Shown here: positions 1 to 64,000 of the stretch, piece after piece
Layout of the letters: each line of letters begins with the position of its first letter
Numbering within the stretch: the stretch's first letter is position 1
Source: Alligator mississippiensis
Taxonomy: Eukaryota; Chordata; Crocodylia; Alligatoridae
Length of the DNA: 64,000 nucleotides
Assembly: GCF_030867095.1 (NCBI RefSeq)
Contig: NC_081831.1
Span: 52,813,716 to 52,877,715, forward strand
Reading direction: 5' to 3'
Made by a program: the position numbers and the translations under genes
Notes under the pieces: generated by a model
Told to the model about the DNA's origin: nothing
What the model saw: the letters and a program-made list of their open reading frames with translations, nothing else
The model's database searches: none

Positions 1-3000
1 TGAACCTGGGAGACTATTAGAATGCAACCCCAAAGGCCAGAGGCGCAGCAGGGCAGTAACTCCACATGCAGTACTTCTTATTCCTGAATCTCCAGTGGCA
101 GTAGTGTGGACAGCTACCAGCTGAAGCAGCAGCAATTTTTGTGCTTTCCCCCTGCTCTCCCCACCTGCTTTGCAAAATGCAACTCCTGGGGCTGCTGTCC
201 TAGTCACCCCAATGCACTTATGCTGCTGGCAAAGGCTACAAACAAGGCCCAGCAGCTGAGATTTTATTGTACCCTGATAAATAAATTGTACATCTGCTCT
301 GCATTGTTTTTGGGATCCCACAGCTCTGATTTGCTTGCATAATGCTCATCACAAAGTTTATCTTTTGTCTAACAGGCTAGAAATGTTTCTGGCTTCCAAA
401 ACCCAAGTATAAGCTGAGAACACCAAAATAACTTTTTCAGCCTAACTGGAGAGCCAAAGCATCAGTATCATCAGGTGTTTCCTTGTTATCTGTAAATTAT
501 TTATTTCTTTTCCATGCATGTTTATTTAGACTGCTTTTCTAGCGGTTAGTAATTTTTGGTTTTGTTGAGAGAATTACTTGGATGAACTGAGTCCATTCTG
601 TGCAGTGACTTGATTTGAATCTTTGGTTTATGCAAAATATAGCATTTCACAACTATTTTAAGTGGCCATAGATCCACGTTCAAATCCGCTGCTTCAAAAA
701 TCTACTTACTAAAAGTACATAAATATATATGAGTTAGGAAATTTGACACTTTTTTAAAAGAAGCAATTTCTGCATTTATTCACTGCATCTTATCTTTGTC
801 TCGTCTTCTGTTGCCAATCCAGAAGAAGGAATATAATTAACTATTGGAATTCCATAGGTAAAGGTACACTGTTCGGTTTCATTAGTTAAACTTTAAAATA
901 TTCCCTCCATAATTTCAGTTGTATGAGGTTTTTCTTATTTGCCATTCTAAATTGTTTTCAGGTTTTGTTGCAGCTGTATTCTACCTAAGAATTAGCTGTA
1001 CTTCAGTGGAGGGCAAAATGATTACATGTAAATTGTCAATTTGTGAATCATTTTGAGACCCACTGAATAAGTGTTGCACAACTAACAGTCAGAATGTTCA
1101 CTTGGAGATGATACCCATATACTTGTGTGTCCCAGGACCTGCTATGTTAATACATTAGTCCAGGGATATTTTTTTTTTGCCAGAAATTCTGGAAAGTAAG
1201 ACTAGTGCAAGAACAGCATCTATATTCTGAGCAAACTGGGTTTTCCAGAGTGTGTGACTTCTATAACATAGGCAATAGGGCATAGTTCATTAAAAGGAAC
1301 CTCTAGGAAATAGAAAAGAGAAACTACTTGGGATAAAAAAAAAGATAGAAAACCAAACAAATAAACAAAGCAAACCCAATAGGTGAACAGACATTTTGAG
1401 GGCTTCATAAAATGTAGCGTTGCTTTCAAAATGATCATACAAATAAACTATTGGATTATTTTGCAGCTAGTAGTATTTTTATTTTAAACCCAGGGAAAAA
1501 ATAAAAATAAAAACATAGGCAATGACATAAGAATGTTATATAGAGGCTTCCAAACAAAACTTTGCTTCAGCAGGCCTCCACATTTCTGAACATGTACAGC
1601 AAGCTAGGGTTAGAAAATCTACAATTCAAATGGAGCCAAGACAATTGTTAGAAAAAAAAAAAAATCTTACTACAGGAGTGATAGTTTAGATGCTCAAGGT
1701 TTTCAGGACTAATCTTACAAAGGAAACAATTTTAATAATATCTCAGGCTGATACCATCAACAATCAAGCACCCATCAAGCTGAAGACAGAGATTATTTTT
1801 TGCTCTAAGGAACATCAGAGAACATACCACAGCTGCACTAAGTGATAAATAGGAACACTTAAAATGTTGCTACGTACAGTCATAATAGTTTGGTTTCTGG
1901 TTTTAATAACCAATATAATATTAAACTAGCTAAAAGGTGCATCAATGATATGGTCCCTTGTGTTTGCTAAATTATTGTTCATATTAATATTTAGATAAAC
2001 TTTGCAGCTGTTGGCTGAGTTTTATTGTTAAGCTGTCATTTAAACTATCAAATATTTTTAATTCCCATGTAATCTGAACTCACTCTGAAGAATTATTTTT
2101 ATCCAGATGTCATGGGGGTTAAATTTTGCAAACAGATGATCCCGAACACATCTACAAGACACAGCATAATAGACAGGAGTATGTAACGATGGTACACTCC
2201 CCCACCCCAAAACGCTGACACTGTTCCATCAGTGGTACTAGGCAGAAAAAGGGAGTGCCAGTGCTGGTTGCTTTTAGTCCATGGCTGCCTTTGCCTTTTA
2301 TTCATGACCTTCTGACACCTCTGAAAGCACCATTGCCATTAATAATTTTACACACGTAAAACTGAATGGTTCTGTCTGTGATATTTAATAAGTGATTTTG
2401 CTGGTGCATTAGAAAGAACAGATCCAGATCAGTCTTTTAATGTTGGCTCTGCAGGACTGACAGGAGGGGAATGTACTACTTGTGCCAGTGACACCAGGAG
2501 AAATGGCTTTGAATAAAAAATAGAGAGCAGAATAGTTAAGTAAAAGATGTCATTTTTAGTTTTTTAGTATAGAACCATACTTTTTAAAAAGTAGGCTTTC
2601 TAGTTCTAAAACATTCATAAGGTACTTTAGGTTCTCACTTTCAAGGATGCTTTATTTTTGCTGTTTCAGGTACTGTGTTCAGTACAGTCAATGTGCTTCA
2701 TATGTCTTCCTTTACTGTAGTAGCTGCCACTTGCCACCTTCAGGTCTATGGGTAACTATGTTCTGTCTCTCCAGCACAGCACATTACTAGTTTTCTAACT
2801 CTGCCAAAACAAGGAAGTTTGTCAAACTCACCTAATGTAGCACACTATTAACAGGGTCATAGGCAAATACCTACAGATCAATTACTATACAATAGCTCAG
2901 CAATTTATTTGCACAAGTAGAATTATTTTTTTTTTTGCTGAAATCCATAGCTTCCAAGAAATGTAAAAGTAGTGATATTATTACCCAGAATAGCAGTAGA

Positions 3001-5600
3001 TCAAAAGAACTTGAATAGGAAGCTTAAAAACACCTATCCACCTGGACATTTCAGTCTAATAGGTGCTATTTCTGGCTCACCTTCAAACCTCACCTAGTCT
3101 TGTTTTTCTTTAAGAAATAAAAATATACATTTGCATAGCTGTTTATTGTATTTTCATGTTATCTCTTTGTATCAAATTGACTTTCTTTCCATATCTTCAA
3201 AACATCATTTATTTAACAAAAGAATCTTGCATAATAATTTTGATTTAATCTTTGAAGTTGACATGTCTCCTTACTATCTAATGTAACATAAAATTCTCTT
3301 TATCGCTTATTCTCTTTATTAAGTTTCACCATCAAGCTCACTGCAGTTTTGTCTTATGAAAAAATCAGACAGCAACGTGAATTGCAGTGCACTTTGAAAA
3401 ACTTTTACAGTGATCATAACAAAGAGATAAATGAGCAGTCCCACAGGCTGTTGCTTTATTGCCTCAAAGGAAAAAAAGGATGTATAAACCAAGTCTTCAG
3501 AAACTGAACTTTCCCAAAACCCAGGGGTGAATAGTAAACAAAACTAATAATTTCCTCTAGAATTTGGTGCTGATTACCATAAATATCTATCATTAGTGAG
3601 GCCTTGCCTTACAGAAAGGCCTTTATGAGGTCATCTTTGTTGGGCTACGTACAGATCTTGATGTTATTGCTTATAACTGAAACAAAACATCTCTCAGAAA
3701 GAGCTGAAATGGGATAGCAAAGCAGTTTGGTTTCAGATTTCGGTTAGATCACTCTCTTCTTTGGAGTTGTATGTTAGTTTTTGGCTCTGGCTTGTTTCAC
3801 AAAATAAATAATGCATTTTCTAACTCAATAGATGCATTTCTGATGACAGGCAAAATCACAGGCCTCAAATAACAAATAAGGTCTCTCTAATGGAGGAATA
3901 GAAGAACCAGAAAGAGACCCAGAAATGTTAGGCAATGGGACATGATAGATGTTTTATGCCTTGATAGACTTTTTATGCCTTCTTGTATTCTGCATAGGTT
4001 AGGTTCCTGTATCGATAGCAGAGTAGCTACAATTTTGGTCAGCTCTTGTTATTTGATAGAAATATAGGAATAACTATGAGAGAGCAGATGACCTAAATAT
4101 ATATTTCTCTTCTACGTGTTGTCAGCATATCTTCTTACTTATCATCTTTCTGCCTTGAATTATTAAATTATTTGATTAACTATTTAATTAACTATGCCTC
4201 TGGAGAACTGGTGAGCATACAATTCAACAGGTATGCAACAATGTAGTCATTCGAATTACTCTTCTAACAACTTTATTTTTTTAATAAACTTATCCTTTGG
4301 TTGCTTTTCTATTATACTCTCTTTCTATTTCTTTTAATTTGGCTCAGCCATTAAGTTCTGATTAGGTTAAGTTGCATTACTTTACCATGTATATTCACTG
4401 ACAACCAACATGCCAATACATTCATGGAGAACCCTCCACATCATTTATATCTTTAGTGCATTTGGGCAAATATTTGAAAAAAGAAGTTTAATTTTGCAGT
4501 AAATATGACTGAAGCAGGAATACTAGAAGCATTCTAATTCAAAAGAACTGTTCCAAGCTGTAATTATCTACAATTCTCCAAGATCTCCTAAAATGCAGCA
4601 GCATATGGTGATTCGCTCATGATTATTTCTGTTAAAATGAGTTTAATTTAATGAGTCAATGAAATTAAAGATCCCCTATGTTAGCAGCTGGTCCTGCCAC
4701 AATTCAAGGTCAATGCACAGTGTTGACATAATTGTACAACCTTCAATACATGCTCTACAGGTGCTGGTCATGTTGACAAGAAGCATAGTAATTATGTCTT
4801 TTTTTAAAATATTCAGCAAAAGTGTCTACTTTTAAAGAAAGCTGCAAGAAATCAGAAATAAAATGCATCCATTGCCCACATGAGAGAAGAGTAGCCCACC
4901 AGCTGTGTCTATTTTAAGTACTTTTCCTTATTTTTAACTGTACTTGTATGTCCCGATATTGCACTAGCCTTTTCTTTCTATTGGTCCTTGTTTACAGTTT
5001 TACAGAGTAGAGATCAATTTTAATTACTGCTAAGGATCAGTTAAGCAATATTCAGTAAGGATTCTTTGAAGTATCTTGTATAAGAGTGAATGGATCATAA
5101 CCAGCTCAATAATTTAGTCATCAGAGGTAGAGGGTGGAGACTATAATGTATAATGAATGTGTAAAATATAATTGAAGGAAATGGTACACCTGAACTGGTT
5201 TTGTTGACGTGACCATGCTTCAATTTCTCTAAACAAATTTTCCAGTATGTACTTCTATGTAGCTTTCAGTCCTCATTTCAAAATATCCTGAATCTAAATG
5301 TAATACATATTTGCAGCATTCTCTGTATGATGGGGTGCTCTGTGTGAGATGGTTTGCAGCTTTGTCACCCTATAGCATCGCTTCTAAACACTCCTAGTCA
5401 CTTTATTACCTAAAAATAACTTTCCATCCTTTTTATGGCATAGAGCATTACATTAAATTACCGCTTTGTTGAAGTCAATAGCAACATTTTCATTAACTTC
5501 AGTGAAGTCTGAATTTTGCTCTCCTTGGGTATGTACAGAAGTTACCTATTTCACATGATGAGGCCCCCAAAAGCACGTTGTAGCTGTAAAACAATAAATG
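1..5600. other. AT-rich non-coding DNA, no gene seen
   Basis: All reading frames are short and none has a recognisable domain. Short A or T runs are frequent. I see no tRNA, no CR1 end and no inverted-repeat element. It reads as intergenic or intronic background DNA. Confidence 0.6.
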
Positions 5601-6350
5601 TTCATGGCTGCAGGGTGCTTTTAACATGGCGGATTGCACAAAAATATAACCCTTATCTGATGTACTATCAGGTAGGGGTGGTCTAGGGCAGAATGCCTAA
5701 GGGAACCTATGTACAGGGTATTTTCAGGTGATTCTACCCATATCCCATGCATCTTTGTGGGGCTGGCCTGGTGCTCATGTGGGTGAGCACCAGCCCTGCC
5801 CTGCCCTGGCCCCAGGGCTGTCACAAAGGGGAAACCAAAAACCTCTGTTTCCTCCCTATACAGCGGGGAGAGGAAGAGGAGGAAGGGAACCCCCCATACT
5901 GTACATGTCCCCCACCCATCTACCTGTTCTAAGGTTTGGCGGGGAGCCAAGCTAGTCCCATGTGGCATAGGGGCTTCTGCCTCCCAATCCCTTGCACAAG
6001 CATCTTGACAGTGGCAGAAGCTGCTTTGTCTTGAGAAGGGGCAGGGAAACCCTTCCCCCCCCCCCCAGTCTTCTGAGCCCATCCTGGCCTGGCTCCCCCC
6101 AAGATCCCAGCAGGGGCAGCTAGTCAGGACCCATGAGGCAGGGGGGCTCCACTTCCCTCCCCACTCCCCTTCTTCCCAGCTCCCAATGTGGCAGCCTCTA
6201 CCATCATCAAGATGCTTGTCAGGAGGAAAGGGTTCAATAAGAAATGCTGGCAGGTTGCTGCATTGCCCCTGCCTCTGGGCCTCCCCCCCCCCCACCCCCC
6301 GCCCCCACTACAGCAGGCAAATGCCTGTTGGGTTCAATAAGAAATGTAAA
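5600..6350. other. GC-rich unclassified island with a 17-bp direct repeat
   Basis: A C-rich/G-rich block with homopolymer C runs near 6057 and 6285 sits in AT-rich DNA. The 224-codon minus-strand frame here is compositional and matches no domain I know. A perfect 17-bp direct repeat (GGGTTCAATAAGAAATG) occurs at 6230-6246 and 6330-6346 and brackets 83 bp of C-rich sequence. That could be a target-site duplication around a small insert or a local duplication. The element class is unknown. Confidence 0.35.
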
Positions 6351-6530
6351 ACTCTTGGTTCATAGATTATACCTTTTATTAGGCCAACTACAAAATTGCA
6401 AAAAAAAAATTAAAAATATTTTTTTCCAAGCTTTCAGGCTCATGTGCCCTTCCTCTGGCCTAGGGAAATTAAAGATTGTACAAGTCCCCATAGGTAGAAA
6501 AATAAACTTCATTTTGCACAAAGGAAGCTG
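6350..6530. repeat. Probable interspersed-repeat fragment (SINE/LINE 3'-like)
   Basis: The stretch contains an A-rich run followed by a segment reading aagctttcaggctcatgtgc and then a CTTCCTC motif. To me this resembles a dispersed retroposon tail common in reptile genomes. No element name can be assigned from sequence alone. Confidence 0.3.
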
Positions 6531-6744
6531 AAAACAGATGTCTGTTCCTCTGGGTCCATGAGTGTTACTTTGTGTGAGGTGCTCTTTGATGTTCAGCTAA
6601 GACAGGATTTCTTCCCTGTTGGTGTCAGATGGCAGAAAGGCAGGGAGGAATAGAAATCTTTCTTTGTTATTTAGCAATGAACCTTATAATTCCCATATTG
6701 GCTAAAAATCAGCATCTTCCATGTTGGGTTCAGTGGTACTCTAA

Positions 6745-6752
6745 CTTATGAT
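6745..6752. repeat. Left 8-bp target-site duplication of the palindromic hAT-type element
   Basis: CTTATGAT lies directly before the terminal CAGGGATCC. It matches GTTATGAT at 8829-8836 at 7 of 8 positions. Eight base pairs is the duplication length typical of hAT transposons. Confidence 0.7.
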
Positions 6753-7049
6753 CAGGGATCCTGGTTTTCTCTGATTAAAAATTGCAAATTCTCTGGTTAA
6801 AAACCCAAAATCCATGATAAAAATTAAAGGCCCCCCACAGTCCCTCCCAGTGCTGCTGGTGCCCCACACCGTCCCCCATAGTCTCAACAGCACTTCTAAT
6901 GCCCCTCATAACAGCCCCCCAGAACCACAGACATGCAGACACTGACACCCACCCCAGCAGGTAAGTGTGTGTGGGGGAAAGGGGCAGGGGAAAGGAAAGG
7001 TGCTGGGGGGTAGATTAAGAAGAGGGGAGTGTGCCTCTGTGCCCAATCC

Positions 7050-7421
7050 CAGGAGCAGGGTAAGTGGGGCTTGGGGGCTGTGGGGCACGGCTGGGGAAGA
7101 TGGTTCAGGGCTGAGGAAGCAGGGGGTGCTGCCAGCCCCAGGTGCACATTGCAGCTGGGAGCAGGGCCAGGGGGTGAGGGCAGGGGTGCCCCTCTGTGGG
7201 GGGTTTTGTGGGCAGGTGATACGGGGTGCAGTGTGGTGGTGCCCGCCATGTGTGGGCCGTACACATGCCGCCTGGCCACCTGCCCAGGGCAGGGGGAGAC
7301 GGAGGCTGGCATGTGCCTGGAGCACCACTCTGTGGCCAATTCTGCAGCCACAGTGAGGGATAGGGGCATGGAGTGGGGGCAGGGCCTTGCACGCAGTAGC
7401 TGCTGCCACTTACCTGGAGAC
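7050..7421 (+). repeat. Left outer arm of the 1.5-kb inverted repeat
   Basis: Read on the plus strand this arm is the imperfect reverse complement of 8183-8535. Matching landmarks in order are the taagtggggc block, the blocks around gcagctgggagcagggcc and cccctctgtggggg, and the ctggagacc end near the inner array. Confidence 0.75.
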
Positions 7422-7434
7422 CCATTATGGCGGC

Positions 7435-8168
7435 GACTGCCTCTGCCTCCAAAACCTCCCGCTACCACCGTGAAGTTCTGCCCGGAGCTGTGCAGCCGGC
7501 CACTGGGCAGAAGCATGGTGGTGGCTGGGCGGCACGCAGCCATCCCCACCACCACCCCATGCCATGCTGCTGGCCGCACAGCTCCGAGAATGGCTCCATG
7601 GTGGCAGCAGGAGGTTGTGGAGGCAGCAGCAGTCACCACTGGCATGGGAGCTGCTGCCACTTGCCTGTGGGCCTGCACATACCAGTGGTGATGGCTGCTG
7701 TGTAGAAAACCTCCCGCTGCTGCTGCGGAGCCATGCTTGGAGCTCTGTGGCCGGCCACAACAGCACAGTGCAGTGGTGGGGCTGGGAATGGCTGCATGCC
7801 ACCTGGCCAACACCACCCGCGCCACACCACTGCCACCAGCCGCATAGCTCTGAGCATGGCTCCATGGTGGAAGGAGGTTTTGTATACAGCGGCCATCGCT
7901 GTTGGCATGGGCAGCCCCACAGGCAAGCGGCAGTGGCCATCTGTGTCAGCGGTGACTGCCACTGCCTCCAAAACCTCCTGCTGCTGCCACGGAGCTGTGT
8001 TTGGAGCTGTGAGGCCGGCAGCAGCAGTGCAGCATGGTGTGGGGTGCTGGTGGCCAGACAGCATGCAGCTATTCCCAGCCCCACCACTACGCTGTGCCGC
8101 TGCTGCTGCCACAGAGCTCCAAGCATGGCTCCACAGTGGCAGTGGAAGGTTTTGGAGGCAGTGACCAT
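7435..8168. repeat. Array of three head-to-head inverted pairs inside the hAT-type element
   Basis: A unit of about 65 bp recurs in alternating orientation. Forward copies are at 7435-7500, 7690-7757 and 7953-8020. Reverse copies are at 7569-7634, 7834-7896 and 8096-8168. The spacing between successive pairs is about 260 bp. Each pair can fold into a hairpin, and the pairs are also direct repeats of one another. Confidence 0.7.
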
Positions 8169-8182
8169 CACCACCATAACAG

Positions 8183-8535
8183 GTCTCCAGATAAGTGGCA
8201 GTGCTATGTGCAAGCCTGCACCCCCAAACCCTTGTGCCCCCATCCCTCACCCTGGCTGCAGAGCCGGCCACGGAGCTGTGCTCTGGCCGCATGCCAGCCT
8301 CTCCCTCCCCCAGGCAGGCAGCTGAGCGGCATGTGTGTGCCCGCACATGGCAGGTACCACCACACTGCGCCTGGCATCGCTTTCCCACAAAGCCCCCACA
8401 GAGGGGCACCCCTGCCCTCATTCCCTGGCCCTGCTCCCAGCTGCAATGTGCCACCTGGGGCCAGCAGCACCCCCACTCCCTCAGCCCCCAAACCATCTTC
8501 CCCAGCCCTGTCCCACAGCCCCACTTACCTCCATG
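8183..8535 (-). repeat. Right outer arm of the 1.5-kb inverted repeat
   Basis: This is the mirror of 7050-7421. A smaller perfect-looking hairpin with gagctcttgcaggct-type arms also lies near 8664-8704, between this arm and the terminal repeat. Confidence 0.72.
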
Positions 8536-8828
8536 CTCTGGGAGCGAAGGGCAAGTCTGAGCCTGAGCCCGGCCTTGGCTGCCTCAGAGGCTCAGACCCC
8601 GCCCTCCCCCCCTCTCCCTCCCCCTCTGGCCAGGGCTGGGGATTTCCCACCCTTTTTGCAATCAGCTCTTGCAGGCTGGAGCTGTGCCAGCCTGCAAGAG
8701 CTCTCTGCAAAAGCGGAGAATCCACAGATTTCTCTGCTAAAAAGAGAAATCTACATTTTCTCCAAGAAAACCAGGGAATCCATGGTTTTTTCCGTTTTTG
8801 GATGGGAAATGGAAAACCCGGATCCCTG

Positions 8829-8836
8829 GTTATGAT
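8829..8836. repeat. Right 8-bp target-site duplication of the palindromic hAT-type element
   Basis: GTTATGAT directly follows the terminal CCCTG and matches the left copy except at the first base. Confidence 0.7.
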
Positions 8837-11693
8837 GCTTTATGTAAAATGTCTTGTGGACTCCCTCTGCACTGGCAATAAGGTGTGATGAGATCTCATG
8901 TGTAATCCCACAATCATGCCTCCTGCCCTGCACATGTGACATGGTAGGAGGTACAACACTGTGGATCATGCATTAGATTCCACTGCTCATTTACCTGCAC
9001 CTGCAGAGGGGGCCTATTTGCTTATAGACTAATTCCAGGATGATTATCTTGATCATTTTCCTTTCCTCTAATAATCTTAAGGGAAAAAAATAATGTAGCA
9101 CAAAAACAATATGTAAACTAGTTATTTTATGTTTTTAGATTTTTTTTTTTTTTAATTCTAACTACAGAGATGAAAATCAGTTTAACCAGTAAAACTATTC
9201 CTAATTCATATTGTGGTTAAAGAAATAAGAATTGGAGCTATATAGGGGTTTTTGTGATATGTCATGCTAAATACAGTAGGCTATTATTAAACATATATAT
9301 TAATAACATCTCTCTATGAACTTTCCTGAAGTTCCATTTGACCATTGAAGAATGACCAGAGAATAGATGTCAGTTTTAGAGTAGTGCTAAATGTAGGTTT
9401 CTTGAATTTGGCTTCTGTTTCACCATTCTCACTTTTTTGAATGAATATTACATTGGAAATGTTTGAAACACAGATGGGTATTTTATTTGTATACCTATTA
9501 TTGTGTAATTAGGCATTTTGACAAAACATTACCCTTCATAATGTTTTATATCTGTTTTGATAACTGATAAAAAAAAATCAGAATGATTCCTATGAGAACC
9601 AAGGATGCTGCTGTGTGGTGCTTTGCCTATTTGCAGGAAAATGCAATGATATAAATTTTGAAAATATGAAAGTCTAAGAAAAACTGAAAAAAACTGAACT
9701 AGATATTTAAAGGCATGTAGGCATCTAAGCGCCACTGATTTAAATGTGAACTAGGTACATAAGTGCATTGAAGGATTAGTGCCTGTGTATACTTACACTG
9801 GAACCAGCAGCCCATCACTAGCCACAACTGTCATTGCATTTTTTGGATTTTCAATAAATTGTGAGACATCAGAAATAATATTTAGGTTCATGATAAATAT
9901 TCTCTTTGAACATTTCATCATTCCTTAAGAGATTAAACAGTGAAGGACATTCTCTTCCGCCAACAGGAAGAAGAGGAGATGTTAAATATCTCCCACTGGG
10001 CTGAAAAATACATTAACAATTAGCACAGTTCCAAAGTCAATTTTTTAATCAGTATGGACCCCTCATTCTATTTCTACCTGAAATCTAATTTTTAAAGCAT
10101 ATGAATTTTTGGAAGATTTTCTCTGAATCAAGGAAAATGCCATACTTCCTATAAAAAACATGAACCCTTTCTTTGTAGACAGAGAATTAGACATCTCAAA
10201 CTTGAGTCTGTACTTCACTGCCTTTCATTTCCACTGAGCTATACAACTGGAATAGGTTAAAGTAGAGCCACTTGTATTATGAATATAGCAAAGTGGTCTT
10301 CATGTATTCCCTAATCTAGTACTATATTGACATTTTCCAGCAGAAATAAAGAAAAGACAAACTCTGAAAATATAAGTAATAGGGGTATTAACTTTCACAA
10401 CACTATGGACCAACCCCCACTGGATTTCCAAACCCTGCTAGAGGTTCAGACCATTAAAACTTGCAAAGTCTTTCTAAATGGCTAGAGAACATGATTTGTA
10501 ATCTAGCACCTTGCAAGTTGCTTGGAGAGAGTCTGTGTGAAAAAGGGTATATTGTAGATGTTCAGAGACATTCTTTCTTTGGTGGATGAAGGGGCAGTCA
10601 CATCATGATTTCTCACCCTCCACACCATGTGAAGGGAGTAAGAACATGAGCTTGCATTTACTTGATCCTACTATAACACTCTAGTGCCATTATCTTGGCA
10701 CTACACTGGGAAAGACTGTACTCTCTACTAGGATTATGGCAAACCCCTATTGAAATCCCTTCCTTTACTCATCTGTGCACGTCTAGCTACAGTCTGATTC
10801 CAAATGAGAATATATGTTTGTCCCCTTAACGATGATCCTCTGTGCCAGTTTTTCAATTCACTTATCTGTATCTCATTCATAGTTTACTTTATTCATTAAA
10901 AATCCTACTGATTACTATGACATTAATACTCTAGGATATTTGTGTGTGCACATGCATGTCCAAGTGTTTGTGTGGGAGGATGCATATACACATATATAGC
11001 ATACATGTATATAGAAAGAGAGAATGACTGGGTGTTCTATGCTAGTTTTGCAGGCGGGATCACTGAATATGATTTTTTTTGTGTCTAAAGTTATCTAATA
11101 AGGCAAAAAAAATCTCATAGCCAAATTACTGATTCCTTGTTTTTCTCCAGCATGATCAGAGAGCCCTCAGTGCATAGATTATGTGCAATAAAACTGACAT
11201 CTGAGAAAAAAGCAAAAAACCTACAGCATTTCTAATCCCTTGGAGGCTTGTGAAATTACTGTCTCAAAACTATAACGAGAATGGAATAATTTGTGACATT
11301 TTCCTCTGTCGTTAGAAGGTATTGATTTTTATGACATTTTTTCTTATTTTGTGTTATGAGCACGAGTCATCAGAATGTTAATATTTGATGCACAAACTAA
11401 ACACAGGTAGTGCCAGGTACCATTTTATTTATTTCAATTATTTTTCAGTTTTATGCACTAGCCATTCTACCAAATCCCTGGAGGCTATTAAGACAGTTCA
11501 CAGATAACAATCATTCGGTAAGCTCTGAAAAGTCAGAATTAAGATGACAGTCAACACACAAACTAATTCCGTCTGTGAAGCGTTTAATCCCAGTGCAGTA
11601 ACTGTTGTTTTCACCATGCTGAACATTTTTGTCTTTGCTTGGTCATGTAGTGCATTACATGTCTCAACTTCATTGTGTGAATCGTTCAGTGTT
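8837..11693. other. AT-rich non-coding DNA, no gene seen
   Basis: There is no frame with a recognisable domain and no clear repeat. A short purine/pyrimidine-alternating stretch (tgtgtgtgcacatgcatg) lies near 10942. Confidence 0.55.
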
Positions 11694-11701
11694 TTCTAAG
11701 C

Positions 11702-12315
11702 CAGAGGTGCTCAAACTTTTTGCCTGGGGGGCTGGATGGACAGTGCCTAGTCCACCTGCAGGCTAGATCTGGCTGGTAGTCCCAATCCAGCACCTGAGGC
11801 AGGCACACCAGGGCCCGATCTGGCTACACAGATGGAGGTGGGAGACAAGTCAGCTCTAACTCGGCTCCATAGGGGGGAGCCGGGGGATTATGGTCTGGCT
11901 CTGATCCATCTGCATGGGAGAAAAGGGCCATGTTGGCCCTGCAAGGACAGAAGGGGGGTTGACATACCCCACAACCCAGACCCATTGGAGTAGGATTCTT
12001 AACTCAGCAGCCCCCACAGTGGGAGAAAGGGGCTTTATATGGCCCAAACATGACCTGTGGTGGGGAAGGAGTCATGGCCCAGTCCTATGGGGGAAAAGAG
12101 GCCTGGCTCCTGCCCAGTTGTACAGAGGGAAGGGAGGCGTAGCCCAGTTCTGACCTGCCTCATGGGGCTTGGGGTTTGGGAATTTGGCAGCAGGGGAGGG
12201 TGACTGTATTAATTGCCACTGCTCTGCTGCTGCTGCCAAATTTCCTGACCCATGGGGATCTCCATGCGACAGATGCCGTGGATGCAGCTTGTAAGCTAGA
12301 GGTTGAGCCCCCCTG
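11702..12315. mobile_element. Non-autonomous hAT element (614 bp) with perfect 8-bp duplication
   Basis: The element starts CAGAGGTGCTCAAAC and ends GGTTGAGCCCCCCTG. Its imperfect inverted termini are of the form widespread in hAT (Charlie-like) elements. The 8-bp duplication TTCTAAGC is perfect on both sides (11694-11701 and 12316-12323), which fixes the boundaries. The 0.6-kb GC-rich interior has no transposase frame, so this is a deletion derivative mobilised in trans. Confidence 0.85.
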
Positions 12316-12410
12316 TTCTAAGCAGTGATCCTTTTCCTTGTGATTATGGCTGTGCTGAAAATAGTGATGATGCTCATGGAGGTCCTCCTTGTGTCATCCT
12401 TGTTCCTATT

Positions 12411-12666
12411 GGGTGTGTCCACACGTGTGCTTTAATGCACAGTAGCCTATTTTACTGTGCCATAGAGCATTTTATAAAAAAACCATGCTAATATACTAAT
12501 GCACAGTAAAAATAGGCTACTGTGCATTAGGCATCCATTAAAAAAATGTGCTTTTACTACTGTGCAGTAGGGCAGCCTAATGTGCATTTATTTAGTACCT
12601 CACATTAGAGGTACTAAATTTAATGTGCATTAGAAAAAGTGCATTAATGAACGTATAGATGTGCCT
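12411..12666. mobile_element. MITE with GGGTGTGTCC-type termini
   Basis: The left end GGGTGTGTCCACACG pairs imperfectly with the reverse complement of the right end (AGGCACATCTATACG). About 255 bp of AT-rich, partly palindromic sequence lies between. A flanking duplication is not clear. The terminus resembles those of the larger host element at 15597 and 41702, so they may share a transposase family. Confidence 0.6.
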
Positions 12667-14584
12667 TCTATGGAAACTTTGCTCTGCAAGCATTTGCCTA
12701 AATGAGATAACCTCTCTCTGCAGTAGGTCCAGCAAGAGAAAGTTTGCAGGGAAGAAATCTCCCTGAAGAGTCTGTTATAGGTTTACTCATTTATTGGTCT
12801 GTTCAATAGTGTTAACTTTCTATCTGCAATATAGTATCTCCTTTAGCCATGTCCGGGCTATGGAACAAGTATTCTGTAAGAGATTCTATGCACTGTCTGA
12901 GAGATTCAGCTAGTGATTTTAATATCTGCCTATACAAAGTGACGGAAAAATGAGAAAATGTATTCTTGGCTAACTGACAGTGGTTACATTTCATTAGGTA
13001 TTATCATCTTTATAGCTATGGAGTCCAAAAAACTACATGATTTGAGCTTTTCTTTGAAGGAGAGAATTGCAAGATTGAATAGCATTAGATTTGGTTGGTC
13101 TGTATCTCTCTCTCTTTCTGGATTTGCAAAACAACACAGTTTGCCAAGCTGGGAGTGAGAAAGTAGATAAGAAAGTAAACAATTAATAGACAGTATAGAA
13201 GTAATTATATTATGACCTTATATGAAACTGAATTTCAAACACCATGTTTTCTCTAACATATTTATTGTTTTTCACTCTGAGAAGCTAACTTTAAGCATAA
13301 AACTTCTCATGAAAGGAAATAGTTGTTTCTGAAGAATTAGTAGGAATATTATTCATTTATTCATATAATATACTGCAGTTTGTGTTAGCTTATACTTTTC
13401 TCAATATATTAGGGGTAATTTTCAGCAGTGTAATTCAAGATTTAATTCCCCATCTATAGTAAAAGTTTCTGCAGTGTAATGAAAGACTTGGGTTTCTTTT
13501 TCTTCTATTTACATTTGGGATAAATATGAAACTATACTAGAGTTGTCTGTGGCAGAGATGTGCCTCTGAGGCCAAAGGATGAAACAGATGAGTTAAACAG
13601 CAGGTAGGATAGTTAAGAGATGATTTAATGAACCATAAATCAGGTGTGGCCCTGATTCTCTTTGGTTGAATTACAGGAATGCCTACATGAATTCCATGAT
13701 ATAAAGTTGTGGTGTTACAGGGGAATTAGACTCTATGTAACTGGAATAGTACACAATTGAGTCTACATATTGGAGATGGAAAATATTTGAAAAAATGTTG
13801 AAAAATCAAAGAATAAAATCAAAAAGGAAAAAACATCTTTGAAAGATGTATGTTTTTGATACATGACATATATGGGGGAGAGAGGGCAAAATACTTTATG
13901 AAGAATTATGAGACTATGCTTTCCCTACATATAACCAGGAATAATATCTATAGGTAGAACTGTTTTTTTCCTCATTAAAATTGTAGCTGAAATGAGATTT
14001 GCTGGCATGGGTGGCAGACGTGTTACCTTGGGTATAATCTTGTCAGATTTCATACAATAAGCAAGATTGGGTCAGGTCAATAGTTGCATATCAGACCTCC
14101 CGGGAAAACCCTGGTGTTGTGGAAAGTGGCAGTGGTGATTCATTAGATGTCACTCTTTCCCCTGAATCGGTGTTTGAACCAATGAACTGGACTGGCATTA
14201 GGGAAATGTGTACTATTGCAAGGTGCCATTTCTCAGATGAAATCTAAAACTAAAGTTCTGACAATTTGGCATTAAAATTGCAATGGTACTTCTCATATGA
14301 GCAGGTACGTTAACCCTGATACGCTGGCCCAATACCAGTTTAAATACATCCTGCCTACCTAATACTTTTCCTTCCATGTCAGATGAAGACAGCCATCTTC
14401 CCTTTTTATTCCAAACTACATTACAGCATGTGTGTTTTATTACAGAGGTAGCTCTGTTTTCATGACTAAAGGACTGACCTCTAAGTGTAGCTCTTGAAGT
14501 GCTTTGGATTAAGACTTTTTTTTTATATATAAATGTGAGGCCTGTGTACTACTGTTATAATCTCAAGAATCAGAAATTCATTGT
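12667..14584. other. AT-rich non-coding DNA, no gene seen
   Basis: Only short frames lacking domains are present, and I recognise no repeat family. Confidence 0.5.
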
Positions 14585-14615
14585 GGGTGCATCTACATGA
14601 CATGAATTACACAGT

Positions 14616-14814
14616 GGGTGCATCTATACGAGACACTGACTGTGCAGTAGCCAAAAAATACTGCACAGCAGCGCATCTCAGCACTGACTCTGCTAATACT
14701 CTGCTGCACAGTGTTATTAGGATATTTGCTGGCACTACTACACAGTAAGTCTGGTTACTGTGCATTTATTTAGTACTTGCTCATACAAGTACTAAATAAA
14801 TGGGCAGTAATGTC
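14616..14814. mobile_element. Truncated MITE related to 12411-12666
   Basis: It begins GGGTGCATCTATACGAG and shares internal blocks with the MITE at 12411, including the gtgcatttatttagtac hairpin segment. A second copy of its terminus at 14585 suggests a 31-bp terminal duplication. The right end is missing where the CR1 3' end begins, so a CR1 probably inserted there. Confidence 0.5.
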
Positions 14815-15593
14815 TTAGAATCATAGAAAATTAGGGTTGGAAGGGACCTTAGGAAGTCATCTTGTCCAAGCCCCTGTTCAAAGCAGGATCATCCCAGCCA
14901 AAGCTTTGTCTAGCTGGGTCTTGAAAAATTCCAAGGACGGAAATTCCACCACCTCTCTGAGTAACCTGTTTGAGTGTTTTATTACCCTCCTAGTAAGAAA
15001 ATGTTTCCTAATATCTAACCTAAACTTCCTTTGCTGCAACTTGAAACCATTGCTCCTTGTTCTATCATCTGTCACTGATGAAAACAGTTTAGCTCCATCC
15101 TCTTTCCACTCCCCTTCAGGTAGTTGAAGGCTGTTATTAAATCCTCCCTGTCTCCTCTTCTCTAGACTAAATATCTTCTCCAGACTAAATAAGCCCAGTT
15201 CCCTCAGCCTCTCCTCATAAGTCATGTCTACCAGCCCCTCACCATTTTTGTTACTCTCTGCTGGACCGTCTCCAATTGGTCCACACCCTTTCTGTGGTGT
15301 GGGGCCCAAAACTGAACACAGTACTCCAGATGTGGCCTTACCAGTGCTGAATAGAGGGGAATAATCACTTCCCTTGACCTGCTGGCAACACACCTACTAA
15401 TACAACCTAGTATGCTATTAGCCTTCTTGGCAACAAGAGCACGCTGCTGGCTCATATTCAGATTATTGTCCACTGTAATACCCAGGTCCTTTTCTGCAGA
15501 GCTGCTGCCCAGCTAGTCATCCCCCAGCCTGTACTGATACATGGTATTATTCCACCCTGAATGCAGGACTCTGCACTTGTCCTTGTTGAACCT
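14815..15593 (-). mobile_element. CR1 LINE, 3' end with the ORF2 C-terminus (minus strand)
   Basis: This is a 5'-truncated CR1 copy. Read on the minus strand it encodes typical CR1 ORF2 C-terminal blocks, including [44 protein letters not shown] and EERLRELGLFSLEK. The copy ends in the CR1 tail, whose reverse complement here is agaatcatagaa, directly after the MITE. The frame is broken between 15228 and 15393, so it is a fossil. Its 5' side is cut by the DNA transposon starting at 15597. Confidence 0.88.
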
Positions 15594-15596
15594 CAT
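15594..15596. repeat. Left 3-bp target duplication (CAT) of the composite host
   Basis: CAT precedes the terminal GGGCACGTCC, and CAT also follows GGACACGCCC at 28203-28205. A 3-bp repeat alone is weak. It gains weight because the third host copy, at 41702, also has a 3-bp duplication (CAG). Confidence 0.6.
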
Positions 15597-17496
15597 GGGC
15601 ACGTCCAAATGAGCATGCACGTGCCTCTTGCCCTGCCTCAAACCCCTTTGAGGCAGGGCAAGAGGCACGTGGTGGAATGAAAAAATATTCCCCACACTGA
15701 AAGTTTGCAGTGCGAGGAGAAAATTAGACCCCTGGATATCCAGGGGTCTAAAAAAACTGCTCCACAATAGAGCACTCCCAGACCATGCCCAGAGCCAGCA
15801 GAGAGCTGGTCCTCCAGAAGAGATGCTCTGGTTTTGCCCAGAGCATCTCTTTGGTGCTCCTGCTGCCTCCGGCACTGTCCAAGGTAAGTGTGGGGGGTTC
15901 ATGGGTGTGGGTGGGTGCTGGGTGGCAGGGAGATGTGGGGGGGGGGGGGTTGGGGAGTGGCAGGGGGGATGTCCCCGGGGCTGCGGGGGGTGAGGACCTG
16001 GCTCAGATCAGTGTGGCTCACTAGTCCAGCTTTACACTGGAGTGGGTCGCACAGCTCTGGGAGGTGCGCACAGGAGCCATGCCTCCCAGAACCGTGTGAC
16101 CCACTGCAGTGCAAACACAGACTAGAGAGCCACATGGGGCTGAGCCAGGTCCTCACCCCCCAGCAGGCACAACGGGGCAGAGGCGGAATGTGGTGCGTGG
16201 CCAGCCCTGGGGCCCGTCTGCTGCCCAGCTGGACCAGGCTTGGCCCATGGTGACAGGACCCAGCACAGCATGTGGTCACCAAGTGCTGGGCCCAGCCGGG
16301 TCCTACCACCCTTGGGGTCGCTCTGCTGCCCAGCTGGGCTGTTCCTATAGTGGCAGGGACTGCATGGAGCTGAGCTGGGTCTTGCCAGCCCTGGGGCTGC
16401 TTGTGCTATCCAGCCTGGCAGGCAGGGACTGCGCGGAGCCAAGCCAGGTCCTGCCAACCCTGGGGTTCCTCATGCTGTCTAGCTTGGCCAGGCGGCATGA
16501 GAAGCCCAAGGGCTGGAAGGACCCAATTCAGCTCCGTGTGGTCCCCACGTGCCGCGCTGGGTCCTGCCACCATGGGCCTAGCCCCACTGGGCAGCAGAGC
16601 AGCCCCAAGGGTGGCAGGACTTGGCTGGGCCCAGCCCACAGTCCCCATGTACTGTTCTGGGTCCTACCACCACGAGACTGACCCAGCTGGGCAGCAGGAG
16701 CAGCTCCAGGGCTGGCAGGACCGGGCTAGGCTTGGCGCATGGTACCCCCACTGCTGCTGCAAAAGATCAGTTATGGGACCTGGATGGGGGGGCTGGTTCC
16801 ATCTGGGGTCAGAGTGAGGCCCTACAGGGTGCCTGGGACCCAGGGAAGGGGGGCTGGGGCACACCAGGAGTGAGCTGAGACCCTGGGTAGGGGGGGGTTG
16901 GGGCCCTCCAGGTTGGAGCTGGAACTCTGGTGAGGTGGCCTCCAGGGTGCCTGGGACCCTGGGCAGGGGTGCTGTGGCCCTGTGGGGGGATAGGGGCTGT
17001 GGCCTTCCAGGGGGGAGCTGGGGCCCTGTAGGGGGAGCATTCCATGTGCTGTGGGGGGGGGGGGGGGAGCTGCACAGTGTGGGGGCCAGGGGACCCACCC
17101 CTCCTGAGAAGCCTCCCCACAAGGTCCCCCACACCACAGTCCCCCCAGCAATTGCTCCACACCTACCCATGGACCAACCCTTATTCCTCCACATGCACCC
17201 ACACACACACCTGCCTTCCCCTACACCCCTTCTTACCCTCTTCCTGCAAATCACCCCATCACACACCCATCGTGTGCAGAAAACTAAAATCACACATCAA
17301 CAGATATAGGTATTTAGAATGTATTTTTTCATGATGATAGAGACATTGGTAGGCTTCCAAATTGCTTTAACATTTTAAATATACCAATAAAGCATTACCC
17401 AACTGATTGTGCGCTCTCTCTCTCTCGTGTGTGTGTGTGTGTGTGTATGGCATGTGTGACACAAGGGGTAGTGTCCCCAGGTGCCAATTGGCTTGG
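15597..17496 (-). repeat. GC-rich 3' segment of the host element, with minisatellite and palindromic blocks
   Basis: The terminal 140 bp form a strong hairpin around the gaggcagggcaagaggcacgtg block. The next part (15750-15880) matches 43600-43760 and 56000-56110. Degenerate repeats of a gtcctgccacc/cagctgggcagcag theme fill 16250-16760. A second G-rich repeat fills 16800-17080, with a run of G near 17050. A (CT)n(GT)n microsatellite at 17414-17446 corresponds to the (AG)n at 42488-42503 in the other host copy. No coding function is evident. Confidence 0.65.
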
Positions 17497-17511
17497 CCCC
17501 AGAAGCTCCTG
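17497..17511 (-). repeat. 15-bp target-site duplication, LINE 3' side (composite 1)
   Basis: On the minus strand this reads CAGGAGCTTCTGGGG, identical to 24050-24064. The LINE-free host copy has this site once, as CAGAAGCTTCTGGAG (41964-41978). The position and near-identity define the LINE integration site. Confidence 0.78.
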
Positions 17512-17583
17512 TCTATTTGTATCCTTCAAGTGTTGTGGGCTGTAAGGCTCACCTGGCTAACTAATAGCTCCTACTGTGTGGGG

Positions 17584-20500
17584 TCAATGGGTGAAAGATA
17601 CAACAGAATTCTTGGGACAAAAAAAGGCAAAAAACAGGATAGAAGTGTTGTGTGGGTCAGAGTCAAAACATAAAAATAAGCGCCTGACAGGGACACCGAG
17701 CAGACTCCCCCTGGGCCACACCCACCAGTCCTCAAAGGCATCCAAGGAGCCAGTGGACACTGCCCACTGGTGCTCCGCCTGGAGATGTGCATGGAAAATT
17801 GAGAATAAAGTTGCCTCCCAGTCTCCAGGTATCTTCCCAGCCAGAACCTCCTTCCTGGTCAAATACAGGGCCTACTTGGCCAGGGTCAGGAGGAGGTTGA
17901 CCACGAGGTCCCAGGACTTGGTGGTGCCACAGATGGGATGACCAATAACAAAAAGGTGGGGGGTGAAATTCAACCAGAACCTCAAGAGGAGGTTAGGGAG
18001 GTGGAGGGGCTTCAGCCTGGTGCACTCATGGGTGTGCCAGGGTGTCACTCTGTCCACAGAAGAGGCAGAAGACTGGGGTGTCTGTGAAGCTCACCACATA
18101 CACGCCCAGGGCAACAGCTGCAAGGAAGAGCCACCAGCTAAGGTCCCTAGTGGCTCATGGGATGAGGGTGGAGTACAGACTCAGCCACTGGGGTGCCCCA
18201 GCCATGCCCTCTCCAAGCAGGTCATGCCACTTGGTGTCTGGGCAGGATGCGAGGGCGGCATGATGGACAGTGCAGAGCACGAGCATGTAGAGGTGACAGC
18301 AATGGACGGTGGAAAAGTGGACCGGTCTGGTGTCCTCCAGCCGGCTCAGGTGGTGAAGTGGGGAGCGCCATGAAGACGGGCAAGGCACCCTGGGTGCCCA
18401 CGACAAATTCCGGTTGGCTGGAGGAGACAGGGGGGTGGGGGCCACCACTGCACAGGGCCTCATCAACAAAGGCAAGGGCATAGGGAGGTAGGGAAGAATT
18501 CACTTCCTGGACCAGATGGCAGGTTGCATGTGTTGTGGGTAGACCCATGCTCTGGGCCAGCACAGAGGGGTCTGCCCACTCTTGCCTATCATAGTCCAGG
18601 AGGTCTCCAATAAGGGTGACACCAGCCAGGATAAACCTCTGTCACAACCGGGGCACCTCTGCCATCGGCACCTCCAGCTGGGGGTTCCACAGGAGTGGCT
18701 CGATGAGCAGATTGCATTCTGGGTGACTCTTGTGGGGGATCTGGAGGTGAAGACCAGACTCCAGGTCTGGAGGAGGTCCTGGTAGAAATCTTGCAGCCCT
18801 CACAGGTCCTTCAGGGAAAAGCCCCGCAACCTGAGGAGCTGTCAGTTGTATTGGAGTCCCTGGAAGTGGTGGAGGAAAGCGGGCCCCAAGTGGCCTCATG
18901 CTGTGTTGCTCCCAACATGGTATAGCAGTCACTGCAGGGTCTGAAGGTGAAATGCCAAGATCTGGCTGTGCAGGCAAACCAGGCTTTGGATCCCATCCCA
19001 CAAGGGGAGGCTCAGGACCTCTGCAGTGACCCAGTGCCCATCTCTGGAGTCCCGCTAGGACCTCAGGGGGCACAGGAAGGGTGTTCAAGTGTTGCCAGAG
19101 CATGGACAGGACCAACTGGTTTAGCACCAGCACTCTCCCATGCAGGGAGAGATGTTGCAGGAGCCCTGCCCATGCCCGGATCTGCTCCACCACCCTTGTG
19201 TCCAGCTGGTGCCAGTTCTCTGGCAGGGAGGGGTCTGTGGGGGACAGGTAGATGCCTAAGTAGAGCAGCGAGCCCACACCCCAGAGGATCCCATTGAGCA
19301 CAGGTGGGTGTGAACCCACCTACCACCTATCACCAACTGCCAGGCCAAAGCTCTTGACCCAGTTGACCTGGGCTGAGGTGGCTGCCAAGTACAATGCCTG
19401 GCAGGCCACCACCCCTGCCAGGTCACCTGAGTCCTGGACCATGAGGAGTATGTTGTCAGCATACGCTGATAGGACCATCTGCACCACCGGCTCCCACAGC
19501 ACCAACCCTGCCACCCACTTCTACAGGAGAACAAGGAAGGTCTCCAGGGCCAAGGCTTACAGCTGGCCTGATAGTGGGCAGCCTTGATGCACCCCTCTCC
19601 TGAATGGGATGGGATCCATCAGGGTCCAGTTGAGCTTAACCAAACATTCTGCAAAAGTGTACAGCACCTGGAGAGCCTGCATAAAGCAGAGCCCAAAGCC
19701 AAAGGCCCACAGCATGCCTGTGAGGTACCCATGATCCACTCTGTCAAACGCCGCCTCCTGGTCCAGGGATCGGAGGGCAAAAGACAGGCCCTCCCAGTGT
19801 GCTAGATCCAGGAGGTCCTGAACCAAGTACAGGTTGTCGAAAATGGAATATCTGGGCACCATGTACGTCTGGTCGGAGTGGATCATGTCTATCAGCACAG
19901 ACTGCAGGCATAGTAAGATGGCCTTTGCTACCACCTTGTAGTCCATGCAGAGGAGGGAAAAGGAACGCCAATTCCTTAGGTCATGGGGATCTCCCTTGTT
20001 CAGCAGCAGGGTCAGCACGGCACTCCAGCATGATAGGGGGAGCTCCCCACTTCCGTTGGACTCAGCCCAGACTGCAGCAAGGTCCAGACTGAGGACGTCC
20101 CAGAAAGCCTGGTAGAACTCCAAGGTCAGCCCGTCAATGCCCGGAGCCCCGTTGCCAGGCGTCAGGTGGAGGGTGGTCGAAAACTCAGCTAGAGTGAGAG
20201 GAGCTTCCAGCCAGTCCTAGTTATCCATGCTGACCTGCAGGAGTCCCTCCCTCAGGGTCTGACAGGCATCAGCATTGGTCGGGTCTAGGGAGAACAGCTC
20301 TTCATAGAAGGCCCATGTGCACTGGTGTATCTCGTTTGGATCCATGAGGGGGATGCCATCACCCACCAGAAGACAGATGATATACTTCTTGGCCCCCTGT
20401 ATCCTCTCCATGGCACAGAATAAGTGGGAGCCGTGGTCCATCTCCTGAAGGAGCTGGATGCATGAGCAGACAAATGCACCGTAGGTGCGGTGGTTGTCCA

Positions 20501-21494
20501 GAGCACAAAACTCTTCCCACCTTTCCAACACTCTCTGCAGAAGGACAGGTCAATTTGGTCGGTGGCCAGGTGCTTCTCCAGCTCTAGAACTTCCCTCTCA
20601 AGCTGCTCCTGGACTGCCTTCCTCTGTTGGGTGTGCCCCTGAGTGTAGCCACAGCAAAAATGCCTGATGCACACCTTGCCCACATCCCACCATCTCTGAG
20701 GCAAGGGGAAAGCTGTCCGTTGCTCCCATCACAATAGCCAGAACTCCCGCAATGCCACCCTGAAGCCCACATCCTCCAGCAGGCTGGCATTGAAATGCCA
20801 GTAGGCTGACCCTGGACGCTGATAAGGTGGTGGTCGCTGAAAGCGGTCGGCCAGATGCCCAGGGAAAGTGTGGCAAAGAGATATAAACCAGGTCTAACTG
20901 GGAGTGGCATGTCTGTTCTTTCCACACCCTCACATAAGTGAAGGCAGGGGGTTCACTAGGGTGACAGGCACACCAGACGTCCACCAGGGAGTAGTCCATC
21001 AGAATCTCCCCAAGGATGCCCACAGCATCCTGGTTCCACTCCTTGCCTGACCAGTCTTGCACATCTAGGGTGACGTTAAAATCCCTGGAAAGGACCAGAG
21101 ACTTGCGAGGGTTGAGGGTGCCAATATATGTGGCTTTGTGGTGGAAGAAATCCACCAACTCTGGGTCCTTAGCAGAGGCATGCATATTCAGAAGGTTCAG
21201 GACCAGCCCCTGCACCTGGACCTGGAGGTGCAGCAGATGGCCCAGAACCACCTCACCATCTTGGAGAACCTCCAGCTGCAGGCCTGGGGAGAACAGGGTA
21301 GCCACCACAGATGAAGTGGCAGAGAGGTAACTAAAAAAGACCCTGCCTCCCCACTCCAGCTGCCAATTTGGTTCATCACCTGGAGTTATCAGGGTCTCCT
21401 GCAAGAATACCATGGGATACACACCCTCCTGAAGGAAGGACAGGACCCGGCACCTCCAGAGACCCTTTCTGCAGCTGTGGATGTTGAGGGTCAT
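17584..21494 (-). pseudogene. Tx1-like ORF2 (endonuclease-reverse transcriptase), disrupted
   Basis: ORF2 of Tx1/L1-type LINEs nicks the target and primes reverse transcription. The N-terminal 230 residues (from 21494) form an APE-type endonuclease. It shows LNIHSCRKG, a QET block at residues 32-34, DFN at 138-140 and SQLDLVYIS near 198-206. The SDHH block follows in another frame near 20830, so a frameshift separates them. Reverse-transcriptase blocks follow: [14 protein letters not shown] near 19740, RGVHQGCPLSG near 19580 and AYADNILL at 19452-19463. The third block has N where active enzymes have the second D of YADD. An in-frame TAG (19521-19523) lies between the last two blocks. A CxxC...H zinc-finger region near 18045 and a GSLDAFEDWW motif near 17745 mark the C-terminus. 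Confidence 0.85.
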
Positions 21495-21915
21495 GATCTT
21501 AAATTATCTCATGGCTGGAGGGGTGGAGTAGATGGTTCAGCAGGGGCCTTGTGCATCCCAACACCCGGTTGAGGTGCCTGCTAGTTTACGTGGCACCCTC
21601 CCATATGTATAGAGGCATCTATGAAACTGCAGGCCCACTTATAGATACGGGCATTGCAGCTTTTGGGCCCCTTTCCTTCCCCCACCAGTGCCCTGGCAGT
21701 GCTGAGGACACTGTCAAAATCTCTCCAGCAGTCCAAGGCTAGCTGTACCTTTCTGGCAGACTGGCAGGTGTAGTCACAGTCAAGAAATGCAAGTAGCTCA
21801 TCTCTGTGGACCACTGGGACCGAGAGTTCTGTAGGCTCCATGGAGCCTGCTGGTACTTGGGTGTCCTTATCCTGGTCCTGGGGTCAGAGGGCTCTTTAAG
21901 CACCATTTGAACCCC

Positions 21916-23757
21916 TCAGTCTGCTAAGACCCTGAACTCTAATTGAGATTGAAAGAGCTCTGCAGCCCCCTGGGAGAAGGGTGGGGGTAATGGTGGGCGT
22001 CCTTCACAAGATTGTGGAGTAGAGCTGGAGCCCTGGGGGTTCTGTTCAGGGTCCCCAGTGAGATAGGACCATTGATTTGGGGACCCGACTGTGACACTCT
22101 GTGGTGCGGGACTATGGGGCAGGCTGGAGATGAGGTTTTCCTGGGAGAGGGAGGGAAGAGACCCACCAGGAACTGGGTTGGCTCCGGCATGTTCCTGGGA
22201 AAGGGTACTTCCTCCCTCAGAACTTACCAGGGTGAGTACCAGGGCCTACGTGTCACTTAGATCAAAGGGAGGAGGCTCTGCTGCCAGGCCTTCATTTGGG
22301 CAGGCCTCAGCCTTGGCACCCGTGGTTTCAGGGGGTAGGCCTCGGTCAGTAGAATGAAGGGCTTCCCCCATGGGCTTCTGTTCAGGACTATCCAGCAGCC
22401 ACAAAACCTTATCCATGGGGATCACCCATTTTATCGTTAACAGGGGTGGGGTGTTAGGCACATCTGGGAAGGGCCCTGGAGGCTGGGCTGCTCCTTCCCT
22501 CCACGTGTTGGTCTTAAGATGGGGAGAGGAGTCCTCCATGTTAGAGGGATCCAGCTGTGCCCAGGCCTTCCTCTTGCTTTTATGGCTGGAGGGGACCTGC
22601 ACCCACTCAGCCATGGGGTGGTCCTCAGGTGGACCGACTCCAGCAAGAGAGGGTGAGGCTTGGGGGTGGGGGCAACCACAACAGGAATATGACTAGGGGC
22701 AGCTCTCCCTTCCCCCCCCTCCGCCCCCAGTTCCTTGGGCCCAGCCTGGGACTCCACTGGACTTGGTTGGGGGGCGGGGTCCCTTGAGCTCATGGGTGGG
22801 CTCGTAGTTGTGGCTGGGGTGCCAGGGGGACCTGAGGGGGGTGAGGCACCAGTGGTAGGGGCACTCCTTTTTCCAGTGAGACCCACAGATGCCCTCCCCG
22901 CTTGCCCATGGGGCACTTATAATACAAGTGCTCCGGGGCATGGCACTGGAAGCACCGCAGGTCCCCCACTGTATAGAAAATCCTCACCAGGGCCTCCTCA
23001 TAAGGAATTACCAGGTACCCCTCAGCCGCCAGCTGCACTCCTGCCACCAGCTGGATCATGACCTGGTGACGGAAAGAGTGTATGTGGCGGAGGCTAGGGT
23101 CTCGGCACCTCAGTCAGAGGGCCACCACTGGGGAGATAACTCTCCCCAGGGTTTGGAGCTGGGGGAGTGGGGCCCAACTGGGGATATAGGGAGGGATGGA
23201 GCTGAGGACCACCCTGGTCCCCAACTCTTCTAGATGTTCAAGGGGGACATACTCACCCTCCACCATGAGCCCCCTCTCCACCACCTTTTATGCAGCAGCC
23301 TCTGAGGCCCAGAAAAAGACTCCCTTGCCATTAAGGTGGGAGGCCCCATGATCTTGGGGGCCCCCACTACAAGAGCTAGGGCCTGCACCCAGGTCTCAAT
23401 TTACAGGTTCTCCCGCTTCGGCAGTTGGCACTTCACACCATGCCTGTGGGTGAATGCTGGAAATGGGTCCCCACTGCCCAAACTGGAAAGGCCGGCTGTG
23501 GAGGGTCAAAGGCCCCTGGCTTCAGGTCTCTCCACAGCTGCCTGTGAATAGCTCCAGTTTCCCCCCCGGGGAGCCATGTTGGTGGGGCCTGAGCTAGGGC
23601 CAGGGACAGGCTGAGTGGGTGTGCTGGCTGTTGTAGTACACCTGGTCCCCTCAGGCGCTGGTGGTCTAGACTTTGGGGCAGGGCCCTTGCCCTTCCCACT
23701 CCCAGCTCTGGAGGAGGCTGAAGAGGAGCCCTTCCCACTGCCCTTGCCCTTGGTCCC
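21916..23757 (-). pseudogene. Tx1-like ORF1 (nucleic-acid-binding protein), disrupted
   Basis: ORF1 proteins of this clade bind the LINE RNA. The clearest hallmark is a CCHC zinc knuckle, C-x2-C-x4-H-x4-C, at 22913-22954 (CFQCHAPEHLYYKC). It is preceded by an IPYEEALVRIFYTVGDLR segment, as in related ORF1 proteins. Upstream, a Gly/Ser/Lys-rich stretch near 23690-23770 and a degenerate segment matching the LEAAAQKAVE region of copy 2 are visible. Frameshifts and stops break it. The N-terminus is lost through the 1.06-kb gap relative to copy 2 at about 23757. ORF1 ends around 21916, roughly 420 bp before ORF2. Confidence 0.75.
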
Positions 23758-24049
23758 TGACCGTGGCTTGGCAGCAGGGGTAAAGAAGCTGGGGTGTGGT
23801 ACTGAGGTATGGTGCAGTGCAGTGGGCCCCTCCTGGGGTGGGCAGCAGCAGCCCAAGTCAGGAAGGAGTGTGGCCAACTTACTCCAAAAGCTCTGAGACC
23901 AAGCCAGCAGATAATAGTAAACAGAGGCAGGAAAGGGCCTGGCCATCTTCTCCCCAGAAGCTCCTGAGACCAAGCTTGCAGCAACCAGCCACAGCAGCAG
24001 CATCCTGGGACAGAAAAGGGTGTGGTGAACTTCCTCCCAGAGGCTCCTC

Positions 24050-24064
24050 CCCCAGAAGCTCCTG
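24050..24064 (-). repeat. 15-bp target-site duplication, LINE 5' side (composite 1)
   Basis: On the minus strand this reads CAGGAGCTTCTGGGG, identical to 17497-17511. The flanking host sequence on its 5' side matches 41855-41963. Confidence 0.78.
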
Positions 24065-24197
24065 AGAGTGAGTATCCCTGAGCTGCTTGCCAGGGCAGCT
24101 TTTTTTTATGGATGGGACCAGGGCAGGGCAGCTTCTGGGGACAGCACAGCTGCTGGCCACAGGCTCTAGCTTCCCCTGGCTGTAGATCCGGAAGGAG

Positions 24198-24202
24198 CCA
24201 GG
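24198..24202. repeat. 5-bp target duplication (CCAGG), left of the LTR element
   Basis: CCAGG here and at 28048-28052 flanks the LTR element. The uninterrupted host at 41850-41854 has the site once, as CCTGG on the opposite strand. Confidence 0.85.
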
Positions 24203-25014
24203 TGTCACAACCTAAGGGTGTGATTTTTGTTTGTGTGTGCTTTGGCACTGCTGAATTATTTCCCAACACTCGGAGCTTTCTTTGCAGGGTGCATTTCTTC
24301 GTTGCAACAGAGAAATGCACGTTGCAAGGAGTTCCCACCATTCGTATTCAAATTCGTGCCCCACTATTGGTCAGTTCTAAATTATTCCTACGTGGCGGCT
24401 AGTGATTGGCTTGCTAGCTGTATAAGAGGCTTGAGTGGTTTCCACCCAAGTTGGAGGACTCCACGAACACCAGGAGGAGGAGACTTCACATCTCATGAAG
24501 ATCTCTAAGCGCTGCGGAGCCTATCGGACCCAGCGTGCATTTCAAGAAGGCTATAGGGGTCTGATCAACCTCTTGCCTCTCCCCATCGCCGCCTGATCCC
24601 TTGACGTACCCTTCCCTGTGCGCAAAGTTCCACGGAGCCTAGCAAACTTTGTGTGAGTGAATCCAGAGCTCTACCCGGGGTTCGAGTCCTGCAGTTTTTT
24701 TTCTTCCCGCCGCCGAAACCCCATTGCGACATACTCCTGAGGTTTCTGTTCATCTCCCGTCGCCGAAACCCCATTGCGACGTACCCATACGTTCTGCAGG
24801 TTCGAGTTTTTTGTTTTGTTTTGTAACCGCAACTCAAGCAAGTTTTCCTGCCTGCACCGCAACCATCTTCGGTGTAAGTAAAATAATCTTAAATCAACCG
24901 CTAAGCGTCCGTGCCTAATTCTAGCGTGCCGCCTGCCTTCCCCGACCCAGTGTGTCTGGGCTGCTGGCCACAGCCCGCCACGCGAAAAAGGCCTCGGACT
25001 GCTCCCGGCCCACA
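24203..25014 (+). repeat. 5' LTR (812 bp)
   Basis: It starts TGTCACAACC and ends CCCACA. Promoter-like features are two ATTGG (inverted CCAAT) boxes at 24366-24370 and 24405-24409 and a TATAAGA box at 24421-24427. A 20-bp sequence ending CCCCATTGCGAC is repeated at 24711-24730 and 24761-24780. A 10-bp inverted repeat (GTGCATTTCT at 24289-24298, AGAAATGCAC at 24311-24320) can form a hairpin. Confidence 0.85.
24421..24427 (+). promoter_or_regulatory. TATA box of the 5' LTR
   Basis: TATAAGA lies 12-16 bp downstream of an ATTGG box and is conserved in the 3' LTR at 27450-27456. The U3/R boundary would be about 25-30 bp further on. Confidence 0.55.
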
Positions 25015-25015
25015 G

Positions 25016-25678
25016 ATGGCGACAAGGATCGAATCAGGGGAAAGCACGCTGGAGCTAGAATTAGTTAAGAACTGCCCTTGGTGCAGTGGAAAATGCCAAG
25101 TAGAAAACCTTATGGAACTGGAGGTGCATATCGCTTACCACCAGGTGGGCGGAACGGGTGAGAGATTTATCAGCGGACGTCTTTTGCTGAAGGGAGAAGA
25201 GGGAGCTTCCGAAGACGGAGGCCTGAAAGAGAGGGAAGTGTATTTGCACCCCGCGGCATTCGGGTGTATAACGGGTGATGAGCGGGTCCTGTTTAGGCCC
25301 CTCGACACTGTGTCCCTCGCCAGAGTCAGCCCGGTGGACAAAGAGAACCCGTCCTTCACCCGTGAGTGTGCCCATTGCCTAAGATGTGCTCAGGAGAGTG
25401 AAGAACCGGTGCCGATCAACTGGTTCGCCCCCTTTATGCTGGCGTCTAGATTAAGGGGTCGCGAGCTTCCATCCGAGCTCCATGAAGATCTGGAGATGGA
25501 GGAACGCACCGCGGATGAGAGGGTGGCCCCACAATACGACAAGGGGGGAGTGTTAACTGCAACTTTTCGTACTGTAAATGATCTAATGCAAAAGAATTTA
25601 AGTTTGAAAGCCCAGCTGTGTATGGCCGTTCGAGCGGTCAAAGAAGCGGCTGCGAAAGAGAATCCTGAAACGCCATGA
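25016..25678 (+). CDS. Gag-like N-terminal ORF of the LTR element (220 aa)
   Basis: An open frame of 220 codons starts at the ATG only 2 nt after the 5' LTR. I chose this start because upstream ATGs in frame lie inside the LTR. The protein has a C2H2-like cluster, C20-x2-C23-x14-H38-x3-H42, with a further C27. A CxxCxxC group follows at residues 118-124, then an acidic stretch and a helical, coiled-coil-like C-terminus. No named domain is recognised; position argues for the amino part of Gag. Downstream Gag-like sequence continues in other frames, so the full protein is interrupted. The start codon overlaps the presumed primer-binding site, which is unusual. Confidence 0.55.
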   Translation: MATRIESGESTLELELVKNCPWCSGKCQVENLMELEVHIAYHQVGGTGERFISGRLLLKGEEGASEDGGLKEREVYLHPAAFGCITGDERVLFRPLDTVSLARVSPVDKENPSFTRECAHCLRCAQESEEPVPINWFAPFMLASRLRGRELPSELHEDLEMEERTADERVAPQYDKGGVLTATFRTVNDLMQKNLSLKAQLCMAVRAVKEAAAKENPETP

Positions 25679-25682
25679 CAAG

Positions 25683-26359
25683 ATGGCACCGAGCAAGAGG
25701 GAGACCGCGTGGAAGAACCGGAAGAGAAGGGTGGAGCTTCAGAGGAACCCGCGAGAGTTCGGTCAGCGACTCCACCCACTGACGCAGTGTTGTTTCCAGC
25801 GACCCCGCCCACTGACGCAGCGTCACTTTTGGCGACCACGCCTTCATGCCGACGGAGGGGAGAATCGAGCGGAGGAGTGCATCCGCCCCTCCTGCCTGAA
25901 GCAATAACAGCAGCAATGACTCCCACAGCAGTAGTCCAGCCTGTAACAACAACTAACCGAGTTGCTACTGCCTATTATGCTCGCACCAGAACTGAACTAC
26001 AGGATTTATGCAGATAATCAAGAATCCAACCTGAAGAAACTCTAGCTGTGTGGTTGTGACATTTAGTCGTGGAACTTGGATCTGATCTGCTAAACCAGGA
26101 AGAAGCAAGCTTCTTGGTCAGACAAGCTTTGTGGAGTAGAGGACATGTCACTGACATCGACATGGTAGCGGTTAATGTTCACTGGCCTATTCCACTGCCA
26201 GCGCTTGTTGCAGGACTGATCGGTCAGAAAGCCCACGCATGGCATGACGGACGGCCAGAACATACCGGCGCAGAGCATCTCATGCTAGTAATCATCGGAG
26301 TCTCGTACTGTGCCTGGAACCCCAGAGCATGTGCGCTGGGACTGACATCACTCCAGTGA
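25683..26359 (+). pseudogene. Gag/capsid-like remnant of the LTR element, frame-broken
   Basis: Two overlapping open pieces (25709-26017 and 26069-26359) lie in different frames. The first is Pro/Thr/Ser-rich, like a Gag linker, and ends in ARTRTELQDLCR. A stop follows. The next piece begins ELGSDLLNQEEASFLVRQAL and looks like the alpha-helical capsid region of retroelement Gag proteins. The assignment rests on position and general character, not on a confirmed domain match. Stop codons and a frame change make this non-functional. Confidence 0.45.
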
Positions 26360-26893
26360 ATAAGACCATGGCCTCATCGTCATCTACGAGATCCTGGAAC
26401 CGTTCCAGTGATCGTTCACAGCATAGATAGTTGTCTTGAGGTTTATGGGTGAAAGAACATCGTCGTCCTCTGGATTCTGCTTAACCCAATGGTGAACCAA
26501 CCCGTGAGTAACCTCCTTCTTCAGTTGTCCCGACTGCGTATCCTGATGAAGCCAAGAATATCCGGTGATTGGGAACGTCGACACCCGACCGAGATTCAAG
26601 GCACAAGATACTGCGAATCCGACCTTCCATCATTGCCACAGAGAACACCAGAGGAGCGATACATGTTTGAATTTCTCCTACAGTGTTCTGGACTCAATAA
26701 GCGGCAACTTCGGATTTTAGGGGACGCAGGCCAATGGCAACTGGCCTATGAGTTAGGTTTCCGTTATCTAGAAGAATTAGACGACGGCTCCTCGACGATT
26801 TCATCTAGTTGGGTGTACAAAAGAGAGTTGTTATGTTTTAGAAATGATAATGTAGTTCCATGGAAATTTTGTAAATGTTTTGTTATACGTTAA
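26360..26893 (+). other. Unrecognised interior of the LTR element, with a 134-codon open frame
   Basis: A plus-strand frame (26489-26893) encodes a charged protein containing NKRQLRILGDAGQWQLAYEL and LGFRYLEELDDGSS. I cannot relate it to pol, env or a known accessory protein. Where several kilobases of pol would be expected there is only about 0.5 kb, so this may be the scar region of a large internal deletion. Confidence 0.3.
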
Positions 26894-26905
26894 CTTATTT
26901 TTTGA

Positions 26906-27097
26906 GAGTTCTGTTTACAGATCCGGAATTCAGAGTGCGTGGTAAAGAGAAGTCCCAAGAGGGATAACACCATCGAAAGAAGTGAGGTTCTGATGCACAA
27001 CTTGGCCATGATGCCCACTGAAGCCCTGATCGTGCAGTTTTTTGTTATGAATCTAATTATATGTATATGTATTTGTGTTGGTTATTATTTGATTTGA
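26906..27097 (+). pseudogene. Short open frame ending in a hydrophobic segment (env-tail-like, uncertain)
   Basis: This 63-codon frame has no upstream start and opens directly after a stop at 26903. It has a basic patch (VKRSPKR) and ends with a strongly hydrophobic stretch, VQFFVMNLIICICICVGYYL, just before its stop. A membrane anchor at the 3' end of an LTR element would suit an Env C-terminus, but the evidence is only position and hydropathy. The following 130 bp up to the polypurine tract are non-coding. Confidence 0.25.
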
Positions 27098-27220
27098 TCC
27101 CTAGAGGACGAATTTCTTATGTTAGTGGATTTTGTGTTTACCCGTTTTGTTCGACGACCCATGATAAGACCTCTTGATTACTCGAGTGACGAGCGTGCAG
27201 CATAATTCAGCTATGCTTTC

Positions 27221-27232
27221 AGCAAGGGGGGA
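27221..27232 (+). promoter_or_regulatory. Polypurine tract before the 3' LTR
   Basis: AGCAAGGGGGGA lies directly before the 3' LTR start. This is the position where plus-strand DNA synthesis is primed in LTR retroelements. Confidence 0.75.
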
Positions 27233-28047
27233 TGTCACAACCCAAGGGTGTGATTTTTGTTTGTGTGTGCTTTGGTACTGCTGAATTATTTCCCGCCTTT
27301 GGAGCTTTCTTTGCAGGGTGCATTTCTTTGTTGCAACAGAGAAATGCACGTTGCAAGGAGTTCCCACCATTCGTATTCAAATTCGTGCCCCACTATTGGT
27401 CAGTTCTAAATTATTCCTACGTGGCGGCTAGCGATTGGCTTGCTAGCCATATAAGAGGCTTGAGTGGTTTCCACCCAAGTTGGAGGACTCCACGAACACC
27501 AGGAGGAGGAGACTTCATGTCTCGTGAAGATCTCTAAGCGCTGCGGAGCTTATCGGACCCAACGTGTATTTCAAGAAGGCTATAGGGGTCTGATCAGCCT
27601 CTTGCCTCTCCCCGTTGCTGCCTGATCCCTCAACGTACCCTTCCCTGCGCGCAAAGTTCCACGGAGCCTAGCAAACTTTGTGTGAGTGAATCCAGAGCTC
27701 TACCCAGGGTTCAAGTCCTGCAGTTTTTTTTCTTCCCGCCGCCGAAACCCCATTGCGACGTACTCCTGAGGTTTCTGTTCATCTCCCGTCACCGAAACCC
27801 CATTGCGACGTACCCATACGTTCTGCAGGTTCGAGTTTTTTGTTTTGTTTTGTAACCACAACTCAAGCAAGTTTTCCTGCCTGCTCTGCGACCATCTTTG
27901 GTGTAAGTAAAATAATCTTAAATCAACCGCTAAGCGTCCGTGCCTAATTCTAGCGTGCCGCCTGCCTTCCCCGACCCGGTGTGTCTGGGCTGCTGGCCAC
28001 AGCCCGCCGTGCAAAAAAATGGCCTTGGACTGCTCCCGACGCGCACA
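27233..28047 (+). repeat. 3' LTR (815 bp)
   Basis: It starts TGTCACAACC and ends GCGCACA. It has the same box order as the 5' LTR, including TATAAGA at 27450-27456 and the 20-bp internal duplication. Confidence 0.85.
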
Positions 28048-28052
28048 CCAGG
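28048..28052. repeat. 5-bp target duplication (CCAGG), right of the LTR element
   Basis: It is identical to 24198-24202. Host sequence resumes immediately and matches 41849-41702 on the opposite strand. Confidence 0.85.
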
Positions 28053-28202
28053 CAGGGTTATTTTGCTCCAAGTGGCACAATTTGCTCTACAACAAAGTGC
28101 ATGTCTGAGCACGTGCACTGAGGCAAAAAGCCCTGGCTTAAATTTACACCGCTTCTATTTGAGCTGCTACAAGTCCACATGCTTTCATGTGTGGACACGC
28201 CC
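28053..28202 (-). repeat. Host 5' terminal segment of composite 1
   Basis: Read on the minus strand this is the host left end. It starts GGGCGTGTCC and runs through blocks such as cagtgcacgtgctcagacatg and actttgttg. It is closely similar to 41702-41849. Confidence 0.75.
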
Positions 28203-28205
28203 CAT

Positions 28206-30144
28206 GAGATTAAACCTGGGTAGACCAAAGTTACTTCTCTTGTCTGAACAAATCTAATTCTCTAAACAAGATAGAAAATGGAAGGCTGGAAAAAAACAAC
28301 CAAACAAAACTTCATCTTGTCTTTACCATATGTAATTTTTTATATGTGCCATAGCTGACACATCAGGATTCATGTAACCTCTTGAATTGTCTTACTTTCC
28401 AGTATTTTAATTTATCTACATCATCATCTAGGTGAGCCTTTTCTGTAGAAGCACAATAATCTACCATTTTTTGGTGACTTGTATCAAATGGTATTAAATA
28501 AAGGAGAAAAAATAATAAATTAGACTCAATTGAAAGAAACTTTTAAATAATAAAATTACATAAAATAATACTATACTGAGCAATGATGAGTATTGTTAAC
28601 TAAAACTAGAAAATAAAATGAAGTAACATAATTGTAACTAATGAATGCAATTGAGAAAATTAGAGTTGGTGTTGTGCAAGCAACAAATACCTAGTTTGGC
28701 TGTATACCACTAAAAATAGCCATATTGTTTTCCAGGGAAAATAGAATGGTCTTTAAAGATATATCACTCTCTTAATTCCCAAGAAGGTGAGTATTTTGTT
28801 TTTAACCTTACTTCATTCTCATATGTTCCAAATCACAAAACCGTGAAGGGAAATAAAGTTACACCCAAGGTGCTCTCATTCATTCAGCTATGAATAATAT
28901 TCTAACTTCAGTCAGTGGATCTAAGGGTGTTATATTCTCCTCTTACTATGATGTCAGACACAATAGATTTCCCATCCTTTGTGAATTCCACATTAAGCTT
29001 CCATAGTTTACCAGCTTCCTTCTTTAAACATGGCTCTATAAGACCTATCCAACAAAATCTTTCAGTTTTTTTTCACCTGTGGACTCCTAAATCATGCTGT
29101 CTCTGTAGTCTACCATCTTTATTTTATAACACTAACTGGATATCTTTGGAAAAGTTTAAATGAATAAATCTTGCAAATTGACAATCCACTAACATTGTTG
29201 AACAAGTTCCTCCTGTTGAAGATACATTATGCCATAATTGAAAGGCTGAGATGAAAGATTCTTAAACTATTCTTAAAATAATTTATATTCCAAATTCTGA
29301 CACACAACAGAGCATTATTGTCTGTACTCTTCTTCATGCTGAGTTTTGGTATTACAAAAGAGAGCTTATTTTTCAAAGAATAGGAGACTTGTCAGCCTAA
29401 ATATTGAATGCCTCTAAAAAAAATGTCCTTTCAATTTCTTAATCAATGTATTCAGTATATGACAAAAAAGTTAGGAATTTCTCTTGAACTGAAGGATATA
29501 TTAGCGTGCAAGAGATGCAAGGAAGTAAATGAAGGATTTTTAAATAGCTCTCTTGCCTAGTAAATGTATATTATTAAGTGTTTTAGCATATGATACTCCA
29601 GACATCCCTAAAAAGGGCTAGTTTTTCTGCTATGCCAGGTATCAGCAGGAAAAGGTGACAGAGGAATTTATCACAGGAGGGCTTTCTTCATGGAAAGGTC
29701 CCTGATAGGTCTCAGACAAGCCCTGCTGATAAGGAAGCTGATGAAGTGCAGTTAATGGGCTCATCTATGAACAGTGGTTTGTAAATAGAAACAAGCACTG
29801 AACCTCGCTAAGCACATCACCAAAAGCCAACTTCCTAAAGCCCAAAGCACATGAATGGATCCAGGCCATGCCATGACAAGACACGCAAAACCTGCCAACA
29901 ATATCTCCAGTATGAAGATATCTTCAAAATACAATACATATCTCCATCAAGGCAGTGCTCTGAAGGAAAATACATGGAGATACCAAGAAACAACTGCACA
30001 CCAGAATAAGCGCACACCAAAAATCTATCAAAGACAAAAACAGAACACCACCTGTCTCCAGTCTCTCAGGCCTGATCCTCAAAGGGAATTTACAAACCAC
30101 TTTTCACAGACAAGCCTATGAACTGCACTTCATCAACCTCCTAG
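28206..30144. other. AT-rich non-coding DNA, no gene seen
   Basis: No domain-bearing frame is visible. The block at about 29840-30140 has a plus-strand frame rich in Gln, Thr and Asn that may be an old retroelement fragment, but I cannot name it. Confidence 0.4.
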
Positions 30145-31804
30145 CAGGGATGTTTGAAACGGTAGCATTTTGTTTCAATCAGTGTTTCGACATTTTGATG
30201 GAACAGCATTTCATTTCAAATTTTGTTTCAATTTGAAACAGCTGTTCCATTTTGTTTCATCGAAACAGGGTCAAAATGCCAAAACTGTTTCAATGTTTTG
30301 CCCATAGGATATAATGGGGAAGGACAAAACAGCCTATAACTTTGTCATTTCTGGCTTGATTTGGATGAAACATGTAGGAACGGTAGCCCCTTCTAAGGGC
30401 ATGAAGCCTGCCAAGTTTCAAGGATATAGGTGCAGGGATTTGGGGGAAGCTGCACCCCAAACTCTTGAAAGCAAAACTCATGTCATGTGTATATGTTAAG
30501 CCACAGCGGGGTCAAAACTGGAGGCATGCTAACCCTTGCACAAAGCCTGCCAATTTTCAAGGATATAGGTGTAGGGGGTTGGGGGAAACTGCACCTCAAA
30601 CTCCAGCTCTTCCTCTGGCACTGGAAGGCTCAGCATGGGAAGGTAAATGTGGGTGGAGGAGACTGTCTTGCTGGTACTGCTGCTTCTTGTCATGGTGGTG
30701 GGGGGGAGGGGGATTATGGCTTGTGCTCTTGGAGGGGATGCAGGCACAGGCAGTAGCACTGACACTGATCTCCTCTCCCTGCTGCCTGTACAACCAGTAG
30801 AAGCCTCATAGCTGCTTATTGTAGAAAAGAGGATGCATCTCACTTTGGGAAGGGGCGGGGGAAGGGATGGGACTTACAGCTCTCCCTCTACTCCTCTTCC
30901 ACCCCTCCCTGAGGGCTTGCCAGCTGTCTTTCCAGCATGCTTCATGGTGTGTTTCATAGTGTCTTGTTTTTGCCTTGGTGTGCTGCAAAATCTCTCTTCT
31001 TCTGTAATGTTATCTATTTGATTTATCTAATATATGTAGATAAGATAATCGTATGTATGTGTATTTATATAATGTATGTATGTTTGTATGAATGTATTTA
31101 CGTAATAAGTAAAATAAAAATATATAAATGTATGTGTGCATTTTCTTATATAAATTCTATATTATGATATGCAATAAAATTATGCTATGCTTCCCTGCAC
31201 AGCAAATGGAATGCACACTGTGAGAAAAAGCACAGATTTGAAAAGAATCAAAATAGACTAAATTGAATAAATTGAAAGGAATCAATCAATGAATATAATA
31301 ATAAAATAAGTAGGATATAGGAATTAAAGCAAAAGGCATTGCTGAATCCCACCTGCTACACTAGTAAGTAGGAAATGAATGGTAGCTTTTGTTGTCTAAC
31401 ACTGCTGAGCTTCTGGAACACAGCTCAGTAACTGACCCCAAGGCAGAAAGCAGCTCACTTCAAACAATGCTGCTTTTTATGCTCTTTTCCATCCCTCCAC
31501 CAGAGCACTGGGATCTCAGGGAAGGATCACAGTCACTGGCCAGCTACACAGTCAATGTCTGAGCAGTCCTTCCCCCCTTTTCCCCCTCCCTCTCCTTACT
31601 TTCTGTTTCCCTGCAGGCAAACCCAGCTTCAGCTTTGAAACCTGGAATGTTTTGAAACTTTCAAAACAATTCAACTGCCATCATTTTGTTTCAAGGTTGT
31701 TTGAAGCCCTTCATTTTGCTTCATTTCAATTTCTCTATTTCAAGTTCAAAATGAGTCAAAACAGCATCGAAACGAAACAGCCGGTGAAATTTCGCACAGC
31801 CCTA
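30145..31804. mobile_element. Non-autonomous hAT-like element (about 1.66 kb)
   Basis: The left end CAGGGATGTTTGAAAC pairs imperfectly with the right end, whose reverse complement is TAGGGCTGTGCGAAATTTC. Both subterminal regions are full of GTTTC/GAAAC motifs in inverted arrangement. Inside, a 59-bp block is repeated directly (30406-30464 and 30545-30603). No transposase frame is present. An 8-bp flanking duplication was not found, so the exact ends are provisional. Confidence 0.6.
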
Positions 31805-31937
31805 TTGAATACTTCCTCACACCAGGGATGTAGTAATTTACTCCTAGCCTAAACTCACCTAGCACTGGATCCACTGCTCTTGTTAGCAAGGGGGAAGAGG
31901 TGAAGAAAAGTTTCTGCTCACCCCAAATAGACCTAAT

Positions 31938-32263
31938 GGGTGTCTTCTATACATGTGCTCTGAGGGTGGGGTTACTTTAATTAGAGCAGTGCTCCAATTA
32001 AAATGCTTAGTGCATCTCATGTATCATTGTTTCCACATTTCAAAATGGCAGACGGGGTACTTTATTTGAAGCTTATTCAATGAGCTTTAGATAAATTGCC
32101 CCCACCGCCATTTTGAAGTGCGGACATGCTGATACACAAGACACGGAGGCTGGCCAGAGCTCAGTAATCGCCACACACTAGCAGAATCGATTAATCAAGT
32201 CTGCTCTGATGCACTGTAATTATAGGACATTGGAGCAACTTCCATGCTTGTATATAGGCACCC
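31938..32263. mobile_element. MITE with GGGTG-type termini (326 bp)
   Basis: The left end GGGTGTCTTCTATACATG pairs with the reverse complement of the right end, GGGTGCCTATATACAAGCATG. An inner palindrome with aaaatggc arms lies near 32040-32117. The terminus resembles the MITEs at 12411 and 14616 and the large host at 41702. The flanks AAT and AAC do not form a clean duplication. Confidence 0.55.
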
Positions 32264-32671
32264 AACTATTCTTATTCCCTTTGCCAAATAGACGTACCTA
32301 TTCTTACCTGTTTATGCTCAAGATCAAGGAAACTTATGTAAGAGTGTAAGGTTGTTCTTTTTTTCTTGTTTTTTCACGTGTTGCTGCAGTCCAAGCCTCA
32401 ATCTAGGTAGTATCATGCAGTAACTCACCCAAATCTAACCAGTTCTTTTCACCACATATTGTTTCATTTGCCTGCTAGCTATCTGAAAACTTACTATGCT
32501 GTTATCCTGGCCTCTGTTATACTGTAAGTCATATGAAATCCTTAGAACTTCTGATTTTAGAGTGAGCATAGTATGAAAAGAAACACATTGCGTATCTGAA
32601 TACATTCATATTTACCTGACCAATAAGAGCCCCAAATTACAGTGTCTTAATCATCCCATTATCACCTTACA

Positions 32672-32709
<38 letters not shown>

Positions 32710-35700
32710 ATATATATGAACCACATAGCAAGAAGAAATTTTCTTTGTCCTGGGCCATCTGCATTTAAATTGATACATTATGAAAGAAAATACAAACGCA
32801 ACAGGGGATGTAATATTTTGTCCTATCATTGATATTGATATAATGGATTTTAATTTATTTTAGTTCACTATAGGAGAATCTATAGTGCATGAATATTTGG
32901 AAGTAATATTGTACAAAAATAAGAACTCTAAGGTGATTGAGATATAAAAATAAAATAAATCAGGTTTTTGATGTTTTGTGAAGTTCAGTTGGCTACAAAT
33001 ACTGTACATGAACTAGATTTGTATCATTGTTGTATATGGAGTTTTCTTATTGAACAACAAAAGTGAATAAAAGCAATAGCAGTATCATAATAAGGTCAGA
33101 GGATCAGAAAGTAACTGAGTTGTCCAAAAAATAAAACCATATTGGGATCTCATAAACTGAGATATCATCCCTTCAGGTAATCAGAAACATTCAAAATATC
33201 ATTCAAAATGTATCAGTCCCAAGTGGGGACTTTAAATGAGCTAAGCTTACTTTGTTTGACATAATGCTTTTATAAAGAAAATATTACAACAGTGGAAAAA
33301 GCTTTCCACGTATCCCCTAACAATAAAGTCAGAAAATATAATATTATTGAAACACTTTTGATGTATAGCTCAGAAAAAAAATAGTTTAAGAATTTTTCCA
33401 AAAAACAAAATGGGTAGGTTTTATCCAATTTATACAGCGTAATCATGTTTGTATCATAATTTTTATGGGTTGTTACAATAGACCTATAAATATTTCATAC
33501 TGTTCTTTTCTAGCAGAAATACTTCCATTTCTCAGGGTCACATTTTGATCTGAGCGCATATAGTTTTCAACAGCAGGAGTCCATATAAAATATATACAAA
33601 TTTTGAACCCAGCTACTAGAAGGAGGATATTTAAATCCTCATGTATAGTACTCATGCTGCTATTCAGCTGAGGGCAAGAAATGATCAAAGCTAAGCAGAT
33701 TCTGCACCTTATACATAGTTTTTCTTTTCTATTTTCTTTATTCTTTTCTGTTCTTTAAAGTGCATTTGTCAGTCTGAATTGATCTTTAATAGACTTCTGC
33801 CAGTACCTGCTTTTCATAACACTCTCACTGATAAAACTTCATGCTTCTCGTTCCCTACAGGGACCACCGCAAGATTTGGCAGGATGTGCTCTAGCTAGCC
33901 AAAATCATCAACCATTCTTTTTTTTTTTTTTTCAAAAGTTGTCAGTTTCCCATGGATCAATGAGAAAAAAAATATATTTATAAGCACAATTTCTCAGCAT
34001 CATAAAAAAGACAGAAATTAGAATTAAAGGACTAGATTCTCATCTGCTCTGGGGAAGGACTGCACAGTTGTAAGGGCACAAAATTAGTTGTTTTTTTACA
34101 CAGCATTTCCCCAGTCTTGGAATCCATCATATTTGGAAGAGGCTGCTCTTTGCCAAAAGAACCCAAAAGCAGCAAGCATTTGTAGAGATGCTCACACCCT
34201 GCACTAGGGGCTGACAAGTGGGATACAGAGGAGCAAGTGTGACAGCTCCCATCTTCAAGGGAGCATGTTTGTGGATGGGATCTACTAGTTTTAGGGAAAC
34301 TTTGTTCTGAGACTAGTTTCCTGATAAGAGTACCCAGGTTGCTCTTGGTACAGTGCTAACTGAGCTGATTAATATTCCCTAGCTCTAGTAGATCTACCAT
34401 ATGGAATTTAAAATTTTTAAGTTTAGATTTCATTTATAAAGAGTCATTTCTCTCACAAAGTTAGCAAAAAAATAATGAAAAGATAAGAAAGTACTCTTCT
34501 AAATATTAGCATGAATTGATCACTTCAAAATATTAACCAAAGACAAAAGATCGGCAGTGTTTGTTTCTCATAACATGAATCCTTAAAATTTTTGAACAGT
34601 GTTACCATTTAAGTTTTAATTAATAATAACAGGTTTTTATAAAGTTAATTTGTAACATGAAAAGAGACCTCTGATCGAAAACAAACTGAAGACTTTGTTT
34701 CTGCGAGCTAGATTTTTGTAGCAGAAATGCAGTATGTTCATCCACTCAGCCAAAGCACCTGGGTATGGTTATAGCTCAATCAGTTTGACATGAATCATAA
34801 AAGAAATCTTAGCAACCATTTTAAGACTTCAGTTGAGGAACCCTTGGAAAAACACAGCTTGAGCAACAGCCAATATGTGCTTTTAGAAGTAGAGATCATA
34901 CTTTATACACATTGATGTTTTTTGAAGATACTATTGCAATAGCAGGCACATTAAATATTGTATAAAGAGACTGGATTTTTTTTTTTTAAAGGAAGGTACT
35001 TATCTGTGTTTTGTATCAGAAGTTAACTTCAAAGGTGTGGAATCAGGAGATGAGACGAAAATTAAAATGTTGAACTGAAAGGTGGTTAAACTGGGAAAGC
35101 AATAACTGGGAATGCTGTGCTGTAGACAGCTTTTCTTTTCATGTTGGAGGGACTGGGGAGAAAGAGAGAAATCCTAAACTCGTAATTTTGCACAATTTAC
35201 TAATATAGCTATCCAAGCCATAACATCTATCAAACCCAATGGAAGAGTTTTGACTCCTTTAAGAATTTCCTCCAAAAAGGGACCCCTTCAGACAATGCAA
35301 CAATCCATATTAAGTTGTTAATATGTATGTTTTATCTGTATAACCCTCAATGCAGTAAGAAGGACAGAAAAAGGAAGCAAACAGTATGGCAATATGTTCA
35401 GTACTGAGTTCTGTGTACATAATTCAATGGGTATTTGTGTTTGATTAAATCACTTTTTGCATTGATGATCTGGCTGTACACAATACATCCTGGGTTACCT
35501 TGTAGAAAAGATCTTTCTGAACAGTGTTTTCCTTTCTATATTTGACTGAAGGATGCTTTCCTTGTTTAGTCTTGACACAGTAACATCAGAAAATCTTTTT
35601 GTAAAGGAGAAATAGTACCAATGGAAAGAGAAGTACAAATGAATGAGTAAAACATCTGCCAAGTAATGCAACCACGAAGAAAAAGCAAGAAAAAAAAGAA

Positions 35701-35930
35701 AAGCAATGGAAATGCCTGGTACTAAAATTCTGGTGCCCATAGAAGGATATTTTTGGTAGAGAGTATTGAACGTTATTTCTAGTATTCCTTATTACTAATA
35801 AAATTAAACAGCCAATTATTAAGTGTATTTATTATACTGTCTTGGCACTGAATGAGTATTGCTCCTTTGAAGGTTCCACAATTTTTTTCAAGCCTTTGTT
35901 TTCTTGTCCCTAGTGTTGTTCATGATTGGT
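32264..35930. other. AT-rich non-coding DNA with a (CA)n tract, no gene seen
   Basis: Apart from the dinucleotide tract at 32673-32708 and T runs near 33920, I find no repeat family and no domain-bearing frame. Confidence 0.5.
32673..32708 (+). repeat. (CA)n microsatellite followed by (TA)n
   Basis: About 18 CA units are followed by a short TATATATA run. Confidence 0.9.
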
Positions 35931-35934
35931 CACA

Positions 35935-36265
35935 GCAGTTAGGCTGGACATTAGAAAAAAATGGTTCTAACCATCAGGGGAGTGAGATTTTTGGAAGAGC
36001 CTACCAGCAGGAGTTCTGGGACTAAAAAGACTAATATTGAGAGGTGCTTGAAAGTTTATGAAAGATATTATATAGGTTTGCCTACAAACTGGGCAATAGA
36101 AGTGGATGATCCCAAAGATCCTTCCCATTCCCATATTTCTGTGACCTTCAGACATTTATATAAGCAATGCATTGTGTAAGAAGAGGTAGTTGGCTTCCTC
36201 TGACATATCATGTACTGCCCATTGCAGAAGGTTGGATACTGGACTTGGTGGATCAGCTGATGGAT
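35935..36265 (+). mobile_element. Old, diverged CR1/L3-like LINE 3' fragment (plus strand)
   Basis: The sequence gctggacattagaaaaaa, followed by an agtgagatttttggaagagcc block and ending near ttggatactggacttggtgg, resembles the ORF2 C-terminus and 3' UTR of old CR1-type elements. Only short frames remain, so it is a fossil. Confidence 0.45.
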
Positions 36266-36301
36266 GTCCACAAATCAGACATTCCTATGCTGAACTGTAA
36301 T

Positions 36302-36446
36302 TATATATATATATAATGTGTGTGTTTATATATATGTATGTGTATATATATATAATTTGATTGAGCTTACAGTATATGTATGTATGTATGTATATGTATG
36401 TATATGTACATATGCATACATATACGTACATACATACATACATACA
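36302..36446. repeat. (TA)n, then inverted (TATG)n/(CATA)n microsatellite
   Basis: After TA/TG-rich sequence, TATG units (36372-36408) turn into CATA units (36410-36446). The second half is close to the reverse complement of the first, with a centre near 36409. Confidence 0.8.
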
Positions 36447-36549
36447 CAGTTGCTGGTACCAAACTTGGTGAGATTTAAGTATTTTCATCTTCTCACATGT
36501 CACCTACAAATACAGGATCCAATTCATATAAATACCTAAGTACACACAT

Positions 36550-39370
36550 AAAGTATCTTTTTATTATTAAGACCTATCAATCCCCAGAGATTTAAAAACA
36601 TGTCTAAAGTTAGACATATGTGTAAGTGCTGGTGTGAATTGGGATGCTGTCCTGAATCAGGGACATATTTTCTTGCATACAACATACTCCTGTTCCTATT
36701 CAGTTGCTAGACATTGGGGTGCACATTATAGGTAAGGAAACATGGTAATAGCAATTTCTGGCTGCTGGCAGAAAGCAAAATGCACAGTACTGCATGCGGG
36801 GCTCCCTAGCTGCTTGCTGTTAATACTTTATCTTTTCCCCACCTCAATTCCCCTTAGCAGAGGCTCCTGCTGCAGAAGCTACCACTACTTAGATTATTTT
36901 CAAAGACAGAACTTTTTTTATTTAATCTGCATTTCAAGACCAAGGTATGCATCTTATTTGTAAATGGGGCAGTATTCAAAAACATATGGTAATTGGTTGA
37001 AGAATTATCTCATGTATTATAATGGTATATTTAATTTCATTTGTTTCTTCTGTTTTTTCTCTTTCATTCTTTACATTATTTACATTTAAAAATATTTTCT
37101 CTGTTCACCACTATTTTAATCCAAACACTTAAAAAAATACATTTACAGGTAATTAACAGCAAACATGGTTGCTATAATAAAACTTTTGCTTTATAAATAA
37201 AGAGAAAGACAAACATGTCCTTGAAAACAAAGCCCATTAAGGCTATCAGTGCTTTCAAGAAGGAATAGAGCTGTTTTGTTTTTTTTTCCACCAAGCCAAA
37301 AGAGAAAAAAGTGTTGTCTGAGAAAACTAAGACAGGAAAGAGCAATGGGAAAGAAAAGTGATGACCTAGAGAATATTCATCTTTTCAGAAAGCTTTAGTA
37401 AACCAGTCTGTTAGTTCTATCGTGATTATTTGAGACTAAATGCTTTGTGCAGAAGATGAAAATAGGTTGATTAAGCATATTCTCATTCTCATCCCATGCA
37501 TCCTGTACACAGTTAAGACAGTCTGTGATATAGGATTGCTAGAGTGCAGAGGTAATAGATAGGAAATAGTCTCAGGCCCCAGTGGTTCTGGTATATGATT
37601 ATGTTACAGGCTAGCAATCATAGAAATTGCCTCTGAAAGTCATATACAATTCATCCATTCAGTAAGCTGTTCCTGGAAGCCAGAGGATTTGTGTGGTATG
37701 GTTAGGTATATCTTATAAAGGAGTTATATATAATGACTCTTGCAGATGAGTCTTATTTCTATGACTCCTTCATGTGGATTATAGTTTGTGAAGACAAAAA
37801 AGGAGAGTTATATTTAACTGTTCTGTAAGTCGTTATCTCTCCTTGACATTCAGTGCATTTTCCTGTTGGGAGCAGATGTTGTCATTGCAGCAACCTATCC
37901 CAGATAACAACTGTGTCAGTTGTATGGTTCTGTTACAGTGAGTGTATAATTAGTAGTTTTACATCTACTTTTACTCTATTTTGACAATACAGAAGTTTAA
38001 TGAGAAGGCTGTCAAGGAATCTTGCACAATCAACTATTCTACTCCAGTTATAAGGCAGACTTGAGAATTAAGTGATATATAATTCATGCTTTTTCTGAGT
38101 TTCATTTAAATAGACCTCAGATTCAGTTAATAGGTCAGCTACAGTTTTTCAAGGGAGACAGGTATATGTACTTAAGTATATACTGTAAGTGGAGACATAC
38201 TAAATGGATTAGAAATAATGTGGGTACTCCTGAACTATTGCCTCTAAGTATCTACATTCTTCTTACAACCCTTTTTTTTCATTTTGAGTAAGTCAAGTAG
38301 CTGGAAATGCCACTTTCATCTTCTAATACTTCTGGTACCATATAATTTAATACTTAGCTGAACCAAAAAGAGCTGGAAATAGAAAACTATATATTATGGA
38401 AATTGGTTTGAATTAGAGATGTCACCATTATTTCTGCTATTATATGAACATTTATGAACAATAAGGTAGAAAGACTCTACCACTGGGCCACTCTTTGAAC
38501 AGGAATTAGGAGCCTTTACAAGGATGCTAAGTAAATTCCTGATGTAATGGCAGTTTGCTAACTTCAACTGGTTTTAAGGGAGTGCAGTCTGACTTTCACT
38601 GAAGTTACTGGAAACACTGGCCACATGGTATGTATGAGGGCAGAAATAGGGATGCCCTGTAAGAAAGTCTAAACATTGCTCATGCTCAGGAAACAAAATA
38701 TAATCTATTCTTTTATTATTTGTGTTACTAGTAATGCCAGACTTCATAGAAGAGAATAATTCAGATTTAGATGAGACAGTCTCTGTTTAGATGAGCATTA
38801 ACAGCACTTAGATTTTTACCTTGTTCTTTCTCCTGCCTTAAAGGTAGAAAGGCCATGTCAGAGGAATTAAACTACAGCAACGAAGTGCAGGTTTTGTAGG
38901 GTATCAGGTAGGGTGGGTAGTAACAAGATTTCAGTATTTCTGTAGCTGCATATTTAATAATTTTAGGATTGCTTGTCTGCTTAAAAATATGCTTTCAATA
39001 TTCTATACCATAATCCTGACATGTTCCTTTTATCCATAAAAGAAACAGGTTTTAAAAGCAACAGTGTCATTTACCATATATTTCAAATTATTAATAGCCA
39101 TTGTTAACTTTCAGATAGACTTGCTCACTTTTACTCCTGTCCATCCAAGGGAATCGCAGCTAAATGGCCATTTTCTCTTATACTTGCATTACTTAATGGC
39201 ATCAGTTCTGCCACTTTGTCTTTGAAGAAGTAGATGAAGTTGTGTTAAATAAGAGAAATAACTGTTCTTAAGTTTAAGATCAACATCTATAACTAAAAGC
39301 ATAACTTTAGGAAGTTATAAGAAAGTATGTGGGTGGGGGTGTGGTATATATGATAGCAAGGGTATAGTAA
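36550..39370. other. AT-rich non-coding DNA, no gene seen
   Basis: Frames are short, no domain is present and I recognise no repeat family. Confidence 0.5.
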
Positions 39371-39479
39371 CACCTTCTGATTAGCATGTGCTAACTTTAA
39401 GGCATGTTAGTTAGTGTTACAGTTAGCACGTGATTTGAACAGTTGCACTTTGCAATGCTTCTGCAATGTGTACTGATCT

Positions 39480-40135
39480 GACTTGCCCTCAGAGGGCTAG
39501 TGAGCACGGACATGCCTAAGAACCAAGTCGGCTTTGTGCCTGCCCAGCTCACTTGATTTTAAAGACAGGGTAGGTGGCCCCGATAGGGACCTCACCACCC
39601 TACATCAGGCCTGCCAGCCCTGCCTGCCCTGGTTGGGTTCCCACTGGTCTCCACTGCCCAGATTTAACAAACAGCCCCCCAATCTAGCCTGATTGGGCCT
39701 GCTGCCTGCCCCCACCAGCCTGGATTGGGCTTGCCATCCCCGATCGTCCTCCCTCAACAGCCCAAATTGGGCCTGACATCTGCTCCTCTTCTCCCCGCAC
39801 CCCCTGCTGCCCTAGATCGAGTCCACTGTCCCCAGCCACTGTCTTTCTCTAGTCCATTGTCCCCTGCCAGCAGCCTTATTCACCCTCCATTGGCCCAGAT
39901 TGGGCCCACTATCCCCCTCCGTTGTCCTCCATCAGAGTGCTATCCCTTGTTACCATCCCCACTTCCCCTACTGACTTGGATTGGGTTCACTGTCCCCTGC
40001 CACTGTCTCCTAATAGCCCACTGCACCCTGCCACTATCCCTCCCTTACCCCACCAGCTTGGTTCATGCCTGCTGTCCCCTGAGCCCCCACCAGCCCAGAT
40101 CGTATCCCCTGCCATCCCCCCCCCCCCAAGAGAAC
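39480..40135. repeat. Degenerate C-rich minisatellite (period roughly 75-80 bp)
   Basis: Phrases such as cccagattgggccc and cactgtcccctgccactgtc recur imperfectly. The 138-codon Pro/Leu/Ser-rich frame here is compositional. Flanks at 39380-39440 and 40155-40220 share gttag/gtgttac words in opposite orientation, so this could be the interior of another small DNA element. Confidence 0.45.
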
Positions 40136-41649
40136 ACCTAGCTTGTGTTTTCCTGCACTAATGTGTGAACACTACTCTTTTAAGAGTCCTTAACACATAT
40201 TTAAGGTAGCATGTTAAATACCCTGAGAGAAGTTTAGAACATTTCATGCAACCAGTGATCATTTTTTATGTCTTTATTTGACAATATTTGTCAAATTCTT
40301 TGATATGTGATGTGGAAAATATGTGTCCTTTAAAGAACTATTGTAATAAATGTTAACCTCAATGCAACTTTAAATGATGTGTTTGCTTAGCTACTTCTTT
40401 TAAAAAGAGCTGAATTCAAAGTGTCTTCCTTTCTTTATTTTTACTCAATTTCTGAGTTGCGCAAACTCAGGTTCGTTTAAGTAGAGTTTGTAGGCACTCA
40501 CCAGTACCTTTAGTAATCAGTCTATTTTTTTTTTTAACAAATTAGTGTACTCTTTTCAGTATCCAAGTGTTCTATGGGGTAGTGCACTGACTGTGTTTCT
40601 TTGGAACTCCCCTTAACTCTAAAAATTCAACTCAAGAACAAGGAATCAACTTTGGAACATGAACTAAACACATTACTTAGCTTATGTAAAATGTGTCTTC
40701 GTAAAGACATGTGCACCTCATCTTAGACCAGAGAATGAATATTAAGTATAGTGGAAAAGAAGGAAGATAATGACAGAATTTTTGCTATAGCTCTGTGTAT
40801 ATAACTTATCTTACTCAGGTCCATTTCCATATGTATAAAATGACAACTGTTTTAAATATCTAGAAAGAAAAGAAAGGAAGAGCTGAAAATCATTTCACTC
40901 AGATTGCTTTCCTAAAAGCTGCCTATAATTAAACTAAACCAAATTAGTCCACTTCACATTAATTTTTGTTGTACATCACAGGCTTTTAATAGCAGAACCC
41001 AGACTTCAGATCTCCACTCATAGCTCTTTATGCAATTAAAATATAGTACTCCAAAAATTGCAAATTATATAGACATTTCTACCAAATGTTGTGTGTCTCA
41101 AGTTGTCTGCTTCCCTATAGTGTTCCCTGCAGCAGTCTGATTTTATGCACCCCATCTGGAATGAACTCCTGGGAGCATAATAACTCTGGAATCCAATTTT
41201 AGTATGGGTCTCCAGATGGCCCAGCTCTTATAGAGTTTTACTAGTCAAGTCACAAATACAGTTATTTATGCAAAAATAATGATTAACAACGATAAGTGCA
41301 TGTATTTAGCAAGAAGAAAGTACTGACAGACATTGCCACCTACAATGCAAAGAATTCAATCAAAAGCATATACATGACAATCATTGGTTACATATGTGAG
41401 TGAATACAAAAGCAGAATAAATTTAATTAGGTCACTGTTTTAAGATTTTCTTAAAATCTTAAAATGCATAATTGGGTTGTTTGGTTTTTGGGGGGGGGAG
41501 TTAGCTTTTTTTGGATTTTTTTTTGTTTTTTTTTACTTAAAGCTTTGATAATGTGCTTAGTGTTGTATGACAACTAGAGTATCGGGCTCCTAATAATCCT
41601 GATATGTTTAATTACATAGTAAATACCGTTCTCATGGAACTATTGCTTC

Positions 41650-41698
41650 TATGAATAATCTTCATAAAATCATAGTAAAATAAGACTAGGAAAGATTT
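41650..41698 (-). mobile_element. CR1 3' tail split by the host element (left part)
   Basis: The sequence aaatcatagtaaaataagac and the gaaagatttca block form the reverse complement of a CR1 3' end. It continues at 43876 after the inserted host element, as gaggtcatttagttcaacac. Confidence 0.65.
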
Positions 41699-41963
41699 CA
41701 GGGGTGCGTCCATACATGCAAACGTGCGCTTGCAGCAGCTTAAATAGAAGTGGTGCAAATTTGAGGCAGGGCTTTTTGCGTCAGTGCACATGCTTGGACA
41801 TGCACTTTGTTGAGGAGCAAATTATGCCACTTGGGACAAAATAACCCTGCCTGGCTACTCCCAAATCTGCAGTCAGGGGGAGCTAGAGCCCAGGGCCAGC
41901 ACCTGTGCTGTCCGCAGCAGTATAAAAAGCCACCCTGGCAAGTAGCTCATAGCTACTAGCTCT

Positions 41964-41978
41964 CAGAAGCTTCTGGAG
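41964..41978 (+). other. Unoccupied Tx1-like LINE target site
   Basis: CAGAAGCTTCTGGAG matches the duplicated 15-mer around LINE copy 1 at 13 of 15 positions. Left flank matches the host before the LINE 5' end, and right flank (cccaaccaattgg) matches the host after the LINE 3' end. Confidence 0.72.
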
Positions 41979-42654
41979 CCCAACCAATTGGTTCCTGGGG
42001 ACACTACCCCTTGTGCCAGATGGACTGCTGAAGCAGCCCTGATTGTTCCCTGCACCCTTTACCCACTGCAGCAGTCTTGCAGTAGGGGCTGCTGCCTGGC
42101 TGTGACCTGTTGTGCACCTGCCAGACCCGGATGGGGACTGCAGAGCCAGTAGAGGCATCTGCCCCTCTGGGCCAGCTGCCAGTGGGCTGTGGCTGCAGAG
42201 TAGGCCTCTGTGCGGCATTACTGTCACATGTGGTCCCTGCCTGGCCATCTGGGAAGCTATCACCTGGAAGATGTTCTGGGTGTGGTGGCCTGCTTTGAAC
42301 TGTCAAAACATGTCCTCCTGGCCCCATTTGGACAGAAGGTCAGCCATAGCCAGCTGGGTCCCAGGTGGAATTCTGGTGTTCCATACTGGAAAACTGAAAA
42401 ATCCCTGATAAAAAGAATTCCAAAGTCACTCTGTAAAATACCCCAAAATCTATATTCCTCCACAAGTAAAACAAAAGACCACTATAAAGAGAGAGAGAGA
42501 GAGTGAGACAGAGACAGTGATCAGTTGGAAAATGTTTTATTGATATATCTACAGTGTAAAAGTATGTCTCTTATCATAATAATAAAGTGAATTCTAAATA
42601 CATGTTTCATGAATTCATGAACACATGAATATATATTTTGCTGCACTCCCACAG

Positions 42655-42800
42655 GGGCTAAAGCCCCCAATAGGGGCTATGGCCCCCCAAGAGGAGATTT
42701 GGTCCCCACACAGGGGTTACGGGCCCCCAACAAGGCACGGGTTACGGCCCCCCAACAGGGGTAGAGCCCCCCAACAGGGGCCAAATGGGCCCCGCAGGGG
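42655..42800 (+). repeat. Short-period minisatellite in the host interior
   Basis: Repeats of a caggggctacggccccccaa theme of 17-30 bp run about six to seven times with variation. Confidence 0.65.
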
Positions 42801-43878
42801 CTACCACCCCCTTCAAGGCCCACATACTTTACCCCAGCCCCCTGATTGCTGCCTCACCTAGACCCATCCCCCATAAGCTGCTGCAGCACCCCCGATGGCT
42901 GCCCCACCCACCCTCCCCCAGACCCCCAATGACTGCCCTGCCTGACCCCACCCCTCACTTGCACCCGCAGGCCCCCATGGCTTCCCCTATCCCAGGCACC
43001 ATCAATTTAAAGAAAAAAAAGAAAAAAAAAGGGGGGAGGAAGCCTCTACTTACACTAGAAGCAGGGGCGGGGGGGGGTCTGGGGCCTCATGGCAGAGCCC
43101 CCCCACAGGAAGCACAGGGCAGTGGGGGGCAGGAGGGCCTGGGCAGGGGCCACTGGGGCTGTCTCTCTACCCCACAGTGTGTAGGTGGGGCCCCAGTGAC
43201 ACAAATAGCAGTCAGATTGCTGGTAAATGCTGGGTTTTTTTTGTTTTCCTCTTTTAAAAATATGGGGATGCTGGGGTGGGAGGGCAGGGATCAGAGACCT
43301 TGGGGGGCAGGCAGGGGGTGAGGCCAGTCAGGGAAGTGATCAGGGAGTCTGGGGGGCAGTCGGAGGGAGGGGCTGGGCAGGGAAGTGATCGGGGCCTGGG
43401 AGGGGCAGGTGGGGGGTGGGGCAGGGCCAGGCAGGGCAGAGGTCAGGAGGCTAGTGGAGTGGGTAGGACCAGCAGTGGTCCCCGCCCATGGTCTCCTCCC
43501 CCCTCCTCCAGCTCCTTGACCCGACCTCTTATTTACTGGCCCTGGAGCCCTGGTGCTGAATGTACATGCAAGCAGGCCATGCATTTCAGCACCAGGGTGA
43601 GAGGCCAACCAGATATCCTCTGGCAGCCAGAGCATCTCCGTGGAGGACCCAGTCTCTGGTTGCCTCAGGGCATGGTCCAGGACCGTGCCCTGTCCCACTT
43701 TATTAAACTCTGGGGTTTTTTTGACCCTTGGATATTCAGGGGTCTAATTTTCTCCCCACATTGAAAACTTGCAGCGCAGGGAACATTTTTTTCATTTCCA
43801 CACATGTCTCTTGCCCCATCTCAAAGGGGTTTCAGATGGGGCAAAAGGCACATGTGTTCTCATCTAGAAGAACCCCAG

Positions 43879-44137
43879 GAGGTCATTTAGTTCAACACCC
43901 TACTTAACACAGGATTATCCACATGTCATCCATGTTTTTGATTTAACATGCTCTTTAAAACTTAAAGGATGGTCTTTTTCAAAGCCTTTTTAGGTAATTT
44001 ATTCCAATGCTTAATGATATTCATGGTTAAGAAGTTCTTCTTATCTAACCTAAATCTCTGTTGTTAATTTGTCCTGTCCTACTACTACTTGTCCTGTACA
44101 CAGAGAACAATTGATTTCTACCTTCTTTATGATCAAT
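43879..44137 (-). mobile_element. CR1 3' region split by the host element (right part)
   Basis: This continues the minus-strand CR1 from 41698. It is interrupted at about 44138 by a plus-strand CR1 and resumes at 44421-44517, with blocks such as cccagactaaataagtccag that are typical of reversed CR1 ORF2 ends. Confidence 0.65.
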
Positions 44138-44420
44138 AGGCACAAGCCTCTACCCTCTTTAGGTCCAATGGGCACAAGCTAGTTGAGGGAAAATTTACGC
44201 AGGACATAAGGAAAAACTTATTTTCTGGAAGGGTATCTAGAATCTGGAACACACTCCCAGCAGAGGTGGTGCAGTCAGCATCCCTGGAGGTGTTCAAGAG
44301 GAGGTTGGACAAGCACTTCATTGAGCTTGTTTGAGCCCAACTACCTCCTGCCCATGACAGGGGACTGGACTTGATGATCTTATAAACCCCTTCTGGTCCT
44401 CCTATTCTATGATTCTATGA
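44138..44420 (+). mobile_element. CR1 LINE 3' end (plus strand) nested in another CR1
   Basis: The plus strand encodes the CR1 ORF2 C-terminal blocks SGRVSRIWNTLPAEVVQSA and LEVFKRRLDKHF and then a stop. The typical CR1 3' UTR follows, ending in ttctatgattctatga. The left boundary is approximate. Confidence 0.82.
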
Positions 44421-44517
44421 CCACCCATCATGTATTTGAAGACTGTTATCAAAGTTTCCCCCAGTCTTCTCTTTCCCAGACTAAATAAGTCCAGTTCTTC
44501 TAAGCTTTTCTTGTAAG
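44421..44517 (-). mobile_element. CR1 3' region, last part of the split copy
   Basis: Starting at catgtatttgaagactg this continues the minus-strand CR1 interrupted at 44138. It stops where another CR1 tail begins. Confidence 0.6.
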
Positions 44518-44997
44518 TCATAGAACCATAGAATCATAGAAATTAAGGACTGGAAGGGACCTCAAAAGATCATTGAGTCCAACCCCCTTGCTCTGGGGAG
44601 GAATACAGTTGAGATCAAATGATCCCAGCAAGGTGTCCTGTCCAGATTCCAAGAAGATTTCCAAGGGTGGGGACAACACCACCTCCTTGGGAAGTCTAGT
44701 CCAGATTCTGGTCACCCTTACCATAAATAAGTTTTTCCTTACATCCAACCTGAAACCACCCTCTAACAGTTTATGGCCATTGTTCCTTCTCCTCCCCTGG
44801 GGAACCCTAGTGAACCATTTTTCTCCCAGCTCCCAATATTAATCACTTATATACTTAGTGATGACCACCAAGCTCCCCCTCAGTCTTGTCTTCCCCAGAC
44901 TGAACAGTCCCAGATCCCTTAGTCTTTCCTCATCAGATTAGTCCTCCAGTCCCTTAATCATTCTCGTGGCCCTTCTCTGGACCCTTTCGAGATGTCA
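44518..44997 (-). mobile_element. CR1 LINE 3' end (minus strand)
   Basis: The reversed CR1 tail (tcatagaaccatagaatcat) opens this copy. The minus strand encodes DVRKNLFMVRVTRIWTRLP, the usual ORF2 C-terminal block, in a broken frame. The copy fades near 45000. Confidence 0.85.
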
Positions 44998-44999
44998 TG

Positions 45000-45485
45000 T
45001 TTCCTAGATGTAATTTTTGTTGCTCTCAGCTTAACTCTACTTTTTGTCTGTCTGTGGCCTTGACCAAGCTGAGAACTTTTCATCACTAGAAATCTTTCCA
45101 CCAGAATTGAAAATTTAGGTGTTCATCCCCCTCTCCCTTGCTCTCTGTTCTTTTCTCAGACTGAGGTAATCCCAGTGTGGGGAAGATATGGGGAACAGTG
45201 GTTTCTCCACTTGTCCTGGCCCCATGTGGACTGGAGCAATGGACAAATCCCCCTCCCACTTCTCACACCAGAGACCCTTGGTCTAGGGAGCAGGTAAGGA
45301 TAATTCTTGTGCCTTCATCTCCACATTGTTGGCCCTGCCTTCCAGCTGGGTGATCGGATTGCCAATCTCAAAGCAGGTAGGACTAGAATCAGGCTTGGGG
45401 AGAACCTCCCTAAGTCCAGTTTCTAGCCCACCATCACAACTCCTGCTAGCGACTTGGCAATTCCTGGTTTAATAAGAAGTACAGC
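45000..45485. other. Non-coding DNA, no feature recognised
   Basis: There is mixed composition and no domain-bearing frame, and I recognise no repeat family. Confidence 0.45.
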
Positions 45486-45494
45486 AGACTAAAC

Positions 45495-45682
45495 AACTGT
45501 TTCCCAAGCAGTGTGCCATGGCACATAAGTGTGCTGTCAGAAATGAAAAGGTGTGCTGCGGAATTTTACCATGTCAGTGAACTACAATAGGTCTGAGGAT
45601 GGGGAATGCCTTAACAGGTGTGCTGCAGAAAAATGTTCTTAATGTAAGTGTGTTTTGGGCTGGGAAAGGTTGGGAAATACTG
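45495..45682. mobile_element. Short hAT-type MITE (188 bp)
   Basis: The right end, read in reverse, is CAGTATTTCCCAACC, and the left end is AACTGTTTCCCAAGC. The 8-bp flanks GACTAAAC (45487-45494) and GACTAGAC (45683-45690) agree at 7 of 8 positions. The interior has repeated gtgtgct words and no coding capacity. Confidence 0.7.
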
Positions 45683-45699
45683 GACTAGACAGTCATTCC

Positions 45700-45960
45700 C
45701 CAATTAGCATTTGTGATTCAATTGTTCTGTCCAAAGCACAGGACTTTATACTTGTCCTTATTCAATTTTATTTGATTAATTTGGATCTTTTTACCAACTT
45801 GTCATGGTCATTCTGAATCCTAACTGTGTCCTCTAAAGTATGTGCAGCTCCAACCAGCATGGTGTCAGCTGCAGATATGCTAACTGTGTACTCAGCCCCA
45901 TACTCTAAATCATTTAAGGTAAAGTATGTCATAGGTGGTGTTTCAGTGGAAATTACACAT
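45700..45960 (-). mobile_element. CR1 LINE fragment (minus strand)
   Basis: The block from acaggactttatacttgtcc through cttgtcatggtcattctgaa and gtgtcctctaaagtatgtgc to ccagcatggtgtcagctgca is the familiar reversed coding/3' region of CR1-type elements. The 98-codon minus frame across it is a degraded remnant, not a gene. Confidence 0.6.
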
Positions 45961-47299
45961 GCATGAGTCAGTGTGACTTGAAGCCAGGCTGGAATCAAGG
46001 TTATTGAACATGAAAAGTTGTTTAGCTTGTAAAGCACAAAATGATGAGTATTTTTGGTGTCCAAACAGCACTTGCATTTTCAGCATAACATCATCTTGCC
46101 ATGTCACTCAAACTCTTACATGAGCTACTATATATAATATACCTTTAAATGAAGTTTTAGCACCCTTTACACCCTACTTGTTTCTTCATATTGGACACAT
46201 TCTTGAATTGTAGTTTCTTCCCTCTTATAAGAAAATAAAACTATAAATCTATAACTTACCCCAAATGGTATTGGTTGGGGAACTTGTTTTTGAAATTTGG
46301 AACGTTTTTGTTTACTTTCACCCTCACCTCCCTTCTCTTCAGTGTTGTTTTTTTATTCAGTAAAGTGGAAACATTCTCAAAGATGCTTCATAAAATAGTA
46401 TAAAAACGTACTTTTTGACCCAAGAAAATGGGATAACATGCAGCAAGACCCTTCTAATATTACTTGAGTCTTAAAGGAGTATAATTAAACCAGCATGACC
46501 TTTATTTACAGGGTAGAAAAAGGCATATCATTGCTGTTGTCAATTTTAATGGTAATCAAAGGCAGATGTTATATCTCTTGTTCCTTTTTATTTTTGTAAT
46601 GAAATTAATTATTTTGGGGAAAGATATCACCCCACTTTCAGATTTGCTTTCTATCTTTACTAGTATCAAGGCAAAGATGTCCTGTAGTGCTCAATAATAT
46701 AGCTGTCTGTCCAACAAGTCTTTTGATATAGGGGTGCAGTAATGTCTTTTTGGACCAACTCCTGTGCTAATATTAACCTGTCCAAATGTCATGCAGGTTC
46801 AGGTGATAGCAGTGGCATCTTCATCAACTAAGTTTCTACTGGGGCTTGTGACAACAGCTGAAATAAATGTGTAAAGTTTCATGTAATGATCTGAAACTGT
46901 TTGCAATTTCATTACCAGTAGGAGGGATTTCTCCCTTCCCTTTCATTATCTCATCAGCTTTCTTTCTCTGTCCAGGTGAAGGACCCAGACATTTTTACCA
47001 GTTTTGTTGTCTGTGTTACCTTAAATGCTGAGAAAATATATACATTATGCAGTCCATATCTTATTACTCTTTGTGAGGCACTGTGTTACTTCCAAAAGCT
47101 GAAAACTATTCTTTTTCAATACCAGAAATATAATATTACTATGTAAATATTGAACATCTTGGTCTCAAGTTTCAAAGGACTACAATCCTGCCTTGAAATT
47201 TTGTATGCAGTTTGAGACACATATAATTTATGTAACACACTTATCTAAACAGGATCTGTGTTCACTTTTTTAAAAATCTGCCCTTTGATAATTTGAGCA

Positions 47300-47493
47300 C
47301 TAAGTATATGTACACTGCAGTGCAGCATAGAAATACCTGAACTAGCTTTAAATAGCTGTCTGAAGCATCCTAGAAAGGTCCATTGGCCTGCATACAACTC
47401 TGCATTGCTATGGCTGGACTGCTGCGGGTACCAGAGTTAATTTAAAATTAGCTTGGGTATCTCTACACTCTAGTATGCAGTGTAGAGATACCC
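47300..47493. mobile_element. Probable MITE with a terminal perfect hairpin
   Basis: A perfect 15-bp inverted repeat (GGGTATCTCTACACT at 47455-47469, complement at 47479-47493) with a 9-nt loop lies at the right end. The left part starts with a related gtatatgtacactgcagtg sequence. This fits a small DNA element, but the boundaries are uncertain. Confidence 0.45.
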
Positions 47494-48267
47494 AATGATT
47501 TTAGTGGAAGTGCTCACACTAGTGAAGTTAAGGTCCCAGTCCTCCAAAGCATTTAAATATGAGCACTGTGCAGCTCTTATGTGTACTATGGGCCAGATCC
47601 TTCCACCTATTAGACATATAGGTGGATTTAGGCAGGTTTGAGTGCCTGAAAAATTGTTAATACACAAGATGGTTTGGCCTTGTTGCCTTTTTATGACTTA
47701 TATCTTAAGGATCAGATAATGATGTGTTACAAAAGTAGATAAATTACTGGATTTTCAGGGACTTGAACAGGGTGAAACAAACTCACAGTTAGGTATCTAA
47801 GCTCATTTAAATGCCCATTTGGTGAATAGAATCTGGCCTATGCTGATAGAACAGAGTACTGTTATCTAAATGTGTACTTTTGTTTAAATATGAAATACTA
47901 ATCAAAGTTACTCTTGGGGTACTCTTAAAAGTCTGCTTCCTTTTAAGAAAATATTTCTTACTCTTGCAGTGGTGTTAGTTCTGTGGAGAAAAATGGAATT
48001 GGTTGAAAAAAAATGTGAGGGGTCCTCAAGAAAAAAAACAAAAGCCTATGTTAAGTTAGAACATACTAAGATGCCTGTTGGACTCTTAATCATAGTCTAT
48101 TTCTTTACAGTGAAACTGAAATATTAGAAATATTAGAAAATCTGACTAATACTGTGTATACATGAGATTTATTCTAGGGTTATGAGCTAGAGCCCAGTGC
48201 CAGCATCTGTGCTGGCTCCAGAAGCATAAAAACCTACCCTAGCAAGCAGCTCAGGGCTACTTGCTTT

Positions 48268-48282
48268 CAGGAGCTTCTAGTG
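48268..48282 (+). repeat. LINE target-site copy, 5' side (composite 2)
   Basis: CAGGAGCTTCTAGTG matches the composite 1 15-mer at 13 of 15 positions, and host sequence on its left is shared. The 3' counterpart is reduced to CAGGAG at 55189-55194, where a deletion into the host tail seems to start. Confidence 0.6.
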
Positions 48283-49376
48283 GAGGAGCCTCTGTGAGGA
48301 AGTTGGCCATGCTTCTTCCTGTCCCAGGCTGCTGCTGCTATGGCTGGTTGCTGCAAATTTGGTCTCAGGAGCTTCTGGGGAGAAGATGGCCAGGCCCTTT
48401 CCTGCCTCCTGCTGCTACTAGCAGCTGGTTTTGCCTCAGAGCTTTTGGACTACGTGGGCTGCACCCCTTCCTGCCTTGGGGGGCTGCTGCTGCTGGGTGC
48501 CCCCCCAGAAGAGGTCCTCTGCTGCACTGCACCCCAGCTTCTGCACCCCTGTTCTACCTTGCTGCCCAGCCCATTGCCAAGCCATGGTCAGAGGACAGCT
48601 TGGAGAGGGAGCCTGCGCTGCTTGTAGGCCCCTCCCACACCATCACTTCCAGAGTGTTAAGGAACCTTGCCTTCCCCAGCTGCCCTGGCAGGCCACCCCC
48701 ACCTTCACCTCCACTTTCACCAGGAGCAAGCCCTGAGTGGCTGAACTGGATGGCTCATACCATCACTGTTACTGCAGTTTCTGCTGCTTCCCCCTCTTAG
48801 GAGAGAGGGAGATTCCTTGCTGCACCACCTGACACCACACCTGCACTGGATCATTTCCTAATTGACTGACTGCTCCCACCTTTCCCCACAGCTACCTTAC
48901 TGCATCTAATCCTGATTTGTCTTACTACTTACTGCTCTGCTGCTGAGTGACTGGCTGGAGGCTTGAGGGGCTTCTGGACAGATCTTTCACAAACAAAGCC
49001 CCTCCATTGCTCCAGCCATCTTTCACATCTGCCTCAGCAGCCTTCCCTGTGTGTTTTTTGCCTTTGTGTGGTAAGTCCTGTGGTCCACTCCCCCTGACCT
49101 GGCATTTGTTGTGTGGCTCAGTAAGCTAGCTTGAGCTTCCCCAGCCCTTGTGTGTCCCCCCCCCCCGGTCCCACATTCTTAAAGCATAGGCCTCCATTTT
49201 TTGGTTTTGTGTTTTGTTTTTGTTTTTTTCATGCAGAGCTATGGCTAAGTGAGCTTCAGCTCCCTTCCTCCCTATCCCCTTTCTGCCCCACAACCCCAGC
49301 CTGCCCCTACTAGATTCACCAGCCCCATGGGATATTTTCTTTTTCTTTATTGTCTTCCCTGCCCTCATATGAAACA

Positions 49377-51400
49377 ATGGCAGGGCAGGGACCTTCTGTG
49401 GGGGCAGATACCCCCACAGAGCTTCCAGCAGCCCCCACTATGGGGTTGGATCCCATCCAAGCCCTCAAGGGGATGCATGTCCCTGCAGCCTCCAACCTGC
49501 AGGCAGAGTCCAACCAACCTTCTCCAGGGGTGGAGAAGCCTGTAACCTCTGCTGCAGGGGCAGGTGAGATTCCAGTAGGAGGCCAACAGAACCAGGGGGT
49601 CACCCCTGGATAGTTCCTCCCTGAGGGGTTCCCAAGCCCCCTCTCCCATCATTGGGGACCAAGGGCAAGGGCAGTGAGAAGGACTCCCCTTCAGGTTCCT
49701 CTACAGCCGGGGGGTGGGAAGGGCAAGGGCCCTGCCCTGAAGCCTAGATCAGGTACACTACACCAGCCAGCACACCCACTCAATTTGTCCCTGGCCCTAG
49801 CTCAGGCCCCACCAACATGCCCCCTCCCCCCGGGTGGGGAACCACAGCTATGCACAGGCAGATGCGGAGAGACCCAAAGCCAGGGGGCTTTGACCTGCCA
49901 CTGCCAGCCCTTCCAGCTCAGGCAGGGAGAACCCCTTTCTGGCACTCACCCATGGAATTGGGGTGAAGTGCCAACTGCCAAAGCAAGAGAACCTGTACTT
50001 TGAGACCTGGGTGCAGGCCCTGGATTGGGTAGTGGGGGCCCCCAATGTCACAGCAGTCTCCTACTTCCTTCACAAGGGGGTCTTTTTCCTTGCCTTGGAG
50101 GCTGCTGCACAAAAGGCAGTGGAGAGGAGATTTGTGGTGGAGGGCACTATGTCCCCCTCAAGCTTCTAGAAGACCTGGAGACCAGGGTGGTCCTCAGATC
50201 CATCCCTCCCTATATCCCCAGTTGGGCCCTACTCCCCCAGCTCCAAACCCTGGGGAGAATTCTCTCTCTGGTGGTAGCCCTCTGACTGGAGTGCCGAGAC
50301 CCTAGCCTAGTCACATGTGCTCTTTCCGTTGCTAGAACATGATCCAGCTGGCAGCGGGAGCACAGCTGGAGGCTGAGAGGTGCCTGGTAATTCCTTATGA
50401 GGGTTCCCTGGTGAGGATTTTCTATATGCTGGGGGACCTGCAGTGCTTCTGGTGCCATGCCCCATGGCACTTGCATCATGAGTGCCCCAGGGGCCAGGCA
50501 GGGAGGGCATCTGTGGGTCCCACTGGAAAAAGGAGTGCCTCAACCATTGGTGCCTCACCCTCCTCAGGCCCCCCTGGCACCCCACCCACAAGTATTAGCC
50601 CACCTGTGAGCTCAAGTGACCCTGCCCCGCAACCAAGTCTTGTGGAGTCCCAGGGAGGGCACCAGAAATTGGGGGGGGGGGGAGGGAGCATGGTTCCCTG
50701 CCCCTAGTCATAACACCAGCAGCCCCCAAGCTGCTGCTGTGGCTGCCCCACCCCCCAAGCCTCAGGTCCCCTCCAGGTGTAAAAGCAAGAGGAAGGCCCT
50801 GGAACAGCTGGAGCCCTCTTTCATGGAGGACTCCTCTCTTCCTCCCAAGACCACCATGCGTGGGGAAGGAGCGGCCCAGCCTCCAGGGGCCTCCCCAACT
50901 GTGCCTGACACCCCACCCCAGAAAAGATAAACTGGGTGATCCCCACGGAGGAGGTTTTGGGGCTGCTAGATAGAACAGAACAAGAGCCCATGGGGGAAGC
51001 CGTTCATTGTGCTGACCAAGGCCTACCCCCTGAAACCATGAGTGATCAGGCCTGCCCAAATGAAGACCTGGTGGCAGAGCCTCCTTCCTCTGATCTAGGG
51101 GATACAGAGGCCCTGGGGCCTTCTGAGGGAGGAAGTCCCCTTTCCCAAGAACATGCTGGAGCCACCCCAGTGCCTGGTGGGTCTCTTCCCTCCCCTTCCC
51201 AAGAAAACCTCATCTCCAGCCTGCCCCATAGTCCTGCACCAGAGATGGTCATGGTTGGGTCCCCAAATCAATGGTCCTATTTCACTGGGGACCCTGCACA
51301 GAACCCCCAGGGCTCCAGCTCTACCCCACAATCTTGTGAAGGACCCCCACCCTTACCCCCACCCCTCACCCAGGGGGCTGTAGAGCTCTTCCAATCCTAA
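49377..51400 (+). pseudogene. Tx1-like ORF1, disrupted
   Basis: The probable start is MAGQGPSVGADTPTELPAAP at 49377. A Pro/Gly/Lys-rich region follows. A segment at 49963-50169 (LPKQENLYFETWVQALDWVV, then FLALEAAAQKAVERRFVVEG) looks like the RRM-like part of related ORF1 proteins. The CCHC knuckle C-x2-C-x4-H-x4-C is at 50444-50485 (CFWCHAPWHLHHEC). A long Pro/Ser-rich tail ends at 51400. Several frame changes separate these parts. By analogy to this clade the product would coat LINE RNA. Confidence 0.75.
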
Positions 51401-51831
51401 CTAGAGTCTGGGGTCTTAACAGACTGGGGGGTTCAAATGGTGCCTAATGAGCCCTCTGACCCCAGGACCAGGATAAGGACACCCGAGTACCAGCAGGCTC
51501 CATGGAGCCTGCAGACCTCTCGGTTCTACTGGTCCCCAGAGATGAGCTAGTTGCATTTTTTGACTGTGACTGCACCTGCCGGTCTGCCAGCAGGGTACAG
51601 CTAGCCTTGGACCTCTGAGGAGATTTTGACAGCATCCTCAGCACTACAAGGGCACTGGCAGGGAAAGGCAAGGGGCCTAAAAGCTGCAATTCCCAGATCT
51701 ATAGGTGGGCCTGCAGTTTCATAGATGCCTCTATACGTATGGGAGGGTTCCACATAAACCAGCGGGCCTCACACCAGGTATTGAGATGCATGAGGCCCCT
51801 TCTGTACCATCTACTCCACACCCCCCCAGGC

Positions 51832-54800
51832 ATGATGTCATTTAAGATTGCAACCCTCAATGTCCATGGATGCAGGAAAGGTCTCTGGAGGTGCCGGGTG
51901 TTCTCCTTCCTTCAGAAGGGAGGGTGACCCATGGTATTCTTGCAGGAGATCCTGATGACTCCAGCTGACAAGCGAAATTGGTGGCTGGAATGGGGAGGTA
52001 GGGTCTTTTTTAGTCACCTGTCAGTCACCTTATGCTGGGTGGCCACCCTGTTCTCCCCACACCTGCAGCCGGAGGTATCCAGGGCATTGAGGTGGTGCTG
52101 GGCTGCTTGCTGCACCTCTAGATCAAGGTACAGGGGCTGGTCCTGAACTTTCTGAATGTGTACACCCCTTGAGGGACCCGGAGTTGGCAGATTTCTTCCA
52201 CCAGGTGGCCACATAAATCAGCAATCTCTAGACGACCACCACTCCCACAGTCCATTTGTCCGGTCGTACATTCAGCTCCTTTGGGGGTGGATCGTGTCTC
52301 CCACTTCTTCTATTCCCTGGAGAGGAGGTGGGGGGCCACGAAGTACATCAACTGCCTTCTGGTGGGTGATGGCACCTCCCTCATGGATCCAGGTGAGATG
52401 TGCCAGAATGCACAGGTCTTTTTCAAAGAGTACTTCTCTCTGGATCCAAACAATGCTGAAGTCTGTCAGACCCTGTGGGAGGGACTCCTGCAGGTCAGCA
52501 TGGGGAACCAGGACCAGCTGGAAGCTCCTCTCACTCTGGCTGAGTTTTTGGCCGCCCTCCTCCTGGTGCCTGCAACAAGGCTTCAGGCATTGATGGGCTG
52601 ACCTCAGAGTTCTACCAGGCTTTCTGGGTCATCCTCGGTCTGGACCTTGCTGCAGTCTGGGCTGAATCTGAGGGAAGTGGGGAGCTCCCCCTGTCATGCT
52701 GGAGGGCTGTGCTGACCCTCCTGCTGAAGAAGTGAGATCCCCCATGACCTAAGGAATTGGCATCCCCTGTCCCTTCTCTGCCTAGACTACAAGGTGGTAG
52801 CAAAGGCCATCTTGCTGTGCCTGTTGTTCATGCTGATGGATTTGATCCATCCTGACCAGATGTACACAGTACCCTGATGTTTCATCTTCAACAACCTGTA
52901 CCTGGTTCGGGGCCTCCTGGAGCTAGCACACTGGGACGACCTGTCTTTTTGCCCTCCTATCCCTGGACCAGGAGAAGGCATTTGACAGAGTGGATCATGG
53001 GTACCTCGCTGACACACTGCAGTCTTTTGGCTTTGGGCCCCGCTCTGTGTGGGCTCTCCCAGGTGCCTTAGGCCTCTACAGAATGTTTGGTCAAGCTCAA
53101 CTGGACCCTGATGGAACCCATCCTATTCAGGAGAGGGGTGCGTCAAGGCTGCCCACTGTCAGGTGAGCTGTATTCCTTGGTCCTGGATCCCTTCCTTGTT
53201 CCCCTGTAGAAGTGGGTGGTGGGGTTGAATTTCCAGGAGCTGGCAGTGCAGATGGTCCTGTCAGCATATGTGGACAACATACTCCTCATTTTCCAGGACT
53301 TGGGCAACATGATGCAGGTGGAGGTCTGCCAGGCACTGAACTCAGTGGCCCCCTCTACCTAGGTCAACTGGGTCAAGAGCTTTGGTCTGGTGGTGGGTGA
53401 TGGGTGGCAGGTGGGCTTACTCCCACCTCTGCTAAATGGGATTTGCTGGAGCACCACCTTACTGCTCTACTTGGGGGTCTACCTGTCCCCCAAAGACCCC
53501 TCCCCACCAGAGAACTGGCACCAGCTGGAGGCAAGGGTGAGCAGCTCTGAGCATGGGCAGGGCTCCTGCAATGTCTCTCCCTGTATGGGAGAGTGCTGGT
53601 GCTGAACCAGATGATCCTGTCCATGCTCTGGCACTGCTTGCACACCCTGCCTGTGCTTCCTGAGGTCCTGGTGGGACTTCAGAGATGGGTGCTGGATTTT
53701 TTCTGGCAGGGGTGGCACTGGGTTGCTGCAGAAGTCCTGAGCCTCCCCTGTGGGAGGGCAGCCAGGGCTTGGTTTGCATGCACAGCCAGGTCTTGGCATT
53801 CTGCTTTCAGGCCCTACAGTGACTGCTATACAGTGTCGGTGGCCATGCGGCATGAGGCAACTCGGGCACACTTTCTGTGGCCACTTCTTGGGGATCCAAT
53901 ACAAATGACAGCTCCTCAGCCTGCAGGGATTTTCCCTGCAGGACCTGTGAGGGCTGCCAGATTTCTACCAGGACTTCCTCCGGGTGTGGAGGCTTGTCTC
54001 TGCCTCCAGGTCCCCTGCAACAGTCGCCTAGGGTGCCGACCTGCTTGTTGACCCCCCCCCCTGGATTCCTCAGCTAGAGGTGCCAACAGCAGAGGTGCCC
54101 CGGTTACGGCAGAGGTTGATCCTGGCTGGTGTCACCCTTATTCAAGACCTCCTGGACTATGATAAGCAGGAGTGGGTGGACCCTGCTGTGCTGGCCTGGT
54201 ACATTCATCTACCCACGACACATGCAACCTGCCATCTGATCCAGGAGGTGAAATCTGCCCTACCTCCTGATGCCCTTGTCTTTGTTGATCAGGTCCTATG
54301 CAGTGGCAGCCCCCACCCCCCTGTGTCCTCCAACCCACTGGAGTTTGTTGTGGGGCCGGCGCCTCACCCAGCTTCACAGCGCTCCCTGCTGTCCCACCTG
54401 AGCTGGCTGGAGGTCACCAGCCTGATCCACTTTTCCACCGTCCATTGCTACCACCTCTACATGCTCATGTATCGCATTGTCCATCATGCCACCCTCATGT
54501 CCCACCCAGACACCAAGTGGCTGGACCTGCTCGGTAAGGGCATGGCTGGGGCACCCCAGGGGCTGAGTCTGTACTCCACCCTCATCCCACAAGCCACTGG
54601 AGACCTCAGCTGGTGGATCCTCTATGAAGCCATCACCATGGGCATGTAAGTGGTGAGTTTCATGGACACCCTGGTCTCCTGTCCCTTCTGCGGGCAGTGG
54701 GAGACCCTGGTGCACATGAACCTCAAGTGTGCCAGATTGCAGCCCCTCCATCTCCCTAACCTCCTCTTGAGGTTCTAGTTGAATTTCACCTCCCATGTCT

Positions 54801-55143
54801 TTGGTCACCCCATCTGTAGCCCCACCAAGTCCCGGACCTCCTGGTCAACTCGCTCCTGGCCCTGGCCAAGTGGGTCCTATACCCCTGCAGGGTGCTCAGA
54901 GACTGTGGGGCCACTTTCCTTTCCCTTCTCCATGCGCATTTCTTGGCAGCGCACCAATGGGCAACATCCACTGGATCCTTGGATGCCTTTGAGGACTGGT
55001 GGGTGCAGTCTGGGGGGGGCTCTGCTTTGTGTCCCCCACGGGTGCACTTACTTTCATGTTTTGACCTTCTGACCCACACAACACTCCTATCCTGTTTCTT
55101 CATTGGTTGTTCCAAGTATTCTGTTGTAACATTCACCCATTAG
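51832..55143 (+). pseudogene. Tx1-like ORF2 (endonuclease-reverse transcriptase), disrupted
   Basis: It starts with MMSFKIATLNVHGCRKG at 51832, and the QEI block (equivalent to QET) follows at about 51943. The catalytic C-terminal half of the endonuclease, with the DFN and SDHH blocks, is deleted near 52215-52250. Reverse-transcriptase blocks are [14 protein letters not shown] near 52966, [11 protein letters not shown] near 53138 and AYVDNILL at 53264-53287. The YxDD box (53267-53278) reads YVDN. An in-frame TAG at 53207-53209 sits at the same place as in copy 1. A CCHC-type finger CPFC-x7-H-x4-C (54680-54730) and GSLDAFEDWW near 54977 mark the C-terminus. Frameshifts near 52940 and elsewhere complete the inactivation. 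Confidence 0.85.
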
Positions 55144-55194
55144 CCTCCATAAAATAGTAGCTATTCGTTAGCCAGGTGGACCTTTGGGCAGGAG

Positions 55195-56259
55195 GGTCAC
55201 AATCCCCCCCTCCCCCCCGATGCAGGTCCCCAGCTTCTTTCTGCAGGGCCACAGCCCCCCCCCCCCCCACACACACACACAGGGCCCATAACTTACCTCC
55301 TGAAGCAGGGACTGTGCCAGTAGAGTCTGACAGAGTTTGAGCTGTTTGCCAGGGCCACTCATGCCACCAGGCTGGCCCGGTCCCATGGCAGCAGGACCCA
55401 GCATGGTGTGCAGGGACCGCATGCCGAGCTGTGTCAGGTCCTGCTAGCACAAGGGCCACTTATAGCACCAGGCCAGCCTGGTGCTTGCCACCCCTCAGCT
55501 CTGCATGGGCTCCCACATGCCTGCCCCCTCACCTGGCCCCAGCAGCGCCGGCAGCAGCAGGCAACATGGCTGTGGCTGTGACTCTGCTGCAGGCATAGGT
55601 AGGCAATGATGCGGTGCTGTGTGACCCAGACTCCTGCATGCTGAATGGACCCAGCCCAGCCCATTAAAGGCTGTGCACTAGCAGGCTGGGCTGGATCAAT
55701 TCAGCATGTAGGGGCCTGGGTCACACAGCACTGCATCACTGCCCACCTGTACCTACAGCAGAACCACAGCTATGCTGCCTGCTGCCTCCAGTGCCATGGG
55801 GGCTGAGTCAGGGGGCAGGCATGTGGCAGACCCTGTTCAAGCCCCTCCATGTCCCCACCCACTGGGACATCCCCCTCCTGCCACTCTCCACACCCCCTGA
55901 CACCTTCAACCACTCCCCATAGCCCCCAAGAACCCTGTCCACACCCAACACCCCCCCTGGATCTCCTTGCCACTCACCACCCCATTCCCTAACTTACCTT
56001 GGACAGAGCCAGGGTCAGCAGGAACACCACAGAGATGCTCTGGCCAAAACCAGAGCATCTTTTCTGGAGGACTGACTCCTGTGTTGCCTCCAGGCATGGT
56101 CTGGGTCTGTGCCTTGCCGACTGTTCTGTGGAGCGTTACTTATTTTATTTTATTTTTTTTTTTACCCCTATTTTTACTTTCCTGCATGTGCCTCTTGCAG
56201 TGTCTGAAAGGGTTTTGAGACACTGCAAAAGGCACGTGCATGCTGATTTGGACACGCCC
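55195..56259 (+). repeat. GC-rich host tail with intact right terminus (composite 2)
   Basis: C runs and degenerate GC-rich repeats fill 55195-55980. The stretch 56000-56110, with ccagagcatcttttctggag, matches 15790-15860 on the opposite strand. The final hairpin (cctcttgcagtgtctgaaag and its near complement) leads into GGACACGCCC. Confidence 0.65.
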
Positions 56260-56902
56260 TCACAGACTTCCCAAGGGAAGAGGCTTTTAGGTATCAATCT
56301 TAGTTGGGTTTCTCAGGCTTATGTGATTGGGGCAACATAGGAGCTGCAGCCTGGGGGAGGGCAAGGACGGTGGGGAGGGGAGAGAAAGAAGTGTCTAAGA
56401 TATAGCTTGCTTTGGCATTGTGACACACTGTAATTTGTAGCTCTGGAAAAACCAGAAATGGTAAGGAAACAGTAGGAAAATATCTGCAACGCTGTCCAAA
56501 AGGGCTTTATTATCCCTTCAATTGAATGGGACAAAATCAACACAAATGCTAATCAAATCCAACCTGTAAGGAGTGAACAGTATATAGACTGTAACTATAC
56601 AGATATCATTACAATGTTCCCTCATAATCACACATGACCTTTGTTTTTTCCTTTTTTTTCCCCAAGTAAACCCCACTTGGGATCATGTGTGATCTCACCC
56701 TATTACAGGAAGAAAAATGTAAAAAATAAGCCAATGTAGGTGTCATGGCAAAAAACAGCAGAACTCGCTTCAGGAAAATAAACAAGATTTTTTTTCTATT
56801 GCTTCTGAGTGCCTCCCTGAGTGAAGAGGTAGTGTCTGTCTGTAGCCAGACCACCTGTTTCCCCTATTTGGGAAGCAGAAGCTGATATGTTCTTAGGGGT
56901 TT

Positions 56903-57087
56903 GGGACAGAAGTTTCATAAACCAGTTTGGCCTAAATCAGTTAAGTCTGAAACTACATTCAACCAGGTTTATCTTAAACTGCTTTTGATCATTTTGAAAG
57001 TGGTTTATGTGCACTGAACTTCTGTTCTGTTACAGGTTTAAACCAGTTTCCAATCACTTAAATGGGTTTATGTGTAACTTCTGTCCC
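56903..57087. mobile_element. MITE with GGGACAGAAGTT termini (185 bp)
   Basis: The left end GGGACAGAAGTTTCATAAAC pairs with the reverse complement of the right end, GGGACAGAAGTTACACATAAAC. Internal ggtttaaac/ctggttt words are also inverted. No flanking duplication could be fixed, so the superfamily is open. Confidence 0.65.
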
Positions 57088-60000
57088 TAGCCTGGATGCA
57101 CCAATATCTGGTGAAAAGGAATGAAATTTTACTGTGGATCTCTGGGCACCTTTAAGGCCAGTAGACATGGCAGAAGAGCTCATGTGAAACATTTCTAGGG
57201 TTAGGCAAGGTCTGGAAGTAAGAATACATAGAGAATAGAGATGTGAGATTGTGCACTGATCCCTTTTCTGAGAGCCCAGTGCTAAGGAGTACCTTTATAG
57301 ACCTGACACTAGCCTCTGTGAACCTCTTTTCCTGAGCCAGTGTTACCAGAATATTTTTAATAGAGAGAAATAAGAAAGCTGGTTTCTCTGGTTTTCCTTT
57401 CCTTTTTTCCCCTTCTTTTGCCATTTAGTTAATGTTTTATATTCACAGTTTGTAGGGTGTAAAGAACATTCACTTTGTACCTTCCCTAATGTCATGCAGA
57501 GACGTAGCACTGTTGGAGATAGGAGGCTGGTCACAGTAGCTTAAACACATGACATTTTAAGCAAAAGTGATTCAGAAAAAGACAACTGTCTTTGCAACAA
57601 CAGAGAGCAGGCAGCAGAGCTGTCATTTGTTAAATTGGGTATTGTCTCATTAAATTTCTAAGCACAGTGTCAGGAAAGATTAGAAGCAGAATGACAGATT
57701 CAACTGGCTCAACAACTTTGCCACAATCATATGAAAACATTAAGAGAAGTATAAAGAAGGAAGAAAAATTACACGCGTAAAATAACAGACTTAAATAGCA
57801 CATAATTATAACTTCTCCAAGTGACCAACTGACACCTGCAGTAGTAAGATTTTGATTGTATTACAGTTCATTAACTGCCCAGCCATAGCAAACATATCCT
57901 TGCCTTAGGCTTAAGGAAAGATAAAAAGGTAAAGCTAAGGATGACATGAGAAAATATTTTCTTCCGTGACTTTTTTTAAGGACATTCTTGTCAAATAACT
58001 AGTTCACATTAAATGAAATCTATTCTTCTCTCAAAACCTGATCCAAAATCAAAGCCTTGCTGAGGTTCAAAAACATGTTTATTTTCATTTCTTATATTCT
58101 TATGTTCTTCCCAGTTTCGTGTAGCACAGGAAGTTGAAACATTCTGAGAAAGCTATTACCGTAGGACAGTTAACATAGCTAGGGCCACGTTCTCTGGCAT
58201 TTGTACTATTTCTCTTGCTTGTGAGATTTCCAGCCTGATTTCCTTAAAAAAATAAATAAAAAAAAAGGCAGATGTTCAAATTAGAACTAACCAGAATCTT
58301 TGCACAAGACTCCAAGTATCTTTACAAAACATCTAATATACAGCTTAGAAAATTTCCATTTTTGAAAATCCACATATTCCTAATTGTTCTTATGGACACA
58401 AAAGGCAGATTTCCCTCCAAAAGTAGATAATTTTATATTTAAAAATGAGAAATCATTTAAGTGGTAAAACTCCATTGAAAGTAAGCATGACTTGCTCCTC
58501 AGCACATTAAGGACTTTGACAAGGTCCCTGTCCTTTTTTTATGCCAGTTTTACCCACTTCATAGGCTGTACCAGTAAGCACCAGTAATGAATCACTTGAG
58601 TTTGAATGATACACACATGAATTATATGTTTTATATGTGTCCCTAATTCAATCCTTATACACCCCTCTTTAGGGAAGGGGCTCCATTTTAAGTTTCCTAC
58701 ATTTTAAGTTTCATTTCTTCAAACCCAACAGCTCTTGAGCAAGAAACAGTCAGAAGTTTGAACCAATATACAGGAGGTAGGTGGAGGAGGTGGTAAAACA
58801 AACTTTTGTCTAGAAGCATGTTTTTTGTGTAGGATAAGCAGAAGAAAGGGAGTGGGAAGAAGGAAAAAATACGTTTTTTGAAGTTTAACACAGAATGACT
58901 GTTTAGAAGATTAATAGTTTCTACCAGGCTCTTTGTAGAAATATTTTCTCTAAGAATTATGCATTCTATAAAAAATATGCTATATATTCCTTGTAGAAAT
59001 AAGTGATGTATTAGGACTAGATTGTGATCAGCTATGTAAGTCAGAGGTAACTCAAATGAGCACAGGGACATAAAAATATTTTATTAGTCCAGTAAAGATA
59101 TGCTGAGAGCTAGAATGACCCTATTTATGGTTTTTCCTATGGTGGAGTGAGCTGGAGGAGGAAACTCTGACCAGTTTTTTGTTGAATTAGAGAGACTTGT
59201 CCCCTGATTTGGAGAATCCACCCCATGCAAATCCTTACAGAAGCATAGAATAACCCTGCACTGTTTCATTGTAGCTAGGCTGTGGCTTAATGGATCAAAT
59301 AGAGTGGAAGGTTTAAGTCAGAAAAATCTTTTTGTTTTGACCACAGTAAAACAACATGAATAAAGAAAGCAGGATTTGTTCCATAGAATGTGGACTGGAT
59401 TGCTTTCTTTGTTTCATCCATTTTGAGCTTCACTGCAATGCAAGTGAAGCATAAAGCAGAGGCTTGCCCTAGGGATTCCTCTAGCTTGGTGAGCAGCACT
59501 GGGGAAGCCACAACCAGCTTTGTAGCCTACTTTCTTCAACTGTGCCCAGCCAGGGATTGGATACAGCTGAGCAATTAGCCTGATATACAGATTAGTTGGA
59601 ACATCTTTCTAGAATTCTGAGATAGATAGATAGATAGATAAAACTTGGTGCCTAATGCTTATTTTTTTAAAATATCTATGATATAATTGTTTCTAATATA
59701 AATGTTTACAAGATTTTTTTGTTGCAAAACAATTTCCTATAAGTTATTTTTGCAGACCTCATCAAACACAGTTTAGTATGATTTCTTTTCCTTTAATTCA
59801 GTAGATTTGTTTATCAATAGAAGAGTAGTGCTCTGTTATAAAAGAATAATTCCTCATTAGAGGCAGGGCTGCTTATTTAATGTGCAAAAGAAGCAATAAT
59901 AAACAGTTGCATTTCTAGTTTTCCAGTAATGGTAGCTGCTGTGATATAGACTATAGACTGCAAAGGAATCTCCTTTCTACACAGCATCAGAAACCTGCAT

Positions 60001-61535
60001 ATGTATACTAAACCCCTAATCACCAATTTTGTATTTCTTAACTCTCTATCAAATAAACTGTGATATTGTATATGAAACATTTACTATACCACTTAGTTTT
60101 ATAGCCCTGCTTGCCAGAAAATATTTTCTTGTTACTTAATTCCAATGCAAAATTGCAAGGGGAAAATAATCTAAAGCATATTACAGAATGATTTTGGCTC
60201 AAGGAGATTTCTCCATAGAAAAGAGATGCCCCAGGTGTAACACAACCAGGGAGACAGTAGTGTTTTAGCAATGTTGTACAACATTTCCTGATTTATTTTA
60301 CAGCAGTCATAAAACAGATGTTAATCAGGCAAATCCAGTGGATTTGGCTAATGTTACATTGAAACGGACAGTAAATAGCTAAATTATCTTCAGCTGTTGA
60401 ACACTTTGGGAAATGTAACTGTTTGCAACTGGCAGGACCTGAAAAGAATGGAACAAGAGGAGGTGGAACAGCTATAATTTCTTGGCAGACCTAAGATATC
60501 ATTTGGAAAGTTTATGCTATCTTTTTACCAAGCACCCCTGGAGATTTGATGCAAAACATTATCAAACTCCCTTTCCTCCAAAATGACGGTGGTGTACTAT
60601 TAGAGAAAGAACTAAGGGACAAAATTGTGGGTTGCTGCAGTAGGAAAAGTTTTGCTCAATGCAGAATCTACTTTTGTGAAAGTTCTTTTCTTGTTGCTGA
60701 GGATGGCCCAACCCTGCAAGCCAGATCCAGGCATGCATTCGTGTGATCTACTGTCCCTATGCTACCAAATTTCTGAACTTGTGGGCTGGAGGCTGGGTAT
60801 CACCTAATTTTAAAAGATACTACCCTATTCTTGTACAAACCACCAACCTTTTTAGCAAGTCTGTACTTGTTTCCTTTTCCATACAAAGCACATGTTATTC
60901 ATGCAATGTGTTTTCAACTTTTGCTTTAGTAGTTAATTGTCTAGGCAGCTCTGTAATATTCTTCTTATGACTTCTTTTGATCTTTTCATCCACTCTGGTT
61001 CCAAGCCTCTTCTTGATGCCTCCCACTTCCTGCACAGGAATTAAATTCCCTCTATCCCATCATATCCTTATATAAAATCCAATCCAATTTTTGTTTGGCC
61101 CAATTTCCACAAAGTTTAGATTAGGTTTTTTGGTGCAGTAGACTCTCAGCTGTTCAGATATGTGTTACTTCAGTATGACTTTATTTTCATTGAGTTCTTT
61201 GAGCTCTCATGTGCTAGTTAAGCAATAATGAAAATAGTGTCCCTACATCCTTTGGTATCTGAAATTGTTCTGCTATATTGCTTTTTCATCTGTTAGTCAA
61301 TTAAAATAAGGAGCAGTAGTCACGTTTATCAAAACTACTTATATGACTTAAGAAACTAAGTCTCATTATTTTTTAATTAGGGAAAAAATGCATGCAAAAA
61401 AACCAAAATGGGGAATGGTTGTCCATGCTGCACTACTGCAGGAAATGGTATAGTGGCGGTAGTGGATTACATGCCAAGTATGAGCCTCCAGTATAATATT
61501 GTTGCAAATAAAATCTGATAGTAGATTGGCTAATA
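57088..61535. other. AT-rich non-coding DNA, no gene seen
   Basis: Frames stay below about 125 codons and lack recognisable domains. A short (GATA)5 tract at 59621-59640 is the only clear repeat. Confidence 0.5.
59621..59640 (+). repeat. (GATA)5 microsatellite
   Basis: Five perfect GATA units follow aattctga. Confidence 0.9.
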
Positions 61536-62085
61536 CAGGGGTGGACCAGCTTATGGCCAGACTCCTTTTCCCAATAGCCCCTGCCAACATTGCTGTGGCC
61601 AGTTTCCATGAAGATCCCAGGAGCAGTGGGGATGTGACAATGTGGGGCCAGGGTTTCCATGGAGATTGGTCCAAGCAGTGCTGGCAGCACTTGCAGCTGG
61701 GTGGGGAACTGCTCCAGCATCAGTGCTGGGGCCAGGGCTGGGGCCAGGATCTTGTTGTGGTGACAAGTGTGGTTGGGAGCTGGGGCAGAGCCATGATCCT
61801 GAAAATGCCTGCCTGGGGCATGCAGGCAGCAGATTGCAGCTCTGCCCCAGCTCCAACCCATGCTGTCACTACCACAAGATCCCAGCCCCAGAGCTGCTCC
61901 CCACCCAGTCGTGCATGCTTCCAGCACTACTCAGGCCAGTCTCCACATAAATCCTGGCCCCATGCTGTCATGGCCCTGCTGCTCCTGGGGTCTTCATGGA
62001 AATCAGCTGCAGTAATTCAGGCAGGGGCATCTGGGAAATGGAGTCTGCCACAGGCCCAATCTGGCCCATGGATAAGACAGGTTGA
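61536..62085. mobile_element. Fold-back, hAT-like non-autonomous element
   Basis: It starts CAGGGGTGGACCAGC, a hAT-like terminus. The arm at 61556-61735 is mirrored at 61875-62065; shared words include cagactcc, gcccctgcc, tttccatgaagatcccagga and ggggccagg. The centre is also palindromic around 61805-61825. The right terminus has decayed or is missing and no 8-bp duplication was found. Open frames on both strands reflect GC content and symmetry. Confidence 0.55.
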
Positions 62086-62603
62086 TGGTGTGCTTTATGT
62101 CCCTGGTGGCCTTGGGGAGCACTTCTGGGGGTGGGGACAGGGACCCTTCTCAGGGACCCTATCAGGGAGGAGCATGGGGAAGAGGGACGCTTTGTTACTC
62201 TCAAGTCTCTGATTTTGTATTCTTTCCTCTTCCTGAGGACTCTTCATCAATGCCTATCACTGATTGGTTTCTGTGTGTGGTCATTGCACTGTCCATATAC
62301 CAAAGTTCCATTTTCATAAACCTATCACATGCCCACATCCTAATTTGGGGCTTTACTAGTGTCCTTTTAATTTGGTCTGTTCCCCCAAAACTGGAAAACT
62401 GGCCCCCTGCTCAGGCTGGTGCTGCCTTATCTCATGATCTGGATCAATGTGGTACATGTCCACACTTTCCCAGGCTATGTGTCTATCCATTGGCCTTGTT
62501 GGGTTAGACATCCTGTCTGCTTCTGAAGGTTCAGAAAACTGTATATGAGACCAAGGCTTTTAAAAATCAGGTAACTCCTGCTGCTCATCCTGAAACATTC
62601 TCG

Positions 62604-63168
62604 TGTGTGTGTGTGTGTATTATATAATCTGTGTGTGTGTGTATTATATAATCTATGTGCACGTGTGTGTGTGTGTGCATGAATGTGTGTGTATGTAGTG
62701 TGTGCACGCGTGTGTGTATATGTGTGCATGTGTATATATGTGTGTATATGTATATACATGTGTGTATATATATGTATATGCATGTGTGTGAGTGTATATA
62801 TATGTGTCTATATGTGTGTGCATGTCTGTGTCTATATATGTGTGTATATATATGTATATGCATGTGTGTGAGTGTATATATATGTGTCTATATATGTGTG
62901 TGCATGTCTGTGTCTATATATGTGTGTATATACATACACATATATACACACCAGTGTGTGCGTGTGCACGTGTGTGTGTGCATGTGTCTATATATGTGTG
63001 TATATACATAAACACACACACATACACACGCGTGTACATATTTGTGTGTGCGTGTGTGTGCGTGTGCGTGCGTGTGTGTGTGTGCGTGTGTGTGTATGTA
63101 TGCATGTGTGTGTGTGTGTGTGTGTGTGCATGCATGTGCATGTGTGTGTGTATGTGTGTGTATATATG
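62604..63168 (+). repeat. TG/TATG-rich satellite (565 bp) with an 80-bp higher-order repeat
   Basis: Alternating TG, TATA and TGCATG units fill the region. Between about 62761 and 62930 a unit of about 80 bp occurs twice almost perfectly, as judged from the recurring phrases tatatgcatgtgtgtgagtg and gtgtgcatgtctgtgtctat. A 24-bp period with tattatataatct occurs near 62620-62652. Reading frames here are simple-sequence artefacts. Confidence 0.9.
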
Positions 63169-63257
63169 TGTTGCAGGGCACCTCAGTGCCTGCTCCTAGG
63201 GAGTAGAAACTGCCAGGGAGAGAGAGCCCTGGAAGAACATAATGAGCACAGCTGTGG

Positions 63258-63283
63258 GTTGCCAGGGCAACTAATGTGAGTCA
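63258..63283 (+). promoter_or_regulatory. X-box (RFX-type) palindrome next to an AP-1-type site
   Basis: GTTGCCAGGGCAAC at 63258-63271 fits the RFX X-box consensus of two inverted half-sites. TGAGTCA, a TRE/AP-1 site, follows at 63277-63283. A TATA-like CATAAAG lies about 30 bp downstream at 63314-63320. Binding is inferred from motif match only. Confidence 0.5.
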
Positions 63284-63790
63284 GCTGGCCAGAAGGGGGC
63301 AGGGCCTGGCCCTCATAAAGCCTAGAGCCAAGGCCAGGCTGGCAGTTCCCTGCCAGCAGTCACAGAGGCAGGAGTTCCTGGAGCTAGGAGGTGAGCACTG
63401 TAGCAACTGCTCTAGCAGAGTGGATAAGGGCAGCTCGAAGAGGTTTGAGCACCATGGTTTAGCCAGGCGACGTTGAGTTAAGTTGTGGCCAAGAGGCTTG
63501 TGTTTGGTTGTGGTTGTTTATTAGACCGATGGTTTGGGCAAGGATATTAGGGGTTGGAGGAGGCCTCATAGGGACCCACAGAGGGTGGGGCCCTAGCGCC
63601 AGTGAGGGCGCAGGTTTCTCAGGGGGAACCCCAGTGGTATGGGAACCCCAGCGCCAGTGAAGGCACAGTGCCAGTGAAGGCGCAGCTTGCGGTGATGAGC
63701 GCAACCAGTGGGTTGCGGGCGGGGAACATAGACCCCGGGTTGTGTGCAGGGTACGTAGACCCCAGCCCCAGAGAGGGGCCACTTTGAGAT

Positions 63791-63930
63791 GCCCAGTGCA
63801 GGCACGACGAGCCCCAGAGAAGGGGCCACATTATTAGGAAGCCCAGTAGGGGCACAGCAAGCCCCAGAGAGAGGGGCCATATTATTAGGAAGCCCAGTGT
63901 GGGCGCGGTGAGCCTCTGAAACAGGGCTAG
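63791..63930 (+). repeat. Tandem repeat of about 50 bp in the LTR-like leader
   Basis: Two full units (63791-63840 and 63841-63891) and a partial third begin gcccagt; both full units end tattaggaa. Each contains gccccagaga and ggggcca words. Confidence 0.8.
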
Positions 63931-64000
63931 TGCTGCGGAAAACCCCGGAGCAGGGTGGAGTGCTGCGGTTGCCCTGGTGAGAGGGGGTAGTGGCGCGGGG

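Follow-up and report, generated by a model that had tools for sequence, protein, structure and literature searches.

Do the two LINEs in this stretch of the Alligator mississippiensis genome share a position because the element recognizes one site in a DNA transposon, or because a single insertion was copied together with its host? Within the window, by which we mean the whole analysed stretch of 64,000 nt, we found three copies (A, B and C) of one TIR DNA element, whose ends read GGGCGTGTCCA or similar. Host copy A (15597-28202, minus strand) has the TIRs GGGCGTGTCCA and GGGCACGTCCA, is flanked by a 3-bp duplication ATG (CAT on the plus strand) and carries LINE A (17512-24049, minus strand), which, as originally proposed, lies between identical 15-mers: CAGGAGCTTCTGGGG is found on its 5' side at 24050-24064 and on its 3' side at 17497-17511, both on the minus strand and identical to each other in 15/15 positions, with the right side of the host following the latter. 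Host copy C (41702-43875, plus strand, 3-bp duplication CAG on its flanks) is empty and has the site just once (41964-41978, plus strand, CAGAAGCTTCTGGAG) with host sequence on both sides, again as in the original observation. LINE B (48283 to ~55184, plus strand) begins directly behind the 15-mer CAGGAGCTTCTAGTG (48268-48282), with which the left arm of host copy B (48184-48282, plus strand) ends, and the right terminal arm of this host including its TIR follows at 55992-56259 on the plus strand.

Some details of this picture had to be amended. The left arm of host B is truncated and has no TIR, and while the left junction of LINE B is intact, its 3' junction is deleted, so that the right duplication cannot be read. 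Host A carries LINE A as described but additionally holds an LTR element (24203-28038). Both ends of LINE A are complete, but ~1.06 kb near its 5' end is missing in comparison to LINE B, and other copies also show extra length at this point; LINE B for its part has lost ~613 bp between endonuclease and reverse transcriptase. The two LINEs are 79.7% and 81.1% identical in two long BLAST segments. The presence of two LINEs at one site is confirmed, but the 15-mer also occurs inside each of them, in LINE A at 23952-23966 (minus strand), where it forms the head of the second 5' monomer, and in LINE B at 48366-48380 (plus strand) as seen by sequence comparison within the window.

The LINE encodes an endonuclease and a reverse transcriptase, and its copies are decayed. 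The reverse transcriptase piece of LINE A (19560-20216, minus strand) matches PF00078 (2.5e-13) and, of the proteins with solved structures, L1 ORF2p comes closest to it (4.9e-19), with R2 proteins at 0.04 or worse; no relatives of it were confirmed in viral contigs. For the apurinic-type endonuclease piece (20601-21503, minus strand, 301 aa) there was no Pfam match up to 0.1, and it matches L1-type endonucleases, the best solved match being 2v0r 'LTX' (1.8e-6), which we take to be the L1 endonuclease with the Tx1L hairpin, compared with 1e-3 for wild-type L1 itself. The extra stretch that aligns in LTX is TYVRV...S+D, and other LINE copies show FTYVRVGEEQACHSRLD or something close to it at this position. 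Judged from these matches the protein is L1/Tx1-like. The ORF2 region of LINE A spans ~1,090 codons and the longest stop-free frames in LINE direction among 20 long copies do not exceed 590 codons; the family looks old and, as far as sampled, dead. Between LINE A and LINE B there is an excess of differences at third codon positions (P 0.019 for the whole segment, 0.034 for positions 2547-4490 and 0.0025 when LINE positions 5001-5240 are left out because of their uncertain frame), and this modest excess weakly suggests divergence in an active lineage.

In order to see where this LINE resides elsewhere, we drew samples from the window's own assembly (2.35 Gb), which comprise best-scoring copies and are no census. 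With the last 389 bp of LINE A as a host-free query, the best 40 of 1660 first-look candidates were scored and 261 bp were read at the 39 copies other than the window's own. The target was present at the 3' junction in 38/39 of these best-scoring copies: 36/39 have it directly with at least 12/15 matching bases, in L064 a short repeat of the LINE end precedes it, and L054 reads CAGGAG followed by host, L038 being the sole copy without it. Host sequence stands behind the target in 33/39; the script found the host right side at 25/41 or better after 31/39 LINE ends, and L031 and L059 were recognized by eye as host continuations with deletions. Three further LINEs (L035, L047 and L048) run into the 5' end of another LINE, L055 runs into a LINE 3' part and L036 into something else. 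As shuffled flanks reached the host-match threshold in 0/1950 cases, a single site at 38/39 LINE 3' ends is more than chance would give.

For the opposite end, the first 297 bp of LINE A, again free of host sequence, served as query, and of the best 40 of 535 candidates 39 copies were read besides the window's own. In 37/39 the LINE is preceded by the host left arm, and in 2/39 (L078 and L094) the 3' end of a LINE takes its place. In 35/39 a stretch matching 12 or more of the 15 target bases sits 13-17 bp upstream of where the LINE begins, and in L083, L085 and L093 the duplication and the target-like head of the LINE appear to be fused into one copy. We use this position-restricted count because the first 15 bases of the LINE itself match the target in 12/15 positions, for which reason an earlier count of 39/39 copies with at least 11/15 of the target was dropped. 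Both junctions of the same insertion were followed in 20 long copies, the best 20 of 39 other matches to a query that included host sequence. Both ends lie within ~10 kb in 10/20 of them, target-like sequence is found at both, and 9/10 continue into host; the two most continuous copies, L011 and L022, measure ~7.6-7.7 kb from end to end with no large interruption. Left and right duplications of one copy (0.903) resemble each other no more closely than duplications taken from different copies do (0.901; 11 copies). These samples bear out the proposal of a target-specific LINE residing in a DNA transposon, with 3' ends at the site in 38/39 copies elsewhere, and speak against a LINE found mostly in unrelated flanks, as 37/39 of the 5' ends lie behind host and the other two behind a LINE.

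The strictness of the main 3' query is not shared by all relatives. Using the 3' end of L013 as query for a diverged subfamily, we scored the best 40 of 971 candidates and read 38, omitting the query's own place and one place already counted. Here 29/38 are located at the site, which makes the end specificity of this subfamily looser than the 38/39 seen above, and LINE subfamilies with unlike 3' ends have the site in common. By script, 20 of the 38 lead into host, 8 show the site only and 1 is joined to the 5' end of a LINE, whereas the site is missing from the other 9. When the sequences were read by eye, L134, L136 and L159 from the site-only group also looked like host with deletions, and among the site-less copies L139, L151 and L156 stop short of the last bases of the LINE. 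The remaining six (L129, L147, L148, L150, L152 and L162) all go on with CAGG, which may be a relaxed core target or the last bases of the LINE itself.

Host copies lacking the LINE, which the original prediction had suggested searching for, are plentiful. With regard to empty sites and INDEPENDENCE, two site-spanning queries each found 40/40 scored places uninterrupted, one in each of two host subfamilies. The first query was the site region of host C (best 40 of 2586 candidates, C among the 40); all 40 scored places span the site LINE-free and 10/10 of those read run through it. The second was made from the joined flanks of one LINE-bearing copy (best 40 of 3500 candidates); all 40 match it unbroken and 20/20 of those read run through the site. 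The right flanks of the host fall into two types, I and II, and the left arms differ by a spacer of ~32 bp. All 20 empty sites read from the second query are of type I with the long spacer, the 10 read from the first are of type II with the short spacer, and host C is of type II. Besides window copy A, type I accounts for 20 LINE-bearing copies (in 21 rows, since L052 and L023 are a single locus) and type II for 17, and a further 10 are untyped. Filled examples of type I with the long spacer are L073/L063 and L090/L057; those of type II with the short spacer are L010, L011, L014 and L026. The 15-mer does recur within the LINE 5' end, as would be expected if the supposed host 5' sequence were really the LINE's own 5' UTR and always linked to it, yet the left arm joins the right arm LINE-free in 40/40 scored places with each of the two queries, window copy C included, so that we regard this reading as refuted and give it practically no chance.

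We therefore consider it highly probable that this is a non-LTR retrotransposon of the L1/Tx1 kind that is site-specific, measures ~7.6-7.7 kb in its two most continuous copies and has repeatedly inserted at the same site of a TIR DNA transposon present in many copies. The original prediction had offered as its own alternative that one insertion was spread as cargo of the DNA transposon, the common site reflecting descent of a composite element, and several observations agree with this: the divergence of the LINE is about as great as that of the host arms (0.158-0.180 versus 0.181-0.203), both being star-like, Mantel tests of LINE against host are not significant (P 0.47, 0.25 and 0.06), a host-arm tree with one LINE-bearing clade is unrejected (AU p 0.46), and the LINE label is clustered on the host tree, with 16 changes against a shuffled mean of 24.5. 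However, host type I with the long spacer (20/20 read) and type II with the short spacer (10/10 read) both occur empty and both are also filled, so that a single insertion would need to be older than both types and to have disappeared cleanly from numerous copies later. Junctions between two LINEs at the target (3/39, 2/39 and 1/38 in the three samples), LINE subfamilies with different 3' ends at one site and the third-position excess between LINE A and LINE B (P 0.0025 to 0.034) also stand against it. Since filled LINEs occur in two host types that are also found empty, and since LINEs stand in tandem, spread from one insertion is disfavoured and in our judgement very improbable, even with one clade unrejected, and besides repeated insertion filled hosts may to some extent have been copied as well. 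Two arguments were set aside in this context. The host tree, which has no starred branch and 16 label changes, was not used as evidence for independent insertion in view of the 16 changes versus 24.5 and the AU p of 0.46, and the LINE was not taken to be younger than its host, as its first 215 bp are less diverged than the host arm (0.119 versus 0.196) but its body does not look younger (0.158-0.180 versus 0.181-0.203).

For repeated insertion the junctions suggest a course of events. The first nick would be made in the bottom strand just before CAGG (CTCT^CAGG; site sequence CTCTCAGGAGCTTCTGGGGCCCAGCC), as marked by the upstream end of the duplication, and the 3' end of the RNA (...AAATAGA) would be reverse transcribed from this nick. 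A second cut would follow 15 bp downstream, as marked by the downstream end of the duplication. Recognition would involve the upstream flank and the 15-mer, and host sequence downstream of the 15-mer is apparently not needed, because LINE-LINE tandem junctions lack it. Such a scheme, read from the junctions, would agree with target-primed reverse transcription.

The LINE 5' end itself deserves attention. In a majority sequence built from the sampled copies, its first 15 bases match the target in 12/15 positions (5e-5 for a shuffled start) and positions 84-98 match it in 15/15 (0/5000 shuffles); a degenerate third copy lies further on, and the stretches behind the copies align as monomers. These target-like 15-mers imply that the LINE carries its own target. 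The target-headed monomers may help the cDNA end to join and pair with the target, or they may be a record of earlier head-to-tail insertions. More tentatively, we suggest that the LINE brings its own landing site: with its target-headed monomers and a 15-bp target regenerated at the 5' junction upon each insertion, it could insert head-to-tail upstream of itself, perhaps gaining monomers, and so renew its target inside another transposon, while a motif in the host arm might supply a promoter. We think this less likely than not. The consensus of the host arm contains a TATA- or TACAAAA-like motif that precedes the first base of the LINE by 58 bp, and its use as a LINE promoter is only a guess. 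A clean TATA box at this place, which an early consensus had given as TATAAAAAG, was discarded, as 23 of 45 arms read ACAAAA and 15 ATAAAA.

What kind of transposon is the host? We inspected both ends of 15 host copies and saw a 3-bp duplication in 10 of them (ATG, CAG, CTA, ATG, TTC, TAT, TGT, AGA, TAA and TAA), L022 being counted after a one-base shift. In the other 5/15 the script recognized no clean duplication, be it of 3 bp or of TA; L015 reads TTA/TAA, and in L025, L097, L099 and L101 one or both ends are poorly located. The TA target-site duplication that is the hallmark of mariner was thus not what we found in these copies, 10/15 having 3 bp. The host has TIRs and its ends read GGG, and host C contains a weak Myb/SANT-like remnant (42159-42377, minus strand; Myb_DNA-bind_4, E 0.019, 15.8 bits versus a cut-off of 27 and hence under the Pfam threshold). 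PIF/Harbinger elements encode a Myb/SANT-like protein besides their DDE transposase. Together with the 3-bp duplications these sequence features fit a PIF/Harbinger-like element better than a mariner.

This bears on whether the LINE has already been described. PMC5753468 reports sequence-specific Tx1 elements in crocodilians, citing Kojima 2015. The present LINE would share with such a family the Tx1 type and the location on a DNA transposon, probably in the same animal group. Kojima's 2015 paper in Genome Biol Evol reportedly describes the crocodilian family Tx1-Mar as preferring Mariner-N4_AMi, and mariners make TA duplications. The 3-bp duplications in 10/15 host copies argue that the host here is probably not Mariner-N4_AMi, and we hold it unlikely that the LINE is Tx1-Mar. 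Another parallel comes from Xenopus laevis, where Christensen et al. (2000 and 2001) reportedly described Tx1L and Tx2L in the DNA elements Tx1D and Tx2D. As in those, an L1-like LINE with an apurinic-type endonuclease occupies a single position in a TIR DNA transposon whose copies occur both empty and filled, and the putative endonuclease hairpin of the present LINE resembles the LTX chain. Target and host are different, Tx1D being a TTAA (piggyBac-like) element, compared with 3-bp duplications here. RNA genes or microsatellites are the targets of many target-specific LINEs reported so far, and such LINEs serve as models for targeted gene insertion. Keno, a member of the Tx1 clade, targets U2 snRNA genes according to PMC4640811; it has in common with the present LINE the apurinic-type endonuclease and a strict target, which is an RNA gene instead of a transposon. 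The same source describes reported target-specific families as mostly early-branched, Tx1 or R1, the last two having apurinic-type endonucleases, PMC3747384 places the Tx group with its target-specific insertion within the L1 clade, and PMC8869645 mentions LINEs that target 'other TEs'. Our literature search found no publication on the present pair of LINE and host, the likeliest papers lying outside its reach, and the LINE belongs to a known kind of target-specific element and has, so far as could be checked, a new target.

In summary, finding a further L1/Tx1-like LINE whose target is itself mobile suggests that the lineage has colonised DNA transposons more than once. The family is old, abundant and resolved in unusual detail. 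Its numerous filled and empty sites, its LINE-in-LINE junctions and the contrast between a strict and a looser subfamily may show which portion of the target is recognized and how specificity comes to be relaxed.

The left arm of host copy A, a TIR DNA element carrying the LINE, contains an LTR element at 24203-28038, which is flanked by a 5-bp duplication (CCTGG) and possesses two LTRs of about 805 bp each with TG...CA termini, showing 95% identity to one another and separated by about 2.2 kb. A Pfam search with the 255-aa frame of this element (24911-25678) gave no match. In the right terminal arm of the same host copy, positions 15618-15671 form an inverted repeat whose two 25-bp halves match perfectly across a 4-base loop, and host copies B and C carry a similar hairpin. 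Elsewhere in the window, a 1.5-kb stretch (7074-8522) shows a 73% match to its own reverse complement, and the TIR-like sequence GGGTGTGTCCACACGTGTG at position 12411 may mark one terminus of a related DNA element.

In L012, a copy of the LINE sampled elsewhere in the assembly, the 5' region includes a second reverse-transcriptase frame (1644-3014, 457 aa; PF00078 match, 3.1e-30) that differs from the LINE's own and probably represents a separate LINE inserted there. In two further sampled copies, L055 and L144, the LINE 3' end is followed by the target and then by a piece of LINE 3' region, an arrangement that would be expected if the same target had already been occupied by a 5'-truncated copy.
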